Below, piece by piece: positions 1 through 64,000 of a stretch of 64,000 nt of DNA. Numbering within the stretch: position 1 is the first letter of the stretch; each line of letters begins with the position of its first letter. The notes under the pieces were generated by a model. It worked only from the letters and a program-made list of their open reading frames with translations. It was not told the origin of the DNA and did no database searches. The position numbers and the translations under genes are program-made. The stretch comes from Falsiroseomonas bella (GTDB lineage: Bacteria; Pseudomonadota; Alphaproteobacteria; Acetobacterales; Acetobacteraceae). The stretch spans positions 1,054,001-1,118,000 of the forward strand of contig NZ_QGNA01000001.1 of assembly GCF_003173615.1 (NCBI RefSeq), written 5' to 3'.

Positions 1-1
1 G

Positions 2-445
2 GTGCGCACGGCGATCGCGCTGGCGGAGGGCGTCGCGCTTGGCCTCGGCGTGCCGGCCATCGGCGTGACGACCGGAGAGGCTCTGGCCGCCGCCCTGCCC
101 GAAGCGCTGCGTGCGGGCCGCGAGGTCTGGGCGGCGGTGGACACGAAGCGCGGGCGGATGGCGCTGGAGCGCCTCCTGGACGGCGTCGCCGCCGCGCCGC
201 CCGCTGTCTTCGCGGAACGCGATCTGCCCTCCCCCGGCGGCCCCGTGACCGTCGTCGGCGATGCCGCGCCCGTCATGGCCGCGCGGCTTCTCGCGCGCGG
301 CTTCGACACGGTGCTGAGCGACAGCCGCCTGCCCGACGCCGCCGCCGCGGCGTCCGTGGCGGCCCTCAGGATCGAACGCAAAATCCCGATGCGCGGGGCG
401 GCGCCGCTCTATGCCGAGCCGCCGGCGGTGCGCCTGCCGGGATGA
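2..445 (+). CDS. tsaB: TsaB, tRNA t6A modification protein (5' end cut off)
   Basis: This is the C-terminal part of TsaB, the non-catalytic ASKHA-fold partner of TsaD in making the t6A37 modification on ANN-decoding tRNAs. The visible 147 residues begin in the conserved block that reads TAIALAEGVALGLGVP, which lies around residue 75 of the usual 210-230 residue protein, so about a third is missing upstream of the window. The GTG at position 2 is therefore an internal codon and not the start. The stop overlaps the rimI start as ATGA, and the tsaB-rimI pair is a standard bacterial arrangement, which supports both calls. Confidence 0.85.
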   Translation: MRTAIALAEGVALGLGVPAIGVTTGEALAAALPEALRAGREVWAAVDTKRGRMALERLLDGVAAAPPAVFAERDLPSPGGPVTVVGDAAPVMAARLLARGFDTVLSDSRLPDAAAAASVAALRIERKIPMRGAAPLYAEPPAVRLPG

Positions 446-873
446 TCGCGGCGAGGGCGGAAGACGCGGATGCGCTCGCCCTGCTCCACGCCGCCGCCTT
501 CGCGGGCGGCGAGTGCTGGGGGCCGGACGCGATCCGGCTGATGCTGGAGATGCCAGGCGCCTTCGGCCTGCACCTGCCGGGCACGGGCTTCGTGCTGGCG
601 CGCGTCGCTGCCGGGGAGGCGGAGATCCTGACGCTCGCGGTCGCGCCGGCCGCTCGCCGGCAGGGCCTTGGCGGCGCGCTGCTGGCGGCGGCGATGGCGC
701 AGGCCGCGCTCCGCGGCGCGCGGGACCTGTTCCTTGAAGTATCGGATCGGAATATTTCGGCACGCGCATTGTACACGGCGGCCGGCTTCGCCGAGGTTGG
801 GCGCCGCCCGCGCTACTATGCCGATGGCAGCGACGCGCTGGTCCTGCGCCGCGGGCTCAGCCCGCCTTCCTGA
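442..873 (+). CDS. rimI: RimI, ribosomal protein S18 alanine N-acetyltransferase
   Basis: GNAT acetyltransferase of 143 residues, the usual RimI length. It is expected to acetylate the N-terminal alanine of ribosomal protein S18. The acetyl-CoA binding motif RRQGLGGALL (residues about 73-82) follows a hydrophobic beta strand (EILTLAVAP), and the C-terminal part has the typical SDRNISARALYTAAGF block, where RimI proteins carry N, A and Y residues for cofactor binding and catalysis. The ATG overlaps the tsaB stop (ATGA), so translation is probably coupled. Specificity for S18 rests on homology and on the tsaB neighbour. Confidence 0.85.
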   Translation: MIAARAEDADALALLHAAAFAGGECWGPDAIRLMLEMPGAFGLHLPGTGFVLARVAAGEAEILTLAVAPAARRQGLGGALLAAAMAQAALRGARDLFLEVSDRNISARALYTAAGFAEVGRRPRYYADGSDALVLRRGLSPPS

Positions 874-1114
874 TCCAGATCCTGAGGATTCCGCCCGCTT
901 CCTCCGCCTGGTGCAGCACGGCGTGGCCCTGTTCCGTGGCCGTGCGCGGCACGTTGCGGCGGGGCTCATCCCCGCGCAGCGCGACGCGCAGCACCTGCCC
1001 CGGCGCCAGCCGGTCCAGGGCCAGGCGGGTGCGCACGAAGGTCATCGGGCAAGTCTCTCCCGTAATGTCCAGATCGGCGTCGTGGGTTTTTTCTTGGGAC
1101 TCGCAGGTCTGCAT
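857..1114 (-). CDS. TusA-family sulfurtransferase-like protein
   Basis: Small (85 residue) TusA/SirA/YedF-type protein. It has the conserved N-terminal Cys-Pro dipeptide (Cys22-Pro23 in GETCPMTFVR) that carries sulfur as a persulfide in this family, followed by the helix and strand pattern LALDRLAPGQVLRV. The longer open frame reaches to 1270, but the ATG at 1114 is preceded by GAGAGG and places the Cys-Pro motif near the N-terminus as in the family. The second family proline (CPxP) is Thr here. The gene converges with rimI, overlapping its 3' end by 17 nt. Which sulfur relay it serves (2-thiouridine, molybdenum cofactor or other) cannot be told. Confidence 0.75.
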   Translation of the reverse strand: MQTCESQEKTHDADLDITGETCPMTFVRTRLALDRLAPGQVLRVALRGDEPRRNVPRTATEQGHAVLHQAEEAGGILRIWIRKAG

Positions 1115-1272
1115 GCCTTCAACCTCTCGCGGGCGACGTAATGGATATTGCGAAACGCCCGACTCGGCCAGTATATGGGACCGAGCGACGCCGAGCGGCA
1201 GAGGAGCCCGGCGCGCCTGATACGGTCTCCGGCACTTTCGGGCGACCTTTGCGGACGACAGGAAGACCAATC

Positions 1273-1722
1273 ATGTCAGAGACCACGGCAAACCAGGACC
1301 TGCTCGGCCTGACGGCGGAAATCGTCTCGGCCCATGTCTCCAACAACCCGGTTTCGATCTCCGATCTGCCGAACCTGATCCAGGAGGTCTACCGGACGCT
1401 GTCCAACATGGGGCAGCCGGCGGCGCCGCCAGCGGAAAAGCCGCAGCCGGCCGTGCCGATCAAGAAGTCCATTACGCCGGAATACCTGATCTGCCTGGAG
1501 GACGGGCGGAAGCTGAAGATGCTGAAGCGCCACCTCAAGACGGCGTTCAACCTGACGCCGGATCAATACAGGGAGAAGTGGGGCCTCGGCCCCGACTATC
1601 CCATGGTGGCGCCGAACTACACCAAGCACCGCTCCTCCCTGGCCAAGAAGATCGGCCTCGGCACCAAGCCGCGCGGCCGTCCGCCCGGCCGCGGCCGCGG
1701 CGCCGCGCGCAGCGAGGCCTGA
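1273..1722 (+). CDS. MucR/Ros-family transcriptional regulator
   Basis: 149-residue MucR-type regulator. In alphaproteobacteria these proteins control exopolysaccharide, motility and cell-cycle genes and bind AT-rich DNA. The DNA-binding region is ICLEDGRKLKMLKRHL (Cys74, His87), followed by the strongly conserved LTPDQYREKWGL and PDYPMVAPNY. Only one of the two classical zinc cysteines is evident, a known variation in this family. The C-terminus ends in a basic GRP-containing tail (TKPRGRPPGRGRG) resembling an AT-hook. The ATG at 1273 has GGAAG seven bases upstream and starts exactly where the family starts (MSETT). A monocistronic gene with no near neighbour on its strand. Confidence 0.85.
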   Translation: MSETTANQDLLGLTAEIVSAHVSNNPVSISDLPNLIQEVYRTLSNMGQPAAPPAEKPQPAVPIKKSITPEYLICLEDGRKLKMLKRHLKTAFNLTPDQYREKWGLGPDYPMVAPNYTKHRSSLAKKIGLGTKPRGRPPGRGRGAARSEA

Positions 1723-1860
1723 CCCGCCCGAAGCCGCGCCCGGAGAGCCGCGTCTCGCCGGGCGCCCCGCCACCGCGCAGTTGGTGACGCGGCCCGGCGG
1801 GTCTATGGAAAGGCGCCGCGCCGGCTGAACCGCCGGCCGCCGGAGATCGCCGCGCCCAGC

Positions 1861-2352
1861 ATGGACACCTCAGCCGCCCCGACCTCGCCGAACGGCCAGC
1901 GCCCCGACCCGTCCCGGATCGAGCGGCTCTGCATCGAGCGCGGGCTGAAGATGACCGGCCAGCGCCGGCTGATCGCCCGCGTGCTGAGCGAGGCCGAGGA
2001 CCACCCGGATGTCGAGGAACTCTATCGCCGCGCCAGCGCGCTGGACTCCCGCATCTCCGTCGCCACCGTCTACCGCACCGTCCGCCTGCTCGAGGAGAAG
2101 GGCATCGTGGAGCGGCGCGACTTCGGCGGCGGGCGGGCGCGCTTCGACCCCACCGATCGCGGCCATCACCACCATCTGATCGACGTGGACACCGGCAAGG
2201 TCATCGAATTCGAGGATGCCGAGTTCGAGCGCCTGGCGCGTGCCATCGCCGAGCGCCTCGGCTTCAGCCTGATCGGCCAGCGCCTGGAGCTCTTCGGCCG
2301 CCGGCCGGAGGACGCGCCGGCGGCCCGCCCCGGGCGCAAGTCCGGCCGGTGA
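1861..2352 (+). CDS. fur: Fur/Mur-family metal-responsive repressor
   Basis: Ferric-uptake-regulator family protein of 163 residues. The winged helix carries the recognition helix SVATVYRTVRLLEEKG (about 66-81). The metal region reads HHHHLID (102-108), followed by DTGKVIEFEDAEFERL. The CxxC structural zinc pairs of gamma-proteobacterial Fur are absent, and Asp-Val-Asp replaces the usual xCxxC after HHLI. This matches the rhizobial Mur (manganese) and alphaproteobacterial Fur clade, so either Fe or Mn response is possible. It sits 19 bp before olsB on the same strand and may be co-transcribed with it. Confidence 0.85.
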   Translation: MDTSAAPTSPNGQRPDPSRIERLCIERGLKMTGQRRLIARVLSEAEDHPDVEELYRRASALDSRISVATVYRTVRLLEEKGIVERRDFGGGRARFDPTDRGHHHHLIDVDTGKVIEFEDAEFERLARAIAERLGFSLIGQRLELFGRRPEDAPAARPGRKSGR

Positions 2353-2371
2353 GGCGGCGGGAGACTGCGGC

Positions 2372-3238
2372 ATGAGCGTTGACGGTCCGCTGCCCGACGA
2401 TCCCGCGCCGCTCGGCCGCGTGGAAGCCGATCCGCCGACCGGGCCCTTCGAGGAGCTGCGCGCGGGCAATCTCGGACTGCGCCTGGCGGAGAGCGCGGCG
2501 GAGGTGGATGCGGCGCAGGCGCTGCGCTTCCGCGTCTTCTACGAGGAGATGGGCGCGCGCGCCGATCCCGCGGCTGCCGCCTCCCGCCGCGACGTGGACG
2601 AGTTCGACGCCGTGGCGGACCATCTGGTCGTGCTGGACCACGACCTCGGCAACGGGCCGGAGGCGGTGGTCGGCACCTACCGCATGATCCGGCGCGAAGG
2701 CGCGCGGAAGCTCGGGCGCTTCTACTCGGAAAGCGAATACGACGTCTCGCTGCTGGCCGGCTTCGCGGGCGAGGTGATGGAGCTCGGCCGGTCCTGCGTG
2801 GCGGCGCCCTATCGCACGCGCGGCACGCTGCAGCTTCTGTGGCGCGGCATCGCCGCCTTCGTCTTCCGCCACCGCATCGACCTGATGTTCGGCTGCGCCT
2901 CCCTGCCCGGCACCGACCTGGATGCGCTGGCGCCGCAGCTGTCCTACCTGCACGCCAACCACCTGGCGCCGCCGGCGCTGCGGGCGCGCGCCCTGCCGCA
3001 GCGCTACGTGGCGATGGACCGCATGCCGCTCGGGCAGCTCGACATGAAGGCGGCGCTGGTCGCGCTGCCGCCGCTCATCAAGGGCTATCTGCGGCTCGGC
3101 GGCTTCGTCGGCGACGGCGCGGTGATCGACGCGCAGTTCAACACCACCGATGTCTGCATCGTGGTGAAGACGGACCTGATCACCGACAAATACTTCCGCC
3201 ACTATGAACGCACGGCGGGCGGCGCGAAGGAGGAATAG
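2372..3238 (+). CDS. olsB: OlsB-like ornithine N-acyltransferase (GNAT fold)
   Basis: 288-residue protein of the OlsB family, which transfers a 3-hydroxyacyl chain from acyl-ACP to ornithine in the first step of ornithine lipid synthesis. Diagnostic blocks are ALRFRVFYEEMGA (about 50-62), the conserved DHLVVLD, the Arg-rich GTYRMIRREGA, and the signature ELGRSCV (137-143) with downstream YRTRGTLQLLWRGIAAF. The phosphorus-free lipid made this way is common in Rhodospirillales. The partner acyltransferase gene olsA is not adjacent. The first 30 residues are a poorly conserved extension. It converges on the SH3 lipoprotein with a 4-bp gap. Confidence 0.8.
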   Translation: MSVDGPLPDDPAPLGRVEADPPTGPFEELRAGNLGLRLAESAAEVDAAQALRFRVFYEEMGARADPAAAASRRDVDEFDAVADHLVVLDHDLGNGPEAVVGTYRMIRREGARKLGRFYSESEYDVSLLAGFAGEVMELGRSCVAAPYRTRGTLQLLWRGIAAFVFRHRIDLMFGCASLPGTDLDALAPQLSYLHANHLAPPALRARALPQRYVAMDRMPLGQLDMKAALVALPPLIKGYLRLGGFVGDGAVIDAQFNTTDVCIVVKTDLITDKYFRHYERTAGGAKEE

Positions 3239-3242
3239 GGCG

Positions 3243-3989
3243 TCAGCGCCCTTCCAGCAGCGAGCCGTGCACCCAGCCCCAGGGCTCGCCCTCGCCCACC
3301 CGGTACCAGCCGCCGGGCGCTTCCTCGAAGACGTCGAGGGTGGCGCCGCGGGGGACCACGCGCAGCACCTCGCCGCCCGGATGCGAACGCAGGTTGGCCG
3401 CGCTCCGCACGCTGACCGTGCCGCGCGCGGTCGGGGCGACGAGGGCTTCGGACACCGGGGCAGCGGCGGCGACGGGGGCGGGCACCGGGGCCGGCGGCGC
3501 CGCGGCGGCGGGCGGCGTGAAGGGCTGTCCGGGCTGCACCGAGGGGGCGGGGGGCAGCGGGCGCACCGTGGTACGCGCATTCGGCGGGCCGCCGCCGTCG
3601 AAGCAGCGGTCCACCATCTCATAGTAGACCCGCGTCGCCTCGGCCGAGGTCGCGGCGAGGTGGAACTCCACGCCGGCGGGGCGCTCGCCCTCGAAGGTCA
3701 CGATGGAAACGAAGGGGAGGTAGGGCTCGCTGCGGCGGCTGCCGGGCAGCACCTGGCCGCAGACGACATAGGCTTCCGCCATGGCCTGGCGGTAGCCCTG
3801 CACGGCGCGAAGCGTCAGCGCGCCCTCCTCGCGCAGGCGGGTGCGGAGCCTTTCCTCCGTCGCCTGCATCGCCGCGGCGGCGCGGCCTTCCGTCAGGGCG
3901 GGCGGCACCTCGGTGCGCGGCGCCGCAGGCGCGGGATCGTCGCAGGCGACGAGGAGGACGAGCATCGCGGCGGCGCCGATCTTCTGCAT
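3243..3989 (-). CDS. Lipoprotein with C-terminal bacterial SH3 domain
   Basis: 248-residue predicted outer-membrane or periplasmic lipoprotein. The N-terminus is a type II signal peptide with lipobox LVAC (Cys16), followed by DD. Residues about 20-140 form an alpha/beta region without a name I recognise (conserved-looking YEMVDRCF near 125-132), then a Pro/Ala-rich linker (about 140-190). The last 60 residues are an SH3_3 domain, which usually binds cell-wall peptide: ANLRSHPGGEVLRVVPRG and GGWYRVGEGEPWGWVHGSLL. Its job is not known. It converges with olsB. Confidence 0.7.
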   Translation of the reverse strand: MQKIGAAAMLVLLVACDDPAPAAPRTEVPPALTEGRAAAAMQATEERLRTRLREEGALTLRAVQGYRQAMAEAYVVCGQVLPGSRRSEPYLPFVSIVTFEGERPAGVEFHLAATSAEATRVYYEMVDRCFDGGGPPNARTTVRPLPPAPSVQPGQPFTPPAAAAPPAPVPAPVAAAAPVSEALVAPTARGTVSVRSAANLRSHPGGEVLRVVPRGATLDVFEEAPGGWYRVGEGEPWGWVHGSLLEGR

Positions 3990-4140
3990 GCCTTCTGCCC
4001 TCCCCTGTCCACCGTCGTGTCACGATAGCCGCATAGTTGCAACCGCATACGGAACAAACTTGCCTGGCCATCCGCCGCCCGGCTGCCCTCCGGCGCGGCT
4101 TTGGGGCAATCTCCGCCGGCACGAAGGCGGAGCGGCGGGC

Positions 4141-5133
4141 ATGGCCACGGAACTGCTGGCGTCGAACGCAACGGACGGTGTGGGGATGCGGGATGCGGCG
4201 CCTCCTGGCATGACATGGATTCCGGGCGGGACTTTCCGCATGGGTTCCAACGACCACTACCCCGAGGAAGCGCCGGTCCACCGCGTGACGGTGGACGGCT
4301 TCTGGATGGATACGACGCCGGTGACCAACCGGCAGTTCGCCGCCTTCGTCGCCGCCACCGGGCACGTGACCTTCGCCGAGACCCCGCCCGACCCGCGCGA
4401 CTATCCGGGCGCGCTGCCGCACATGCTCTTCGCCGGCAGCCTGGTGTTCCACAAGACGAAGGGGCCCGTGGACCTCACGCAATGGGGCCTGTGGTGGGAA
4501 CTGCGGCGCGGCGCCTGGTGGCGGGAACCCTATGGCCCCGGCTCCTCGATCGAGGGGCTGGAGGACCACCCGGTGGTGCATGTTACCTATGGCGACGCGC
4601 TGGCCTATGCGCGCTGGGCCGGCAAGGACCTCGCGACCGAGGCGGAGTGGGAGTTCGCCGCCCGCGGCGGGCTGGACGGCGCGCCCTTCGCCTGGGGCAC
4701 GAACATGCGGCCAAAGGGGCGGATCATGGCCAACACCTGGCAGGGCGCCTTCCCCTACAAGAACACGCGGGAGGACGGGTGGGAGACGACCAGCCCGGTC
4801 GGCAGCTTCCCGCCCAATGGCTACGGCCTGCTCGACATGATCGGGAATGTCTGGGAGTGGACGCAGGACTTCTGGGCGCCGCGGCACGAGGCGGACAGCC
4901 CGAAGACCTGCTGCATCCCGAAGAACCCGCGGCGCGCGGACGATGCCGCCAGCTACGATCCGGCACAGCCCGAGATCCGCATTCCCCGCCGCGTGCTGAA
5001 GGGCGGCAGCTTCCTCTGCGCGCCCAACCACTGCCGTCGCTACCGGCCGGCGGCACGGCATGCCGAGGCGGTGGACACCTCCACCTGTCATGTCGGCTTC
5101 CGCTGCGTGAAGCGGCCGGTGACGACCCCATAG
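4141..5133 (+). CDS. Formylglycine-generating enzyme (SUMF1/FGE family)
   Basis: 330-residue FGE-sulfatase domain protein. Recognisable blocks are PGMTWIPGGTFRMGS near the start, EEAPVHRVTVDGFWMD, NRQFAAFV, ATEAEWEFAARGG, NVWEWTQDFW and KGGSFLC. The two copper-binding active-site cysteines of true FGE (human Cys336 and Cys341) are conserved as Cys293 and Cys298 in GGSFLCAPNHCRRYR. It should therefore be able to oxidise a cysteine in a target sulfatase or phosphatase to formylglycine, not just share the fold. ATG at 4141 is chosen because it lies just upstream of the domain; the frame is open to 3841 but antisense to the neighbour. No sulfatase target is encoded in the window. Confidence 0.85.
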   Translation: MATELLASNATDGVGMRDAAPPGMTWIPGGTFRMGSNDHYPEEAPVHRVTVDGFWMDTTPVTNRQFAAFVAATGHVTFAETPPDPRDYPGALPHMLFAGSLVFHKTKGPVDLTQWGLWWELRRGAWWREPYGPGSSIEGLEDHPVVHVTYGDALAYARWAGKDLATEAEWEFAARGGLDGAPFAWGTNMRPKGRIMANTWQGAFPYKNTREDGWETTSPVGSFPPNGYGLLDMIGNVWEWTQDFWAPRHEADSPKTCCIPKNPRRADDAASYDPAQPEIRIPRRVLKGGSFLCAPNHCRRYRPAARHAEAVDTSTCHVGFRCVKRPVTTP

Positions 5134-5144
5134 GCCGCGGCGCC

Positions 5145-5161
5145 TGTCGCCGGATTTTACA
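5145..5161 (+). promoter_or_regulatory. Candidate activator site (17-bp dyad) for PEP-CTERM gene at 5280
   Basis: TGTCGCCGGATTTTACA, one of four related 17-bp elements (TGTCG...TNACA) lying upstream of sigma-54 promoters of PEP-CTERM-type genes in this window. Here 50 bp separate it from the -24 element, against 62-63 bp at the other three. The position and dyad form suggest an enhancer-binding protein site. This is inference from recurrence. Confidence 0.5.
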
Positions 5162-5211
5162 GGTGCGTTATCCGCCGCGGAAAATGCGCGCGAATTCAAT
5201 GCGCTGCCGAA

Positions 5212-5227
5212 TGGCCCGTGTCTTGCT
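5212..5227 (+). promoter_or_regulatory. Sigma-54 (-24/-12) promoter of PEP-CTERM gene at 5280
   Basis: TGGCCCGTGTCTTGCT matches the sigma-54 consensus TGGCAC-N5-TTGCW with exactly 10 bases between the invariant GG and GC. Transcription would begin near 5238, about 40 bases before the ATG at 5280. Confidence 0.7.
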
Positions 5228-5279
5228 TGGCAGGTCTTGACGCGAAGTGATCCGCCCCGCCGGCGGATGGAGACCGAGG

Positions 5280-5585
5280 ATGCTGCGACTGCGGCGCGCG
5301 ACCATCGCCCTTGCACTGGGCACCCTCCTCGCCCTGGCCGCCCCGGCCATGGCCGGCAGGATCGCCCATGACGATGTGGACCTCATCCTGCTCGCCGAGG
5401 GTCCCGCCAATCCCGAGCAGATGCCCGGCGCCGACCGGATGGAGCTGGTCGCCAATGCCTCCGAGGCCGGCGAGATGAAGACGGCGAGCGCGGTGGCCGT
5501 GGCGGCGCCGGCGCCAGCCGCCCTCGCGGTGTTCGGGATCGGCCTGCTGGGCCTCGCGGCAGTGCGCCGGATCCGGCGCCGCTGA
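5280..5585 (+). CDS. Short PEP-CTERM-like secreted protein
   Basis: 101-residue protein with a Sec signal peptide (basic LRLRR, hydrophobic ALGTLLALAAPAMA, cleavage about residue 25), a central stretch of only about 45 residues, and a C-terminal sorting tail: APAPAALAVF, a hydrophobic helix GIGLLGLAAV, then RRIRRR. This is the PEP-CTERM layout recognised by exosortases, but the PEP triad is replaced by PAP. With so little mature sequence it may be a small surface or matrix peptide. The ATG at 5280 has GGAGA seven bases upstream; a GTG at 5247 in frame lacks a good ribosome site. Function unknown. Confidence 0.65.
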   Translation: MLRLRRATIALALGTLLALAAPAMAGRIAHDDVDLILLAEGPANPEQMPGADRMELVANASEAGEMKTASAVAVAAPAPAALAVFGIGLLGLAAVRRIRRR

Positions 5586-5609
5586 GGCGCGCGGCCGTCT
5601 CTCAGCCGC

Positions 5610-6170
5610 TCAGTGGTGCTTCCAGACGACTTCCTGCAGCGCGGGCTCGGTCGGGTCGCAGGGCAGCCACTGGCCGTTCGCGACGCTCTGCCCGGTCATG
5701 GACAGGATGAAGCCCCAGTGGCTGACCACCACGGTGTGGGCCCAGTCCTCCAGCGCCGCCATCTCGCCGCGGAAGCGCGCGGCGCGGGCCAGGACCTGTT
5801 CGGCCGGCTCTTCCTCCAGCGGCCACCAGACCTCCTCCAGGTGATCGAGCGTGAGGTCCGGCCATTCGCCACGCAGCGCGGTGGCGGGGCTGCCGATGTC
5901 GCAGGTGAAGGCGTAGCGCTCCCGCACGATCGGGTTGACCAGCACCGGCAGGCGGAGGCGGCGCGCCAGCGGCGCCGCGGTCTGCAGCGCGCGGGTGTAG
6001 GGGGAGGCGATGATGCGCCGGATCTCCTGCACGCCTGCCAGGGCCTCGGCCGCCGCCTCGGCCTGCTGGTGGCCGAGTTCCGTCAGCTTCGGGTCCTTGA
6101 TGCCGGGATCCCGGCGCGTGGCGCTGAAATGCAGGTTGAATTCGCTCTGGCCGTGACGCAGCAGGATCAT
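5610..6170 (-). CDS. Histidine phosphatase (phosphoglycerate-mutase fold)
   Basis: 186-residue member of the histidine phosphatase superfamily. The phosphohistidine motif LLRHGQSEFN lies at the N-terminus (His6), followed by the SPYTRALQTA block. The second catalytic histidine is in VVVSHWGF near residue 150. The substrate (sugar phosphate, nucleotide or protein) cannot be told from the sequence. The frame is open to 6410, but the ATG at 6170 puts RHG four residues from the start as in most family members. It is divergent from the Tim44-like gene and converges with the short PEP-CTERM gene. Confidence 0.8.
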   Translation of the reverse strand: MILLRHGQSEFNLHFSATRRDPGIKDPKLTELGHQQAEAAAEALAGVQEIRRIIASPYTRALQTAAPLARRLRLPVLVNPIVRERYAFTCDIGSPATALRGEWPDLTLDHLEEVWWPLEEEPAEQVLARAARFRGEMAALEDWAHTVVVSHWGFILSMTGQSVANGQWLPCDPTEPALQEVVWKHH

Positions 6171-6318
6171 CGCGCTGTCCCGAAGGTTCGGCGGCCGGTA
6201 TAGCGGTGCAGGCGGGCCCGCGCGACGGGGAGTCCGGGCCGGCCGGCAGGCGGGAAAAATCTTGCCGTTGCGGGGCGGGCCCGCGAGCCCTAAGTGATGG
6301 GCAAGTGAGGAGTCATCC

Positions 6319-7005
6319 ATGTCCGGCGGCTTCCCGGTCGATCTGATCCTGTTCGCGATGGTCGCGGCCTTCCTGGTGCTGCGCCTGCGCAGCGTGCTCG
6401 GCCGCCGCACCGGCTTCGAGCGTCCGCGGCGCGAGGGGCCGCATCCCTACGATCCCCAGGCGGCGCGCGGCGGCCCGGCCACCGATGCGCTGCCCGAGCT
6501 GCCCTCCCCGCAGATCGAGCCCGACGGCACCCGCCGCGTGGTGCCCGATCCGCGCAGCCCGGTCGGGCAGGCGCTGATGCGCATCCGCGCCGTGGACCCC
6601 TCCTTCGAGCCCGAGGGCTTCCTGCACGGCGCCGAGGGCGCCTTCCGCATGATCGTCGAGGCCTTCGCGCGCGGCGACCGGGACACGCTGCGCATGCTGC
6701 TGTCCGACGACACCTATGGCGGCTTCGAGGGCGAGATCTCCCGCCGCGAGGCTGCGGGCGAAAGCCAGCGCAGCGAGGTCCGCGCCATGCAGGAGACCAA
6801 GATCGACGCGGCCGACCTGCGCGGGACCGTGGCCGATGTGACGGTGCGCTTCGTCTCCGACCAGGTGAACCTCACCACGGCGAAGGACGGCAGCGTGGTG
6901 AACGGCGCCGAAGCGGTGACCGAACTCGTGGACATCTGGACCTTCCAGCGCGACCTCCGCAGCCAGGACCCGACCTGGAAGCTGGTGGCGACGCAGTCGG
7001 CCTGA
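6319..7005 (+). CDS. Tim44-like domain protein
   Basis: 228-residue inner-membrane protein of the bacterial Tim44/TimA family. It has an N-terminal membrane anchor (about 6-24, VDLILFAMVAAFLVLRLR), a charged and Pro-rich linker (residues 30-85), and a C-terminal Tim44 domain (FLHGAEGAFRMIVEAFARGD, WTFQRDL, WKLVATQ). Mitochondrial Tim44 recruits the import motor; the bacterial role is less certain, possibly membrane-protein or lipid related. In alphaproteobacteria the gene is commonly next to mltA, as here. GAGG lies about ten bases upstream of the ATG. Confidence 0.85.
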   Translation: MSGGFPVDLILFAMVAAFLVLRLRSVLGRRTGFERPRREGPHPYDPQAARGGPATDALPELPSPQIEPDGTRRVVPDPRSPVGQALMRIRAVDPSFEPEGFLHGAEGAFRMIVEAFARGDRDTLRMLLSDDTYGGFEGEISRREAAGESQRSEVRAMQETKIDAADLRGTVADVTVRFVSDQVNLTTAKDGSVVNGAEAVTELVDIWTFQRDLRSQDPTWKLVATQSA

Positions 7006-7036
7006 TCGCCGCAAGGGTAGTTCCCCCCTCACCCAA

Positions 7037-7068
7037 CCCTCTCCCCCCAAAGGGGGAGAGGGCTTTTG
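7037..7068 (+). terminator. Hairpin between the Tim44-like gene and mltA, possible terminator/attenuator
   Basis: Perfect 11-bp inverted repeat (CCCTCTCCCCC at 7037-7047 and GGGGGAGAGGG at 7052-7062) with a 4-base loop, followed by CTTTTGGG. It begins 31 bases after the Tim44 stop. The right arm is also the best ribosome-binding sequence for mltA, so the hairpin could both attenuate transcription and hide the ribosome site. Similar CCCTCTCCCCC palindromes are frequent extragenic repeats in proteobacteria. Confidence 0.5.
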
Positions 7069-7073
7069 GGCGT

Positions 7074-8183
7074 TTGGTGGTGGCGGGCTTGCTGGCGATG
7101 CTCGCGGGATGTGCACCGGCGGGGTTTCCGCGGGAGGCGAGCTTCGCGGAGCTGCCGGGCTGGGGCGCCGACCGGCACGCCGAGGCCATCCCGGCGCTGC
7201 GCCGGAGCTGCGCGGCAATCGCCCGGATGCCAGCGGAGCGGAGCCTGGGCGGCGACGGTGCGACGGCGCGCACGGCCGACAGCCTGAAGCCCGCCTGCAC
7301 GGCGCTCCAAAACCTCCCGCCGGGCGACGCCGCGGCGCGCGCCTTCCTGGAGGCGCATTTCCGGCCCGTGGCACTCGGTGAGGGCACGCTGACCGGCTAT
7401 TTCGAGCCGGAATTGCGCGGCAGCCCGACCCGCCGCCCCCGCTACGCCACGCCGCTGCTGGCCCGCCCGCCCGAACTGGTCGAGGCCGATCTCGGCACGC
7501 ACATCCCCGACCTGCGCGGCCGGCGCATCGCTGGCGTGGTCCGGGACGGGCGGTTGCTGCCCTTCCATGACCGCGCGGCCATCGAGGGCGGCGCGCTGGC
7601 CGGGCGCGGGCTGGAACTGGCCTGGGTGGACGACCCGGCCGATGCCTTCTTCCTGCAGATCCAGGGCTCGGGCCGGGTGCGCTTCGCCGATGGTCGCGTG
7701 CTGCGGCTCGGCTATGCCGGCTGGAACGGCTTTCCGTACGTGGCCGTCGGCCGGTTTCTCGTCGAGCAGGGCGCCCTGACGCGCGAGACGGTCTCGATGC
7801 AGTCCATCCGCGGCTGGATGCGGGAAGCCGGGCCGGAGGCCGCCGCGGCGCTGATGGCGCGCAACCCGAGCTACGTCTTCTTCCGCGCGCTGGACCTGCC
7901 GCCCGACCAGGGGCCCGTCGGGACGCTGGGCGTGCCGCTGACGCCGATGCGCTCGGTGGCGGTGGACCGCACCAAGGTGCCGCTTGGCCTACCGCTGTGG
8001 ATCGCTGGGCGCGACCCGGTCACCGACACGCCACTGCGCCGCCTCACGGTGGCGCAGGACACCGGCGGCGCGATCCGCGGCCTGGCGCGGGCGGATCTCT
8101 TCACCGGCTGGGGCGAGGAAGCCGCCGAGCGCGCTGGAAGGATGCGCGACCCGGCGGCGATGTGGGTGCTGCTGCCGCGGTGA
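7074..8183 (+). CDS. mltA: MltA, membrane-bound lytic murein transglycosylase A
   Basis: 369-residue MltA family enzyme that cleaves glycan strands of peptidoglycan with 1,6-anhydro ring formation. It starts with a lipoprotein signal (GLLAMLAGC, lipid Cys13). The MltA barrel carries TGYFEPELRGS, and the C-terminal 3D domain carries the aspartates expected for catalysis in RLTVAQDTGGAIRGLARADLF. ATG is absent; TTG 7074, GTG 7077 and GTG 7080 are possible starts, all eleven or more bases after GGGGGAGAGGG, which lies in a hairpin. The smr gene that often follows mltA is not present. Confidence 0.9.
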   Translation: MVVAGLLAMLAGCAPAGFPREASFAELPGWGADRHAEAIPALRRSCAAIARMPAERSLGGDGATARTADSLKPACTALQNLPPGDAAARAFLEAHFRPVALGEGTLTGYFEPELRGSPTRRPRYATPLLARPPELVEADLGTHIPDLRGRRIAGVVRDGRLLPFHDRAAIEGGALAGRGLELAWVDDPADAFFLQIQGSGRVRFADGRVLRLGYAGWNGFPYVAVGRFLVEQGALTRETVSMQSIRGWMREAGPEAAAALMARNPSYVFFRALDLPPDQGPVGTLGVPLTPMRSVAVDRTKVPLGLPLWIAGRDPVTDTPLRRLTVAQDTGGAIRGLARADLFTGWGEEAAERAGRMRDPAAMWVLLPR

Positions 8184-8272
8184 CGCCCGACCCCTGATCT
8201 CTCGGCCCGCTGCCGCTGGACCAAGGCGGAGCCACTGTCACCGTCAAGTTCCACCAGAGGCTTTACTCCGCC

Positions 8273-8289
8273 TGTCGGGAAAACTTACA
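8273..8289 (+). promoter_or_regulatory. Candidate activator site (17-bp dyad) for PEP-CTERM gene at 8458
   Basis: TGTCGGGAAAACTTACA, related to the elements at 5145, 25141 and 26465. It lies exactly 63 bp upstream of the -24/-12 promoter, the same gap as at the 24994 gene. Placement about 95 bp upstream of the predicted start point is typical for enhancer-binding protein sites at sigma-54 promoters. Confidence 0.55.
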
Positions 8290-8352
8290 GGATGTGAGGA
8301 TCAGCCAGTCAGGACCGCGGAAAATCATAGCCAAAGCAAATAGTTAACTTTA

Positions 8353-8368
8353 TGGCATGGTACTTGCA
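8353..8368 (+). promoter_or_regulatory. Sigma-54 (-24/-12) promoter of PEP-CTERM gene at 8458
   Basis: TGGCATGGTACTTGCA fits the sigma-54 consensus, with 10 bases between GG and GC. The predicted start point is near 8379, leaving a leader of about 80 bases. An 8-bp palindrome ACACGTGT (8370-8377) lies between the -12 box and the start point. Confidence 0.75.
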
Positions 8369-8457
8369 AACACGTGTAAATGCAGATTCGGCGCGCCGCG
8401 TTGCACGATGAACTACTCGGGTCGCGTGGGCGCGCCGCAACGAAAGCAGCGCGATCC

Positions 8458-9051
8458 ATGAAAATGCCTATCGGCCCCGGCCTCGTTCTGCTCGCAGCGA
8501 TGGGGGCGTCACCGTCCTCAGCCGCCATCGTGATCGACCAGAACGCACCGACAAACAACGCCTACATATCAACCTTAAGGCTGCCCGGGCGGGCGCAATC
8601 CTTCACGCCCGCGGCGAGCAACTCCGCCGGCGCGGGCATCTTCCTCAAGGAAGGGATCGGGTCGGGCAGCAGCGACATCACGATTTCACTGTGGACCGCT
8701 CTGCCCAACGCATCCGGCACGCAACTCGCAGCGGCAACCGTCTCGGTGTCTGGTCCAGGCGTGTGGGCCGATGTCTTCTGGTCCCCCGTGGCGGTGACGG
8801 TCGGCGCGACCTACTATCTCGACTTCGCCAGCACCAACGGGGATCTCGGCATTGCTGGCGATTCTTTCAACGGATATGCCGGCGGGAACGTGTTCGCCGC
8901 TGTCGGATACTTAGCCTTACCGGACTTGGACTACACCTTCCGCACCTACACGGACGATGGATACGTCGCCGCCGTCCCGGAACCGGCTTCGCTCGCCCTG
9001 TTCGGCCTGGGACTGATCGGTCTCGGTGCGCTGCGCCGCCGCGCCGACTGA
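8458..9051 (+). CDS. PEP-CTERM sorting domain protein
   Basis: 197-residue exported protein. A Sec signal peptide (about residues 1-24, GLVLLAAMGASPSSAA) is followed by a beta-rich domain of the kind seen in choice-of-anchor proteins (AQSFTPAA, DITISLWTAL, ATYYLDFAS). The C-terminus is a complete PEP-CTERM signal: AVPEPASLALF, transmembrane GLGLIGLGAL, RRR. Such proteins are cut and anchored or released by an exosortase, usually in exopolysaccharide-making bacteria. ATG 8458 directly precedes the signal peptide; the open frame reaches 8380. A sigma-54 promoter and an activator dyad lie upstream. Confidence 0.8.
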   Translation: MKMPIGPGLVLLAAMGASPSSAAIVIDQNAPTNNAYISTLRLPGRAQSFTPAASNSAGAGIFLKEGIGSGSSDITISLWTALPNASGTQLAAATVSVSGPGVWADVFWSPVAVTVGATYYLDFASTNGDLGIAGDSFNGYAGGNVFAAVGYLALPDLDYTFRTYTDDGYVAAVPEPASLALFGLGLIGLGALRRRAD

Positions 9052-9060
9052 TCCTGCCCC

Positions 9061-9083
9061 GCCCCGGGCACGGTGCCCGGGGC
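9061..9083. terminator. GC-rich hairpin between convergent genes
   Basis: Inverted repeat with 11-bp arms, GCCCCGGGCAC and GTGCCCGGGGC, separated by one base. It lies between the stops of the PEP-CTERM gene (9051) and hemE (9093), so it could stop transcription from both sides. There is no T-tract on either strand. Confidence 0.45.
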
Positions 9084-9092
9084 GGCCGCCTG

Positions 9093-10196
9093 TCACCCCC
9101 CGCTGCGCACCAGCCGAACCAGCGCCGCGACATGCTCGGGCGGCGTGATCTTCTCGATGCCGTGGCCGAGGTTGAAGACGAAGGGCCGGCCGCGCATCGC
9201 GGCGAGGATCTGGCGCGCCTCCGCCTCCAGCGCCGCACCGCCGGCGACCAGGGCCAGAGGGTCCAGGTTGCCCTGCAGTGCGACCGTGGGCGGCACCAGC
9301 TGGGCGGCCAGGCGCGGGTCCATGGCGGTGTCCATCGCCACCGTGTCCACGCCCGTGCGCTGGACGTATTCGCCGATCAGCGGGCCGGCGAGGCGCGGGA
9401 AGCCGATCACCGGGATGCCGGGATGCAGCCGCTTCACGTTGCGGACGATGGTGACCGTCGGCTCGATCACCCAGCGGCGGAACTGGCTCGGCGGCAGCAT
9501 GCCGGCCCAGCTGTCGAACAGCATCACCGCCTCGGCGCCGGCTTCGATCTGCGCCGCGAGGTAGTCCGTGGTGGCGTCAACCAGGGTGCGGATAAGCCGG
9601 CCGAACAGGGCGGGATCGGCGAAGGCCATGCCGCGCGCCGTGTGGAAGTCGCGGCTGCCATGCCCCTCCACCATGTAGGCCGCGACGGTCCAGGGGCTGC
9701 CGGCGAAGCCGATCAGCGTGGTCTTCGGGTGCTGCGCGGCCAGCGCCGCGCGGGTCAGGCGCACCGTCTCGAAGATCGGCGCGGCGCGCTCCCGCACCTT
9801 GTCGAGCTCCAATGCCCCGATGCCGGCGGCGTCGCGCAGCGGCTCGAGCACCGGGCCTTCCCCTTCCGCGAAGCGGAGCGGCTGGCCAAGCGCCCAGGGG
9901 ACCATGAGGATGTCGGAGAACAGGATCGCGCCATCCATGCCGTAGCGGCGGATCGGCTGGATGGTGACCTCGGAGGCCAGGTCGGGCGTGGTGCAGAGCG
10001 CGATGAAGCCGCCCGCCTTCTCCCGCACGGCGCGGTACTCGGGCAGGTAGCGGCCCGCCTGGCGCATCAGCCACATCGGCGGCGGCCAGACGGCCTCGCC
10101 CGACAGCGCGCGCAGCAGCGGCTTGCGCGCTTCCGTCGTGGCGCCCGTCGCCACCCCTGTTTCACTGCCTGCCGACAAGCCTGCCTCCCGGAACAA
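9093..10196 (-). CDS. hemE: HemE, uroporphyrinogen decarboxylase
   Basis: Cytoplasmic enzyme of haem synthesis that removes four acetate carboxyl groups from uroporphyrinogen III to give coproporphyrinogen III. The family signature WLMRQAGRYLPEYR, holding the substrate-binding arginines, is near residues 42-55. Further conserved blocks are DGAILFSDILMVPWALG with its essential Asp, FAGSPWTVAAYMVEG, AEAVMLFDSWAGML, and a C-terminal FNLGHGI with the conserved His. The 367-residue frame begins with TTG at 10196; a GTG 14 codons later would give 353 residues, closer to the usual 340-355, so the start is unsure. Other hem genes are not nearby. Confidence 0.95.
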   Translation of the reverse strand: MFREAGLSAGSETGVATGATTEARKPLLRALSGEAVWPPPMWLMRQAGRYLPEYRAVREKAGGFIALCTTPDLASEVTIQPIRRYGMDGAILFSDILMVPWALGQPLRFAEGEGPVLEPLRDAAGIGALELDKVRERAAPIFETVRLTRAALAAQHPKTTLIGFAGSPWTVAAYMVEGHGSRDFHTARGMAFADPALFGRLIRTLVDATTDYLAAQIEAGAEAVMLFDSWAGMLPPSQFRRWVIEPTVTIVRNVKRLHPGIPVIGFPRLAGPLIGEYVQRTGVDTVAMDTAMDPRLAAQLVPPTVALQGNLDPLALVAGGAALEAEARQILAAMRGRPFVFNLGHGIEKITPPEHVAALVRLVRSGG

Positions 10197-10503
10197 CGGC
10201 GCCCATCATCCTAAAAGACTCTGAATCCTTGAAGTGGGTGGAGTGCTGTTGGGCCTGTGGTCATCGGGGATGGGTGCTTTGCCCGGATGATCCACAAGCC
10301 TGTCCACGCGAGTGACGGGCCGCAACCCCCTGTCCCGCAACGGCAATCCGGGTTGCCCACGGGAGCGGGAGCAAGGGCGGGAAAGTCATCCCGGCGTCGG
10401 GCCGAGGGGTGGGTTTCCCACCCTTTGCGCGAGAGCGCCCTTGACCGGGCCGGGTTTTCCCCGCCATCCCCGCGATCCGCGGAGCGCCCCCGGGAGCCTC
10501 TCC
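10197..10503. other. Intergenic region between divergent hemE and PPDK-regulator genes
   Basis: About 300 bases without a supported gene, expected to hold both divergent promoters. The hemE-proximal 40 bases are comparatively AT-rich (AAAAGACTCTGAATCCTTG). I see no convincing -35/-10 pair, operator or RNA structure beyond short GC-rich inverted repeats such as GGGTGGGTTTCCCACCC. Confidence 0.4.
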
Positions 10504-11391
10504 ATGCCGCATCGCACGATCAACCTGCACCTGGTGTCCGACAGCACCGGGGAGACCCTGAACTCGATGGCGCGCGCCACGCTGTCGCGCTTCGACGAGC
10601 CGCATGTCATCCACCACCGCTGGTCACTGATCCGTTCACGCCTGCAACTCGACCGCGTGCTGGACGGCATCGAGGCGGAGCCGGGGCCGGTGCTGTTCAC
10701 GGTCGCCGACCGCAGCCTGCGCCACGCGCTGGAGGAGCATTGCACCCGGCTCGGCGTCGCCTGCCTCTCCGTGCTCGATCCGATCATGGAGCTGCTGCAG
10801 ACCGAGCTCGGCGAGCGCGCGCGGGAGAAGCGGGCGGCGCAGCATGTGATGGACGCCGACTATTTCCGGCGGATCGACGCGATGCACTACGTGCTGGCGC
10901 ATGACGACGGGCAGGGCGTGGCCGGCATCCACGAGGCGGATGTGTGCCTGGTCGGCGTCTCCCGCAGCAGCAAGACGCCGACCTGCTTCTACCTGGCGAA
11001 CCGCGGCATCAAGGCGGCGAATGTGCCGATCGTGCCCGGCGCGACCATGCCGCCCGAGCTGAACGAGGCACCCTGCCCCGTTGTGGGGCTGCATATCGAG
11101 GCCGGCGCGCTGATCGAGATCCGCCGCCACCGTCTGCGCCTGATCGGCGCCGGCGGCGTGCGCAGCGACGCCAACGACTATGTGGACCATGAGGCGGTGA
11201 AGGCGGAGATCCAGGCCGCGCGCCGGCTGTGCACCCAGCATGGCTGGCCGGTGATCGACGTGACGCGCCGCTCGATCGAGGAGACGGCGGCGACCGTGCT
11301 GCAGCTGATGGAGGCCTGGCACGAGCGGCGGCGCCAGCCCGCGGTGCCGCACGCGCCGGAAGACCCGGCGGCGGGCGTGCTCGGCGGATGA
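10504..11391 (+). CDS. Pyruvate phosphate dikinase regulatory protein (DUF299 kinase/phosphorylase)
   Basis: 295-residue bifunctional regulator that uses ADP to phosphorylate, and Pi to reactivate, the active-site Thr region of pyruvate phosphate dikinase (or PEP synthase). Family marks are the N-terminal [13 protein letters not shown], the nucleotide-binding loop [10 protein letters not shown] (151-160), PPELNEAP and a C-terminal [17 protein letters not shown] 10504 follows GGGAG at a suitable distance; a longer open frame back to 10312 has no support. The gene order divergent hemE, this gene, maf is typical for Rhodospirillales. The dikinase itself is not in the window. Confidence 0.9.
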
Positions 11392-11407
11392 GGGACTTTT
11401 TTCGCCC

Positions 11408-11512
11408 TCATGCGCCGGGCGCCGCCTCCGGCGGCTTGGCTCCCCGGACGACCGGCGGGCCGCTGTCGCGGCCTCGGCGGCCTGCGGCCGCCGCCTGCGC
11501 GTGTCTGGGCCG
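11408..11512 (+). repeat. Copy A of a two-block GC-rich dispersed repeat
   Basis: Intergenic stretch sharing two blocks with 14268-14416 in inverted orientation. Block 1 is 23 bp, identical in both copies (11419-11441 here, centred on GCCGCCTCCGGCGGC). Block 2 (about 11455-11492) contains GCGGGCCGC and TCGCGGCCTCGGC with few differences. The blocks are 14 bp apart here and about 72 bp apart in copy B. The low-complexity composition could inflate similarity, but the exact 23-mer ending in TTGGCT is not just GC bias. Confidence 0.55.
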
Positions 11513-11518
11513 GTTCGG

Positions 11519-12148
11519 ATGACGTTCCAGGCTCCCGATCCGGTGCTGGTGCTGGCGTCGCAGAGCGCCACGCGCCGCACCCTGCTGGAACGCGCGGGCC
11601 TGCGCTTCGAGGCGCTGCCGGCCGCGGTGGATGAGGCGGCGCTGAAGGAAAGCGCGCAGGCCGAGGGCATCCCGGCCGATGACGCGGCGATCATGCTGGC
11701 AGAGGCCAAGGCCGAGCGCATCGCCCGCCGCATCCCCGACGCGCTGGTGATCGGCTGCGACCAGCTGCTCACCTGCCGGATGGAAGACGGCAAGGAGCGC
11801 TGGTTCGACAAGCCGGCGGACCTCGGCGCCGCACGGGCGCAGCTTCTGGCGCTGCGCGGCAGGACCCACCGGCTGGTGACGGCGACGGTCGCCTGGCGGG
11901 GCGGGGCGCGCATCTGGCAGGACGTGTCCGTGCCGCGGCTGACGATGCGCAGCTTCTCCGAGGCCTTCCTCGACGCCTATCTCGCAGCCGAGGGCGAGGT
12001 GCTCTGCGCCAGCGTGGGCGGCTACCGGCTGGAAGCGTTGGGCGTGCACCTGTTCAGCCGGGTGGAGGGCGAGCACAGCGCGATCCTCGGGCTGCCGATG
12101 CTGCCGCTGCTGGGCTTCCTGCGCGGACACGGCGTGCTGACCGGCTGA
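11519..12148 (+). CDS. maf: Maf-family nucleotide pyrophosphatase
   Basis: 209-residue Maf protein. Family members hydrolyse non-canonical nucleoside triphosphates (dTTP/UTP or 7-methyl-GTP) and have been linked to septum inhibition. The N-terminal loop VLASQSATRRTLLERAG is the substrate-binding motif (canonical SxSPRR; here Thr replaces Pro), and the conserved Glu/Asp/Lys set is seen in FEALPAAVDEAALK, VIGCDQLL, and FDKPAD. The C-terminal Arg-Leu-Glu motif is in GYRLEALGVHLF. ATG 11519 is used; a GTG at 11501 would add six residues. In many relatives aroE and coaE follow; here a PEP-CTERM-like gene does. Confidence 0.85.
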   Translation: MTFQAPDPVLVLASQSATRRTLLERAGLRFEALPAAVDEAALKESAQAEGIPADDAAIMLAEAKAERIARRIPDALVIGCDQLLTCRMEDGKERWFDKPADLGAARAQLLALRGRTHRLVTATVAWRGGARIWQDVSVPRLTMRSFSEAFLDAYLAAEGEVLCASVGGYRLEALGVHLFSRVEGEHSAILGLPMLPLLGFLRGHGVLTG

Positions 12149-12354
12149 CACCGGCCGCATGAAGGTTTCACCTTCATGCCCCCAGGCGCCGGCGCTGCGC
12201 TCGGCATCACACCCGCACGGCCTGTCATGTCGACGGCACGTCTTTCGTTCCATGCAACGGCGGCGGCGCCGATCCGGTCGCCACATCATTGCACGTCAAC
12301 CTGCAATTAAGACTACCGGGTCAATCCTGCACGCGCAGGAGGCTTGCTGGCGGA

Positions 12355-12384
12355 TTGACGCAACGCGTAAGGAAGCGTTATGTT
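12355..12384 (+). promoter_or_regulatory. Sigma-70-type promoter for PEP-CTERM-like gene at 12431
   Basis: TTGACG (12355-12360), an 18-bp spacer, then TATGTT (12379-12384). This is the only one of the five PEP-CTERM-type genes without a sigma-54 promoter or the 17-bp dyad. Confidence 0.45.
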
Positions 12385-12430
12385 TTGTCTGTCGAAAAAA
12401 TATCGATATATACTATTAAGGAGACAGATT

Positions 12431-13054
12431 ATGCCGGCGAGCCTCGCGCCCCGGTTGCTGGGCGCTGCCGCCCTTGCTGCCACCCTGGTTGCCGGCATGG
12501 CCGGCCGCGCCGATGCGGCGATCGTCGCCTGCTCGGCGAGCGTTGCCGAGCGCGTGACCTCCGGCGGCGCTGCCCTGCCCTGCCAGGTCAGCACGACGTA
12601 CGACCAGGATTTCCAGAACAGGAATCCGATCACCGTGAACCGCGAAGGCGGCTTCTTCGGCTTCGAGGACTGGGAGCTGATCGACAAGGTCGGGAGCGGC
12701 CAGTCGGGCAGCTACGACGTCACCCAGCTGGACGACTTCGATACGTTCGGGAACTGGATGATGATCTTCAAGTCGGGCGACGACACCTTCCTGACCGGCT
12801 ACCTGCTCGAGGCGACGCAGCTCACGGGCGACTGGTCGAGCCCCTTCCGGCAGGTGAACCGCAACGGCAGGGTCAGCTACAAGGATGTCTCGCACATCTC
12901 CTTCTACGGACGGGGCGAGCCGCTGATCGTCGCGCCGCCCTCCCCGCCGCCGGGTCCCGAGCCGGTCGTGGACGTGCCCGCGCCGGCGAGCCTCGGCCTG
13001 TTCGCGGCCGGGCTTCTTGGCCTTGGTCTCGTGCGGCGCCGCAGCAGGGCGTGA
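12431..13054 (+). CDS. PEP-CTERM-like secreted protein (VPAP variant)
   Basis: 207-residue exported protein with a Sec signal peptide (about 1-33, LGAAALAATLVAGMAGRADA), an Asp- and aromatic-rich beta domain (FFGFEDWELIDKVG, WMMIFKSGDDTFLTGYLLE, VSHISFYG) and a C-terminal sorting tail VPAPASLGLF, hydrophobic AAGLLGLGLV and RRRSR. The glutamate of the PEP triad is Ala. VPAP forms occur among alphaproteobacterial exosortase substrates, but processing here is inferred. A strong ribosome site AAGGAG lies eight bases before the ATG. Function unknown. Confidence 0.75.
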   Translation: MPASLAPRLLGAAALAATLVAGMAGRADAAIVACSASVAERVTSGGAALPCQVSTTYDQDFQNRNPITVNREGGFFGFEDWELIDKVGSGQSGSYDVTQLDDFDTFGNWMMIFKSGDDTFLTGYLLEATQLTGDWSSPFRQVNRNGRVSYKDVSHISFYGRGEPLIVAPPSPPPGPEPVVDVPAPASLGLFAAGLLGLGLVRRRSRA

Positions 13055-13069
13055 CGCAGGCGGCCCGAG

Positions 13070-13085
13070 GGGCGCGGCCGCGCCC
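13070..13085. terminator. 16-bp palindrome between convergent genes
   Basis: GGGCGCGGCCGCGCCC is a perfect palindrome directly between the stops of the PEP-CTERM-like gene (13054) and the M24 peptidase (13087). It could end transcription from both directions. No T-tract follows. Confidence 0.35.
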
Positions 13086-13086
13086 T

Positions 13087-14250
13087 TCAGGCCGTGACGA
13101 CCAGCAGCTCCTGGAAGCCGTTGGTCAGCTTCTCGCCACCGCCGGGGCGGCAGACGATCACGTCCTCCACGCGGGCGCTGAAGGAGCGGTCCTGCAGGAT
13201 CGAGGGCTCGACGGTGAACATCATGCCCTCCCGCAGAACCGAGTGGTCCGACTTCGTCAGGAAGGGCGGCTCGTGCACGTCCCAGCCGATGCCGTGGCCG
13301 AGCCGGTGGCGAAAGTTGGGGCCGTAGCCGGCATCCTCGACCACCTTGCGCGCGGTGGCGTCCACCTGCGCCGCCGTCGTGCCGACCTTCAGCGCGGCGA
13401 TGCCGGCGGCCTGCGCCGCCATCACGGTCGCATGCACCTTGCGCTGCTCGGCGTCGGGCTCGCCGAAATGCACGGTGCGGCCGTAGTCGTAGCAGAGCCC
13501 GTCATGCGAAGCGCCGAAGTCGAACAGCACCGAGCAGGGCGGGTGGATCGGCCGCTTCCAGCTTTCAAGCCGGCGGCCCATCAGCAGCGGATGGTTCGGG
13601 CCGGTATTGTAGAGAGAGGTGGTGAAGGTCTGTCCGAGGCTGCCCTGGCGCTGCATCTGGTAGTTCACCTCGGCGATCGCATCGAGCTCGGTCATGCCGA
13701 ACTTCAGGCGTTTCAGCGTCTCGGCGAAGGCGGCTTCGGTGCGGCGCCCGGCCTCCTTCATCGTGGCGATCTCCTCGGCCGACTTGATCACGCGCAGCGC
13801 GCGCAGGATGTCGGTCGCGGAGACGAAGACGGCGTCGGGCAGCAGCGCCTGGATATGCACCGCGCTCTCGCCATGCGCGCGGTCGCTGATCGCGATGCGC
13901 GGGCGGGCCGGCACGCCGAGGCTGGCGAAGATGTCGCGTGCGAGGGCGGCGGGATCATCGTGGTCGCCGAGGACGCGGATCTCGATGCCCTTGCTCTCGC
14001 CGCGTCCCTTGAATTCCGCCGTCATGCGCGGCAGCGCCAGGATCGGCGCATGCCCCGGCGTCAGCCAGGCGCCTTCCAGCCAGCCGCCGGGATGCAGCGT
14101 GGTGCCGTAGTTCGGAATGTCGCGCGGGATGCCCGCCAGATAGTGCAGGTCGGTCCCGAGCGGGATGAAGGCAAGATCCGCCTTACCCTTGAGCAGCTTC
14201 TGGAACGCCGGAAGACGATCAGCGGCAGTCGCGGTGGCGTGCATCGTCAT
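13087..14250 (-). CDS. M24-family Xaa-Pro aminopeptidase
   Basis: 387-residue creatinase/prolidase-fold metallopeptidase expected to remove N-terminal residues before proline. Residues 1-150 form the creatinase N-domain. The catalytic domain keeps all five dinuclear metal ligands: Asp244 and Asp255 (FDFGASHDGLCYDYG), His319 (RLGHGIGWDVHEPPF), Glu348 (FTVEPS) and Glu362 (VEDVI). This shows an intact active site. Substrate range is unknown; a neighbouring uptake gene suggests peptide or amino-acid use, but only weakly. ATG at 14250 is used; an ATG two codons later is equally possible. Confidence 0.85.
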   Translation of the reverse strand: MTMHATATAADRLPAFQKLLKGKADLAFIPLGTDLHYLAGIPRDIPNYGTTLHPGGWLEGAWLTPGHAPILALPRMTAEFKGRGESKGIEIRVLGDHDDPAALARDIFASLGVPARPRIAISDRAHGESAVHIQALLPDAVFVSATDILRALRVIKSAEEIATMKEAGRRTEAAFAETLKRLKFGMTELDAIAEVNYQMQRQGSLGQTFTTSLYNTGPNHPLLMGRRLESWKRPIHPPCSVLFDFGASHDGLCYDYGRTVHFGEPDAEQRKVHATVMAAQAAGIAALKVGTTAAQVDATARKVVEDAGYGPNFRHRLGHGIGWDVHEPPFLTKSDHSVLREGMMFTVEPSILQDRSFSARVEDVIVCRPGGGEKLTNGFQELLVVTA

Positions 14251-14267
14251 GACCTACGAAAATGAGG

Positions 14268-14416
14268 ACGGGCGGCCGCCAAAGGCGGCCGAGGCCGCGA
14301 ATGCGGCCCGCGCGCCAACCGACCGCATGGCCCAGCGCGCCAGTGCGTCACGCCGGAGGCGTGCCTTCGGCACGACGCGCGCAAGCCAAGCCGCCGGAGG
14401 CGGCGCCGGCGTCTGA
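14268..14416 (-). repeat. Copy B of a two-block GC-rich dispersed repeat
   Basis: Fills the intergenic gap between the M24 peptidase and the Bug binding-protein gene and is inverted relative to copy A at 11408-11512. The exact 23-bp block is at 14384-14406 and the second block at about 14274-14311. Between the blocks lies extra palindromic sequence (GCCGGAGGCGTGCCTTCGGC). Two copies 3 kb apart flank the VPAP gene and the peptidase. Confidence 0.55.
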
Positions 14417-14420
14417 GGCG

Positions 14421-15401
14421 TCAAACCGGCGTCGCGCCGGAGGCGATGACCAGCGGGCGCCAGGTCTCGACCTCGCTGCGGACGAAGGCCTCCATCTCCG
14501 CGCCGAAGCGGTTGCCGGTGTCCACCGACCAGCCCTTGTAACGCTCGAGCACGGGGGGAAGCTGCTGCACCTCGCGGAAGACCTGCGCGACGCGGTCCTG
14601 GATTGGCTGCGGGGTGCCGGCAGGCAGCGCGATGCCGGCCCAGCCCTCGGCGACCAGGTCGCGGAAGCCGTGCTCGACGAAGGTGTGCATCTGCGGGAAG
14701 TCAGGCGCGCGTTCCGGCCCGGTGATGCCGATGCCCTTGATCTGGCCGTTGCGGATGAAGCCGACGGAGCTCGCGATGCCGTCGAGCGTCACCGGCACGA
14801 CGCCAGCCATCGTGTCCGTCACCGCCTGGCCGCCGCCGCGATAGGGCACATGGGTCATGTCGATGTTGGCGGCCTGGGCGAAGCGCAGCATGAAGAGATG
14901 CGGCATGGAGCCGACGCCCGAGGTGGCATAGGCCATGCCCGGGCTGCGCCGCGCCGCGGCGGCCAGCTCGCCCGGGTTGGTGAAGTCCGTGCGGTTGTTG
15001 GCCATCAGCGCGTAGTAGCCGCGCTGGATCATCGCGACATGGGCGAAGCTGCGGATCGGATCCCAGTTGATCCGGCTCTGGTAGAGCGTCGCACCCACGG
15101 CGAAGGCGCTGACCACCGTCAGCAGCATGGTGTAGCCGTCCGGCGCCGCTTCCGCGCCGAGGCCCGTGCCGAGCGTGGCGCCGGCGCCGGGCCGGTTCTC
15201 GATGATGATCGGCTGGCCGAAGCGGGCGACCAGGTGATCGAGCAGCATCCGCGCGAGCGCGTCGGTGGAGCCGCCGGGCGCGAAGGGGATGATCAGCCGG
15301 ATGGGCCGGTTGGGCCAAGGCGCCTGCGCCAGGGCCGGCACGGCAAGGGTTGCGGGCAGGGCTGCGAGCAGCGCACGCCGGCGCAGCGCGGTCGGTGGCA
15401 T
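14421..15401 (-). CDS. Bug/TctC-family periplasmic binding protein
   Basis: 326-residue tripartite tricarboxylate transporter receptor (Bug family), which binds carboxylates, amino acids or nicotinate-type ligands in the periplasm. It has a signal peptide with RRRALLAALPATLAVPALA and the Bug signature PNRPIRLIIPFAPGGSTD, ENRPGAGATLG, DGYTML, HVPYRGGGQAVTD. ATG 15401 has GGGGAA upstream; ATG 15431 in frame would add ten residues. No TctA/TctB membrane genes are nearby, which is usual for the many orphan Bug proteins of this group. Ligand unknown. Confidence 0.85.
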   Translation of the reverse strand: MPPTALRRRALLAALPATLAVPALAQAPWPNRPIRLIIPFAPGGSTDALARMLLDHLVARFGQPIIIENRPGAGATLGTGLGAEAAPDGYTMLLTVVSAFAVGATLYQSRINWDPIRSFAHVAMIQRGYYALMANNRTDFTNPGELAAAARRSPGMAYATSGVGSMPHLFMLRFAQAANIDMTHVPYRGGGQAVTDTMAGVVPVTLDGIASSVGFIRNGQIKGIGITGPERAPDFPQMHTFVEHGFRDLVAEGWAGIALPAGTPQPIQDRVAQVFREVQQLPPVLERYKGWSVDTGNRFGAEMEAFVRSEVETWRPLVIASGATPV

Positions 15402-15454
15402 ATGGTTCTGTTCCCCGGACGGTACGGCCATGTCACCACGCCGCGAGGCGGCGC

Positions 15455-16582
15455 TCAAGCATCCGATTTGGCCGCGATGCGGGCGGGGGCGGCAGCAGCG
15501 CCCAGGCGGCGGCCCCAGGCGATGCAGGGCGCCTCCACCAGGCGGTAGAGCAGGGCGGAGACGGCGAGCGTGCCCGCCACCGTCGCGGCCAGCAGGAGCA
15601 GGAAATACGGCCACTGCCCGAGCGCGGCGACGCCCATCGCGCCGAAGGCGCCCTTCATCAGCAGCAGCACGATCGTGTGGGAGAGATAGACCGAATAGGA
15701 CCAGCGCCCGAGCGTCATCAGCGGCGTGGAGGTCAGCACGGCGTTGACCAGCGGCGCGCCGATGGAGGCGGGCTGCAGCGTGGCGAGGAAGACGGTGGTC
15801 CACACCACCACGGCCGGGTTGTGCGTGGTGAGATAGGCGAGCGCCATGCCGGCCGGCAGCAACAGCGGCCAGGCGGGCACGATGCGCTGGCGCCAGAACA
15901 GATAGCAGGCGATGCCGAGCGCGAATTCCGGGATGTGCCGCGGCAGGAAGCCTTGCGGGCCCGCCACCAGGAAATGCACCGCGCAGGCCGCGGCGATCGT
16001 GGCCAGTGCCACGATCCCGCCGCGCAGCAGCAGCCAGAGCAGCGCCGGCGCGATGACGTAGAACTGCCATTCGAGCGAGAGGCTCCAACCCTGGCTGAGA
16101 ATGGCATAGTTGGAGTGCTTCAGCAGGCTCGGCGGCACCGTGGAATGCACCATGCCGAGATGCGCCAGCAGCTGTGCCGGCAGCTGGTCGAGGCTCGCGC
16201 GCGCGATGGCCACCAGGTAGTCGTTGTGCGGATGCGGGAAGGGCGCATCCCCGTAGACGCGGATCAGCATCGGCAGCAGCGCGGCCGAGACCAGCAGGCA
16301 GATCAGGTAGACCGGATAGAGCCGCAGCAGGCGGCGCTTGAGGAAGAGGCCGTATCCCTCGCGCGCGGTGTCGAGCAGGTAGAAGATGACGAAGCCGCTG
16401 ACGATGATGAAGGCGTCCACCGCATGGGTGCCGACATAGATCACGCGGAACGGCCCGCGCCATGTCTCGCCGAGCCCCGCCGAGGTGACGACATGGCTGA
16501 ACAGCACCCACATCGCGAGGATGCCGCGCAGACCCTCGATGGCGTGGATGCGCGGCAGCGGCGCGGCGGAGGAGGCGCTCAT
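15455..16582 (-). CDS. Acyltransferase 3 (OafA/NodX-type) membrane protein
   Basis: 375-residue integral membrane acyltransferase with about ten predicted helices. It starts with the family motif IHAIEGLRGILAMWVLFSHVV, whose His is thought to be catalytic, then GTHAVDAFIIVSGFVIFYLL and LKRRLLRLYPVYLICLL. Such proteins O-acylate sugars of polysaccharides or glycolipids. The ATG overlaps the stop of the GT2 gene (ATGA), making it the last gene of a four-gene coupled operon with two glycosyltransferases and a radical SAM protein. A sugar-decorating role is therefore likely. Confidence 0.85.
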   Translation of the reverse strand: MSASSAAPLPRIHAIEGLRGILAMWVLFSHVVTSAGLGETWRGPFRVIYVGTHAVDAFIIVSGFVIFYLLDTAREGYGLFLKRRLLRLYPVYLICLLVSAALLPMLIRVYGDAPFPHPHNDYLVAIARASLDQLPAQLLAHLGMVHSTVPPSLLKHSNYAILSQGWSLSLEWQFYVIAPALLWLLLRGGIVALATIAAACAVHFLVAGPQGFLPRHIPEFALGIACYLFWRQRIVPAWPLLLPAGMALAYLTTHNPAVVVWTTVFLATLQPASIGAPLVNAVLTSTPLMTLGRWSYSVYLSHTIVLLLMKGAFGAMGVAALGQWPYFLLLLAATVAGTLAVSALLYRLVEAPCIAWGRRLGAAAAPARIAAKSDA

Positions 16583-17481
16583 TTGAAGAAGCGCCGCACC
16601 TTCCACATCAGGTAGCTCAGATCCGTCACCGCGCGCTCCCGCGTCAGCCTTTCGTAGAGGCGGATCTTCTCCCCGGTGTAGGGCCAGTCGAGATGGCGCG
16701 CGATCGGGCCGTTCTCGAGATAGCCCATCGGGATGCCGAGCGAGTCCCAATGCGCGGAGGCGAGCGCGTCGTCGCCGCCGATATAGGTGGGGTAGAGCTC
16801 CTCATAGGGAACCGACTTGAAGAGCGGCGCGGGGCAGGCCCAGCACTGGTTGATGATGAAGTCCGAGAGCCCGACCAGCACCTGCTCCTCGAACTGGCGG
16901 TCGGGGCCGGCCTTGTCCTTGTTCGTCGCGGCGAAGGAGCAGCGCGGCGCCCCGCTGCGGTCGGAGGGGACGTGCAGGCGCAGCACGTCCGAGGCATGGC
17001 GGAAGCCGTGCTCCTCGCCGTTGATCACCCGCATGCTCAGCACCGCGTCGGGCCTGCCCTTCGCGAGCCGCACGGCGTGGAACGCCTTCTGGATGTGGAC
17101 GAGGAAATTGCTGGAGAGGAACTCGATGTCGTTGTCGAGATAGACCACCAGCCCGTCGGCGGGGACCATGTCGCGGATCTGCCGCATGCCGCGGTTCTGG
17201 CCGACATTCTCCGGGTTGCGGTGCAGGCGCATGTTGGGCTGCGCCGCCGCCATCGCCTCAAGCATGTCGGCGACGCCATCGGTGCTGGCATTGTCCAGCA
17301 CGAGCAGGTCGAAGGGCATGCCGGCGTGGCGGTAGATCGCCTGCAGCGCGCGCTCCGTCATCGCCTGCCGGTTCCAGCTGAGCATGGCGATGGTGACGCG
17401 GTCGAACACCTGCCAGGGATAGGTGGCGGCCGGGTCGTGCTGGAACAGCGCCGGGTTGAACTCCTCGCGGCGATCGGTCAC
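16579..17481 (-). CDS. Glycosyltransferase family 2 protein
   Basis: 300-residue GT-A fold glycosyltransferase. Diagnostic parts are VTIAMLSWNRQAMTERAL near residues 29-46, LLVLDNASTDG (nucleotide binding), NVGQNRGMRQ, and the metal-binding DxD-type motif VVYLDNDIEF. The GTG start at 17481 overlaps the stop of the upstream GT4 gene (GTGA). The start is fixed by this overlap and by the beginning of homology. It probably adds a sugar to the glycan built by this operon; donor and acceptor are unknown. Confidence 0.85.
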   Translation of the reverse strand: MTDRREEFNPALFQHDPAATYPWQVFDRVTIAMLSWNRQAMTERALQAIYRHAGMPFDLLVLDNASTDGVADMLEAMAAAQPNMRLHRNPENVGQNRGMRQIRDMVPADGLVVYLDNDIEFLSSNFLVHIQKAFHAVRLAKGRPDAVLSMRVINGEEHGFRHASDVLRLHVPSDRSGAPRCSFAATNKDKAGPDRQFEEQVLVGLSDFIINQCWACPAPLFKSVPYEELYPTYIGGDDALASAHWDSLGIPMGYLENGPIARHLDWPYTGEKIRLYERLTRERAVTDLSYLMWKVRRFFK

Positions 17482-18599
17482 GCGGCAGCCTCCACGCGCG
17501 CGAGAAGGGCGCGAAAGGCGCCCGGATAGTCGAAGCGATCGCGCTGCGCCGCGGCTTCGCGCGCGGCGTCGGACATGCGCGCGAGCAGGTCCGGCGCCTC
17601 GACCAGCGCCCGCACCGCGGCCGCCGCCGCGTCCGGGTCGTCGAAATCCACATGCAGCCCGTTCGTGCCATGCGCGACCAGGTCGGTCGCCGCGTTCATC
17701 CTGCCGGGTCCCTGCGCGAAGACCACCGGCACGGTGCCGCGGCGCATCGCCTCCTGCACCACCATGCCGAAGCTTTCGTAGCGGGAGGGATGCAGCAGCA
17801 GGCGCGCGCGGTCGATCCAGGGCGTGGGATCGCCGACGGCGCCGACCCACTCGATGCGGTCCGCCACGCCTTCCTGCTCCGCCAGGCGGCGCAGCGGCGC
17901 GGGATCGTCGCCTTCCCCGAGCAGGGCGAGATGCATGCCGGGCAGGCGGCGCAGCAGCGGCATCAGCGCGCGCAGGTTCTTCACCGGCGTGATTCGGCCG
18001 ATGGCGACGAGATGCGTGGTGCGGTTCGCCGCCCGCGCCGGCTGCGCGACCGGGAAGACCGGGTTGAACACGTTCACCGGGCGGCCGGCGCAGCCGGCGA
18101 AGCGCTCCATCTCCCGCCGGTGCATCGCGCTGGCGACGATGATGGCGCCGGCCTGCCGCGCGAGGGCGCGTTCCAGCAGCGCGTACTGCGCCGCATACCA
18201 CCAGGCGGTCGCGCCGGGAGAGCCGAACCATTCCTGCCGCGTGGTGCAGGAGAGGGAGAGATGCACGAGCCGCCGCGGGCGCAGCGCCTTCAGCGCCGGC
18301 GCGAAATGCGGATCCATCGCGATCACGATGTCGGCGCGGCGCACCAGAGCGGGATCCAGCGCCTTTTCCAGGTGGCGCGCCTTCATCCAGGGCTTGAGCC
18401 GCCAGCGCGCATCATGCGGCGGATCGAAGGGCGGGATCTGGTGTTCCTCGAAGGCGGCGCCGGTTGGCCGGTCGTCGCTGGCCACGACGATCTCGTGGTC
18501 GCGCGCGAGATCCTCGGTCAGCGCGCGCAGGATGCTGATGCCGCCCCCGACCGAGGCGAGCCCCTGGTTGTTGAGAAAAAGCAGGCGGCGCGCGGTCAC
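17478..18599 (-). CDS. Glycosyltransferase family 4 (GT-B) protein
   Basis: 373-residue retaining GT-B enzyme. The N-terminal domain has the glycine-rich acceptor loop GLASVGGGISILRALTEDLA. The C-terminal nucleotide-sugar domain shows LVAIGRITPVKNLRAL, HLALLGEGDD, and the EX7E signature RYESFGMVVQEAMRRGTVPVV. The GTG start (18599) overlaps the stop of the radical SAM gene. A soluble or peripheral enzyme acting on the cytoplasmic face. Expected partner of the downstream GT2 and acyltransferase. Confidence 0.88.
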   Translation of the reverse strand: MTARRLLFLNNQGLASVGGGISILRALTEDLARDHEIVVASDDRPTGAAFEEHQIPPFDPPHDARWRLKPWMKARHLEKALDPALVRRADIVIAMDPHFAPALKALRPRRLVHLSLSCTTRQEWFGSPGATAWWYAAQYALLERALARQAGAIIVASAMHRREMERFAGCAGRPVNVFNPVFPVAQPARAANRTTHLVAIGRITPVKNLRALMPLLRRLPGMHLALLGEGDDPAPLRRLAEQEGVADRIEWVGAVGDPTPWIDRARLLLHPSRYESFGMVVQEAMRRGTVPVVFAQGPGRMNAATDLVAHGTNGLHVDFDDPDAAAAAVRALVEAPDLLARMSDAAREAAAQRDRFDYPGAFRALLARVEAAA

Positions 18600-20071
18600 G
18601 CCGCGGCGCGCAGGCCGAGCATGCGCTTCACCCGCATGCCCAGCCGCTCCATCAGGCTGTAGCGCAGGTCCCAGGAGAGCAGCTCCTTCGCGCGCTTCAC
18701 CTCATCCTTGGTCATGTGCTTCGTCGGCATGACGGGGCGGGTGAAGCTGCCGAAATCCTCCCAGTCGATCGCGTCTGGATCGCCGAGCGCCATGCTCTCC
18801 TTCAGCTCCTTGTGCATCGGCGTGCCGGGATAGGGCATGAAGTAGGCGAGCTGGATGGAATCCGGCTTCACCTTGCGCAGCCAGCGGCCGGTATTGTGCA
18901 CCGTCTCCCAGCTCTCGTCGGGCATGCCGACGATCAGGTGGGTGTGGCAGCGGATGCCGCGCGCCTTGGTCCAGCCGATCACCTTCTCGAACAGATCGAG
19001 CGATTGCGGCCCGTCGGATTTCGCCACGGCGCCGAACATCTCGGGGTCGCCGGATTCGAGGCCGTAGTGGATCTCCCGGCAGCCAGAGCGGTACATCAGG
19101 TCCAGCATCGCCTCGTCCACCACGTCGTAGCGCGTCTCGCACACCCAGCGGATGCCGAGGTCGCGGCGGATCAGTTCCTCGCACACCGCCGCGGCATGCT
19201 TGCGGTTGATGGTGAAGACCTGGTCGCGGAACAGGATCTGCTTCACGCCGTGCTCGCGCACCAGGCGTTCGATGTCGTCGCCGACCTTGGCGGGGCTGCG
19301 GTAGATGAGGCGGTTGCCGAAGCCGAAGGGGTAGGGGCAGTAGCCGCACTTGTACGGGCAGCCCTTCGTCGTGAAGACGGTCGCGTAGCGCATCTTCTCG
19401 CCGAAATAGTAGTCGCTCTCGTAGCGGCTGAAATCGAGCAGGTGGTAGGCGGGGAAGTCCACGAAATCGAGCGTCTTCATCGCCGTGCGGGAGGGCTGCG
19501 CGCGCAGCGCCGCGCCGTCCCAGGCGCTGCCGCCTTCGAGCGCCGACACATCCTCGCCCGCGACCAGCTTTGCGACGTTGCGGCCGGTGAGCAGCTCCTC
19601 CGCCTCCTCCATGACGAAGTCGGCATGGCCTTCGCGCAGGATGCGGTCCTTGAACCACTTGGCGGTGGGGCCGAGCAGGATCACGCGAAGCCCGGGCGCG
19701 GCGGCGCGGGCGGCGCCGATCAGTTCCAGATCGGGCTCGAGCGAGGGGATGTTGACGACGGTGACGAGAACTTTCGGCTGGTCGGCCGCGATGCCGCGCA
19801 GGAAGGCGTCGCGGTCGAATGCGGCGGAGGCCTGGCCATCCACGTAGCGATAGGGCACGCCCTCCTGCTCCAGCACGCGGGCGACGTAGAGCAGGGTGGA
19901 GAAGGGGATGTCGTAGTAGCCGGGATCGTGGCCGGGCACGGTCCGGTCGCTGGCAAGCGAGGTGCCCATGCCGCCCGCCCATTCGCGGAAGACATTCCGC
20001 CGCGGCGGGCTCGGCAGCTGCATCAGACAGGCGGCGACCATGCGCATGCTTCCGGTGTCCGGCCTGGCCAT
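18596..20071 (-). CDS. B12-binding-type radical SAM protein
   Basis: 491-residue protein with an N-terminal cobalamin-binding-like Rossmann domain (about 55-170, LLYVARVLEQEGVPYRYVDGQ, VLVTVVNIPSLEPDLELI, VILLGPTA) and a radical SAM core. The iron-sulfur cluster cysteines are Cys238, Cys242 and Cys245 (KGCPYKCGYC). Downstream come FRDQVFTINRKHA, the HYGLESGDPEMF element and a C-terminal helical part. Enzymes of this class perform methylations, methylthiolations or rearrangements. It heads an operon with GT4, GT2 and acyltransferase, so a carbohydrate or glycolipid substrate is the best guess. The ATG at 20041 has the better ribosome site (GGAAG), so translation may begin there. Confidence 0.82.
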   Translation of the reverse strand: MARPDTGSMRMVAACLMQLPSPPRRNVFREWAGGMGTSLASDRTVPGHDPGYYDIPFSTLLYVARVLEQEGVPYRYVDGQASAAFDRDAFLRGIAADQPKVLVTVVNIPSLEPDLELIGAARAAAPGLRVILLGPTAKWFKDRILREGHADFVMEEAEELLTGRNVAKLVAGEDVSALEGGSAWDGAALRAQPSRTAMKTLDFVDFPAYHLLDFSRYESDYYFGEKMRYATVFTTKGCPYKCGYCPYPFGFGNRLIYRSPAKVGDDIERLVREHGVKQILFRDQVFTINRKHAAAVCEELIRRDLGIRWVCETRYDVVDEAMLDLMYRSGCREIHYGLESGDPEMFGAVAKSDGPQSLDLFEKVIGWTKARGIRCHTHLIVGMPDESWETVHNTGRWLRKVKPDSIQLAYFMPYPGTPMHKELKESMALGDPDAIDWEDFGSFTRPVMPTKHMTKDEVKRAKELLSWDLRYSLMERLGMRVKRMLGLRAAA

Positions 20072-20093
20072 CCAGGCGGAATTATCTGTAATT

Positions 20094-20122
20094 ATTCTAT
20101 CTTAAATTCCATGGATCGTCAC
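20094..20122 (-). promoter_or_regulatory. Possible sigma-70 promoter of the radical SAM operon
   Basis: On the minus strand GTGACG, a 17-bp spacer and TAGAAT, inside the only AT-rich part of the divergent gap to the YdcF gene. Start point would be near 20087, which leaves 46 bases before the ATG at 20041. Confidence 0.35.
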
Positions 20123-20149
20123 GCGCCCTCAACGGGTTCAGAGTGCCGC

Positions 20150-20701
20150 ATGGCGAGACGGGAGCCTTCGCGCGTGGCGCGCGGCGCGGCCGGGGCGGGT
20201 GTGCCGACCGTGGTGATCATGGGCGCCGCGGTGCTGCCCGGCGGGGTGCCGAGCCAGGCCCTGGCCGATCGCGTCGCGGCTGCGCATGCGTGGGGCGAGG
20301 CGCGGCCCCTGCCGCCGCGCTACATGCCAACCGGCGGCGTCGGCCGCCATCCGCCGGCGGAAAGCGCCGTGATGGCGCGGCTGCTGCGGGAGGCGGGCGT
20401 GGCGGCGGACCGGATCACCCAGGAGCCGACCGGGACGGACACGCTGTCTTCCGTGCTGGCCTGCGTGCGGCTGCTGCGGGGCGTGCCGGGTCCGGTCTTC
20501 GTGGCGACGCACCGCTACCACCTGCCGCGGACGCTGCTGCTGTTCCGGCTTGCCGGCGTGCCGGCGCGGCCCGTGCCGCCGCCGCCCGGCCCCGCTGCGC
20601 GCGCGAGCCTGGCACGCTGGCGCTGGCGCCTGCGGGAGATCCCGGCGCTGCCCTACGACGCCGCGCTGATGCTGTGGGCGCGCCTGACGCGCCGTGCCTG
20701 A
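20150..20701 (+). CDS. YdcF/ElyC-family (DUF218) protein
   Basis: 183-residue DUF218 domain protein. The family Rossmann-like fold starts with VVIMGAAVLPGGVPSQALADRV, continues with YMPTGGVG..PPAESAVMARLLREAGVAADRI, and the second conserved block EPTGTDTLSSVLACVRLL, then VFVATHRYHLPRTLLLF. Relatives (SanA, ElyC, YdcF) influence envelope integrity; their biochemical activity is not settled. There is no membrane segment. The ATG at 20150 is favoured; another in-frame ATG at 20111 lacks a ribosome site. Divergent from the radical SAM operon. Confidence 0.75.
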   Translation: MARREPSRVARGAAGAGVPTVVIMGAAVLPGGVPSQALADRVAAAHAWGEARPLPPRYMPTGGVGRHPPAESAVMARLLREAGVAADRITQEPTGTDTLSSVLACVRLLRGVPGPVFVATHRYHLPRTLLLFRLAGVPARPVPPPPGPAARASLARWRWRLREIPALPYDAALMLWARLTRRA

Positions 20702-20714
20702 GAATGCAGGGGTC

Positions 20715-20757
20715 CGGGGACGCTCAGCGTCCCCGGCGGAGCGCGAGGCGGAGCCTC
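20715..20757. terminator. Tandem hairpins between convergent genes
   Basis: Two adjacent inverted repeats: GGGGACGCT/AGCGTCCCC (about 20717-20735) and GCGAGGC/GCCTCGC with a 3-base loop (about 20741-20757). They sit between the stops of the YdcF gene (20701) and the EcsC gene (20762), a likely bidirectional terminator. Confidence 0.5.
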
Positions 20758-20761
20758 GCCC

Positions 20762-21583
20762 CTATGCGTTGAAGCGCGCGTCCCTGGTTTCCTGGATGGC
20801 CTCGTAAGCGAGCTTCACCGGCTCCGCACCATAGGTCCGTTCCAGACGGCGCACCGTGAAGTGTCCCTGCCCCACGCCCCGGAAATGCTCGAGGAAGGCG
20901 AGGTTCACCGCCGCACCCGCCGCGGCGCCGATGATCGGCGCCGCCTGCGCGGACAGCTTCAGCGCGACGGGGCCGCCGAAGCGCGCCGCGATGGTGCCGA
21001 GGAAGCCCGGCAGCATCAGCCCCGCGACGCCCTTGCCGGCGACGGTCTTCAGCGCCTCGGCCAGCGCGATGCGGACGGCGAAGTAGCCGCTCTCGGCCGC
21101 GTCGTCGCGCGGGTCGCGGCCGCCGAGGGCGAAGACCTTGAGGCATTCGGCCGCGATCTCCGGCCGTTTCAGGTCCTCGCCGTTCTCGGCCGCGATGGCG
21201 GCGATCTGGCGGAGGAGAAGCGTGGTGGAGACGGGCAGCTCGACCAGCGTTCCCGGCAGGCCGAGCGCGCCGCCCGCGGCGCCGGAGGCGGCGGCCATGC
21301 CGCGGTGGAACCAGGAGGATTCGACCGGCAGCGGCGTGCGCGCGGGGTCGCTGCGCAGCGCGGCCTCCATCGCGGCGGAGAGGGCGCGGCGCACGGCGCC
21401 GTCCACCATGCCCTGTACCGGGCCGGGCAGCCGGTTCTTCAGCGCCTCCACCGGCTTGCCGACGAGCTGGGAGAGGCGCGCGGCGTAGGAGAGATCCTCG
21501 AGCTGCGCGACGGCGCGGCGGAGGTCGGCGAGCGCGGAAGCGGGCAGGGTGTTGCCCTCGGCGAGGGCGATGGCGGTGGACAT
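20762..21583 (-). CDS. EcsC-family protein
   Basis: 273-residue EcsC domain protein. Conserved features are WFHRGMAAASGAAGGALGLPGTLVELPVSTTLLLRQIAAIAAENGED, read in two blocks around residues 91-137, followed by ECLKVFALGG and a long C-terminal helical region with glycine-rich segments (APIIGAAAGAAVNLAFLEHF). EcsC was named after a Bacillus ABC-transporter operon member; its function is unclear. The helical glycine-rich parts suggest membrane association. Faces the AbrB-Doc operon on the same strand, 31 bp after the toxin stop. Confidence 0.75.
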   Translation of the reverse strand: MSTAIALAEGNTLPASALADLRRAVAQLEDLSYAARLSQLVGKPVEALKNRLPGPVQGMVDGAVRRALSAAMEAALRSDPARTPLPVESSWFHRGMAAASGAAGGALGLPGTLVELPVSTTLLLRQIAAIAAENGEDLKRPEIAAECLKVFALGGRDPRDDAAESGYFAVRIALAEALKTVAGKGVAGLMLPGFLGTIAARFGGPVALKLSAQAAPIIGAAAGAAVNLAFLEHFRGVGQGHFTVRRLERTYGAEPVKLAYEAIQETRDARFNA

Positions 21584-21614
21584 GCGGCCTATATCGAAAC
21601 GGCGGGCCGGGAGT

Positions 21615-22007
21615 TCACCCCCTGGCCGCAGCGTGGTGGCGGAGCCAGTCGGCGAATTCCTCCTCGGTCATGGCGCCGGCGGCGAGGTCGAGCATGGCGA
21701 CGGTCGCCATGGCCGGCGGCGCGGTCAGCACCAGACCGTTGAGCATCAGGAAGACACCGGCCGCGGCGAAGGCCGCGCGCTTGTTGCCGTCCACGAAGGG
21801 GTGGTTCTGCGCGATGCCCTTGGCGTAGGCGGCGGCAAGGCGGCAGAGGTCCGTCTCCGCGTCGTAGGCGAAGCGGTTGAGCGGGCGGGCCAGCGCGCTG
21901 TCCAGCAAACCGTCGTCCCGCAGGCCGTCGGCGCCGCCGAACTGGCGCAGGCTCTCGCGGTGGAGAAGGAGCAGGGCCTCCTTCGCCAGCCAGCGCGGCG
22001 TGCTCAT
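21615..22007 (-). CDS. doc: Doc-type Fic domain toxin (death-on-curing)
   Basis: 130-residue Doc toxin. The Fic active-site motif is HPFVDGNKR (His69-Arg77) in IAQNHPFVDGNKRAAFAA. Doc proteins phosphorylate elongation factor EF-Tu and halt translation. The N-terminal LLLLHRESLRQFGG and the LLDSALARP block are typical of the chromosomal Doc group. The ATG lies four bases after the antitoxin stop, so the two are co-translated. Intact motif and full length argue for an active toxin. The frame is open to 22031, but only 22007 follows the antitoxin gene. Confidence 0.85.
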   Translation of the reverse strand: MSTPRWLAKEALLLLHRESLRQFGGADGLRDDGLLDSALARPLNRFAYDAETDLCRLAAAYAKGIAQNHPFVDGNKRAAFAAAGVFLMLNGLVLTAPPAMATVAMLDLAAGAMTEEEFADWLRHHAAARG

Positions 22008-22011
22008 GGGA

Positions 22012-22236
22012 TCACTTCGCCAGGGCGGCAAAAGTCTCCCGGTAGGTCTTCATGAGCTCGCGGCCGAGGCGCAGCTGTTCCTCCACGTCGGGCGAGACCG
22101 GCGTGAGGAGGAAACCGTCGGGCGTTTCGACCACCTGGACGGTGTCGCCCTCGGACAGGTTGTACTTGGCCAGCAATTCCTTCGGGAACACCACGCCCAC
22201 CGAGTTGCCGACCGATCGCAGCCTCACGCTCGCCAT
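22012..22236 (-). CDS. AbrB/MazE-type antitoxin
   Basis: 74-residue swapped-hairpin DNA-binding protein. The N-terminal half reads VRLRSVGNSVGVVFPKELLAKYNLSEGD in two consecutive blocks, the SpoVT/AbrB pattern, and the C-terminal 30 residues form the charged tail expected to wrap the toxin. It is paired with Doc in place of the more familiar Phd. Two 14-bp inverted repeats in its promoter are a likely autoregulatory operator. Confidence 0.85.
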   Translation of the reverse strand: MASVRLRSVGNSVGVVFPKELLAKYNLSEGDTVQVVETPDGFLLTPVSPDVEEQLRLGRELMKTYRETFAALAK

Positions 22237-22281
22237 GCATGTTTTCGGCCTAGCGGGCCGACTCCTGCCGTGTCAACAGCA

Positions 22282-22311
22282 GTTATAACGTGGGATCTTT
22301 CCCACATGCAA
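22282..22311 (-). promoter_or_regulatory. Promoter of the AbrB-Doc operon
   Basis: Minus-strand TTGCAT (22306-22311), an 18-bp spacer, and TATAAC (22282-22287). One operator repeat fills the spacer and the other lies just upstream of the -35 box. The start codon at 22236 is about 40 bases downstream of the predicted start point. Confidence 0.6.
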
Positions 22312-22325
22312 TGGGATAATTCCCA
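22291..22325. promoter_or_regulatory. Double operator of the AbrB-Doc operon
   Basis: Two inverted repeats of the form TGGGATNWTTCCCA at 22291-22304 and 22312-22325. Their centres are 21 bp apart, about two DNA turns, so two antitoxin dimers could bind on the same face. They bracket the -35 box, which fits repression by the antitoxin or toxin-antitoxin complex. Confidence 0.7.
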
Positions 22326-22346
22326 CCTTTGCTGAAGGACGGTCCG

Positions 22347-23675
22347 TCACAAAATGAACCGGCTCAGATCCGCGCTGGCGGCTAGCGGTGCCACGCGGTT
22401 GCGGACCATCGCGCCGTCCACCGTGATCGTCTCCCCGCCGCGGTCGCTGGCAGTGAACGAAATCTCGTCCAGCAGGCGTTCCATCACGGTTGCCAGGCGG
22501 CGGGCGCCGATGTTCTCGACGGTGGCGTTGATCTCGGCGGCGAGCTCGGCCAGCGCATCCACGGCATCGGGGGTGATGTCGAGCGTCACGCCCTCCGTCC
22601 CCATCAGCGCGACATACTGGCTGGTGAGGGAATGCTCCGGCTCGGTCAGGATGCGCCGGAAATCCTCCTGCGTCAGGGCCTTCAGCTCCACGCGGATCGG
22701 CAGGCGGCCCTGCAGTTCCGGCAGAAGGTCGCTGGGCTTGGCCATGTGGAAGGCGCCGGAGGCGATGAAGAGGATGTGGTCCGTCTTCACCGGCCCGTGC
22801 TTGGTGGTGACGGTCGTGCCCTCGATCAGGGGCAGCAGGTCGCGCTGCACGCCCTCCCGGCTGACGTCGCCGCCGCGGAAGCCGCCGCCTTCGCTGGTGC
22901 GGGCGCAGACCTTGTCGATCTCGTCGATGAAGACGATGCCGTTGTTCTCGGCGTTCGCCACCGCCTCGCGCGTCAGCTGCTCGTTGTCGAGCAGCTTGTC
23001 GGCCTCGTCCTTGGTCAGGGCGATGCGCGCCTCGGCGACGGACATCTTGCGCGGCTTGGTGCGGCCGCCGAACATCTTGCCGAGCATCTCCTGCATGTTC
23101 TGCATCTGGATGCCCTGCGCGCCGGGCAGGTCGATCATGCCGATCGGCATGCCGCCGCCGGCATCGGCCACCTGAACCTCGACCTCGCGGCCTTCAAGCT
23201 GGCCTTCGCGCAGCATGCGGCGGAACTTCATCTTCGTGTCGCCGGAGGCGCCCTCGCCCACCAGCGCGCCGACCAGGCGTTCCTCCGCGGCGAGTTCGGC
23301 CTTGGCCTGCACGTTCCTGCGCGCGATGTCGCGGGTCTGGGTGATGGAGGCCTCCACCAGGTCGCGGACGATGCTTTCCACGTCGCGGCCGACATAGCCG
23401 ACCTCGGTGAACTTCGTGGCCTCCACCTTCAGGAAGGGCGCGTTGGCGAGCTTCGCCAGGCGGCGGGCGATCTCGGTCTTGCCGCAGCCGGTCGGGCCGA
23501 TCATCAGGATGTTCTTCGGCACCACCTCCTCGCGAAGGCCGGGCGCCAGCTGCTGGCGGCGCCAGCGGTTGCGCAGCGCGATGGCAACGGCGCGCTTGGC
23601 CTCGTTCTGTCCGACGATGTGGCGGTCGAGCTCGGAGACGATCTCGCGCGGGCTCAGGTTGATCGACTCGCTCAC
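22347..23675 (-). CDS. hslU: HslU, ATPase subunit of the HslUV protease
   Basis: 442-residue AAA+ unfoldase that feeds proteins into HslV. It starts with [35 protein letters not shown] (in consecutive blocks), carries Walker A GPTGCGKT (60-67), the pore motif [14 protein letters not shown], Walker [10 protein letters not shown] and the C-terminal tail DLSRFIL that inserts into HslV. The GTG start overlaps the hslV stop (GTGA). The stop is 22 bp from the double operator of the AbrB-Doc operon, which lies beyond it on the same strand. Confidence 0.97.
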
Positions 23676-24232
23676 GCTTCCAGGCTTTCGAGAATGATGT
23701 TGCCGTTGGTGTAGACGCAGATCTCGCCGGCGATCTTCATGGCGCGGCGGCAGATCTCCTCGGCGGCCAAGCCCTCCACCGGCAGCAGCGCGCGGGCCGC
23801 GGCCAGCGCGTAGTTGCCGCCGGAGCCGATGCCGATCACCGCATCCTCCGGCTCCAGCACGTCGCCCTGGCCGGTGAGCAGCAGGGAGCGCTTGGCGTCG
23901 GCGACGGCGAGCAGCGCCTCCAGCCGGCGCAGGTAGCGGTCGGTGCGCCAGTCCTTGGCGAGTTCGACGCAGGCGCGTTCGAGCTGGTCGGGGAAGCGCT
24001 CAAGCTTCGCCTCCAGGCGTTCGAGCAGGGTGAAGGCGTCGGCGGTGGCCCCGGCGAAGCCGGCGAGGACGCGGCCATTGGCGATGCGCCGCACCTTGCG
24101 CGCATTGCCCTTCACCACGGTCTGGCCGAGCGAGACCTGGCCGTCGCCGGCCATGGCGACGCGCCCGTCCTTGCGGACGCAGAGGATGGTTGTGCCGTGC
24201 CAGCCGGCGGGATCGTGGGAGGAGGAACTCAT
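23672..24232 (-). CDS. hslV: HslV, peptidase subunit of the HslUV protease
   Basis: 186-residue N-terminal threonine peptidase. The propeptide ends at Gly13 (GWHG) and the mature chain begins with Thr14 in [10 protein letters not shown], the catalytic nucleophile. The [26 protein letters not shown] region and [21 protein letters not shown] are typical. ATG 24232 is chosen; ATG 24241 would add three residues. hslV-hslU is one operon here. In many alphaproteobacteria hisB diverges directly from hslV; here two PEP-CTERM genes lie between them. Confidence 0.95.
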
Positions 24233-24279
24233 GCCGCGCATGTGGCGCGGCGACGGGCCGGCGGCAAGCCGGTGCGCCG

Positions 24280-24297
24280 CCCCGCCCGATGGCGGGG
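24280..24297 (-). terminator. Short GC hairpin after the PEP-CTERM gene at 24311
   Basis: Seven-base arms CCCCGCC and GGCGGGG with loop CGAT, 14 bases past the stop on the minus strand. No T-tract; weak evidence for termination. Confidence 0.3.
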
Positions 24298-24310
24298 CAG
24301 CCTTCGCCGT

Positions 24311-24994
24311 TCAGCCGCGGCGGGACACCCGGCGGACCAGGCCGAGGCCGATCAGGCCCATGCCGAACAGGGAGAGCGTCAGCGGCTCCGGGACCGCGGT
24401 GGAACGGTCGACGTCGTAGCGGACCGTCAGCAGGGCACCGGCCTCGTTGAAGCGCCCGGGCGTGTAGGTGCCATTCGTAACGGTGCTCGTCGGGCTGATC
24501 AGTCCGTTGTCCCGATCGATGCTGAGGTTGAAGATCACGTTCCCCGGCCCCGTGAAGAAGGCGAGGATCGCCGGAGCGACATAGGTGTCCGAGACGGTGC
24601 CGGTGCTGCTCACGGGGTCGGAGGTGCGGTTGGTGCCCCTCGGCACGGTCACGGACACCGGCGTGTCCACGCTGAGGACGGGCAGCGAGGTGGTGTCGAA
24701 GCTCAGCGCGAAATTGGCGCCCAGCGTCGAGGTATAGGTGACCGAGCCGGTCGGGCCGTTGTTGTTGCGCGCGATGCGCAGGGTGCCACCGGAAGTACCT
24801 TCAAGTTCCACCTCGACGGCGAGGAGGGTGCCCCAGCTCGGCGAGAACTTCTGGATCGACAGGGTCGTATCCGTGCCGGGCGGACCCGGCAGCGCCGTCA
24901 GCGGGTATTCCGCCGTCCTCGTGATCGTCGCGGCCTGTGCCACCGTCGCGGAGACGACGAACGCACAGACGGCGAACCCTGACGCGAGACGCAT
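24311..24994 (-). CDS. PEP-CTERM protein with choice-of-anchor E-like domain
   Basis: 227-residue exported protein. A Sec signal peptide (1-21, SGFAVCAFVVSATVAQA) precedes a beta-sandwich that resembles the choice-of-anchor E type: TDTTLSIQKFSPSWGTLLAVEVELEG, read in two blocks near 40-65, and a later GNVIFNLSIDRDNG. The C-terminus is a complete PEP-CTERM signal, AVPEPLTLSLF, GMGLIGLGLV, RRVSRRG. ATG 24994 has GGAGACAGG in front. It has a sigma-54 promoter at 25062-25077 and an activator dyad at 25141-25157. The function of the mature domain is unknown, probably a matrix or surface protein. Confidence 0.8.
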   Translation of the reverse strand: MRLASGFAVCAFVVSATVAQAATITRTAEYPLTALPGPPGTDTTLSIQKFSPSWGTLLAVEVELEGTSGGTLRIARNNNGPTGSVTYTSTLGANFALSFDTTSLPVLSVDTPVSVTVPRGTNRTSDPVSSTGTVSDTYVAPAILAFFTGPGNVIFNLSIDRDNGLISPTSTVTNGTYTPGRFNEAGALLTVRYDVDRSTAVPEPLTLSLFGMGLIGLGLVRRVSRRG

Positions 24995-25061
24995 ACCTGT
25001 CTCCAATCCAACCCCGGCCGGAGGCGCGGGGCAAACGTGAACGCTCTCGATGCAACTCTTA

Positions 25062-25077
25062 AGCAAGCAACGTGCCG
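25062..25077 (-). promoter_or_regulatory. Sigma-54 (-24/-12) promoter of PEP-CTERM gene at 24994
   Basis: Minus strand CGGCACGTTGCTTGCT: GG and GC separated by exactly 10 bases, with near-consensus CACG and TTGC elements. The start point would be near 25051, giving a leader of about 57 bases. Confidence 0.75.
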
Positions 25078-25140
25078 TTGGCAAATTCTATTTCACAACA
25101 AGCTCTTGGCGCCATCGATGCAGGAGGACCTGCTGCGAGT

Positions 25141-25157
25141 TGTAAAGAATTCCGACA
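25141..25157 (-). promoter_or_regulatory. Candidate activator site (17-bp dyad) for PEP-CTERM gene at 24994
   Basis: Minus strand TGTCGGAATTCTTTACA. The first 13 bases are identical to the element at 26465-26481. The gap to the -24/-12 promoter is 63 bp, the same as at the 8458 gene. Confidence 0.6.
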
Positions 25158-25441
25158 GATACGCTGCCGAGCGCCTGTCGCCTGCTGTGAGTCTAGACTC
25201 AGGCCTCTGAGGCTTGTGTGGGAAAATGAGATAAGTCCGATTAGTGGGACGCAATCCTGCGCGCCATCGGTGGAACCAGCTTGCTCACAAAGCCTCGAAG
25301 CACCGGCATCCGGGCAGAGCGAGGCCGGTGCGGTCCTGCAATCGGAAGTTGATCTTGGCGGCGGGTGAGGGCCCGATGAGGCGCCTTGGGCGATCGGGAT
25401 GCGCGCGGCCTGCCAGGAAAGGGAAGCCGCACCTGTAAGCT

Positions 25442-25465
25442 GTCCCGACAGGTGCCTGCCGGGAC
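25442..25465 (-). terminator. Inverted repeat downstream of the PEP-CTERM gene at 25502
   Basis: Arms GTCCCGACAGG and CCTGCCGGGAC (10 of 11 paired) around a 2-base centre, 37 bases past the stop of the minus-strand PEP-CTERM gene. No T-tract is visible on the minus strand, so a terminator role is only possible. Confidence 0.35.
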
Positions 25466-25501
25466 GGGACTACCGATGGGTCGGTAAGGAAGGCCCCGTT
25501 T

Positions 25502-26242
25502 TCAGGAATGCGGCCGGATGCCGCATCCCGGCGTGCCGGCCGAGCGTCGCCGCACGGCCGAGAGCGCCGCCAGCCCGAGGCCAAACAGCGCCAGCGCCAT
25601 CGGCTCCGGCACGGTGGTGACCGGGATCAGGTCCGAGGTCACCTCGAACTCGGCGATGTCGAAGCCGTCATAGGTGTCGAGCACCACGCCGCCGGGCGGC
25701 ACCTGCGGCACATCCACCAGGCGGATGGAGTTGTAGGTGCCGCTGACGACCGTGAAGTTGAAGGTCGGGTTCGTACCGGCCGGGGCGCCGCCGTTCACAT
25801 AGGCCGTCGAGATGATGGCGCCATTGACGCCCGACCAACCGGCAGTGTTCGGGAGATGGCCGTTGCGCATCGTGCCGACCTGCACCCACCCGGTCCCGTT
25901 GTTGCCGAGGAAGACGTTGGCGCTCTCGGGGAAGCCGGCGGTGCCGCCGGTCAGCTCGATCGTCTGGCCGGCGGAAATGAAGCGGCCTGTCGGCGGGGAG
26001 ATGAGGAGGTCGATGCTGCCGCCGCGGCCGAGCGAGAGGATCGACGTCAGGTTGTTGTCGAACATGTTGCTGATGATCGAGCGGCTCGGCGCCACGGTGA
26101 GCGACGTGCCGCGCGGACCCTGGACCAAGGTGATCGCGGCGAATTCGGCGATGGTGTCGTGCACGATCGGCGAGGCCTGCGCCGGCAGGGTGACCGCAAC
26201 AGCGCCAGCGACCAGGGCCGCGGCAAGGATCGGGCGAGCCAT
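25502..26242 (-). CDS. PEP-CTERM sorting domain protein
   Basis: 246-residue exported protein. Signal peptide about 1-24 (ILAAALVAGAVAVTLPAQA). The mature part is a beta-rich domain (SIDLLISPPTGRFISAGQTIELTGG in two blocks, GTGWVQVGTM, TFNFTVVSGTYNSIRLVDV). The sorting tail is TVPEPMALALF, GLGLAALSAV, RRRS, followed by 11 unusual extra residues with a Cys (GTPGCGIRPHS) after the basic cluster. ATG 26242 is preceded by GGAGA; an ATG four codons upstream is less well placed. It has its own sigma-54 promoter and dyad, so it is transcribed separately from the 24994 gene. Confidence 0.8.
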   Translation of the reverse strand: MARPILAAALVAGAVAVTLPAQASPIVHDTIAEFAAITLVQGPRGTSLTVAPSRSIISNMFDNNLTSILSLGRGGSIDLLISPPTGRFISAGQTIELTGGTAGFPESANVFLGNNGTGWVQVGTMRNGHLPNTAGWSGVNGAIISTAYVNGGAPAGTNPTFNFTVVSGTYNSIRLVDVPQVPPGGVVLDTYDGFDIAEFEVTSDLIPVTTVPEPMALALFGLGLAALSAVRRRSAGTPGCGIRPHS

Positions 26243-26386
26243 CGAAGTCTCCATCCAGCGAGGCGGGCCTCCCGGCACACCGCGTCACGCCATTCATGTC
26301 ATTGCGCGGCGCGAAAGTAAACGACCCGTGATCGATTCAATCGGAGTCGCCTACAACCAGGCCGAGCAGTCGTCGCGCAAAGGGCA

Positions 26387-26402
26387 GGCAAACCTCGTGC
26401 CG
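26387..26402 (-). promoter_or_regulatory. Sigma-54 (-24/-12) promoter of PEP-CTERM gene at 26242
   Basis: Minus strand CGGCACGAGGTTTGCC: GG-N10-GC spacing with CACG and TTTGC elements, very close to the promoter at 25062-25077. It predicts a long leader of about 135 bases. Confidence 0.7.
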
Positions 26403-26464
26403 CAAATCTAATGCTCTGATCCGGAACGATTGAGTTCGCCGGCACCGACGGCTGCGTTCCGGTG

Positions 26465-26481
26465 TGTCAAGAATTCCGACA
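26465..26481 (-). promoter_or_regulatory. Candidate activator site (17-bp dyad) for PEP-CTERM gene at 26242
   Basis: Minus strand TGTCGGAATTCTTGACA, the most symmetric of the four elements (TGTC...GACA ends). The gap to the -24/-12 promoter is 62 bp. Confidence 0.6.
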
Positions 26482-26758
26482 GCCACGGCCATCCCAATGC
26501 CTCGCCGCCCGACTTGCAGACTGCGCAAGCGATCCGGTTGCGGTATCGGACCGGCGGGATGCCTTCGATTCCAGCCGCATCCGCCGCCCCCGTCGCGTCG
26601 GACCGGTTGCCGGCGGGCTGCCAACCGGCAAGGAATCCGACAGGCACGCGGCGGCCCGCGCCCGGGGCGCTCCTCTGCCGGGCGGGTCTCGTGCGGCAAT
26701 GCCGCGCCGCCCGCGCGGACCCCTCGCCAAGCCGGGCCACCCGGCGTAAACCGCCGCC

Positions 26759-27391
26759 ATGACGGCCAGCCGCAACCAGGACGGGAAGGGCGCCGCGCCG
26801 CGCCGCGCGGAGATCCTGCGCGCAACCTCGGAAACCGACATCCGCCTGGCGCTCGACCTCGACGGCACCGGCCGGGCGGAGGTGGCGACCGGCGTCGGCT
26901 TCCTCGACCACATGCTCACCGCGCTGGCGCGCCACGCCCTGCTGGACCTGACGGTGGCGGCCAAGGGCGACCTGCACATCGACGACCATCACACCACCGA
27001 GGATGTCGGCATCGTGCTGGGCCAGGCGGTGCGCCAGGCGCTGGGCGACAAGCGCGGCATACGGCGCTTCGGCCATTGCATCCTGCCGATGGACGAGGCG
27101 CTGGCCGAGGCCGCGATCGACATCTCCGGCCGGCCCTTCCTGGCCTGGTCGGTGCCCTTCGCCCGGCCGAAGATCGGCAGCTTCGACACGGAGCTGGTCG
27201 AGGAGTTCTTCCGCGCCTTCGCCTTCAATGCGGGCATCACCCTGCATGTGACCTTGAAGGCGGGCAGCAACGCCCACCATGTGGCGGAGGCCTGCTTCAA
27301 GGCGGTGGCGCGTGCGCTGCGGATGGCCATGGAGGCCGACCCGCGCGCCGGCGGCGTCATCCCCTCCACCAAGGGCATGCTGGAAGGGTGA
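26759..27391 (+). CDS. hisB: HisB, imidazoleglycerol-phosphate dehydratase
   Basis: 210-residue manganese enzyme for the sixth step of histidine synthesis, converting imidazole glycerol phosphate to imidazole acetol phosphate. It is a monofunctional HisBd form without the phosphatase domain of enterobacteria. Metal-binding motifs are [17 protein letters not shown] and [13 protein letters not shown]. The N-terminal 17 residues are extra to the family core. It begins an operon in which every following start overlaps or nearly touches the preceding stop: hisB, DUF2628, hisH, GNAT, hisA. Confidence 0.97.
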
Positions 27392-27795
27392 GGGTGCGCC
27401 TCTACACCGTGCATGGCGAACCGCCGCGGAAGGTCGAAGGGCCGGAGGGCTGGCCGCAGCCAAAGGGGCCTCCGCCGGTGCTCCTGCGCGACGGCTTCTC
27501 CCTCTATCCCTTCCTGTTCGGCTTCCTCTGGTTCCTGGCGCAGCGCCTGTGGATCGAGGCGGGCGTGATGCTGGCGCTGACCGTCGCCGCCATGGTGCTG
27601 CTGCCCGATCCCTATGCGGCGGCGGCGGTGCTCGCGCTGCATGTCATCGCCGGGTTCGAGGGGCGCGACCGGCAGCGTGCGCGGCTCGCCCGGCGCGGCA
27701 TGCCGGAGCTCGCGGTGGTCGCGGCGCCGGACATGGACCTCGCATGGTTCCGCCTGGCGGCGCAGCGGCCCGATCTCGTGAAGGCGGCGCCGTGA
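27388..27795 (+). CDS. DUF2628 membrane protein
   Basis: 135-residue small protein with the DUF2628 pattern: an N-terminal RLYTVH strand, [25 protein letters not shown], and two predicted membrane helices (about residues 40-58 and 62-85) before a cytoplasmic tail. It starts with GTG overlapping the hisB stop (GTGA), and its own stop overlaps the hisH start. A DUF2628 gene between hisB and hisH recurs in alphaproteobacteria. No role in histidine synthesis is established. Confidence 0.8.
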
Positions 27796-28445
27796 AGCTT
27801 GCCGTGGTGGACCCCGGCTCCGGCAATCTCGCCTCCGTGCGCCGGGCCTTGGAACGTGTCGCGCGCGAGGACGGCGTCGCGGTGGAGATCCGCGTCACGA
27901 CGGAGGCGCAGGATGTCCGCGACGCGGACCGCATCATCCTGCCCGGCCAGGGCGCCTTCGCCGCCTGCCGCCGCGGCCTCGACGCCCTGCCCGGCATGGT
28001 GGAGGCGCTGACGGAGGCGGTGATCGACGAAGGAAAGCCCTTTCTCGGCATCTGCGTGGGCATGCAGCTGATGGCCGGGCGCGGCCTGGAGCATGGCGAG
28101 ACGCCGGGGCTCGCCTGGATCGCCGGCGAGATCGCGCCGATGGACCCGCACGCTGCCGACGGTGCCGAGCTGCCGCTGCCCCAGATGGGCTGGAACGCGC
28201 TGCACCGGGCCGCGCCCGCGCATCCGCTGCTGGCGGGCGTGGCGGAGGGCGGCCACGCCTATTTCGTGCATTCCTATGCGCTTTCGGGCGGCAGCGCGGC
28301 CGAGCTGCTTGCCTCCACCGACTATGGCGGGCCGGTCGCGGCGATGGTCGGGCGCGACAACCTCGCCGGCACGCAGTTCCACGCCGAGAAGTCGGGCCAG
28401 GTGGGCCTGCGCATCCTCTCGAACTTCCTGGCTTGGCGCCCATGA
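27792..28445 (+). CDS. hisH: HisH, glutaminase subunit of IGP synthase
   Basis: 217-residue class I glutamine amidotransferase that supplies ammonia to HisF. It has the PGSGNLASVRRAL beginning, the PGQGAF oxyanion strand, the nucleophile Cys in FLGICVGMQLM (about residue 84), and the catalytic His-Glu in GTQFHAEKSG near the C-terminus. GTG 27792 overlaps the DUF2628 stop. Its partner hisF is not found downstream in the window. Confidence 0.95.
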   Translation: MKLAVVDPGSGNLASVRRALERVAREDGVAVEIRVTTEAQDVRDADRIILPGQGAFAACRRGLDALPGMVEALTEAVIDEGKPFLGICVGMQLMAGRGLEHGETPGLAWIAGEIAPMDPHAADGAELPLPQMGWNALHRAAPAHPLLAGVAEGGHAYFVHSYALSGGSAAELLASTDYGGPVAAMVGRDNLAGTQFHAEKSGQVGLRILSNFLAWRP

Positions 28446-29026
28446 GCCAGGCCGGGCGCGCCGTGGCGCACAGCATGGCGGTGGAGATCGCCACCAGCCT
28501 CGATCCCCACGACCTCGAGGATCTGTGCGAGGCGACGAATGCCGCCATCATCGAGGGCGGCGGCTTCGGCTGGATCGGATCGCAGGACCGCGCCGCGCTG
28601 GCGCGGCACTTCCGCGGCGTGCTGCTGGTGCCGGACCGCACGCTGTTCCTCGCGCGGCTGGATGGCGTGGTGGTGGGCTCCGCCCAGCTCGTGCGCCCGC
28701 CGCGCAACAACGAAGCGCAGGCCTTCGCCGCGCAGCTCACCCATGCCTACATCGCCCCCTATGCGCGCGGCTTCGGCCTGGCGCGGCGCTTGGTGGCGCG
28801 GGTGGAGGAGCACGCGGCGGCGATGGGCTTCCGCGTGCTGAATCTCGACGTGCGGGAGACGCAGGCGGGCGCCATCGCACTGTTCGAATCGCTCGGCTAT
28901 GTCCGCTGGGGCACGCATCCGGCCTATGCGCGGGTGGATGGCCGCACCGTTGCGGGGCATCACTACTACAAGCTGCTGGAGCCGGGTCGCGGCCGCGCGA
29001 CCGGGACGCTGATCGGCCCGAACTGA
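28442..29026 (+). CDS. GNAT-family N-acetyltransferase
   Basis: 194-residue GNAT protein placed between hisH and hisA, overlapping the hisH stop (ATGA) and one base before hisA. The acetyl-CoA site is [19 protein letters not shown]; the C-terminal part has [26 protein letters not shown]. The first 30 residues are extra to the core. Substrate unknown. Tight placement in the his operon means co-expression and may point to an amino-acid or phosphoribosyl intermediate, but this is speculative. Confidence 0.8.
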
Positions 29027-29027
29027 C

Positions 29028-29759
29028 ATGTCCTTCACCCTCTATCCCGCCATAGACCTGAAGGGCGGCAAGGTCGTGCGGCTGAAGCGCGGCGAGATGG
29101 ACCAGGCGACGGTCTATGCCGAGGACCCCGCCGCCCAGGCCGCCGCCTTCGCCGCGCAGGGTTTTTCATGGGTGCATGTGGTTGACCTTGATGGGGCCTT
29201 TGCCGGGCGTCCTGCCAATGCCGGGGCGGTGCGCGGCATCCTCGGCGCCGTGCCGGGACTGCCGGTGCAGCTTGGCGGCGGCATCCGCGACATGCAGACC
29301 GCGGAAGCGTGGCTTTCGGCCGGCGTGGCGCGGATCATCCTGGGCTCGGCCGCGGTGAAGGACCCGGATTTTGCCCGCGCGGCCTGCAAGGCCTTTCCCG
29401 GACAGGTGGCGCTCGGCCTCGATGCGCGGGACGGCTTCGTCGCGACAGAGGGCTGGGCCGAGACCAGCGGCGTCACGGCGACCGATCTGGCGCTGCGCTA
29501 CGCCGATGCCGGCGCGGCGGCGATCATCTACACCGACATCGCGCGCGATGGCATGCTGGCGGGTGTGAACGTGGCCCAGACCGCGGCGCTGGCGCGGGCC
29601 ACGGCCATTCCCGTGATCGCCTCGGGCGGCGTCGCGGGGGTGGAGGACATCGTCGCGCTGCGCGCGGCGCAGGCCGGGATCGCCGGCGCGATCCTGGGCC
29701 GTGCGCTTTACGATGGGCGGGTGGAGCCCGGCGCGGCGCTGGCCGCCGCGCGCGCCTGA
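29028..29759 (+). CDS. hisA: HisA, ProFAR isomerase
   Basis: 243-residue (beta-alpha)8 barrel enzyme that isomerises phosphoribosylformimino-AICAR-phosphate to its ribulose form, the fourth step of histidine synthesis. The general base Asp is in [15 protein letters not shown] and the general acid Asp in [16 protein letters not shown]; phosphate-binding loops are QLGGGIRD and [10 protein letters not shown]. Complete and normal in length. Confidence 0.97.
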
Positions 29760-29761
29760 TC

Positions 29762-30568
29762 ATGCCGCGGCCCCGCCGCTGGGCCGGGCTGCTGGCCGCG
29801 CTGGCGCTGCTCGCGGGCTGCGCGGACGATCCGTTGCTCACCGCGGCGTCGCTGCCGGGGCTCGGCGCGACGGAGGTTCGCCAGGCGGTGGACACGCAGG
29901 TCGCGCCCTGGCGTTCCCTGGGCGCGGTGGCGACGCAGGCGGGTGCGCGCTGCACCGGCGCGCTGATCGGGCCGCGCATCGTGCTGACCGCGGCGCATTG
30001 CCTGCTGGATCCGCGCACGGCGCGGCTGGTGCAGCCCGGCCAGGCGCAGTTCCTGCAAGAGCACGCGCCGGCCGGGCGGCCGCGGGCCGTGCGGGTCGCG
30101 TCCTATGTCGTCGGTCCGGGCTTCCGTGCCCTGCCGGGGCCGCGCCCGGCGCCGGGCGTGCCGCCGGATTCCGACTGGGCGATGCTGCTGCTGGACGCGG
30201 CGGTGCCGCCCGCGCCGCCGGACCTTCTGCTGCCTGTCGTGCCGCTCTTCGCGCGGCCGGGGACCGAGCTGGCGCTCGGCGGCTACCAGGCGGACCGGCC
30301 GACTCTGCTGGTGGCGGATCTTTCGTGCCGCGTGCTGGGCTATGGCCGCGACGACACGGGCCGCGTGATGCTGCGCCATTCGTGCGCCGCGACGAGCGGA
30401 TCGAGCGGCGGGCCGCTGCTGGTGCGGCTTTCGACCGGGCAGTGGGTGGTGGCCGGCGTGGGCTCGATGGCGCTGAACAACGAGGCGGGCGGCTGGGCGG
30501 TGCCGGCGGCGGCGATCTACCGCGCGGCGGAGAATGCCAGGAATGACGCGGTGAAGGCCGCGCCTTAG
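29762..30568 (+). CDS. Trypsin-like serine protease lipoprotein
   Basis: 268-residue predicted lipoprotein with a chymotrypsin-fold protease domain. The signal LLAALALLAGCADD gives lipid Cys20. The catalytic triad is complete: His in VLTAAHCLLD (about residue 79), Asp in PDSDWAMLLLD, and Ser in ATSGSSGGPLLV. Paired cysteines around the His and Ser suggest disulfides. It begins two bases after the hisA stop, in the place where hisF is expected. Substrate unknown; a periplasmic or outer-membrane housekeeping protease is plausible. Confidence 0.82.
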   Translation: MPRPRRWAGLLAALALLAGCADDPLLTAASLPGLGATEVRQAVDTQVAPWRSLGAVATQAGARCTGALIGPRIVLTAAHCLLDPRTARLVQPGQAQFLQEHAPAGRPRAVRVASYVVGPGFRALPGPRPAPGVPPDSDWAMLLLDAAVPPAPPDLLLPVVPLFARPGTELALGGYQADRPTLLVADLSCRVLGYGRDDTGRVMLRHSCAATSGSSGGPLLVRLSTGQWVVAGVGSMALNNEAGGWAVPAAAIYRAAENARNDAVKAAP

Positions 30569-30632
30569 CGTCGGCCGCGCGCCCACAAAACGAAACCGCC
30601 GGCCCCGATCACCCGGGGCCGGCGGCCGGAAC

Positions 30633-30708
<76 letters not shown>

Positions 30709-30858
30709 GCAAGTCTTGGGAGGCGCGCCGTATAGCCGCCGCCCCCCACCCGCGCAAGGGTGGGCGGCGCATCGAATCCGGTGGGCGCGACCCCTTCCAA
30801 CCCCGCCCGCCGCCCAATAGGGTGCGGCGCAGCAACCGCACAGGGACGGCCGCACGCC

Positions 30859-31596
30859 ATGCGCAAGGTCCACAAGGACGCCCGCGATGCCCTCGCCGGG
30901 CTGCTCAGGGACGGAATGACCATCATGTCCGGCGGCTTCGGCCTCTGCGGCGTGCCGAGCCTGCTGATCGAGGCGATCCGCGAGAGCGGCGCGAAGGACC
31001 TGACGGTCATCTCGAACAATGCCGGCATCGACGGCGTCGGCCTCGGCATCCTGCTCGACACGCGGCAGATCCGGAAGATGATCAGCAGCTATGTCGGCGA
31101 GAACGCGACCTTCGCGAAGCAGTACCTCGCCGGCGAGCTGGAGATCGAGTTCAACCCGCAGGGCACGCTGGCGGAGCGCATCCGCTCCGGCGGCGCCGGC
31201 ATCCCGGCTTTCTACACCAAGACCGGCGTCGGCACGCAGATCGCCGAAGGCAAGCCGACCGCGGTGTTCGACGGCGAGACCTATGTGATGGAGAAGACGC
31301 TCTTCGCCGACCTCGCCATCGTCCACGCCTATATGGGCGACCATGAGGGGAATCTGCGCTACCGGAAGACGGCGCGGAACTTCAACCCGATCATGGCGAC
31401 GGCGGCGAAGGTGACGGTCGCGCAGGTGGAGCACCTGGTGCGCCCCGGCGAGATCGACGCCGACGACATCCACACGCCCGGCGTCTTCGTGAAGCGCCTG
31501 CTGCTCTGCCCGGCCGACTACGAGAAGCGCATCGAGAGCCGCACCGTCCGCAAGCATCCCGCCGGCGCCGCCGGGCCGGCGAACGTCTCGATCTGA
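30859..31596 (+). CDS. scoA: Succinyl-CoA:3-ketoacid CoA transferase subunit A
   Basis: 245-residue alpha subunit of the SCOT/OXCT-type CoA transferase, which moves CoA from succinyl-CoA to acetoacetate in ketone-body use. Family blocks are [49 protein letters not shown], and [20 protein letters not shown] 30859 is where homology starts; the frame is open upstream to 30760. The beta subunit follows 13 bases later. Confidence 0.93.
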
Positions 31597-31609
31597 GGAG
31601 GACGCGACC

Positions 31610-32260
<651 letters not shown>

Positions 32261-32287
32261 TCGCCACGCGGCGGATCGGGTTGCGGA

Positions 32288-33832
32288 TCAGGGGGGCGGC
32301 GTCCAGTCGCTGCCCTCCGGCAGGCGGATCACCAGCCAGGCGTGCCTGATGCGGCGCGGAAAGGCCGCGTCCAGCGCCGCCGCGACCGGCGGGTTGTAGC
32401 GGCTGTCGAACATCAGGTCGCCGCGATCGCCGATGGTGACGGCCAGGCCGAAGCGGCCGGCGCGGATCATCTCGACCAGGCGCGCCTCGTCCCAGCGGCC
32501 GAGGCTGGCGAGCTCGGCGAAGATCGCGGGCTCCCACGGCACTTCCTTCCCGGCGCGCAGCAGCAGCACCATGTCGTCGGAGAGGACGGGCTTCGGGCTC
32601 GACCGGACCAGCTCGACCAGCGCGTGCATGAAGCGCGGCGCGTAGGCGGGATGGGAGAGCACGCCATGCCGCGGATCCGGCAGGCGGGCGAGATGCAGCA
32701 CCAGCAGGCCCGCGGCCAGCACGGCCGCGGCGGCCACAGGGGCGCGGCGCGCGGTGCCGTCGCGCAGGGCGGCAGCCGCTCGGCCGGAGAGGATGCCGAT
32801 GACCATCGCGCAGCCGCAGATCCATTCCAGGAAGTAGTTCACGCTGGAGCCGGATTTGAGCGCGAGGGCGAGAAGCGGCGTCGAGATCGCGAGGTAGAGC
32901 AGCACGGCGGTCGTGGCGCGCGTTTCCGTACGCGTGCGCAGCGCCTGCCGCAGCGCGCGCCAGCCGGGCCGCAGAAGCGTCCAGGCGAGGCCGAGCGCGG
33001 CGACCAGCGCGATCCCGATCGGCACGGCATGGCCGATCGCGAAGCGGTAGGTCATCCACAGCCCCTGCTGGCCGTAGCGATTGATGTTGTAGAGCAGGAG
33101 GTGGCGCAGGAAGCCGCCTTCGGTCAGCAGCATCGCGGCCGCGAGCGCCAGCAGCGAGATCGCGAGCCCGGCCGCGATAAGCCGCAGCGCGGCGCGCGGG
33201 CTGGCGAACAGCAGCATCAGCGTGGCCGCCAGCGGCGCGGCGAGCGTGGTCTGCCGCGTGTAGACGGCCAGCGAGAACAGCAGCGCCGCTCCCAGGGTGA
33301 GCCAAGGCCTGTCCGGGGCATGGATCGCCAGCGCGAGGCCCGAGAGGGTGAAGGCGATGGCGAGCATGTCCACCCGCGCCAGCGGCATCCAGTGCGGCAC
33401 CGGCGAGAAGGCGAAGAGGGCAAGCGCGCCGACCGCCGCGCCGAACAGGGCGGCCCGGCCCGCCCGCCCGCCGCCGAGCGCCGTGTGCACGATGGCGCCG
33501 ATCGCCGTCGCCATGGCGAGTGTCGCCGCGATGGAAAGGCTGCGCGCCGCGCCGACGAGGTCGAGGCCGAGCGACGCGAGCGCATGCACGGCCAGCAGGT
33601 AGCCGGGCGGGTAGTGGAAGACGATGAAGGGATACTGCGCGATGTCGCCATAGGCGCGCGGGCCCGTCACCAGCAGCGCCTGCTGCAGCACGATCCCCTC
33701 GCCATAGTCGAGGTTGAGCGTGAAGCCGACCGCCGACAGCGCCGCCTGCAGCACATCCGCCGCGCGCCACGCCAGCGCGAGCAGGACGACGCCGAGCGCG
33801 ATGCGCGTCACCGTCGCGGCCGGGCTGCGCAT
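32288..33832 (-). CDS. Glycosyltransferase-39/ArnT-like membrane protein
   Basis: 514-residue polytopic membrane protein of the GT-C fold, with about 11 predicted helices. The first loop carries LNLDYGEGIVLQQALLV, an acidic pair where GT-C enzymes have catalytic Asp/Glu, and IAQYPFIVFHYPPGYLLAVHAL matches the GT39/RgtA-like pattern. A soluble C-terminal region of about 110 residues follows the last helix. Such enzymes take sugars from polyprenyl phosphate donors. It ends a three-gene operon (GT2, methyltransferase, GT39), starting 9 bases after the methyltransferase stop. Confidence 0.75.
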   Translation of the reverse strand: MRSPAATVTRIALGVVLLALAWRAADVLQAALSAVGFTLNLDYGEGIVLQQALLVTGPRAYGDIAQYPFIVFHYPPGYLLAVHALASLGLDLVGAARSLSIAATLAMATAIGAIVHTALGGGRAGRAALFGAAVGALALFAFSPVPHWMPLARVDMLAIAFTLSGLALAIHAPDRPWLTLGAALLFSLAVYTRQTTLAAPLAATLMLLFASPRAALRLIAAGLAISLLALAAAMLLTEGGFLRHLLLYNINRYGQQGLWMTYRFAIGHAVPIGIALVAALGLAWTLLRPGWRALRQALRTRTETRATTAVLLYLAISTPLLALALKSGSSVNYFLEWICGCAMVIGILSGRAAAALRDGTARRAPVAAAAVLAAGLLVLHLARLPDPRHGVLSHPAYAPRFMHALVELVRSSPKPVLSDDMVLLLRAGKEVPWEPAIFAELASLGRWDEARLVEMIRAGRFGLAVTIGDRGDLMFDSRYNPPVAAALDAAFPRRIRHAWLVIRLPEGSDWTPPP

Positions 33833-33841
33833 GCGCGGCGC

Positions 33842-34480
33842 TCAGCTCCGGCGCGGGCGCGCGGCGACCAGCATCTGCTTGCCGCCCGGCTTGAGCGGCG
33901 AGGCGAGCCAGGCACGGATCAGCAGCGGATGCACGGGCAGGCGCGACTTGATCGTCAGCGGCAGGAAGCGCGGGCGCACCTCGAAGGGTTCGAAGCCATG
34001 CGCGGCCAGGAAGTCGCACAGGCTGACATGCGACCAGGGCGTCACATGCGTGTAGTCGTCGTAGTACTCGCGCGAGGCGTGGCGCCAGTTCGGCTGCAGG
34101 ATGGTCAGCGTGCCGCGCGGCGACAGCACGCGGCGCAGCCCGGCGAGCGTCGCGGCGAAGTCGGCCTGCGTCAGGTGCTCGAACAGGTTGCTCGCGAAGG
34201 CGAAGTCGACGGCGCCGTCGGGCAGGAAGCCGAGATCGGCGACGCTGCCGACCACCGCCTCCACGCCGGGCGCGACGTGGCGCGGCAGCTCGGCCCAAGT
34301 GTCCACGGCGATGCGGCGCCGGGCGACGACCTGGTTGATGAAGCTGCCATAGCCGGCGCCGAGGTCGAGCACGCAGTCCGCGGCGCCGATCCGCGCGGCG
34401 AAATGGTGGCGCCAGAGCGTGCGCCAGAGCACCTCCCGCCGCGGGTCGGGGGCGAAGCGCACATCGTGGTAGCCGCTCAT
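33842..34480 (-). CDS. Class I SAM-dependent methyltransferase
   Basis: 212-residue methyltransferase. The SAM-binding motif I is VLDLGAGYGSFINQVV (about 37-52), motif II/III FAFASNLFEHL and motif post-II LRRVLSPRGTLTILQPN. The YDDYTHVTPWS segment is often seen in family members linked to glycan clusters. ATG overlaps the upstream GT2 stop (ATGA). The target is probably a sugar or lipid-linked glycan made by this operon. Confidence 0.82.
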   Translation of the reverse strand: MSGYHDVRFAPDPRREVLWRTLWRHHFAARIGAADCVLDLGAGYGSFINQVVARRRIAVDTWAELPRHVAPGVEAVVGSVADLGFLPDGAVDFAFASNLFEHLTQADFAATLAGLRRVLSPRGTLTILQPNWRHASREYYDDYTHVTPWSHVSLCDFLAAHGFEPFEVRPRFLPLTIKSRLPVHPLLIRAWLASPLKPGGKQMLVAARPRRS

Positions 34481-35526
34481 GCGCCGGATTTCCGCCAGCC
34501 GAGGATGATGCCGGACATCATGCGCAGCCCGACCTTGAGCGCGCGCAGGTCGCTCGCATTGCCGCCCTTGCTGTCGCCGATGCGCGGATGGAAGGTGATC
34601 GGGCATTCGACCAGCGTGAGGCCGGCGCCCAACGTGGTGTCGAGGAAGTGGGCGTTGAATTCGAGATTGATGTCCGGGTTCAGCGACGGCAGCAGGCGGC
34701 GCAGCGCATCGCGGCGGCAGAGCTTGTACGTGGTGCCCACGTCGGTGATGGTGCCGCGGCCGACATGCTTGGCTTCCAGCAGCTTCCCGACGAAGAGATT
34801 GCCGTAGTACATGAAGGTCGTCAGCTGGGTCCGCGGCTGGCGCAGCCGCTCCACCGTGCGCGTGCCGTTGACGATGTCGGCATGCGGCGCATAGGCGAGC
34901 AGCTTGTCGATGTCGAAGGCGCGGAAGGTGCCGTCGCCTTCGCACAGCACGACGAGCTCCGCGTCGCCGTGCAGGATCGCCTCCGACAGGCAGCGATGCA
35001 CGCAGCGGCCATAGCCCTGGAGCGGCTCGTCGAAGACGATCGCGCCGGCTTCCGCCGCCCGGGCCATCGTGGCATCGCGGCTGTTGTTGCTCACGACGAT
35101 CACGCGCGCCACGCGCGGATGCGCGCGGAAGTCGCGGACGGCGTCGCCGATGCTGAGCTCGTCGTTGTAGGCGGTGAGCGCAACGGTGACCCGGGGATCC
35201 TCGAGCGCGTCCCAGCGCACCGCCTCGCCCCGCCTGCGGGAGCCGAGCAGCAGCAGCAGGTCGCCGGCGATCAGCGCCAGGCCGGCCACGAGCGGAACGC
35301 CGCTGTACCAGACCAGCCATTCCGAGACGGGCAGCAGCCAGGCGTCGAGGCCCAGCAGATAGCGCGGGAACACCATCAGCACGCCGAGGAAATACATGGC
35401 GAGGCCGAGGGTGAAGGCGAGCAGCCCGTGCAGCGCCCAGGGCACGCGGGCCAGCGCCCGCGCGGCCGCCCAGACGACGGGGCGCAGGCGGGCGAACCTC
35501 GCCTCGGGCGGGCGGCTGCGGGGCAT
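34477..35526 (-). CDS. Glycosyltransferase family 2 with N-terminal membrane helices
   Basis: 349-residue protein. Residues about 28-53 and 70-95 are hydrophobic helices, an uncommon N-terminal placement, followed by a GT-A domain: VTVALTAYNDELSIGDAV, VIVVSNNSRDATMARA, LVVLCEGDGTF (DxD-like), GTTYKLCRRDAL and the typical PITFHPRIGDSKGG near the end. This resembles dolichol-phosphate-sugar synthases. It could make the polyprenyl-phosphate sugar that the GT39 protein of the same operon uses. Confidence 0.82.
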   Translation of the reverse strand: MPRSRPPEARFARLRPVVWAAARALARVPWALHGLLAFTLGLAMYFLGVLMVFPRYLLGLDAWLLPVSEWLVWYSGVPLVAGLALIAGDLLLLLGSRRRGEAVRWDALEDPRVTVALTAYNDELSIGDAVRDFRAHPRVARVIVVSNNSRDATMARAAEAGAIVFDEPLQGYGRCVHRCLSEAILHGDAELVVLCEGDGTFRAFDIDKLLAYAPHADIVNGTRTVERLRQPRTQLTTFMYYGNLFVGKLLEAKHVGRGTITDVGTTYKLCRRDALRRLLPSLNPDINLEFNAHFLDTTLGAGLTLVECPITFHPRIGDSKGGNASDLRALKVGLRMMSGIILGWRKSGA

Positions 35527-35612
35527 CGCGACTCCGGACGCGCCGGGCCGCGCGCCCGGCCGCTCAAGCCCCTGCTAGCATCGCATGCGGCGACGCTTCA
35601 ATATCGCAACCA

Positions 35613-36416
35613 TCAGCGCGCCAGCAGAACCGCCAGCATGACCGTGCCAAGCGCGATGCGGTACCAGCCGAAAGGGGTGAAGCCGATGCGCGCGATCACG
35701 CCCATCAGCCAGCGCACGACCAGCAGCGCGACCACGAAGGACGTCACGAAGCCGACGCCGATCTGCGCCAGCCCGCTCATGTCGAGGTCGGCGCGCGCCT
35801 TGTAGAGGGCGTAGACGGTGGCGGCGAACATCGTCGGGATCGCGAGCATGAAGGAGAACTCGGCCGCGGTCCGCCGGTCCACGCCGACCAGCAGCGCCGT
35901 GATGATCGTGGCGCCGGAGCGCGAGGTGCCCGGGATCATCGCCAGCGCCTGGCCGAAGCCGATCAGCAGCGCCGCCAGTGGCCCGATCTCCGCCACCGAG
36001 CGGATGGTCGGGTTCGGCCGCCAGCGCTCGATCGCGATGATCGCGACGCCGCCGAGGATCAGCGCGGCGCAGACCACATAGGGATTGAACAGCGCGTCGC
36101 TGATGACGCGGTAGAAGGTGGCGCCGATCACCATCGCCGGCAGGAAGGCGAGCACGATGTTGATGGCGTAGAAGCGCTCCGGCCCGGGCCGCCAGGCCTT
36201 GAGGAGCAGCTGCATCAGCGTCGGCCAGAACACCACGACGACCGCGAGGATGGCGCCGAGCTGGATGGCGATCTTGAAGGTGTTGCTGGCCGGCCCCTCG
36301 AAGCCGATCAGCTCGCCGAGCAGGATCAGGTGGCCGGTCGAGGAGATGGGCAGGAACTCGGTGAGTCCCTCCACGATGCCCATCAGCAGGGCGGAGAGGA
36401 TCGCGCTGGCATCCAT
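35613..36416 (-). CDS. uppP: UppP (BacA), undecaprenyl-diphosphatase
   Basis: 267-residue membrane phosphatase that recycles the undecaprenyl carrier of peptidoglycan and other glycans. Both catalytic motifs are intact: GIVEGLTEFLPISSTGHLIL near the N-terminus and MIPGTSRSGATI in the middle, with about eight helices. Being next to the polyprenyl-linked glycosyltransferase operon fits, although it has its own transcription unit, 86 bases before the GT2 start on the same strand. Confidence 0.95.
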   Translation of the reverse strand: MDASAILSALLMGIVEGLTEFLPISSTGHLILLGELIGFEGPASNTFKIAIQLGAILAVVVVFWPTLMQLLLKAWRPGPERFYAINIVLAFLPAMVIGATFYRVISDALFNPYVVCAALILGGVAIIAIERWRPNPTIRSVAEIGPLAALLIGFGQALAMIPGTSRSGATIITALLVGVDRRTAAEFSFMLAIPTMFAATVYALYKARADLDMSGLAQIGVGFVTSFVVALLVVRWLMGVIARIGFTPFGWYRIALGTVMLAVLLAR

Positions 36417-36485
36417 GACGGGCAGGGCTCCGGGGACGGCGCTTCATAGCGTCCGGGGCGGTGCGCGGCCAATCGGCCGGCGGGT

Positions 36486-36531
36486 GAACAAAAGAAAAGC
36501 CCCGCCGCGCCCGGATGGGGCGCGGCGGGGC
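36486..36531 (-). terminator. Rho-independent terminator of the TRAP binding-protein gene
   Basis: Perfect 14-bp GC stem (36499-36512 and 36518-36531) with a 5-base loop, followed on the minus strand by the T-rich CTTTTCTTTTGT. It lies 18 bases past the stop of the 36549 gene. The clearest intrinsic terminator in the window. Confidence 0.9.
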
Positions 36532-36548
36532 CGGCGCTGCGCGCCCGC

Positions 36549-37634
36549 TCAGCGCACCGTCTGGGCGGCGCTGAAGGCGAAGTTGTCGAAGCTGTTCTCC
36601 GCCACGCGGAACCACTGGAACTGCTCGGTGCGGAAGCGGAGGTAGCTTTCCATGATCTTCCTGAGCTTCGGATTCTGCTGCATCAGGTCGGCCGTGACCT
36701 CCTCGTTCGCGCGCCAGGCGGCCTCCATGATCGGGCGCGGCCAGAAGCGGAGCTGCGCGCCGGCGGCGATCAGGCGGCGCAGGGCCGGCGGGTTCGCCGC
36801 GTCGTAGCGCGCGACCATCTCGGTGTCGGCCTCGGCGCAGGCGACGTCGATCGCCGCCTTGTAGCTGTCGGGCAGCGCCGCCCAGGCGCGCTGGTTCATC
36901 ATGAAGTGCAGCCGCGCGCCCGGCTCCCAGAAGCCCGGCGCGTAGTAGAAGCGGGCGACGCGCACGTAGTTGGCGCGCTCGTCGTCATGCGGGCCGACGA
37001 ACTCGACCGCGTCGATCACGCCGCGCTCGAGCGAGGGATAGATGTCGGCCGGGGCGATCAGCGTCGGCACGGCGCCGAGGCGGGTGAAGAGCTGGCCCGG
37101 GATGCCGGGGATGCGGAACTTCAGGCCGCGCAGCTGCTCGAGCGAGGTGATCTCGTTGCGGAACCAGCCGCCCATCTGCGCGCCGGTGTCGCCCGCGGTC
37201 CGGGCGACGATGTTGTAGTCGGCGAAGTGCTCGTTCGCCAGGTCGTTGCCGCCGCCCAGGCGGAACCAGGAGGTGAGCTGGCGGGTGTTCAGGCCGAAGG
37301 GATAGGCCGTGAAGGGGGCGAAGGCCGTGTCCTTGCCGATGTAGTAGTAGGAGGCGGTATGGCCGCACTCCAGCGAGCCCTGCTGCAGCGCGTCCACGAT
37401 CTGGAGCGCGCCTACCACCTCCCCGGCGGGGAAGGTCTGGATGCGGAACTTGCCGTCGGTGAGCTGGGCGACGCGGGCGGAGATGCGCTCCAGCGTGCCG
37501 TAGAGGATGTCGAACACGCGCGGGAAGGCGGACTGGCAGCGCCAGCGAACCTCCGGCAGGGACTGGGCGAGGGCGGGCGTCGCGAGCGCGACCGGAGCGG
37601 TCGCGGCGGCGCCCATCAGGGCACGGCGGTTCAT
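36549..37634 (-). CDS. TRAP transporter DctP-family binding protein (orphan)
   Basis: 361-residue periplasmic solute-binding protein of the DctP/TakP type. It has a signal peptide with a twin-arginine-like start (MNRRALMGAAA) and cleavage after ATPALA. Ligand-site elements are VRWRCQSAFPRVFD, LTDGKFRIQTFPAGEVVGALQIVDALQQGS, the carboxylate-binding Arg in LRGLKFRIPGIPG, and AVEFVGPHDDERANYVRVA, which resembles TakP proteins for 2-oxo acids. No DctQ or DctM genes adjoin it. A strong terminator follows, so it is transcribed alone. Confidence 0.88.
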   Translation of the reverse strand: MNRRALMGAAATAPVALATPALAQSLPEVRWRCQSAFPRVFDILYGTLERISARVAQLTDGKFRIQTFPAGEVVGALQIVDALQQGSLECGHTASYYYIGKDTAFAPFTAYPFGLNTRQLTSWFRLGGGNDLANEHFADYNIVARTAGDTGAQMGGWFRNEITSLEQLRGLKFRIPGIPGQLFTRLGAVPTLIAPADIYPSLERGVIDAVEFVGPHDDERANYVRVARFYYAPGFWEPGARLHFMMNQRAWAALPDSYKAAIDVACAEADTEMVARYDAANPPALRRLIAAGAQLRFWPRPIMEAAWRANEEVTADLMQQNPKLRKIMESYLRFRTEQFQWFRVAENSFDNFAFSAAQTVR

Positions 37635-37748
37635 CGGTTCCTCCCGGAATTGGGCTGTCGCGGGCCCCTGCCCGCGTCTGGCTGAGGCTTAATGCATCCC
37701 GGAGGAGGCGAGAATAGGCATCGTTGCGCCTCGGGCGCGGTCCGCCGC

Positions 37749-38168
37749 CTACAGGACGAAGCCCACCAGCACCGTCGCCGCGCCGATCATCTGCAGCAGG
37801 TTGGCCCAGACGGAGAGGCGGTGCGCCCGGTCGAAGGCGCGCTGCGCCGCCGCGTCGCCGGCCTTGGCCGCGTCCGAGAGGGCGTTGATCCGCGGCATCA
37901 GCACCTGGCGCAGCCAGACGGCGACGCCCGCGATCACCGCCATGATGCCGGAATCCGGCTTGGAGAGGGGGAAGAGCGCAACGGCGGCAGCCCCGGCGCA
38001 GGCGGCCACCCAGACATAGTAGCGGGGGAAGAGGCTGCGCAGGAACCGGCCGGCAGGCTCGGGCGGCAGGGCGCGGAAGACCACCGGCGCGACCAGCGCG
38101 GCGAAGAAGGCCATGCCGCCGAACAGCAGGGCCGCGGCGAACAGGGCGATCAGGGCAAGGGCGCTCAC
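37749..38168 (-). CDS. DUF4149-like membrane protein
   Basis: 139-residue inner-membrane protein with four predicted helices: ALALIALFAAALLFGGMAFFAAL, YVWVAACAGAAAVALFPL, GIMAVIAGVAVWLRQVL and WANLLQMIGAATVLVGFVL. The INALSDAA and FDRAHRLSVWANLLQ blocks match the DUF4149 family. The GTG at 38168 has GGAG six bases upstream and begins the first helix; upstream codons are unlikely to be translated. Function unknown. Confidence 0.65.
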   Translation of the reverse strand: MSALALIALFAAALLFGGMAFFAALVAPVVFRALPPEPAGRFLRSLFPRYYVWVAACAGAAAVALFPLSKPDSGIMAVIAGVAVWLRQVLMPRINALSDAAKAGDAAAQRAFDRAHRLSVWANLLQMIGAATVLVGFVL

Positions 38169-38346
38169 GGGGGGCTCCGATGTGGTGGCCACAAGATCGG
38201 CCCGCCGGCCGCCGGCGCAATGGGGCGGAGGCGGCCCTGGGTGTGGCCGCGGCATCACGCCTTGCCACGATGATGCCGCAATGCGGAACTTGGAGCCCGG
38301 GCAAGCGATTTCCGGGGGTTATGCGCGTGAAGGGCGGGACGGTCGC

Positions 38347-38751
38347 ATGCCCCGGACAGTATTGATCGTGGAAGACGAGATCCTGGTGGCGGCAAGCCTC
38401 GAGGCCACGCTCGAGGACCTCGGCTACGAGCCCGTGGGCATCGCCCAGGATGCCGAGACGGCGCTCGCCCTGGCCGCGCGCCGTCCGGCCATCGCCCTGG
38501 TGGACCTCAACCTGCGCGACGGCGAAACCGGCGCGGTGGTCGGCGCCCGGCTTGCCGCCGAGTTCGGCGTGGCGGTGCTGTTCATCACCGCCAATCCGCG
38601 CCGTCTCGGTCGCGGCGTGCCGGGCACCCTCGGCGTGCTGGGCAAGCCGGTGGACGAGGACAAGGTGGCCGCGGCGGTCGAATATGTGGCGCAGCGGCGG
38701 CGTGGCCTGGCACCGCCGCCGCCGGCCGCCGTGCTGCCCTTCAGCCCGTAG
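38347..38751 (+). CDS. Single-domain response regulator
   Basis: 134-residue CheY-like receiver with no output domain. Acidic pocket Glu9-Asp10, phospho-acceptor Asp53 (LVDLNLRDGETG), Thr81 and Lys100 are present. A Pro-rich tail of about 15 residues follows. It is convergent with, and overlaps by 11 bases, an HWE histidine kinase, so the two are natural partners. Single receivers of this type often work in alphaproteobacterial phosphorelays or general-stress pathways. Start at 38347 gives the normal receiver N-terminus. Confidence 0.85.
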   Translation: MPRTVLIVEDEILVAASLEATLEDLGYEPVGIAQDAETALALAARRPAIALVDLNLRDGETGAVVGARLAAEFGVAVLFITANPRRLGRGVPGTLGVLGKPVDEDKVAAAVEYVAQRRRGLAPPPPAAVLPFSP

Positions 38752-40270
38752 CGCCCGGCCGCACCAAGCGGGACGGGCGGAGCAGGATCTCCACCTCCAG
38801 CCCTTCGCGCAGCCAGCGGCGCCGGATCGTGCCGCCGTGCTGCTGCTCGACGCTCATGGCCGCGAGCACCGTTCCGAAGCCGGTGCGTTCGGGCTCGCCC
38901 TCCACCGGCGGGCCGCCGCTCTCCTGCCAGCGTATCGTGAGGCTGTCCTCCGTCTGGCCGAGCCGGCTCTCGATGCTGACGCGGCCCTCCTCCGCCGACA
39001 GGGCGCCGTATTTGGCCGCGTTGGTCGAAAGCTCGTGGAACAGCAGCGCGATGGTGGTGGCGCCGTGGTCGTCGGCCGGCACGTCGTCGCCGGTGATCGC
39101 GACGCGCCCTTCGTGGAAGGCGGGATAGGGCAGGAACAGCTCCCGCAGCATGCCGTGCAGCGTGGTCTGGCCGATCGCGGGCCGGGATTCCTCGCTGTGC
39201 GGGCGGGCGAAGTCGTGCGCCCGGCCGAGCGCCGCGACCCGCGTGGCGAGGTCGCGGGCGAAGTCCCGCGCGCCGGGCTCGCGCCGGGCGGACAGCCGGA
39301 TCAGCCCGTTGATCACGGCGAAGATGTTCTTGATGCGGTGGCTGAGCTCGCGGCTCAGCACCTCGTTCTGCTCGGCCACGCGCTTGGCGTGGTCGATATC
39401 CGTGCAGGTGCCGATCCAGCGCAGGATCCGGCCCTGCCGGTCGTGCACGGGCAGCGCACGGCCGAGTGTCCAGCGGTATTCGCCGCTGCGGTGGCGCAGC
39501 CGGTACTCGATCTCGTAGGGTTCGCCGGTCTCGAGGCTGTGGCGCCAGCGTTCTCGTGCGCGCTCCTGGTCGTCGGGATGGAACATGCCGCTCCATGCCG
39601 ATCCGTCGGTGCTTCCCGTCGGCACGCCGGTGAAGGCGTACCACTGCGCGTTGTAGTAGTCGTGGAAGCCGTCCGGCAGCGCGGACCACACCATCTGCGG
39701 CATCGCATCGGTCAGCACGCGGTAGCGCGCCTCCGCATCGCGCAGCGCGGCCTCGGTGCGGACCTGCTCCGAGATCTCGGAGTTCTTGCCGAACCACCGC
39801 ACGACGCGCCCCGTCGCGTCGCGCAGCGGCACGATGCGGGTGAGGAAGGGCCGGAAGCGGCCATCCGCGCCGCGCAGCGGAAAGACCAGCTCGAAGGGTT
39901 CGCCGGTGGCGATGGCCTCCATCCAGCGGGCAAGCACACGCGGCAGTTCGGCGGGATCATGCACGCTCTGCCAGCCCCAGCCTTCCATCGCGTCCGGCGT
40001 GGTGCCGCAGTATTCGTGCCAGCGCCTGTTGTACCAGACGATGTAGCCGTCGCCGCGCGCGATCCAGCACAGGGTCGGGATGTTGTCGGCAAGCAGCCGG
40101 AACTCGGCATCGCCGAGCGAGTCGGCGGAGAGCTCCGGCAGGGTTTCGTCGAGTGTCCTGGGCCTGCGCCAATAGGCGCGCCCGGCATCCTCCGCCGCCT
40201 GCGCGGCGGCGCGCGCCGCCGGCCCCGGCTGCCGCTGCGGCGGAAGGCCGCCTTCGTGCGTCTGCTGCAT
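38741..40270 (-). CDS. HWE-family sensor histidine kinase with two PAS domains
   Basis: 509-residue soluble kinase. PAS domain 1 (about 55-175, FRLLADNIPTLCWIARGDG, ending in a PAC motif FGKNSEISEQ) and PAS domain 2 (about 180-300, YRVLTDAMPQMVWSALPDG, WIGTCTDIDHAKR). The H-box is LSRELSHRIKNIFAVINGLI and the ATP domain has LLFHELSTNAAKYGALS and IRWQESGGPP, matching the W-E pair that names the HWE family. No membrane helix, so it senses a cytosolic signal. Pro/Ala-rich first 35 residues. Overlaps the receiver gene at the 3' end. Confidence 0.88.
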   Translation of the reverse strand: MQQTHEGGLPPQRQPGPAARAAAQAAEDAGRAYWRRPRTLDETLPELSADSLGDAEFRLLADNIPTLCWIARGDGYIVWYNRRWHEYCGTTPDAMEGWGWQSVHDPAELPRVLARWMEAIATGEPFELVFPLRGADGRFRPFLTRIVPLRDATGRVVRWFGKNSEISEQVRTEAALRDAEARYRVLTDAMPQMVWSALPDGFHDYYNAQWYAFTGVPTGSTDGSAWSGMFHPDDQERARERWRHSLETGEPYEIEYRLRHRSGEYRWTLGRALPVHDRQGRILRWIGTCTDIDHAKRVAEQNEVLSRELSHRIKNIFAVINGLIRLSARREPGARDFARDLATRVAALGRAHDFARPHSEESRPAIGQTTLHGMLRELFLPYPAFHEGRVAITGDDVPADDHGATTIALLFHELSTNAAKYGALSAEEGRVSIESRLGQTEDSLTIRWQESGGPPVEGEPERTGFGTVLAAMSVEQQHGGTIRRRWLREGLEVEILLRPSRLVRPGATG

Positions 40271-40426
40271 CCTGGCGAGCCTAACGCCGTCGGACGGTCG
40301 GGGGAGCCTGCCGTCCGCCACTCCGCGCGTTGCACACGCGGAGTTGTGGGCACCGGGGCGGTTGCCGACATGGCGTTGAGGCTGCGCCGCCGCTGTCCAG
40401 TCGGGGCGTCGCGCTGGCCGGCAGCG

Positions 40427-42226
40427 TCAGGCGCGGTGGACGCTCGTCCCTTCCTTGATCGTCTGCGTCACCTTCAGATCGGCGAGCCTCTCCGGGTCCA
40501 CGGTCATCGGGTTGCCCGACAGGATCACGAAGTCGGCGAGCTTCCCGACTTCGATCGAGCCCTTGGCCGCTTCCTCGAAATGCTGGTGCGCGGCCCAGAT
40601 CGTCATCGCCTTCAGGGCGGTGGCGACCGGCACGCGATGGCGCGGGCCGATGATGTCGCCGCTGCGCGATCGCCGCGTGACCGTGGCGGACAGCACGCGC
40701 ATGGAATCCGGCCGCGCCACCGGCGCGTCGTGGTGCGAGGTGAACATCATCCCGCGGCTCATCAGCCATCCGGTCGGCGAGATGTTCTCCGCCCGCTCCG
40801 GTCCCAGCACGGAATCGCGGTGCCAGTCGCCCCAGTAGAAGGTGTGCATCGGGAACAGCGCGGGGAAGATGCCGAGTTCGCGCAGCTGGTCCACCTGGTC
40901 CTCGCGCAGCGTCTGGCCGTGGATCAGCACCGGCCGCCGGTCGCCCGGGCCGTGCCGCCGCGTCGCCTCGCGCGCGGCGGCGATCATGAGGTCGATCGCG
41001 GCGTCGCCATTGGCGTGCGCCATGATCTGCCAGCCGCGTTCGTAGCAGCGCGAGAAGGCCGCGATGGTGGCCTCCGTCGGGGCGGTCTGCAGCCCGCGAT
41101 AATCCGGCGGCAGCCCCTCGGGGATGACGTGGTAGGGGCGCGAGAGCCAGGCCGTCTTGCCCTGCGGCGAGCCGTCCAGCGAGATCTTCGCGCCGCCGAC
41201 GCGCAGCCGGTTGCGGTAGCTCCGCCCATGCAGCGCGCCGCCGAGCTGGTCGGCGGCACCGAGGATGTCGGGATAGGCGACGACGTCCACCGCGAGCAGG
41301 CCGCGATCGGCGGCCTTCGCCAGGTTCGCGAGCGTCGGGCCCATGGCGCGGCCCTCCTGGCAGGTGGTGTAGCCGAAGGAGGCGTAGAACTCCGATCCCG
41401 CGCGGATCATGGACAGCCAGGCCGGCTCGTCGAGCGCGCCGAGCAGCGGGCCGGCGGCGGCGATCATGGCGTTCTCCTCCATCACGCCGTTCGGCTCGCG
41501 CGAGCCGTCGCGGCGGCGGAAGACGCCGCCGGTCGGGTCGGGCGTCGCGGCGGTGATGCCCACCTTCTCGAGCGCCTTCGAATTCGCGGCGGCGAGGTGG
41601 GAGGAGGTGTGGATGATCAGCACCGGCACCTCGGTCGAGACCTGGTCCAGCTCCTCGCGCGTCGGGTGGCGCCGCTCCTTCAGCTGGCTGTCGTCGTAGC
41701 CGAAGCCGAAGATCAGGCCGTAGCGCCTGACCGCGGCCTCGTTGCGCTGCGCCCACTCGCGCAGGATGCGGATCAACGCGGGGATGTCGTTGGCCTCGCC
41801 ATCCGGCGCGGCGAGCAGGTTCGCGCCGACCGCCTGCAGCCCGACCATGACCACATGCCCGTGTGGATCCACGAAGCCGGGCAGCATCGTGCGGCCTTCG
41901 AGGTTCACCATGCGCGTCCCCGGCCCGCGCGTTGCCTCCACCTGCGCGCGGCTGCCGACCGCGAGGATGCGGCCGCCGCGCACGGCGACCGCCTCCGCCG
42001 TCGGCGCCGCGTCGTTCATGGTCAGGATCGGGCCGCCGGCGAAGATCAGCTCGGCGGGGCCCGTGCCGGCGACGGCCGGTGCCTGCGCCGCCGCGCAGCG
42101 GAACAGGCTGCCGAAGCCCACCGCGCCGGCGCCGGCCGCGAGCCGCGCGGTTCCCCCGAGCACCGCCCGCCGCGACGGTGCGGCGCGCGCGAAGGCGGCG
42201 CCGAAGGGGGAGCAGGCGATGCACAT
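40427..42226 (-). CDS. Tat-exported amidohydrolase (YtcJ-like)
   Basis: 599-residue metal-dependent hydrolase of the amidohydrolase-3 group. The N-terminus has a twin-arginine signal (PSRRAVLGGTARLAAGAGAVG). The catalytic barrel starts with MLPGFVDPHGHVVMVG (HxH metal ligands); further ligands are expected in KISLDGSPQGK, IMAHANGDAAID and TSHHDAPV. The C-terminal KLADFVILSGNPMTV strand is typical. Substrate unknown; YtcJ-like proteins act on N-acyl or formamide bonds. ATG 42226 starts the signal; the frame is open further upstream. Confidence 0.85.
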   Translation of the reverse strand: MCIACSPFGAAFARAAPSRRAVLGGTARLAAGAGAVGFGSLFRCAAAQAPAVAGTGPAELIFAGGPILTMNDAAPTAEAVAVRGGRILAVGSRAQVEATRGPGTRMVNLEGRTMLPGFVDPHGHVVMVGLQAVGANLLAAPDGEANDIPALIRILREWAQRNEAAVRRYGLIFGFGYDDSQLKERRHPTREELDQVSTEVPVLIIHTSSHLAAANSKALEKVGITAATPDPTGGVFRRRDGSREPNGVMEENAMIAAAGPLLGALDEPAWLSMIRAGSEFYASFGYTTCQEGRAMGPTLANLAKAADRGLLAVDVVAYPDILGAADQLGGALHGRSYRNRLRVGGAKISLDGSPQGKTAWLSRPYHVIPEGLPPDYRGLQTAPTEATIAAFSRCYERGWQIMAHANGDAAIDLMIAAAREATRRHGPGDRRPVLIHGQTLREDQVDQLRELGIFPALFPMHTFYWGDWHRDSVLGPERAENISPTGWLMSRGMMFTSHHDAPVARPDSMRVLSATVTRRSRSGDIIGPRHRVPVATALKAMTIWAAHQHFEEAAKGSIEVGKLADFVILSGNPMTVDPERLADLKVTQTIKEGTSVHRA

Positions 42227-42314
42227 GACGGGCGGTCCCGATGCTGCGAGTTCGAAACAGCCTAGCGTGCAACCGCGGCGGATGCACAAGGCCTGGGCCC
42301 GCGCGCGGAACGCG

Positions 42315-44867
42315 CTATGCGGCGGCCGTGCCCACGGCGGCACGCAGCGCCGCCGCCAGCTCCGCAGGCGCCACCGGCTTGCGCAGCACCGTCGCGCCGA
42401 AGCCGCCGCTGCCCTCCGGCAGCGCGCTGTAGCCGGTTGCGAACACCACCGGCACGCCGCGCCGGGCAAGCGCGGTCGCGGCCGGGAAGCTCGGCTGGCC
42501 GTGCAGGTTCACGTCCAGCAGCGCCGCGTCGAGCCGGCCCGCGCTGTCCGCGAGGCGCATGGCCTCCTCGAGGGTGCCGGCCGGGCCGATCACCTCGCAG
42601 CCCAGGCTCCGCAGCGTGTCGGCGATGTCCGTCGCGATCAGCGCCTCGTCCTCCGCCACCAGCACCCGCAGTCCGTGCAGGCCGCCCTGCGTCGCGGCGC
42701 GCTCGGCCGCCGGCGCCGGCGGCGGCTCGGCCCCGGCGCTGCGCGTCGGGGGAGCGAGGCTGCCGGCCGGGATGGTCAGGTCGCAGCGCAGCCCGGCCGG
42801 GTCCCAGGCGAAGGCGGCCTTCCCGCCCAGCTGCGCGCCGATCGTCGCCTCGACCAGCCTGGAGCCGAAGCCCCGGCGCCGCGGCGGCCCGGGCACCGCC
42901 GGCCCGCCCTGCTCCTCCCAGCGCAGGCGGAGCGCGCCGTCGGTCGGGTCGAGCTCCCAGGACAGCGCGATCCGCCCCTCGGGACGGGAGAGGGCGCCGT
43001 GCTTCGCCGCATTCGTCGCAAGTTCGTGCAGCACCATCGAGACCGGTTGCGCCGCTTCCGCCGCCAGGCGCACCGGCGGTCCGGCGATCCCGGCCCGCCC
43101 GGCCTCGAGATAGGCGGCAAGTTCCTCGGCCGCGATCTCGCGCAGGCCGGCGCCGCGCCAGAGGTCGCGTGCCAGCAGGTCATGCGCGCGGGCCAGCGCG
43201 CGCACCCGCCCCTCGACCGAGGCGGCATAGGCGACCGGGTCCTCGGCGCGGGTCAGCCGCACGACGGACTGCACGACGGCGAGCGCGTTCTTGGCGCGGT
43301 GGTCCACCTCGCGCATCAGCAGCTGCTGGCGTTCCTCCGCGAGCTTGCGTTCGGTCACGTCGAACATCACGCCGACGAAGCGCCCCGGGCCTACGCGGTC
43401 GCGGATGGCGCGGCCGTAAGTCTCCATCCAGCGGATCTCGCCGTCGTCGGCGCGGCGGATGCGGTAGCTGACATGGAAGCGGCCGCCCTCGCGCTCCGCG
43501 CGCGCCCATTCCGCCTCGACCCGCGCGAGGTCGTCCGGATGGACGCGGGCGCGCCACATCGCGAGGCTCGCTTCTTCCGGCCTGTCCGGGTCCTGGCCGA
43601 GCATGAGGAAATGATGGCGCGACCAGGTGAGGCGGCCGGTCGCCGCATCCATCTCCCAGGTCGCCATGCCGGTTCCCTCCACGGCGAGGCGCAGGCGTTC
43701 CTCGCCGTGCCGCGCGGCGTCGGCGCGCTGGCGGAGCGCGGCGTCGGCGGCGACGAAGCCGCGGCGCAGCGCCTCGAACTCGGTCACGGTGGAGGGGGGT
43801 GCGGAGAGGTCGGGCGCGGTATCGCCCTCCCCGCTCTGCGCCACGGCTTCGGCATCGGCAGCGAGCGCGCGCAATGGCCGGATCAGGCGGCTGCCGAGCC
43901 ATAGCGCCAGGGCAAGACCGAGCGCCAGCACGACGCCGCCGCCGAGTGCCAGCGCCTGCAGGGGCCGCTGCCAGCTGGCCACATAGGCGGAGCGAGGCTC
44001 GGCCACGGCGACGGTCCAGCCGGGTGCCGTGCCGAGCTCCGCGAAGCCGAGCACCAGGCCCTCCCCGTCCAGGCTCATGCCGTGGAGCAGTCCGATCCTG
44101 CGGTCCCGGACGCCCAGCACGTACCAGGGCGCGGCGGGCATGCCGACGAAGCGCTCATGGTCGCGGGATCGCGCGGCGATGTTGCCGCGGGAATCCACGA
44201 TCGCGGCGATGGCGCCGCCTGACTGGCTCTGCGCCTGCAGCAGACGGGCGAAGCGGGACGGGTCGAGCGCGATGCCGATGGCGCGGATCACCCTGCCGCC
44301 GCGGATCACCGGGACGAAGAGGAAGGCCGTGTGACGATCCACCGCCCGCCCGCGTGCGACGCCCCCGATCGCCGGGCGCCCTGTGGCGAAGACGCGCGGC
44401 AAGGGCGCGTCCGCGGCCGGCAGCCGGAGGCCGGCGGGCAGCGGGGCGCCCCGTGGGATCAGCGTGTGGAGCTGCGTCTGATAGTCGGGCGGCGGGCCCA
44501 CCACCGTCACGTAGCTGCCGAGTGCCGCAGCCAGTTCGCTCGCGCGGGCGCGGAATTCCTGCAGATCGGCCTCGGACGCGCCGGCGTCGAGCAGCCGTGC
44601 CGTGGAGAGCCCGCTGATGGTCGCCGCGAAACTGCCGATCTCGCGGTCCATCGCCAGGGCGAGCGCGCGTGCCGTGTCCTCCAGCCGCCGCTCGAAGGCG
44701 CTGCGATACGCCATGACCGCCTGCCAGGTGACAACGCCGCCGACCGCGAGCGCGGGCAGGAGCAGGGCGAGCGCGAAGGCGACGAGATGGGCGCGGAGGC
44801 GGCGCGTGACCGGAGCGGGGCCGGGCAGGCGGCCTGGAAGAGGGGTGGGCGCGGCGCCTGCTGACAT
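42315..44867 (-). CDS. Hybrid HWE histidine kinase with periplasmic sensor, PAS and receiver
   Basis: 850-residue membrane kinase. Helix 1 at about 27-50 and helix 2 at about 305-328 enclose a dCACHE-like periplasmic sensor (PDYQTQLHTLIPRGAP, FLFVPVIRGGRVIRAIGIALD). Then HAMP-like linker, a PAS domain (about 390-520, YGRAIRDRVGPGRFVGVMFDVTERK), the HWE kinase core (LMREVDHRAKNALAVVQSVV; VLHELATNAAKHGALS; RLRWEEQGGP) and a C-terminal receiver with LVAEDEALIATDIADTL and phospho-acceptor Asp in ALLDVNLHGQPS. The architecture suggests a ligand-sensing kinase with built-in receiver. Confidence 0.9.
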   Translation of the reverse strand: MSAGAAPTPLPGRLPGPAPVTRRLRAHLVAFALALLLPALAVGGVVTWQAVMAYRSAFERRLEDTARALALAMDREIGSFAATISGLSTARLLDAGASEADLQEFRARASELAAALGSYVTVVGPPPDYQTQLHTLIPRGAPLPAGLRLPAADAPLPRVFATGRPAIGGVARGRAVDRHTAFLFVPVIRGGRVIRAIGIALDPSRFARLLQAQSQSGGAIAAIVDSRGNIAARSRDHERFVGMPAAPWYVLGVRDRRIGLLHGMSLDGEGLVLGFAELGTAPGWTVAVAEPRSAYVASWQRPLQALALGGGVVLALGLALALWLGSRLIRPLRALAADAEAVAQSGEGDTAPDLSAPPSTVTEFEALRRGFVAADAALRQRADAARHGEERLRLAVEGTGMATWEMDAATGRLTWSRHHFLMLGQDPDRPEEASLAMWRARVHPDDLARVEAEWARAEREGGRFHVSYRIRRADDGEIRWMETYGRAIRDRVGPGRFVGVMFDVTERKLAEERQQLLMREVDHRAKNALAVVQSVVRLTRAEDPVAYAASVEGRVRALARAHDLLARDLWRGAGLREIAAEELAAYLEAGRAGIAGPPVRLAAEAAQPVSMVLHELATNAAKHGALSRPEGRIALSWELDPTDGALRLRWEEQGGPAVPGPPRRRGFGSRLVEATIGAQLGGKAAFAWDPAGLRCDLTIPAGSLAPPTRSAGAEPPPAPAAERAATQGGLHGLRVLVAEDEALIATDIADTLRSLGCEVIGPAGTLEEAMRLADSAGRLDAALLDVNLHGQPSFPAATALARRGVPVVFATGYSALPEGSGGFGATVLRKPVAPAELAAALRAAVGTAAA

Positions 44868-45014
44868 GGCCTCGGAGCGCTCCCCGCGGAAGCCGGCAAC
44901 CGGGCCGGGAGTTTCCGGACGGAGACCTTACCGAGGGGTGAAGGTCCGCTCAACGGCGCGGACCGCACCTTCCGCAGCCGAACGCGTCACGGCCGCGGAA
45001 CCGATCGCCATGCG

Positions 45015-45041
45015 GCGGGCGTCGCGCGTTGCGACGCCCGC
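45015..45041 (-). terminator. Hairpin just after ahcY
   Basis: Perfect 11-bp stem (GCGGGCGTCGC and GCGACGCCCGC) with a 5-base loop, 8 bases past the ahcY stop. No T-tract on the minus strand, so efficiency is uncertain. Confidence 0.5.
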
Positions 45042-45049
45042 GCGCGGGC

Positions 45050-46447
<1,398 letters not shown>

Positions 46448-46521
46448 GTGCACGGGTCCTGATGCTTGGGATCGGGCGGGGCCCTAGCACGGGGCGGAGA
46501 GCGGGCCAAGACTCGCCTACC

Positions 46522-46545
46522 AGGCATAAGGATATCTTTATGCCT
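46522..46545. promoter_or_regulatory. 24-bp palindromic operator upstream of ahcY
   Basis: Arms AGGCATAAGGAT and ATCTTTATGCCT, 11 of 12 positions complementary, an island of AT-rich DNA in a very GC-rich gap. It is 75 bases upstream of the ahcY ATG. The CATAA-N-GATATC-N-TTATG core resembles, as I remember it, the site of SahR (ArsR family), which controls the SAM/SAH cycle in proteobacteria. It could also serve the divergent gene at 46643. Confidence 0.6.
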
Positions 46546-46642
46546 TGCGGGGCAATGTCGCGGCTTGGCATGGGCCGCGCGAAACACCATTCTCCCCGAT
46601 ACTGATGCTCCCCTCCGATCGTCTGCCCCGCCGCCGGACCGG

Positions 46643-47539
46643 ATGACCGCCACCCTCGTGCCCAGGCGCGGGTTGCGCTCCCCCGAACGTCTGCGCGTGG
46701 CCGATCACATCCGGGCCACGCACCAATCCGTGCGCCAGCTTCTCAGCGAGTTCCGGGATGCCCGCCGGCGCGGTCGCGCGGCCCCGCGCCCGCCGGCGGA
46801 GGGCGAGATGCGCATCGCCTCCTGGAACCTGCACAAATGCGTCGGCACGGACGGGCGCTTCGATCCGCACCGCTCCGTGGCGGTGATCGCGGAGCTCGGC
46901 GCCGATGTGGTGGCGCTGCAGGAGGCCGACCGGCGGTTCGGCCGCCGGGTCGGACTGCTGGACGCGAAGCTGCTGGAGAAGCAGGCGGGGCTGGTGCCGC
47001 TGCCCGTGTCGGACCTGCCGGACGGGCATGGCTGGCACGGCAACGCCATCCTGGTGCGGCCGGGCACGCGGGCGCGGCTGCGCCGGCTTGCCCTGCCCGG
47101 CGCCGAGCCGCGCGGGGCGGTGGTGGCCGATCTGGACCTGGCGGATGGGCCGCTGCGGCTCGTCGCCGCGCATTTCGGCCTGCTGCCGCGCTGCCGCCGC
47201 CGCCAATCCGCGGCGATCCTGACCGCGCTGCAGGAAGCGGAGCCGCGCCCGACGGTGCTCTGCGGCGACCTGAACGAATGGGGGCTCGGCGCCCGGTCCT
47301 CGCTGCAGGCGCTGAGCGAGCTGTTCGGTCCTGTCGCGCCCGGCCCGGCCAGCTTCCCCACCCGGCTGCCGGTGCTGCCGCTGGACCGGATCCTGGCCTG
47401 GCCGAAGCCGCTGGTGAGCCAGGTGGAGGTGCATGACAGCCCGCTGGCGCGCATCGCCTCGGACCACCTGCCGCTGACGGCGCGCTTGCACCTGGACGCG
47501 GTGGCCGACACCTTCGAGGCGCTGCGCGCGGCGGCGTGA
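46643..47539 (+). CDS. Endonuclease/exonuclease/phosphatase family protein
   Basis: 298-residue EEP-fold hydrolase. The core starts at MRIASWNLHKCVG (about residue 56), with the metal-binding Glu in DVVALQEADRRFG, His in HGWHGNAILVRPG, Asp-Asn in VLCGDLNEWG and the final Asp-His in ASDHLPLTARL. The first 55 residues are basic and extra to the fold. Such enzymes cut nucleic acids or phosphodiester/phosphoester lipids. It is followed by a phospholipase-D protein; the same pairing is common, hinting at phospholipid work. Confidence 0.82.
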   Translation: MTATLVPRRGLRSPERLRVADHIRATHQSVRQLLSEFRDARRRGRAAPRPPAEGEMRIASWNLHKCVGTDGRFDPHRSVAVIAELGADVVALQEADRRFGRRVGLLDAKLLEKQAGLVPLPVSDLPDGHGWHGNAILVRPGTRARLRRLALPGAEPRGAVVADLDLADGPLRLVAAHFGLLPRCRRRQSAAILTALQEAEPRPTVLCGDLNEWGLGARSSLQALSELFGPVAPGPASFPTRLPVLPLDRILAWPKPLVSQVEVHDSPLARIASDHLPLTARLHLDAVADTFEALRAAA

Positions 47540-47628
47540 GCTCCCGGGCCGGCGGGACCAGCTGTCCCGCCCCGGCCAGAACCAGACCCCGGCCCCGGCC
47601 GTTCGGTGCTGCGGATGATCGAAGACCC

Positions 47629-49152
47629 ATGTCGGATCTCGTGACACGGCCTGCGCTGGCTGCCGCCGTCCCGCCCGGGGCGACGCGGCTGGAACGCGCC
47701 GTATTGGCGGCGCTGGGCTGCATCGGGCTGCGCGACCGGGGCACGCGCCGGCAGGGCGGCGCGGCAGTCCTGTGCCGCGCCGAGGAAGCCTTCGCGATCC
47801 GCGCGGCTTCCGCCCGCGCGGCCGGGCGGACGCTCGACCTGCAGTATTATGTGTGGCGCGGCGACACGACCGGACAGCTCCTCGGCCGCGAGGTGCTTGC
47901 GGCGGCGGATCGCGGCGTCGCGGTGCGCATGCTGCTCGACGATGTGTACGCCATCGGCCATGAGCGCAGCCTCGCGGCGCTGGACGGGCATCCGAACATC
48001 GAGGTGCGGCTGTTCAACGCCACGCGCTGGCGGCTGTTCGGGCGCTGGGGCCACCTGCTGGAGCTCGCCTTCGGCGGCTGGCACCTCAACCGGCGCATGC
48101 ACAACAAGAACTGGATCGCGGATCGCGCGCTGGCGGTGGTGGGCGGGCGCAACATCGGCGACGAGTATTTCGGCCTGGACAACGATGGTGCGATCAACTT
48201 CCGCGACCTCGACCTGGTGCTGGCGGGCCCACCGGCGGCGCAGGCGCTGGCGGTGTTCGAGCGCTACTGGGCGAGCCCGCTGGCGCAGCCCGCGGCGCGG
48301 TTGAGCGCGGCGAGCGATGCGCGCGGCGGCCTTGCGGGCCTGCGCCGCGGCATGGAGGAGGCTGCGCGCCGGCCGCAGGCGGCGGGCCTCGTCTCCGCGC
48401 TGTCGGAGCATCCGGCGCGCAGGATCCGCACCGGCCTGACGGCGGTGGCGGCCGACGCCGTGCGCGTGGTGGCCGATGCGCCGGAGAAGGCGAAGCGCGG
48501 CCTGGGAGCGCGCAAGCGGGCGCGCGCCGCCGGCGGCATCGCCGCCGAGATCGCCGACGCGCTGCGCGAGGCGCGGCGGGAGGCGCGGCTGATCTCGCCC
48601 TATTTCGTGCCGGGCCGTGCGGGGCTGAAGCTGCTGCTCGATCTCGTCGCGCGCGGCGTGCAGGTCAGCGTGGTGACGAACTCGCTGGCCGCGACCGACG
48701 TGGTCGCCGTGCATGGCGGCTACATGAAGTACCGCCGCCCGCTGCTGCGCGCCGGCGTGACGATCCATGAGCTGAAGCCCGAGCTGGACCAGGAGCGGGC
48801 GAGCATGCTGGGCTCGCGCGGCGGCGCGGCGCTGCACACCAAGGCGCTGGTGGTGGACGGCATGCGCGCCTTCGTCGGCAGCTTCAACCTGGATCATCGC
48901 TCCGCCGCGCTGAACACCGAGATGGGCGTCTTCGTGCAGAACCCCGCCGTGGCGCGCGAAGTGGCGGAGGAGCAGGAGCGGCTGACCGATCCGGCGATAA
49001 GCTGGAAGCTCTCGCTGGAGGGCGGACGGCTGGTGTGGCGGGACGAGCATGCCGGCGTGCCGCGCGAGCAGCATACGGAGCCGGGCGCGTCCTGGCGCCG
49101 CACAGCCGTGGCGTGGCTGGCGCGCGTGCTGCCGGTGGAAGAGCAGCTTTAG
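47629..49152 (+). CDS. Phospholipase D/cardiolipin synthase-like protein
   Basis: 507-residue protein with two HKD motifs: HNKNWIADRALAVVGGRNIGDEYF (first, near 160, quoted in parts here as HNKNWIADR) and HTKALVVDGMRAFVGSFN (second). The N-terminal LDLQYYVWRGDTTGQLLGREVL matches ClsC-type cardiolipin synthases, which join phosphatidylglycerol with phosphatidylethanolamine. No membrane segment is obvious. The ATG at 47629 starts homology; GTG 47536 would overlap the previous stop (GTGA) and add 31 residues of low-complexity sequence. Confidence 0.83.
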   Translation: MSDLVTRPALAAAVPPGATRLERAVLAALGCIGLRDRGTRRQGGAAVLCRAEEAFAIRAASARAAGRTLDLQYYVWRGDTTGQLLGREVLAAADRGVAVRMLLDDVYAIGHERSLAALDGHPNIEVRLFNATRWRLFGRWGHLLELAFGGWHLNRRMHNKNWIADRALAVVGGRNIGDEYFGLDNDGAINFRDLDLVLAGPPAAQALAVFERYWASPLAQPAARLSAASDARGGLAGLRRGMEEAARRPQAAGLVSALSEHPARRIRTGLTAVAADAVRVVADAPEKAKRGLGARKRARAAGGIAAEIADALREARREARLISPYFVPGRAGLKLLLDLVARGVQVSVVTNSLAATDVVAVHGGYMKYRRPLLRAGVTIHELKPELDQERASMLGSRGGAALHTKALVVDGMRAFVGSFNLDHRSAALNTEMGVFVQNPAVAREVAEEQERLTDPAISWKLSLEGGRLVWRDEHAGVPREQHTEPGASWRRTAVAWLARVLPVEEQL

Positions 49153-49284
49153 CCCGGCAACCGCGCGGCGCGCCGCGTTTCAGCCGCCGCGCTCCGGCGC
49201 AACGGCGCGAAACAACGGAAACGGACGGCGGGCCGGCCTGCCGCGTATTCTCTCGGCACCGAGACGACCGGGCGGGAGGCCGCG

Positions 49285-50169
49285 ATGGCTGGCAGCTGGG
49301 ACGACCTGAAGGTTCTTCTCGCCATCAGCCGCGCCGGCACGCTCACGGGTGGCGCCGCGCTGCTGAACATCGACCAGTCCACCGCGGGACGGCGTCTGGC
49401 GGCGCTGGAAGCGGAGCTCGGCGCGATCCTCTTCATCCGCTCGAAGCTCGGCTTCACGCCGACCGAGGCCGGGCAGGCCGCGATCGCGCGCGCGCTGGAG
49501 ATCGAGGCACGCACGCTGCGCCTGGCCGAGGAGGTCGCCTCCGCCGGCCGCGGGCCGAGCGGGCTGGTGCGCATCATCGGCAATCCCTGGACGATGGTGC
49601 GGCTGGTGGAGACCTCGCTGCCGGCCCTGCTGGCGCGCCATCCGGAGCTCGATATCCGCACCATCGGCGGCGCGCTGCGACGCAGCCTGGCGCGGGGCGA
49701 GGCGGCGATCGCGCTGTGGTTCGAGATGCCGCCCGACCACACGGAATTCGCCATCCGCCTCGGCGAGGTGCCCTATGCCATCTACAAGCCGCGCGGCGTC
49801 GATGCGGCGAAGCTGGGCTGGGCCGCCTTCTGGGACGACGAGGCGCCGCGCCGCGCGCCGACGCGCTGGACGGAGCGCGCCCGCGCCGCCGAGGAACGCC
49901 TGGTGCTGACCGCGACGGATTCCAGCGTGATCCTCGCCGGCATCCGCGGCGGTCTCGCCAAGGGCCTGCTGCCGATGTGCCTCGCGGAAGGCGACCCGCG
50001 CATCGAGCGCGTCAATCCCGGCCCGCCCGAGCTGACGCGCGTGCTGCATCTGCATGCGCATCCCGACACGATCCAGATGGCGCGCGTGCAGGCGACCATC
50101 GCCTGGCTGCGCGAGAGTTTCGCGCGCGCCTTCACCCCGACCGCGCCATCGCTTGAGCTTGCGGCATGA
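49285..50169 (+). CDS. LysR-family transcriptional regulator
   Basis: 294-residue LysR protein. The N-terminal helix-turn-helix is DLKVLLAISRAGTLTGGAALLNIDQSTAGRRLAALEAELG (consecutive, residues 7-46), typical of the AraC-like short LysR clade with QSTAGRRL in place of QSAVSRQI. The effector domain follows (GLVRIIGNPWTMVRLVETSLPALL). The stop overlaps the start of a globin gene (ATGA). The effector is unknown; the regulator could control the globin or a distant target. Confidence 0.87.
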   Translation: MAGSWDDLKVLLAISRAGTLTGGAALLNIDQSTAGRRLAALEAELGAILFIRSKLGFTPTEAGQAAIARALEIEARTLRLAEEVASAGRGPSGLVRIIGNPWTMVRLVETSLPALLARHPELDIRTIGGALRRSLARGEAAIALWFEMPPDHTEFAIRLGEVPYAIYKPRGVDAAKLGWAAFWDDEAPRRAPTRWTERARAAEERLVLTATDSSVILAGIRGGLAKGLLPMCLAEGDPRIERVNPGPPELTRVLHLHAHPDTIQMARVQATIAWLRESFARAFTPTAPSLELAA

Positions 50170-50618
50170 CGGCGCTGACGGAAGAGGAGCTGGACCGCGT
50201 CCGCGGCAGCTTCCGTGCGCTGGCCGCGCTGGGCGAGGACGGCGCGGCGACCTTCTACGACCGGCTCTTCGCGACCTCGCCCGGCCTGCGCGCGCTGTTT
50301 CCCGAGGATATCGGGCCGCAATGCACGAAGCTGATGAGCATGCTCGGCGTGATCGTGGCGCGGCTGCACGACCACGCGGCGCTGCAGCCGCTGCTGGCCG
50401 ATCTGGCGCGGCGCCATGTCGGCTATGGCGCGCGGCCGGAGCACTACGCCGGCGTGGGGGAGGCGTTGCTGTGGACGCTCGGGCAACGGCTCGGCCCCGA
50501 GTTCACCCCGGCGCATGCGGATGCGTGGCGGCGCGCCTATGCGGCGCTGTCGGCCACCATGCTCGATGCCGCCGCGCCGGCCGGCGATGCGGCGCGGCCG
50601 CAGCTGCTCAGCGCATGA
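50166..50618 (+). CDS. Single-domain globin
   Basis: 150-residue globin of the flavohaemoglobin/Vitreoscilla type without a reductase domain. Family marks are VRGSFRALAALGEDGAATFYDRLF at the start, CTKLMSMLGVIV (CD/E region), the proximal His84 in ADLARRHVGYGARPEHYAGV and ALLWTLGQRLGPEFTP. It probably binds oxygen or NO. It is translationally coupled to a LysR gene. The stop overlaps the convergent TonB gene by 11 bases. Confidence 0.88.
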   Translation: MTALTEEELDRVRGSFRALAALGEDGAATFYDRLFATSPGLRALFPEDIGPQCTKLMSMLGVIVARLHDHAALQPLLADLARRHVGYGARPEHYAGVGEALLWTLGQRLGPEFTPAHADAWRRAYAALSATMLDAAAPAGDAARPQLLSA

Positions 50619-52080
50619 TCAGGATGTAGTGCACCGTCAGCTCGATGGTGACGCCGTTCGGGTCGGCCGGCGGCGGGAAGGCCGGCAGCGTGGCGCCCGA
50701 GAAGGGGAAGGTCGTTCCCGTGTTCAGCGAGGGCGAGGCCGAGGGCCCGACGAGCCGGACCTCGCGCACGCGCCCGTCCGGCTCGGCGGTGATCAGCACG
50801 CGCACCCGGCCGCTTTCGCGGTTCTCGATGGCGCGCCGTGGATAGCTGATGTTCCGGTCGAGCCAGGCGCGGAAGGCGGCCCGCCAATCGGCGCCGACCT
50901 GCGCGCCGGTGACGCGGACATTCGGGTCGCTGGCGGCCCTGCCTTCCGAGAGGCGCGGGTCCACGCTCAGGTCCATCCCCTGCGCATCGCGCCGCCCCGC
51001 CGGCGCCGAGGGCTGCGAGGGCTGGGCGGGCCGGCCGAGCTGCAACCCGCCGGGCATCCAGATCGAGCCCCGCGGGAAGGCCGCCGCCGCCTGGTCCTGT
51101 TGCTCCGGGCGCGCGGGCGGGCGGGCCGGCGCGGCCTGCTCGCGCGGCGGTGCAGGGGTGGGCGCGGGTGCTGGCTGCGGGCGCGGCACGGGCGGCGCCG
51201 CCAAGGCGGCGACGGGCGGCGGCGGGGCGGGGGGCGGCGGCTCGGGAAGCGCCTGGGGTGCCGCCGGCCGATCGCGCGGTGCTGGAACGGGCGGGGGCGC
51301 GGGCGCGGCCAGCGCGGGCAGGGGCGGTCTGGGTGCGGGCGGCGCATCGGGCGGCGCGTCCGGCCGTGGCAGCGGCGCCGCGACATCCGGGGCGCGCGGG
51401 CTCGGGAGCGGGGCGTCCGGGACGGCGACCACCGGCGGGCGCGGCAGGTCCCGGGGCGGCGCGGGCGGGGCGGCGACGGGCGGCGGCGCGGGCGCGATGG
51501 CGGGCCGCGGCGGCTGCGGTGCAGGCGGGGCCGGCGGAGGCGGCGGCGGCAACGCCGCGACCGGGGGGGCCGGGGGTGCGCTGACGCCGGGCGGCGGCGT
51601 TGCGAGGGTCGGCGCGCCGGGCGGTGCCGGCGCTTGCGGCGGCGCGGGGACGTCCGGCACGGGCGGGGCGGGCGCCACCTCGAGCCCCAGCGGCGGCTCC
51701 GCGGCGGAGCGCTCGGGCTGGCCGCCCTCCCAGACGATGTCGAAGGCGGGCGGCGGCAATTCGCGGGGTGGCGCCGGGGCTCGCCCCGCCCACCACAGAG
51801 CGACCAGCAGGATCGCGAGATGGACCGCCGCCGAGGCCGGCACCCAGGGCCGCCCGGCGCGGCCCGGCCGCGCGCCCGGCCAGCGCGGGCCCGGCGGCGC
51901 CAGTGGCGCCGGGCGCTGCGTGGTCAGCGGCGGCTCGCGCCGCGCGGCCGCGCGACGCCGTGCCCCGAGGCGGGGTGCCGGGCGCGGTCGCGGGCTGGGT
52001 CGAAGCGGTTCTGGCACGGGGTCCGAGCGGGATAGACGATCCGGCGGCGCCCCGCGAGCCGTTCGGAGCCGGAGCGTCAC
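50608..52080 (-). CDS. TonB-like energy transducer with very long Pro/Ala linker
   Basis: 490-residue TonB-family protein. A basic N-terminal region of about 78 residues precedes one membrane helix (79-98, WVPASAAVHLAILLVALWW). Residues about 100-330 are almost only Pro and Ala with scattered charged residues, a rigid periplasm-spanning linker. The C-terminal domain (about 395-490) has WLDRNISYPRRAIENRESGRVRVLITAEPDGRV (in blocks), the TonB_C pattern that contacts TonB-dependent receptors. ExbB/ExbD and receptors are not nearby. GTG start at 52080, 10 bases after the hydrolase stop, so the first residues are uncertain. Confidence 0.78.
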   Translation of the reverse strand: MTLRLRTARGAPPDRLSRSDPVPEPLRPSPRPRPAPRLGARRRAAARREPPLTTQRPAPLAPPGPRWPGARPGRAGRPWVPASAAVHLAILLVALWWAGRAPAPPRELPPPAFDIVWEGGQPERSAAEPPLGLEVAPAPPVPDVPAPPQAPAPPGAPTLATPPPGVSAPPAPPVAALPPPPPPAPPAPQPPRPAIAPAPPPVAAPPAPPRDLPRPPVVAVPDAPLPSPRAPDVAAPLPRPDAPPDAPPAPRPPLPALAAPAPPPVPAPRDRPAAPQALPEPPPPAPPPPVAALAAPPVPRPQPAPAPTPAPPREQAAPARPPARPEQQDQAAAAFPRGSIWMPGGLQLGRPAQPSQPSAPAGRRDAQGMDLSVDPRLSEGRAASDPNVRVTGAQVGADWRAAFRAWLDRNISYPRRAIENRESGRVRVLITAEPDGRVREVRLVGPSASPSLNTGTTFPFSGATLPAFPPPADPNGVTIELTVHYILIMR

Positions 52081-52090
52081 CGCCCGCGCC

Positions 52091-52960
52091 TCATCCCGGT
52101 TGGGCTTCCCGGATCAGGCGCATCATGGCGGCGTTCAGCCCGGAGCCCGGCACGGCGAAGGCATCCAGCACGACGGTGATGTGGTCCGCGCCGGCGGGGA
52201 TGACCAGTTCCGCGCGGTTCCCGGCGGCGTTCCAGGCGGCGGCGAAGTCCCGCGACTGGCGCAGGAACTCCTCGGCCTCCGCCCCGCCGACCGACACCAG
52301 CAGCGGCGCCCCGCGCCCGACGCGCCGCGCGGGGCTGAGGGAGGCCGCTTCCTGCTCCGTGAAGCCGAGCGTCGCGTTCTGCGCGCTGCGCCGCACCGGC
52401 TCCAGCTCGAAGAGGCCGCTGATGGCGCAGCCGCCGGCGATCACCTCATCCGGCAGGCCATGCGCGGGGGGCCAGGCGCGGTCCATCAGCTCCGCGACCA
52501 GGTGCCCCCCGGCCGAATTGCCGGAGACGAAGATCGCCGCCGGGTCGCAGCCCAGCGAGGCGGCTTGCGCGTGCAGCCAGCCCACCGCGCGCCGGCAGCT
52601 CTCGACGATGGCGCCGAGCCGCACATCCGGGATCAGCGGATAATCCAGCACCGCGACTGCGACGCCCTGGCCGACGAAGCCCTCCGCCACGAAGGCGAAG
52701 CCGCTTGCATCGAGCGAGCGCCAGAAGCCGCCATGGATGAAGAGCAACAGCGGCCAGGGGCCGGGCGTCGCGGCGGGGTAGAAGTCCAGCGTCTCGGCTG
52801 GATGCGCGCCGTAGCGCAGCCCCGCGCGATGCGGCAGCGTGGCGCGGGCGCGCGCCGCCGCCTCGGCCCGCCGCGCGAAGAGCGCATCGAGGTCGCGGAT
52901 GGCATCGAGCGTGAACTGCGCATCGAGCTCCGCCTGTCCGTAGTGCCGCCACACCGCCAT
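52091..52960 (-). CDS. Alpha/beta hydrolase (HSL/kynurenine-formamidase-like)
   Basis: 289-residue esterase. The oxyanion motif HGG (76-78) is in LLLFIHGGFW, the nucleophile Ser149 in FVSGNSAGGHLVAELM, and the catalytic His in GADHITVVLD near residue 265. The acid is probably in the LLVSVGGAEAEEF strand. The N-terminal LDAQFTLDAIRDLDALF matches the kynurenine formamidase and arylformamidase group, so an amide or ester of small aromatic or acyl compounds is a possible substrate. It is followed closely by the TonB gene. Confidence 0.83.
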   Translation of the reverse strand: MAVWRHYGQAELDAQFTLDAIRDLDALFARRAEAAARARATLPHRAGLRYGAHPAETLDFYPAATPGPWPLLLFIHGGFWRSLDASGFAFVAEGFVGQGVAVAVLDYPLIPDVRLGAIVESCRRAVGWLHAQAASLGCDPAAIFVSGNSAGGHLVAELMDRAWPPAHGLPDEVIAGGCAISGLFELEPVRRSAQNATLGFTEQEAASLSPARRVGRGAPLLVSVGGAEAEEFLRQSRDFAAAWNAAGNRAELVIPAGADHITVVLDAFAVPGSGLNAAMMRLIREAQPG

Positions 52961-53030
52961 GCCGGGGCTGCCTTTCGCCTTCGCCGAAGGTCAGGCTAGC
53001 CTCTCTTCCACGAGGACGGGAGGAAGACGG

Positions 53031-54596
53031 ATGCGCATCGCGACGAGGCTTGTTCTGGCGGGCGCACTGCTCGGGGCCGCGACGGCCGTGCAGGCGGCGG
53101 ATCTCACCATCGCCGTGGAGGTCGCGCCGACCTCGATGGATCCGCATTTCCACAATTTCGGTCCGAACAAATCGCTGCATGCGCATGTCTATCAGGGCCT
53201 GGTGGGACGGGCGCCGGACCAGAGCCTGGTGCCGGCGCTGGCGACCGCGTGGCGCGCGACCGGTCCGAACGAGTGGGAATTTGCGCTGCGCGGCGATGCA
53301 CGCTTCCATGACGGAACGCCCTTCACCGCCGAGGACGTCGCCTTCACCTTCCGCCGCGCGCGCGAGGTGCGGGGCAGCCCCTCCAGCTACGCCTTCTTCC
53401 TCGCGCCGGTAAGCGAGGTGCAGGTGCTGGACCCGCAGCGCATCCGCATCACCACCACGGCGACCTTCCCCGACCTGCCGGCCTATGTGAGCCAGATCGG
53501 CATCGTCTCCGCCCGCATCGGCGCCGACGCGCAGACCGCCGACTACAATGCCGGCCGCGCCGCGATCGGCACCGGCCCCTACCGCTTCCGCGGCTTCGTG
53601 CCGGGCGAGCGCGTGGAGCTCGCGCGCAGCACGACCTGGAACGGCGAGGCGGAGCCCTGGGAGAACGTGACCTTCCGCGTCATCGCCCAGCCGGCGGCGC
53701 GCGTGGCCGCGCTGCTCGCCGGCGACGTGGACATGATCGCCAACGTCCCGCCGCAGCAGGTGGCGCGGCTGCGCCAGGATGCGCGCTTCAAGGTGGTGAC
53801 CGGCGTCTCGCCGCTGCTCGTCACCTTCTTCCCCGACCATGCCGAGCGCGAGGCGCCCTTCGCGACCACCAATGACGGGCGGCCGATGCCGAACCCGTTC
53901 CGCGACCTGCGGGTGCGCCGGGCCGTCTCCATCGCGATCGACCGGCGCGGCATCGCGGAGCGTGTGATGGACGGGCTGGCGAGCCCGACGATGCAGTTCA
54001 TGCCGCCGGGCTATTCCGGGCACCTTGCCGACATCGCCGTGCCGGCGGCCGACGTGGCGGAAGCGCGGCGGCTGCTGGCCGAGGCCGGCTTCCCGGACGG
54101 CTTCCGCCTGACGCTGCACTGCCTGAACAACCGCATCGTGAACGACGAGCAGATCTGCCAGGCGGTGGCGCAGATGCTGGGCCGCATCGGCATCCGCACG
54201 ACGGTGGACGCGATGCCGCAGGCGGTGTTCGTGCCGCGCGCGCAGCGCTTCGAGTTCAGCCTGTTCATGCACGGGCTCAGCACGGAGCTGGCCGAGCCCG
54301 CCTCCCTGCTGCTGCCGAGCGTCGCGACGATGGACCGTGAGCGCCGGACCGGGGCGATCAACCGCGGGCGCTACTCCAACGCGGAATTCGACCGGCTGCT
54401 CGCACAGGCGCAGACCACGCTCGATCCTGTGGCGCGGGCGGCGCTGATGGATCGTGCGCAGCGCATCCTGATCGAGGAGGTCGCGCTGGTGCCGGTGCAT
54501 CACCAGGTGAATGCATGGGCCACGCGCGCCACGCTGGTGCAGACGCCGCGGCAGGACGAGTTCACGCTGGCCACCATGGTCCGGCCCGCCCGGTGA
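53031..54596 (+). CDS. ABC peptide-type substrate-binding protein (SBP_bac_5)
   Basis: 521-residue periplasmic binding protein of the dipeptide/oligopeptide/nickel cluster. It has a Sec signal (ATRLVLAGALLGAATAVQA), the signature LVPALATAWRATGPNEWEFALRGDARFHDGTPFTAEDVAFTFRRA (in blocks), and RDLRVRRAVSIAIDRRGIAERVM. GGAGGAAG precedes the ATG. The stop overlaps the start of a gamma-glutamyltransferase (GTGA), which points to gamma-glutamyl peptides or glutathione as ligand. No permease or ATPase genes follow. Confidence 0.88.
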   Translation: MRIATRLVLAGALLGAATAVQAADLTIAVEVAPTSMDPHFHNFGPNKSLHAHVYQGLVGRAPDQSLVPALATAWRATGPNEWEFALRGDARFHDGTPFTAEDVAFTFRRAREVRGSPSSYAFFLAPVSEVQVLDPQRIRITTTATFPDLPAYVSQIGIVSARIGADAQTADYNAGRAAIGTGPYRFRGFVPGERVELARSTTWNGEAEPWENVTFRVIAQPAARVAALLAGDVDMIANVPPQQVARLRQDARFKVVTGVSPLLVTFFPDHAEREAPFATTNDGRPMPNPFRDLRVRRAVSIAIDRRGIAERVMDGLASPTMQFMPPGYSGHLADIAVPAADVAEARRLLAEAGFPDGFRLTLHCLNNRIVNDEQICQAVAQMLGRIGIRTTVDAMPQAVFVPRAQRFEFSLFMHGLSTELAEPASLLLPSVATMDRERRTGAINRGRYSNAEFDRLLAQAQTTLDPVARAALMDRAQRILIEEVALVPVHHQVNAWATRATLVQTPRQDEFTLATMVRPAR

Positions 54597-56293
54597 GCGC
54601 GCCCTATCGCGCGCGCGGCTACGCGACGCGCCACGCCGCGGCCGCGACGCATCACCTGGCGGCGCAGGCGGCCGGGCGTGTGCTGGATGCGGGCGGCAAC
54701 GCCGTGGATGCGGGCGTCGCCGGCGGCCTGGTGCTGAACGTCGTGCAGGGCGAGTTCTGCCACTTCGCCGGGGTCGCGCCGATCATCGTCTGGCCGCCGG
54801 GCGATGCCGCGCCGAGCGTGATCGCCGGCGTCGGGCCCTGGCCGCGGCGCGCGGATGCGGAGGTCTTCCGCCGCGCGCATGGCGGGCGCATCCCGGAAGG
54901 CGTGCTGCGCACCGTGGTGCCGGCGGCGCCCGATGCCTGGATCACCGCCCTCGCCCGCTTCGGCACCATGTCCTTCGGCGAGGTGGCGAGCCAGGCGATC
55001 GCCTATGCGCGCGACGGCTTCCGGGCGACCGAGCTGTTCTGCGAGGTGGTGCGCGAGTTCGAGGCCGGCTTCCGCGCCTCCCCCGGCAGCGCCGCCGTCT
55101 TCCTGCCGGAGGGCCGCCTGCCCCGCCCGGGGGAGCTGATCCGGATGACGGAGCTCGCCGCCACCCTGGAATTCCTGGCGGGCGAGGAACGGGCGGCTGC
55201 GGCGCGGGGGCGCGTGGCGGCGCTGCAGGCGGCGCGCGACGCCTTCTATCGCGGCGACATCGCGGCCCGGATCGCCGCCTTCTACGCCGAGCAGGGCGGC
55301 TGGCTGGCGCGCGCGGACCTGGCCGGCTTCGCGGTGCCGGTGGAGAGCGCCGCCAGCGCGCGTGCCTTCGGGACCGATGTGCATATGTGCGGCGCGTGGT
55401 CGCAGGGGCCGGTGCTCGGCATGGCGCTGGTCAATGCCGCGCCGCTGCTGCCGCCCGGACGCGGACTCTCCGATCCGGAAGCCGTCCACGCGATGGCCGA
55501 GAGCTATGCGCTCGCCTTCTCGGATCGCCATGCCAGCTTCGGCGATCCCGACTTCGTCGCCGTGCCGCTCGATCGGCTGCTGGACCCGGCCTATGGCGCG
55601 GCGCGCGCCCGACTGGTGCAGCCCGACCGCGCCTTCGGCGACATGCCCCCGGCCGGCGTGGCGGCGCCGATCCAGCGGCCGGCCGCGGCGGCGCGCTGGA
55701 CCGAGCCTGAGCTCGACACCGCCTTCATCTGCACGGTGGACCGGCATGGCGGGCTGTTCGCCGCGACGCCGAGCGATGGCTGCTTCGCCGGCCCGATGGT
55801 GCCGGGGACGGGGCTGTGCCCGTCGTCCCGCGGGAGCCAGTCCTGGACCGATCCGGCGCATCCGGCCTGCCTCGGGCCGGGGCGGCGTCCGCGGCTGACC
55901 ACCTCACCCGCCATGGCGCGGCTGCCGGATGGCCGCCGCATGGCCTTCGGTACACCAGGCGACGACGTGCAGCCGCAGGCGATGGGCCAGGTGCTGCTGC
56001 GCATCGTCCGCGAGGGCATGCCGGCACAGGACGCGGTGGAGGCGCCGCGCTTCGCGACGATGTCCTTCCCGCGCTCGAGCGACCCGCACGAGCATTTCCC
56101 CGGCCGGGTCGCGATCGAGGCGCGCTATGGCGAGGCGGTGCTCGGCTGGATGCGGGATGCCGGCCACCGGGTGGCGCCCTGGGCGGAATGGGACTGGCGC
56201 GCGGGCAGCGTGGGCGTGGCCATCACCGACGCGGCGGGCCGGATCGAGGCGGCTGCCGATCCGCGCCGCCCGTCAGGCGTCAGCGCGCGATAG
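54593..56293 (+). CDS. Gamma-glutamyltransferase family protein
   Basis: 566-residue Ntn-hydrolase of the gamma-glutamyltranspeptidase family. N-terminal block [27 protein letters not shown], the [16 protein letters not shown] segment, and the processing site with catalytic Thr in [23 protein letters not shown] (quoted in parts). C-terminal [26 protein letters not shown] is typical. No clear signal peptide is seen, which is unusual because most GGTs are exported. Its GTG start overlaps the binding-protein stop, so the two are co-translated. Confidence 0.85.
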
Positions 56294-56347
56294 AGTGCGC
56301 CCGATCCGGGGACCCGACTGTCGTGAAGAGATGAGGGTGAGGGAAAG

Positions 56348-56423
<76 letters not shown>

Positions 56424-56626
56424 GTCCGGCCCCATACTGGGCAGGTGAGGGCGCGGGTTATCGTCGGGTCGCATGGGCAAGTCAAGGCGCCCTGAGGCAA
56501 TGGCGCGCGCCTTGTTCCGGGGCGGTCCGGCCACTAGGTTCCGGCCGATCGCTTGAAGCCGCCGCACCGCGCCCGGCCCGCAACCAGCCGGGGGCAACTG
56601 CCGCAAGGTCGCCAGGGAACCGCCCG

Positions 56627-56938
56627 ATGCTGCTCGATGCCGTGTTCTTTCTCGTGCAGGCGGGGCTCGACCTGTACTGGTGGGCGGTGCTGCTCGCCGC
56701 GATCGTGCAGACGCTGATGTCCTTCAACGTGCTGGACGGGCGCAACCGGATCGTCTGGACGATCGCCGACTTCCTCTACCGCGTGACGGAGCCGGCGCTG
56801 CGCCCGATCCGCGAACGCCTGCCGAACCTGGGTGGCATCGACCTCTCGCCGCTGGTGCTGCTGCTGCTGATCACGGCGGTCTCGATCGGCGTCGCGGCGA
56901 TCCGCGGCTACCTGATCCGCGCCGGGATCTATTTCTGA
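56627..56938 (+). CDS. YggT-family membrane protein
   Basis: 103-residue inner-membrane protein with two helices (about 3-28 and 72-92). The family motif is [21 protein letters not shown] and [34 protein letters not shown], the EPxLxPIR and GGxDxSP signatures read in parts. Linked to osmotic stress and cell division in other bacteria, without a firm mechanism. It is followed by a DUF167 gene, as is usual. Confidence 0.9.
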
Positions 56939-57234
56939 GCGCCTTCCGGCCGTTGCCGGACGGGGTGGAGCTGCGCGTGAAGGCACAGCCGAAGTCGCGC
57001 CGGCCGGGCATCGGCGGACCGTCGCCCGACGGCGCGGCGCTGCGCGTGGCGGTGACCGAGGCGCCGGAGGATGGCCGCGCCAACCGCGCCATCTGCGCGG
57101 CGGTGGCCGAGGCGGTCGGCGTCGCGCCCTCCGCCGTCACCTTGACCCAGGGGGCCTCAGGGCGTCTCAAGACGCTGCGCATCGCCGGCGATCCCGCCCG
57201 GCTTTCCGAAACGCTGAACCGGCTGCTCGCATGA
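56935..57234 (+). CDS. DUF167 (YggU-like) protein
   Basis: About 99-residue protein of the DUF167 family. Conserved pieces are [67 protein letters not shown] (in parts). The start is unsure: there is no ATG, and CTG 56935 (overlapping the YggT stop), TTG 56953 and GTG 56965 are the choices. The stop overlaps the folD ATG (ATGA). YggT-DUF167-folD is therefore one transcription unit. Confidence 0.8.
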
Positions 57235-58076
57235 CCGCTCGCCTGATCGACGGCAAGGCCGTCGCCGCCGACCTCCGCCGCGCCATTGCCGCGCGCGTCG
57301 CTACGCTGGGCTATCGGCCCGGCCTGCGCGTGGTGCGCGTGGGCGAGGACCCGGCCTCGGGCGTCTATGTCCGGAACAAGGACAAGGCGGCGCAGGAGGC
57401 GGGCTTCGACAGCGCCACCCTGCATCTGCCCGAGGCGACGACGGAGGCCGAGCTGCTGGCCGTGGTCGCGCGGCTGAACGCGGACCCGGCGGTGGACGGC
57501 ATCCTGGTGCAGCTGCCCCTGCCCAGGCACATCCGGGCCGAGGCCGTTATTTCAGCCGTCGCGCCGGAAAAGGACGTGGACGGCTTCCATCCGCTGAATG
57601 CGGGCAGGCTGGCCTCCGGTGAGCCCGGGCTGGTGCCCTGCACGCCGAAGGGCGTGATGCATCTGCTGCGGGCGGCGGGCTGCTCCTTGCCCGGCGCGCG
57701 GGCGCTGGTGGTGGGGCGCAGCACCATCGTCGGGCGGCCCATGGCGCAGCTTCTGCTGGCGGCGGATTGCACCGTGACAATCGCCCATTCGCGCACGCGC
57801 GACCTCGCGGCGGAATGCCGGCGGGCCGAGATCCTCGTCGCCGCGGTCGGACGGCCGGAGATGGTGCGCGGCGACTGGGTGGCGGAGGGCGCGACGGTGA
57901 TCGATGTCGGCATCAACCGTCTGGAGAGCGGCAGGCTGGTCGGCGATGTCGAGTTCGAGGCGGCCTGCCGCCGGGCGGAGGCGATCACGCCCGTGCCGGG
58001 TGGCGTCGGGCCGATGACCATCGCCTGCCTGCTGGAGAACACGCTGGACGCGGCGATCGCGCGTCGCGGCGCGTAA
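57231..58076 (+). CDS. folD: FolD, methylenetetrahydrofolate dehydrogenase/cyclohydrolase
   Basis: 281-residue bifunctional enzyme that interconverts 5,10-methylene-, methenyl- and 10-formyl-tetrahydrofolate, providing one-carbon units. The active-site Lys is in [13 protein letters not shown], folate-binding [32 protein letters not shown] and the NADP loop [17 protein letters not shown], closing with [21 protein letters not shown] (in parts). Complete, with normal length. Confidence 0.96.
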
Positions 58077-58086
58077 AGCGCCGGCG

Positions 58087-58962
58087 ATGGGCAAGGGCGG
58101 GCTGCTGATCGGCGGCGCCTTCGTCGCCATCTGGGCCTCGGCCTTCACCGTCGCGGGCGTGGTGGTGCGGGAATGGCCGCCGCTCTGGTCGCTGGCGATC
58201 CGCTTCGGTCTGACGGCGCCGATCCTGCTGGCCATCGCGCTGGCCTTTCGCGCCAGGCTGCCGGGGCGGGAGGACCTGCTGCGCGTCGCGCTGCTCGGCC
58301 TGTTCGGCATGGGCGGCTACCTGGCGCTGGCCTGGCTGGCGATGGCGCGCATCCCGACGGGGCTGGTCGCGCTGATCTGCGCGGCGACGCCGATGCTGGT
58401 GGCGGCGGGCGAGAGCATCTTCCTGCGGCGGCCACTGCCCCGGATGGCGTGGGTGGGACTGGCGATCGGCTGGTCGGGCGTGGCGCTGCTCGGCTTCCTG
58501 CGCGCGCTGGACGGGCTGGCGGCGGCGGAGGCCTCGGGCTTCGTCTTCGCGGTGGGCGCCGCCACGGCGCAGGCGATCGGGCTGTTGATCTACGCGCCGG
58601 CCAAGGGGCGGGTGGACCTGTGGGTGGCGAGCCTGGGGCAGACCACCGTCTCCGCGGTGCTGTGCCTCGTGCTGGCGCTGCTGCTGGAAGGTGCCGCGCC
58701 GCGGAGCGTCCACTGGTTCACGCTGGGTGGGCTGCTGTGGTCCATGCTGGTCGTCGGGATCGGCGGCTACGCGCTGTATTTCGTGATGCTGAAGCGCGTG
58801 CCGGCCTCCACCGCCTCGGCGCTGCAATTGCTGGCGCCGCCGCTGGCCGCGGTGTTCGGCTGGGCGCTGCTGGGCGAGCGGCTCTACGTCAGCGACATCG
58901 TGGGCGGGGTGCTGACGCTGTCGGGGCTGGCGCTGCTGGTGCGGGCGCGGGCGCGGGGGTGA
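58087..58962 (+). CDS. EamA/DMT-family transporter
   Basis: 291-residue drug/metabolite transporter with ten predicted helices in two EamA repeats. Repeat 1 starts with GGAFVAIWASAFTVAGVV and repeat 2 about residue 150 (AATAQAIGLLIYAPAKG). The end ERLYVSDIVGGVLTLSGLALLV is typical. Exports or imports small metabolites; substrate unknown. It starts 10 bases after folD and is probably in the same operon. Confidence 0.88.
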   Translation: MGKGGLLIGGAFVAIWASAFTVAGVVVREWPPLWSLAIRFGLTAPILLAIALAFRARLPGREDLLRVALLGLFGMGGYLALAWLAMARIPTGLVALICAATPMLVAAGESIFLRRPLPRMAWVGLAIGWSGVALLGFLRALDGLAAAEASGFVFAVGAATAQAIGLLIYAPAKGRVDLWVASLGQTTVSAVLCLVLALLLEGAAPRSVHWFTLGGLLWSMLVVGIGGYALYFVMLKRVPASTASALQLLAPPLAAVFGWALLGERLYVSDIVGGVLTLSGLALLVRARARG

Positions 58963-59036
58963 CTGGATTGGTGCGGTCCGGCGGGCTGGAATTGGCTCTC
59001 GCGCCGGACCAATCCGCGGCGCAGGATCGGCCCGCC

Positions 59037-59651
59037 ATGTACACCCCGCCCGCCTTCCGCGTGGACGACCCGGACTGGATGTTCGGCTTCGTCGCAGCCA
59101 ATGACTTCGGCCTGCTGGTCACGGCGGAGCCGCTGATGGTCTCGCACCTGCCCTTCCACCTGCTGCGGCCGGAGGGCGAGGGGCGCGCGGTGCTGCTCTG
59201 CCACCTGGCGCGCGCCAATCCGCAATGGCGCGCCTTCGAAGGCGCCGGGGCGGAGGCGCTGGCGGTTTTCCGCGGGCCGCATGCCTATGTCTCCTCGGCC
59301 TGGTACGGCGCGCAGCCGGCGGTGCCGACCTGGAACTACGACGCGGTGCAGGCGCGCGGCCACGCGACGCTGATCGAGGATCCGGACGCGATCGCCGTGC
59401 AGATGCGCGCACTCGCCGCGCGCTACGAGCCCGACCCCGGCTTCGACATGGATGCGCAGCCCGTGCGCTACATGGAGGGGATGTTCAAGGCGCTGGTCGG
59501 CGTGCGGATCGAGGTGAAGCAGTGGACGGCGAAGCGCAAGCAGAGCCAGAACCGGCCCATGGCCGACCGCATCGCCGTCGCGGCGCAGCTCGAGGCGCGC
59601 GGCGAGCATGCCGCGGCCGCCGCCCTGAAGGATGCGAACGGACTTGGCTGA
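59037..59651 (+). CDS. PaiB-like FMN-binding protein
   Basis: 204-residue protein of the PaiB/FMN-binding negative regulator family, with a flavin-reductase-like split barrel. Start MYTPPAFRVDD, conserved FGLLVT, SHLPFHLL, HLARANPQW, VSSAWYGAQPAVPTWNYDAVQARGHATLIED (in parts), KQWTAKRKQSQNRP near the end. In Bacillus PaiB affects sporulation and protease genes; in proteobacteria the role is unclear. It overlaps the Nudix gene start by 20 bases. Confidence 0.85.
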   Translation: MYTPPAFRVDDPDWMFGFVAANDFGLLVTAEPLMVSHLPFHLLRPEGEGRAVLLCHLARANPQWRAFEGAGAEALAVFRGPHAYVSSAWYGAQPAVPTWNYDAVQARGHATLIEDPDAIAVQMRALAARYEPDPGFDMDAQPVRYMEGMFKALVGVRIEVKQWTAKRKQSQNRPMADRIAVAAQLEARGEHAAAAALKDANGLG

Positions 59652-60195
59652 CACCGACCCCGACATAATCGCGACCGGATCGCGCATCGTCTACGAGAAC
59701 CGATGGATGCGCGTGCGGGAGGATGCGATCCGCCGGCGCGACGGCTCCGCCGGCATCTATGGCGTGATCGAGAAGGACGATTTCGTCGTCGTCGTGCCGG
59801 TGCATGCGGACGGGTCGGTCACGCTGGTGCAGCAGTTCCGCTACCCGGTGGGCGCGCGCTTCTGGGAGTTCTGCCAGGGCATGTGGGGCGGGCCGGATGA
59901 CGACCCGGTGCTGGCCGCCGCGCATGAGCTGGCCGAGGAGACCGGGCTGACGGCGGAGACGCTCACGCCGGCGGGCCATCTCTTCGAAGGCTACGGCACG
60001 ATGCGGCAGGGCTTTCGGGTGTTCGTCGCAACCGGCCTGACGCAGGGCGAGGCGCGGCCGGAGATCGAGGAGCAGGACATGGTCAGCCGCCGGTTCCCGC
60101 GCGCGGAGCTCGAGCGGATGCTGCGCGAGGGCGAGATCCAGGATTCCGTGACGGTCGCGGCCTGGGGGCTGCTGCTGGTGAAGGGGCTGGTGTAG
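59632..60195 (+). CDS. Nudix hydrolase (ADP-ribose pyrophosphatase-like)
   Basis: 187-residue Nudix protein. The Nudix box is a slightly altered form, GGPDDDPVLAAAHELAEETGL, in which His replaces the Arg of REU and the first Glu is missing, but the metal-binding ELAEETGL is kept. The preceding VTLVQQFRYPVGARFWEFCQG matches ADP-ribose pyrophosphatases. The ATG at 59632 overlaps paiB-like gene; a TTG at 59644 is a less likely start. The altered box raises doubt on catalytic rate, not on fold. Confidence 0.8.
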   Translation: MRTDLADTDPDIIATGSRIVYENRWMRVREDAIRRRDGSAGIYGVIEKDDFVVVVPVHADGSVTLVQQFRYPVGARFWEFCQGMWGGPDDDPVLAAAHELAEETGLTAETLTPAGHLFEGYGTMRQGFRVFVATGLTQGEARPEIEEQDMVSRRFPRAELERMLREGEIQDSVTVAAWGLLLVKGLV

Positions 60196-60265
60196 CGCGC
60201 AGCATGCACGACACCGCCGCGATGCGCGGCTGCGTCCTCAGGCTTGTCGATCGGCCGGCGCCCGA

Positions 60266-60296
60266 CAGGTCTGCACCGGGATGCGGCGCAGACCTG
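60266..60296. terminator. Inverted repeat between convergent genes
   Basis: Nine-base arms CAGGTCTGC and GCAGACCTG separated by 13 bases, between the Nudix stop (60195) and the small lipoprotein stop (60309). Possible bidirectional terminator; no T-tract. Confidence 0.35.
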
Positions 60297-60308
60297 CGGG
60301 GGTTCGCG

Positions 60309-60461
60309 TCAGCCGCGCGCGCGCGGCACCGGCGCCGGGGCCGGCGCGGGCGGCGGGGCGACCTGGGCGGGCGCCGGCGGGGGCGGCGGGGCCTCCTGGG
60401 CGCAGGCTGCCATCAGCAGCACGGGGGCCATGACAACCAGGACCTTGGACAGGGCGCGCAT
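60309..60461 (-). CDS. 50-residue Pro/Ala-rich lipoprotein
   Basis: Very small lipoprotein. The signal is MRALSKVLVVMAPVLLMAAC with lipid Cys20, followed by only 30 residues, almost all Pro and Ala (AQEAPPPPPAPAQVAP...), ending in PRARG. The ATG has GGAG seven bases upstream in GGAGAATGAG, a well-formed ribosome site. Its size and composition are like those of Lpp-type or spacer lipoproteins, but no family is recognised. It is divergent from the L,D-transpeptidase gene, 83 bases away. Confidence 0.65.
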   Translation of the reverse strand: MRALSKVLVVMAPVLLMAACAQEAPPPPPAPAQVAPPPAPAPAPVPRARG

Positions 60462-60544
60462 CTCATTCTCCGATCAGGGTGCCCACACATGGACACAGCA
60501 CAATTCAACGTTAGGGTTAGGCACAAAGTCAAACCCCCGGTTAC

Positions 60545-62104
60545 ATGATTCGCAGGAATTCAGGAACGGAACAGGTGCGGGCGCCGAAACGCTGCCTCGA
60601 TCCGGAGCGCAAGGGGGCGGCCGCGGCACGGCCGTCGTCCGGGCGGAGGGCCTTTGCCGGGGGCACGCTCGCCCTCGCCGCGGCCTGGGCGCTGCCGGGC
60701 TGCGCGACGATCGAACCCGAACTGTCCCGCTCGCCACCACCACGAGCCCCTGACGACCTGACCCGGCTGCGGGACGGCGGGCCCGACCCGGTGGTCGCCG
60801 GGGAGACGTTGCGCGGCGACCTGCTGCGCCGATTCTACGCCCAGCGCGGCTTCGAGCCGGTCTGGACGACCAGGCCGGCGCAGGCTGCCGCGTTGGCGGA
60901 TGTCGTGCTCGCCGCGGGCGATCATGGCCTCGATCCGGAGCTGTTCCAGGCCGGGTTGCTGCAGCGACGCGCAACGCTCGCGCCGCTGCAGCGGGATATG
61001 CTTCTGTCGCACGCCGTGCTGACCTATGCCGAGGCGCTGGCCCTCGGCGCCGTGCCGGCCGCCCGCCGCCGCGACGGCGAGGCCCTGGCGCCCGATCCGG
61101 TGGATGTCGCGCGGGTGCTCGATGCCGCGCTCGACCGCCGCGATCCCGCGGCCGCCATCGAGGCGCTGGCGCCCGCGACCCCGACCTATGAGGCGCTGCG
61201 CCGGGCCCTGGTGCAGCTGCGCGACGGCGCGGCGGCCAGCGACGGCCTTGTGGCGGACGCGCTGGCGCGGAGTGCGCGCGGCATCGCGGTGAACCTCGAG
61301 CGGCAGCGCTGGCTGCCGCGGCGGATACCGCCCGACCGGGTCTGGGTGAATGTCGCGGACCAGCAGGTGACGTTCTATCGCGACGACCAGGCGGTCTTCA
61401 CCAGCCGGGTCGTCGTGGGCGACGTCATCGAGCGCAAGCAGAGCCCGGAATTCAGGACCGTCATCGAATCCAGCCTGCTCAACCCGCCCTGGGTGGTCCC
61501 GCGCGACATCGTGGAGGCGGACATCCTGCCGCGACTCGAACGCGATCCGGGCTTCCTCGAGCGCCACAACATCACGCTGCTGCCGAATGGCGAGGCGGAG
61601 CAGGCGCCCGGCCCCGAATCCGGCCTGGGCGCCATCATGTTCGTGATGCCGAACCGCTTCGACGTCTATCTGCACGACACGCCGGACAAGTCCGCCTTCG
61701 GGCGGGAGAACCGCCGGATCAGCAATGGCTGCATCCGGGTGGAGAACCCGCTGCAGCTCGCTTCCCTGCTGATGGAGAAGCCGCTCGGCGCGATCCATGA
61801 GGCGATCGCGGAGGGCGGCACCACGCGCAAGCCGCTGCCGCGGCCCGTGCCGGTCTTCGTGACCTACCAGACGGCTTTCGCGACCGCGGACGGGACGCTG
61901 CAGTTCCGCCCCGACTTCTATGCGCGCGATGCCGGCATCTGGCGGCAGCTGCGCAAGAACCCCGGGCCCGAGGAGACCCCCGAACCGGCGCCCGAGGCGG
62001 CGCCGGCGGTGGCGGCGGCTACACGACCTTCGCCGGGTCCGCGTTCGACCCGCAGACCACAACCGCGACCCGCGCCCCGGCTGGTGGAACCCAGGCGCCG
62101 CTGA
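60545..62104 (+). CDS. L,D-transpeptidase (YcbB-like) lipoprotein
   Basis: 519-residue YkuD-domain enzyme that makes 3-3 cross-links in peptidoglycan or attaches proteins to it. The N-terminus has GRRAFAGGTLALAAAWALPGC, combining a twin-arginine-like pair and a lipobox (Cys53). A scaffold domain (about 85-260) is followed by the YkuD core starting RVWVNVADQQVTFYRDD; catalytic His377 and Cys396 are in LHDTPDKSAFGRE and RRISNGCIRVENP. A Pro/Arg-rich tail (475-519) overlaps the dehydratase gene on the other strand by 86 bases. Confidence 0.9.
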   Translation: MIRRNSGTEQVRAPKRCLDPERKGAAAARPSSGRRAFAGGTLALAAAWALPGCATIEPELSRSPPPRAPDDLTRLRDGGPDPVVAGETLRGDLLRRFYAQRGFEPVWTTRPAQAAALADVVLAAGDHGLDPELFQAGLLQRRATLAPLQRDMLLSHAVLTYAEALALGAVPAARRRDGEALAPDPVDVARVLDAALDRRDPAAAIEALAPATPTYEALRRALVQLRDGAAASDGLVADALARSARGIAVNLERQRWLPRRIPPDRVWVNVADQQVTFYRDDQAVFTSRVVVGDVIERKQSPEFRTVIESSLLNPPWVVPRDIVEADILPRLERDPGFLERHNITLLPNGEAEQAPGPESGLGAIMFVMPNRFDVYLHDTPDKSAFGRENRRISNGCIRVENPLQLASLLMEKPLGAIHEAIAEGGTTRKPLPRPVPVFVTYQTAFATADGTLQFRPDFYARDAGIWRQLRKNPGPEETPEPAPEAAPAVAAATRPSPGPRSTRRPQPRPAPRLVEPRRR

Positions 62105-62951
62105 CCAGCGCGGCCATCGCCGCCGCGCCGCCCGGCTCGGCGATCAGGCGCAGCGCCTGCCAGATGCGCCGCTGCGTCTCCCGGATCGCCTCGTCCGTGA
62201 CCAGCACGGCCTCGGCGACGTGGTGCCGCGCGACCTCGAACATCAGCGCGCCGACCTGGCGGGCGCCGAGGCTGTCGGATGCGAGCCCGCCGACCGGGCA
62301 GGGCACCGGGCGGCCTTCCTTCAGCGCGGTGGCGAGCGTCGGGCAGCCTTCGGGCTCGACGCTGATCACCTGCGTGCCGGTGCCGGCGTACCAGGCGGCG
62401 ATGCCGCCGATCAGGCCGCCACCGCCGGTCGCGACCAGCACATGCGTCGCTTCCGGCGCGTCCTGCGACAGTTCGCGCCCCACCGTGCCCTGGCCGGCCA
62501 GAACCTCGGGCTGGTCATAGGCGTGGACGATCAGCGCGCCGGTCTCCGCGGCGCGGGCCTCGCTGGCGATGCGCGCCTCGTCATAGGCCGCGCCGATGCG
62601 GTGCAGCACGGCGCCGTAGCCCTCGATCCGGTCGGTCTTCGCGGCGGGCGTGGCGGTGGGGCAGAAGACCTCGGCCTTCACGCCGAGGGCGCGCGCCGCA
62701 TAAGCCACCGCCGCGCCGTGGTTGCCCCCGGAGGCGGTGGCGACGCCGGCCGCGGGCAGGGTCGCGCTCAGCATCCTGTTGAAGGCGCCGCGCGGCTTGA
62801 AGCTGCCGGTCGCCTGCAGGAGTTCCAGCTTGAGGATCAGGTCCATGCCGAGCCCCAAGTCGCCGCCCCCCATCCGCATCACCGGCGTGCGGCGGATATG
62901 GGGGGCGATGCGGGCGGCGGCGGCTTCGATGTCGTGGCGTGACGGCGTCAT
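62019..62951 (-). CDS. Threonine/serine dehydratase-like PLP enzyme
   Basis: 310-residue fold-type II PLP enzyme. The PLP Lys is in LLQATGSFKPRGAFN, the substrate loop is ASGGNHGAAVAYAA and the phosphate loop TGGGGLIGGIAAW. Ser/Thr dehydratases of this size lack the C-terminal ACT regulatory domain, like catabolic or serine-racemase-type enzymes. Product is 2-oxobutyrate or pyruvate, or racemised serine; which one is not decided. Its 3' end lies antisense to the end of the L,D-transpeptidase gene. Confidence 0.87.
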   Translation of the reverse strand: MTPSRHDIEAAAARIAPHIRRTPVMRMGGGDLGLGMDLILKLELLQATGSFKPRGAFNRMLSATLPAAGVATASGGNHGAAVAYAARALGVKAEVFCPTATPAAKTDRIEGYGAVLHRIGAAYDEARIASEARAAETGALIVHAYDQPEVLAGQGTVGRELSQDAPEATHVLVATGGGGLIGGIAAWYAGTGTQVISVEPEGCPTLATALKEGRPVPCPVGGLASDSLGARQVGALMFEVARHHVAEAVLVTDEAIRETQRRIWQALRLIAEPGGAAAMAALVSGAWVPPAGARVAVVVCGSNADPAKVV

Positions 62952-63000
62952 GGCGCCGGAGGCTGGCAGCCCTGCGCCCCTAAAGCAATTCGGCCGAGTT

Positions 63001-63477
63001 TCAGTTCAGCCGCTCCGCGGCGGCCAGCCAGCAGCCGGGCCGGGCCGTGTGGATGTTCACGAAGCGCGTGCGCGGGTCGGAGAGCGCCCGCAGCAGCGGC
63101 GCCGCGACGTCCTTGCCCTCGCAGACATGGCCGAGGTCGTAGAGGCACATCTCCCCGGCGTCGTAGCTGCGGACGGAGACGATGCCGTTCGCCAGGACGG
63201 TGGGCGGGATCGCGTTCGCCGCCTCGAAGCGGGGGCAGTCCCGCGCATGGAGGAAGATCGGGCTCGGCGTCCAGTAGACGCCGCCGGGCCGCGGCAGGTC
63301 CCAGCTGCCCAGCAGCATCTCCTCGCCCGGCTCGCCGAGCTGCAGGCAGTGGCGGCAGGGGAAGCCCGGGCCGTCCACGACGCGGCGGTGCAGCATTTGG
63401 CCACGGTCGTCGCGGCCGGTCTCGCGGAAGCGGCGGGCCGCCTCGGTTGGCATGGCGATGCAGCGGAAACCGGACAT
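63001..63477 (-). CDS. DUF1203 protein
   Basis: 158-residue protein of the DUF1203 family. It has the start FRCIAMPTEAARRFRETG, PCRHCLQLGEPGEEMLLGSW (a CxxC pair), YWTPSPIFLHARDCPRF, and the C-terminal FVNIHTARPGCWLAAAE. Function unknown; the Cys and His residues could bind a metal. The ATG at 63477 starts homology; the frame is open to 63696 but that part is antisense to hprK. Divergent from hprK. Confidence 0.8.
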   Translation of the reverse strand: MSGFRCIAMPTEAARRFRETGRDDRGQMLHRRVVDGPGFPCRHCLQLGEPGEEMLLGSWDLPRPGGVYWTPSPIFLHARDCPRFEAANAIPPTVLANGIVSVRSYDAGEMCLYDLGHVCEGKDVAAPLLRALSDPRTRFVNIHTARPGCWLAAAERLN

Positions 63478-63635
63478 GGGCTCTCTCCCTCTCGGAGACG
63501 CGCTTCTGGCGCGGTCGGGGCGCCCGCGCCCTCCGCCGGTTGCGCCGGCATGCCGGGCCGGCCACCCCCGGTCCCTTGATTCCCGCCTCCTTTCTGCCAT
63601 GTTCCGCCGGCTTGGCTTGGGGGCCGGAACCGGGA

Positions 63636-64000
63636 ATGCCTCTTCACGCCTCTTGTGCCGCCCGCGGCGGCGACGGCGTGCTGTTCCTCGGCCCATCGGG
63701 CACGGGGAAGTCCGAACTCGTGCTCAGGCTGATGGGCCGCGGCTGGACGCTGGTGGCGGACGACCAGGTGGAGCTGGAAGCGGAACCTCCCGATCTGCTG
63801 ATGGCCGCGCCGCCGGCGCCGCTGCGCGGCATGCTGGAGGTGCGCGGCCTGGGCCTGGTGCGCGACCTTCCGGTGACCGCGCCCGCCCCCCTGCGCCTGG
63901 TGGTGGACCTGCTGCCGGAGGGCGAGGCGCCGCCCCGCCTGCCCGAGCCGCGCGCTTTCGAAGCCCAGGGTCGCCGCCTGCCGCGCATCGCCCTGGCGGG
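63636..64000 (+). CDS. hprK: HprK, HPr kinase/phosphorylase, short alphaproteobacterial form (3' end cut off)
   Basis: First 121 residues of HPr kinase/phosphorylase; the rest is beyond the window end. The protein begins directly with the kinase domain (LHASCAARGGDGVLFLGPSGTGKS, P-loop residues 19-26), without the N-terminal domain of Firmicutes enzymes. The family signature EVRGLGLVRDL is at about 68-78. In alphaproteobacteria it phosphorylates Ser of HPr in the nitrogen/carbon PTS; rapZ and PTS genes usually follow and would lie beyond the window. Confidence 0.88.
   Translation, partial: MPLHASCAARGGDGVLFLGPSGTGKSELVLRLMGRGWTLVADDQVELEAEPPDLLMAAPPAPLRGMLEVRGLGLVRDLPVTAPAPLRLVVDLLPEGEAPPRLPEPRAFEAQGRRLPRIALA

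What the first reader, a model, noticed from the sequence alone, without database searches (positions are those of the whole stretch)
5145..26481. A shared 17-bp dyad 62-63 bp above the sigma-54 promoters, probably the activator site
TGTCGGAATTCTTTACA (25157 to 25141, minus), TGTCGGAATTCTTGACA (26481 to 26465, minus), TGTCGGGAAAACTTACA (8273-8289) and TGTCGCCGGATTTTACA (5145-5161) line up as TGTCG-N8-T-N-ACA. The gaps to the -24 box are 63, 62, 63 and 50 bp. A fixed distance of about 95 bp from the start point is what an enhancer-binding protein needs. I know of no description of this site. It links scattered exosortase substrates to one undetermined regulator.
Basis: partly seen in the sequence, partly recalled or inferred. 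Interest (0 to 1): 0.85.

Follow-up and report, generated by a model that had tools for sequence, protein, structure and literature searches.

The report
PrsR activator box upstream of PEP-CTERM genes
The repeated DNA word is an already published switch site through which bacteria turn on exosortase-sorted surface proteins; what looks new is that its distance to the promoter comes mostly in whole turns of the DNA helix, with a site resembling that of the DNA-bending protein IHF in between.

Summary
The site is not undescribed: it is 'motif 1' of Haft et al. 2006 (PMC1569441), a 17-nt motif ending TTTACA, 62.8 +/- 10.6 nt before a sigma-54 promoter, upstream of 99 of 167 proteobacterial PEP-CTERM genes and predicted to bind the response regulator PrsR. 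This genome has PrsR, PrsK, exosortase A, RpoN and IHF-alpha, each over its curated cut-off. In 395 genomes of the order, 60 of 74 with a strict box-promoter pair have PrsR over the cut-off, against 26 of 321 without a pair. Three of four window promoters keep box and spacing class in one congener.

Two features go beyond the 2006 text. (1) Spacing is stepped by about one DNA turn: 42-44, 50-54, 61-65, 74-77, 84-88, with 0 of 81 strict sites between; in laxer sets 6 of 148, 6 of 58 and 5 of 24 fall between. (2) Blind motif discovery in 105 spacers recovers an IHF-like motif, mostly in helical register with box and promoter. Best model: PrsR at the box loops over an IHF bend to sigma-54 polymerase. 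PrsR and IHF binding are inferred, not shown.

The parts
5145..5161 (+). PrsR box (motif 1), TGTCGCCGGATTTTACA
   Evidence: best box in the congener's upstream region is AGTCGGAATTCTTGACA at spacing 52
5194..5206 (+). IHF-like site, 7 of 9 consensus letters (WATCAANNNNTTR), 6 bp before the -24 GG
   Evidence: a single 7-of-9 match is weak, inferred
5212..5227 (+). sigma-54 promoter TGGCCCGTGTCTTGCT
5247..5585 (+). 112-aa ORF with a PEP-CTERM-like tail (PAP variant), below the PF07589 cut-off
8273..8289 (+). PrsR box TGTCGGGAAAACTTACA
   Evidence: identical box at the same spacing (64) in congener G1051
8334..8346 (+). IHF-like site, 8 of 9, 7 bp before the -24 GG
   Evidence: inferred
8353..8368 (+). 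sigma-54 promoter TGGCATGGTACTTGCA
8380..9051 (+). PEP-CTERM protein, 223-aa ORF
   Evidence: PF07589 7.8e-8; TIGR02595 25.1 bits, cut-off 16
25141..25157 (-). PrsR box TGTCGGAATTCTTTACA
25096..25108 (-). IHF-like site (YAANNNNTTGATW orientation), 7 of 9, 19 bp before the -24 GG
   Evidence: a single 7-of-9 match is weak, inferred
25062..25077 (-). sigma-54 promoter CGGCACGTTGCTTGCT
24311..25084 (-). PEP-CTERM protein with choice-of-anchor E domain (longest ORF; the true start may lie further in)
25434..25450 (-). second PrsR box 293 bp upstream of the 25157 box
   Evidence: Haft 2006 notes that motif 1 is sometimes repeated
26465..26481 (-). PrsR box TGTCGGAATTCTTGACA
   Evidence: best box in the congener's upstream region is TGTCGGGATTCTTGACT at spacing 63
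26409..26421 (-). IHF-like site, 7 of 9, 7 bp before the -24 GG
   Evidence: a single 7-of-9 match is weak, inferred
26387..26402 (-). sigma-54 promoter CGGCACGAGGTTTGCC
25502..26278 (-). PEP-CTERM protein, 258-aa ORF

Best explanation
The dyad is the PEP-CTERM box (Haft motif 1), the upstream activating site of the NtrC-type response regulator PrsR, presumably activated by the membrane kinase PrsK. PrsR bound at the box assembles into an AAA+ oligomer; the DNA between box and promoter is bent, most likely by IHF at a site in register with both elements, so that PrsR reaches sigma-54 RNA polymerase at the -24/-12 promoter and opens it by ATP hydrolysis. The box has to lie on one face of the helix relative to the promoter, so the distance changes mostly in steps of about one turn. 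Result: scattered exosortase substrates are switched on together. Shown here by sequence: box, promoter, stepped spacing, IHF-like element in register, co-occurrence with PrsR, presence of PrsK, RpoN and IHF-alpha. Inferred: binding by PrsR and IHF, looping, activation, the kinase's role.
For: Box: 6 in the window vs 0.04 expected; 25 vs 1 genome-wide. Match to Haft motif 1/motif 2 in length, 3' end, spacing and gene context. 17 of 39 genes over the PF07589 cut-off have box plus sigma-54 promoter (upstream DNA incomplete for 3 of the 39). PrsR 608 bits vs cut-off 502.6, PrsK 470 vs 300 in the adjacent ORF, exosortase A 289 vs 208, RpoN 410 vs 277, IHF-alpha 124.5 vs 120.25. Order-wide: 60 both, 14 pair only, 26 PrsR only, 295 neither, of 395. 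Stepped spacing: 81 strict sites, R 0.79, jitter-null maximum 0.36 with 5-bp and 0.43 with 8-bp jitter; one per taxon label, 62, R 0.78, null maximum 0.46; 148 order sites, R 0.82 vs 0.37. Blind EM motif AAgtcATTGAttT in 105 spacers, log-likelihood 179.7 vs 33-40 in 8 shuffled sets run with fewer restarts. Congener: 3 of 4 promoters. Outside: rpoN dependence and mapped start of a PEP-CTERM gene with the predicted enhancer upstream (PMC9850573 passages); D. vulgaris DVUA0057 enriched its five predicted PEP-CTERM targets in DAP-chip (PMC3333781 passages).
Against: No binding or expression data for this organism. 22 of 39 genes over the PF07589 cut-off lack a box-promoter pair, 17 of them any scoring box, among the 22 the window gene 12380-13054. 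14 of 74 pair-positive genomes of the order had no PrsR over the cut-off (one, G1129, has a partial hit). Spacings are not strictly confined: 6 of 148 (listing), 6 of 58 (strict boxes) and 5 of 24 lie between the classes; for the 24 the periodicity barely exceeds the null (2 of 1000 jittered sets reach it). Best periods scatter from 10.35 to 11.4 bp. In A. tertiaricarbonis plasmid prsK or prsK-prsR did not restore floc mutant RN12M47, and the D. vulgaris paper states that no binding motif was validated for that regulator. IHF-like sites of the four window promoters are only 7 or 8 of 9 matches; in shuffled pooled spacers half reach 7 of 9 in some place and orientation, and 14 of 105 real spacers have none. 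Other HU-family proteins or intrinsic bends could use such a site.
Confidence: 0.9

Rival explanations
1. The box is bound by another NtrC-type activator of this genome, not PrsR.
For: Eight further hits of 232 bits or more to TIGR02915 in the genome, below the cut-off; 14 of 74 pair-positive order genomes have no PrsR over the cut-off.
Against: Co-occurrence of pair and PrsR (60 of 74 vs 26 of 321), one locus over the PrsR cut-off, and the published DAP-chip of a PrsR-type regulator.
Confidence: 0.06
2. Stepped spacing reflects activator-promoter geometry with intrinsically curved AT-rich DNA; the TTGA-type element is a curvature signal or a site for another protein, not IHF.
For: The 81 spacers are 59% A+T with A/T-rich positions; many sites match the IHF consensus only 7 of 9.
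Against: EM without any consensus recovered AA-N4-TTGA-W-W, which agrees with the IHF consensus YAANNNNTTGATW except that the T after TTGA is T or A, at preferred distances; the opposite orientation has its own peak at GG-6 to -8 (a further peak at GG-22 overlaps the main site); 91 of 105 spacers have a 7-of-9 match against 51.5 in shuffles, largest 62.
Confidence: 0.2
3. The spacing classes reflect shared descent of a few promoters rather than selection for helical phase.
For: Several loci are close relatives (Sphingopyxis, Massilia, L129/L184).
Against: Holds with one site per taxon label (62) and in the off-mode sites of the order (49 sites, phases within 2 bp). The 20 promoters of this single genome also fit (R 0.86), but mostly because 16 of 20 lie at 61-64. 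Inference: indels of other sizes would have filled the gaps.
Confidence: 0.05
4. Chance repeats or coding-sequence artefacts.
For: The 47630 match looks like one.
Against: Counts against shuffles and reversed pattern.
Confidence: 0.01

Closest known systems
PEP-CTERM box / PrsK-PrsR regulatory system (Haft et al. 2006, PMC1569441; section 7 read in full, other passages searched)
   Same: 17-nt motif ending TTTACA, about 63 nt spacer, sigma-54 -24/-12, upstream of PEP-CTERM genes, PrsR and PrsK genes together, motif sometimes repeated.
   Different: The paper gives mean, s.d. and range of the spacer (62.8, 10.6, 32-92); it has no 'IHF' and uses 'helical' only in a reference title.
IHF-assisted sigma-54 promoters such as orp of D. 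vulgaris (PMC3897727, search listing only) and nifH/pspA (recalled)
   Same: Activator site, IHF and a sigma-54 promoter (order of elements recalled, not read).
   Different: Here one grammar recurs over many genomes, with both arms varying by about whole turns.
Vibrio qrr enhancers of LuxO (PMC4740811, passages read)
   Same: Natural sigma-54 loops whose sequences show sensitivity to the helical repeat.
   Different: Different activator and genes; evidence there is from indels in qrr loops and from synthetic enhancers.
A. tertiaricarbonis pepA promoter (PMC9850573, passages read)
   Same: RpoN-dependent PEP-CTERM gene, TGGCAC/CTGCTT promoter mapped by primer extension, predicted enhancer upstream.
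   Different: Other organism; the passages say that more experiments are needed on the regulatory mechanism.

Membership tests
PEP-CTERM box (Haft motif 1 + motif 2) | 17-nt motif with 3' end TTTACA | tested here: met
   TTTACA in two of the four window sites, CTTACA and TTGACA in the others
PEP-CTERM box (Haft motif 1 + motif 2) | spacer mean 62.8 nt, range 32-92, to a GG/GC sigma-54 motif | tested here: met
   51, 64, 64, 63 in the window; 20 pairs of the genome at 51-72
PEP-CTERM box (Haft motif 1 + motif 2) | lies upstream of PEP-CTERM genes | tested here: met
   17 of 39 PF07589-positive genes plus 3 of 11 weaker hits; elsewhere 70 of 110 promoters by a crude tail test (30 not, 10 too short) vs 3 of 92 on the divergent side
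PEP-CTERM box (Haft motif 1 + motif 2) | genome encodes PrsR and PrsK in tandem | tested here: met
   TIGR02915 and TIGR02916 over cut-off in adjacent ORFs
PEP-CTERM box (Haft motif 1 + motif 2) | genome encodes PrsT | tested here: inconclusive
   a 253-aa ORF near the end of my stretch scored 133 bits vs 312
PEP-CTERM box (Haft motif 1 + motif 2) | PrsR binds motif 1 | not testable with these tools
   needs footprinting; nearest published support is DAP-chip in D. vulgaris, without a validated motif
IHF-assisted sigma-54 promoter | IHF consensus between activator site and promoter | tested here: met
   enriched as a class; weak (7-8 of 9) in each of the four window promoters
IHF-assisted sigma-54 promoter | organism has IHF | tested here: met
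   himA over cut-off; the beta subunit was not searched
IHF-assisted sigma-54 promoter | IHF binds and is needed | not testable with these tools
   no experiment

The most novel reading that the evidence does not exclude
PrsR-box promoters across Proteobacteria share one geometry: box, IHF site and sigma-54 promoter lie on a fixed helical face, and both arms (box to IHF-like motif mostly 20-24, 30-35, 41-45 or 52-53 bp; motif to -24 GG mostly 7-9, 17-20 or 27-31 bp) have grown or shrunk mainly by whole DNA turns. PEP-CTERM promoters would then be a large natural data set of how enhancer loops evolve, and IHF would be a so far unreported partner.
Probability: 0.75. Interest if true: 0.5.

Novelty: already known. 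Interest (0 to 1): 0.4.

Why it matters
It closes the finding: site and regulator were described in 2006, so no new regulator need be sought. The added geometry gives a cheap rule for annotating PrsR regulons (prefer in-register spacings) and a clean test of helical-phase constraint and IHF use at natural sigma-54 enhancers.

Tried and rejected
Considered and rejected: chance repeats; an unknown regulator; a single fixed 63-bp distance (replaced by steps). The 47630 site was set aside as coding chance. A spacing of 94 bp that I entered for the box at G000:C1:1775562 was a mistake (in one search the 94 belongs to a weak box nearby), so that row is dropped: 14 of 20 spacers of this genome in one orientation and 11 of 20 in the other have 7 or more of 9 IHF letters, about 2.5 expected each. 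The loose sigma-54 scan of the window had 133 matches with 143 expected and is useless alone. In the congener my first pattern scan missed the 5145 and 26481 promoters, whose boxes differ at the first or last letter; they came from the best-scoring site in the upstream regions.

Literature: searches for PEP-CTERM with integration host factor (3 papers; the passages in each are references or unrelated), with helical/phasing and with sigma54/IHF listed no paper that reports IHF or phasing for these promoters; two searches were seen as listings only. Subscription papers, e.g. Zoogloea work recalled from memory, were not seen.

Limits: listings were cut by the tools. I tallied 148 listed rows, the own genome's 2 left out; of the rows shown I tallied 58 with a strict box, own genome left out (the first typing missed 3); 24 rows, own 2 left out; genomes G145, G244, G325 are in both 25 and 28. 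The patterns allowed about 31-91 bp between the motifs; one search rescanned 15-220 and 2 of its 83 pairs (167, 177 bp) were left out of the test. In one search only the 4 best candidates per genome were scored. The co-occurrence test treats related genomes as independent. EM nulls had 12 starts of 40 rounds against 40 of 60 for the data. The IHF consensus is recalled; one search lists 15 papers that hold the string, none opened.
Full report
Observation. The formula needs N7, not N8: as written it has no match; corrected, the window has six against 0.04 expected. Genome-wide the TGTCGG form has 25 matches against one for the reversed pattern, the looser form 43 against 5. Of the two extra window matches, 25450-25434(-) is a second box above the 25157 promoter; 47630 lies in an ORF and is probably chance.

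What it is. Haft et al. 2006 (PMC1569441; section 7 read in full) described a 17-nt motif ending in TTTACA, followed after 62.8 +/- 10.6 nt by a sigma-54 motif, upstream of 99 of 167 proteobacterial PEP-CTERM genes, and matched its phylogenetic profile to PrsR, PrsK and PrsT. The window's sites agree in motif, spacing, promoter and gene context. The genome has one PrsR over the curated cut-off, PrsK in the adjacent ORF, exosortase A about 18 kb away on the same contig, RpoN and IHF-alpha; PrsT is inconclusive. Of 39 genes over the PF07589 cut-off, 17 have box and promoter (an 18th only with a weak box at 94 bp); of 11 weaker hits, 3 do, among them the 5247 gene of this window (upstream DNA was incomplete for 3 of the 39 and 1 of the 11). 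So 22 of 39, the window gene 12380-13054 among them, have no such pair.

Conservation. Its promoter at the 8273 gene has the identical box and spacing 64 (the region is 96.5% identical overall, so this is weak evidence by itself). Upstream of the 5145 and 26481 orthologues the best-scoring boxes differ from the window's at 8 and 2 of 17 letters, but keep the dyad and spacings of 52 and 63. The 25157 gene has no full-length match in the stretch fetched.

Regulator. In 395 genomes of the order a strict box-promoter pair is present in 74 and PrsR over the cut-off in 86; 60 have both, 14 the pair only, 26 PrsR only, 295 neither. The genomes are related, so the Fisher P of 1.6e-36 overstates the case, but the direction is plain. 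Published support: DVUA0057 of D. vulgaris enriched its five predicted PEP-CTERM targets, with several other hits, in DAP-chip, though no motif was validated (PMC3333781, passages); pepA of A. tertiaricarbonis needs RpoN1 and has a mapped -24/-12 promoter, while plasmid prsK or prsK-prsR did not restore mutant RN12M47 there (PMC9850573, passages).

New detail 1: spacing comes mostly in turns. In this genome 20 pairs have spacings 51, 51, 53, 61, 62 (3), 63 (8), 64 (4) and 72. In 80 loci from many proteobacterial species and a few other records, 81 pairs below 93 bp fall at 42-44 (10), 50-54 (12), 61-65 (34), 74-77 (16) and 84-88 (9), none in the 25 positions between; the best period is 10.75 bp with R 0.79, against at most 0.36 when each spacing is jittered by up to 5 bp and 0.43 by up to 8 bp. 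A promoter motif in the 205 bp on the other side of the box was found in 0 of 96 cases. With one site per taxon label (62) R is 0.78, null maximum 0.46. In 148 listed sites from the order: 41-43 (6), 51-54 (33), 58 and 59 (1 each), 60-66 (97), 73-75 (9), 85 (1); best period 11.0, R 0.82 against 0.37. Two laxer sets are less clean: 58 strict-box sites of the class have R 0.69 against 0.47, with 6 between the classes; 24 sites of the phylum have R 0.65, reached by 2 of 1000 jittered sets, with 5 between. These sets contain pairs not checked for lying in coding DNA.

New detail 2: an IHF-like element. Expectation-maximisation without any prior motif on 105 de-duplicated spacers gave AAgtcATTGAttT, log-likelihood 179.7 against 33-40 for eight shuffled sets. 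It agrees with the IHF consensus (recalled: WATCAANNNNTTR, on the other strand YAANNNNTTGATW) except that the T after TTGA is T or A. Its distance to the -24 GG is 17-20 bp in 64 of 105, 7-9 in 12 and 27-31 in 10, elsewhere in 19; its distance from the box is 20-24, 30-35, 41-45 or 52-53 in 91 of 105. So both arms mostly keep helical register. The opposite orientation has its own peak at 6-8 bp from GG. In this genome 14 of 20 spacers have a 7-of-9 match in one orientation and 11 of 20 in the other, about 2.5 expected each (one wrong row dropped). The four window promoters have one each, at GG-6, -7, -19 and -7, but of 7 or 8 letters only, which alone would prove nothing.

Mechanism. PrsR at the box, IHF bending the middle and sigma-54 polymerase at the promoter would form a short loop; at this length torsional stiffness makes helical phase important, which would explain the disfavoured distances. 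This step is inference from geometry and from what is known of NtrC-type activators (recalled; helical-repeat sensitivity of natural LuxO/qrr loops in PMC4740811, passages).

Verdict. The site and its proposed regulator are already known; the finding is a good independent rediscovery with two wrong claims about novelty. Helical steps and the IHF-like element are not in the 2006 paper as far as its section 7 and a word search show, nor shown by three searches of the held library, and merit a short experimental test.

Noticed in passing
window 25434-25450 (-): Second box 293 bp above the 25157 box in the same intergenic region; second boxes also occur above several other PEP-CTERM genes of this genome.
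   Followed up: partly
window 12380-13054 (+): PEP-CTERM-type gene (PAP tail) without a box-promoter pair; 22 of 39 PF07589-positive genes of the genome are like this and may be controlled otherwise.
   Followed up: partly
G000:C9:576930-580558: Cluster of PEP-CTERM genes with several strong boxes on both strands but no sigma-54 motif found at the usual distance.
   Followed up: no
G000:C1:1764868 (+): Box-promoter pair (spacing 61) with no PEP-CTERM gene assigned downstream.
   Followed up: no
L121, L135, L141: Sphingopyxis promoters of the shortest spacing class (44) precede an ORF without a PEP-CTERM tail, with similar C-terminal sequence in all three: perhaps a non-substrate member of the regulon.
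   Followed up: no
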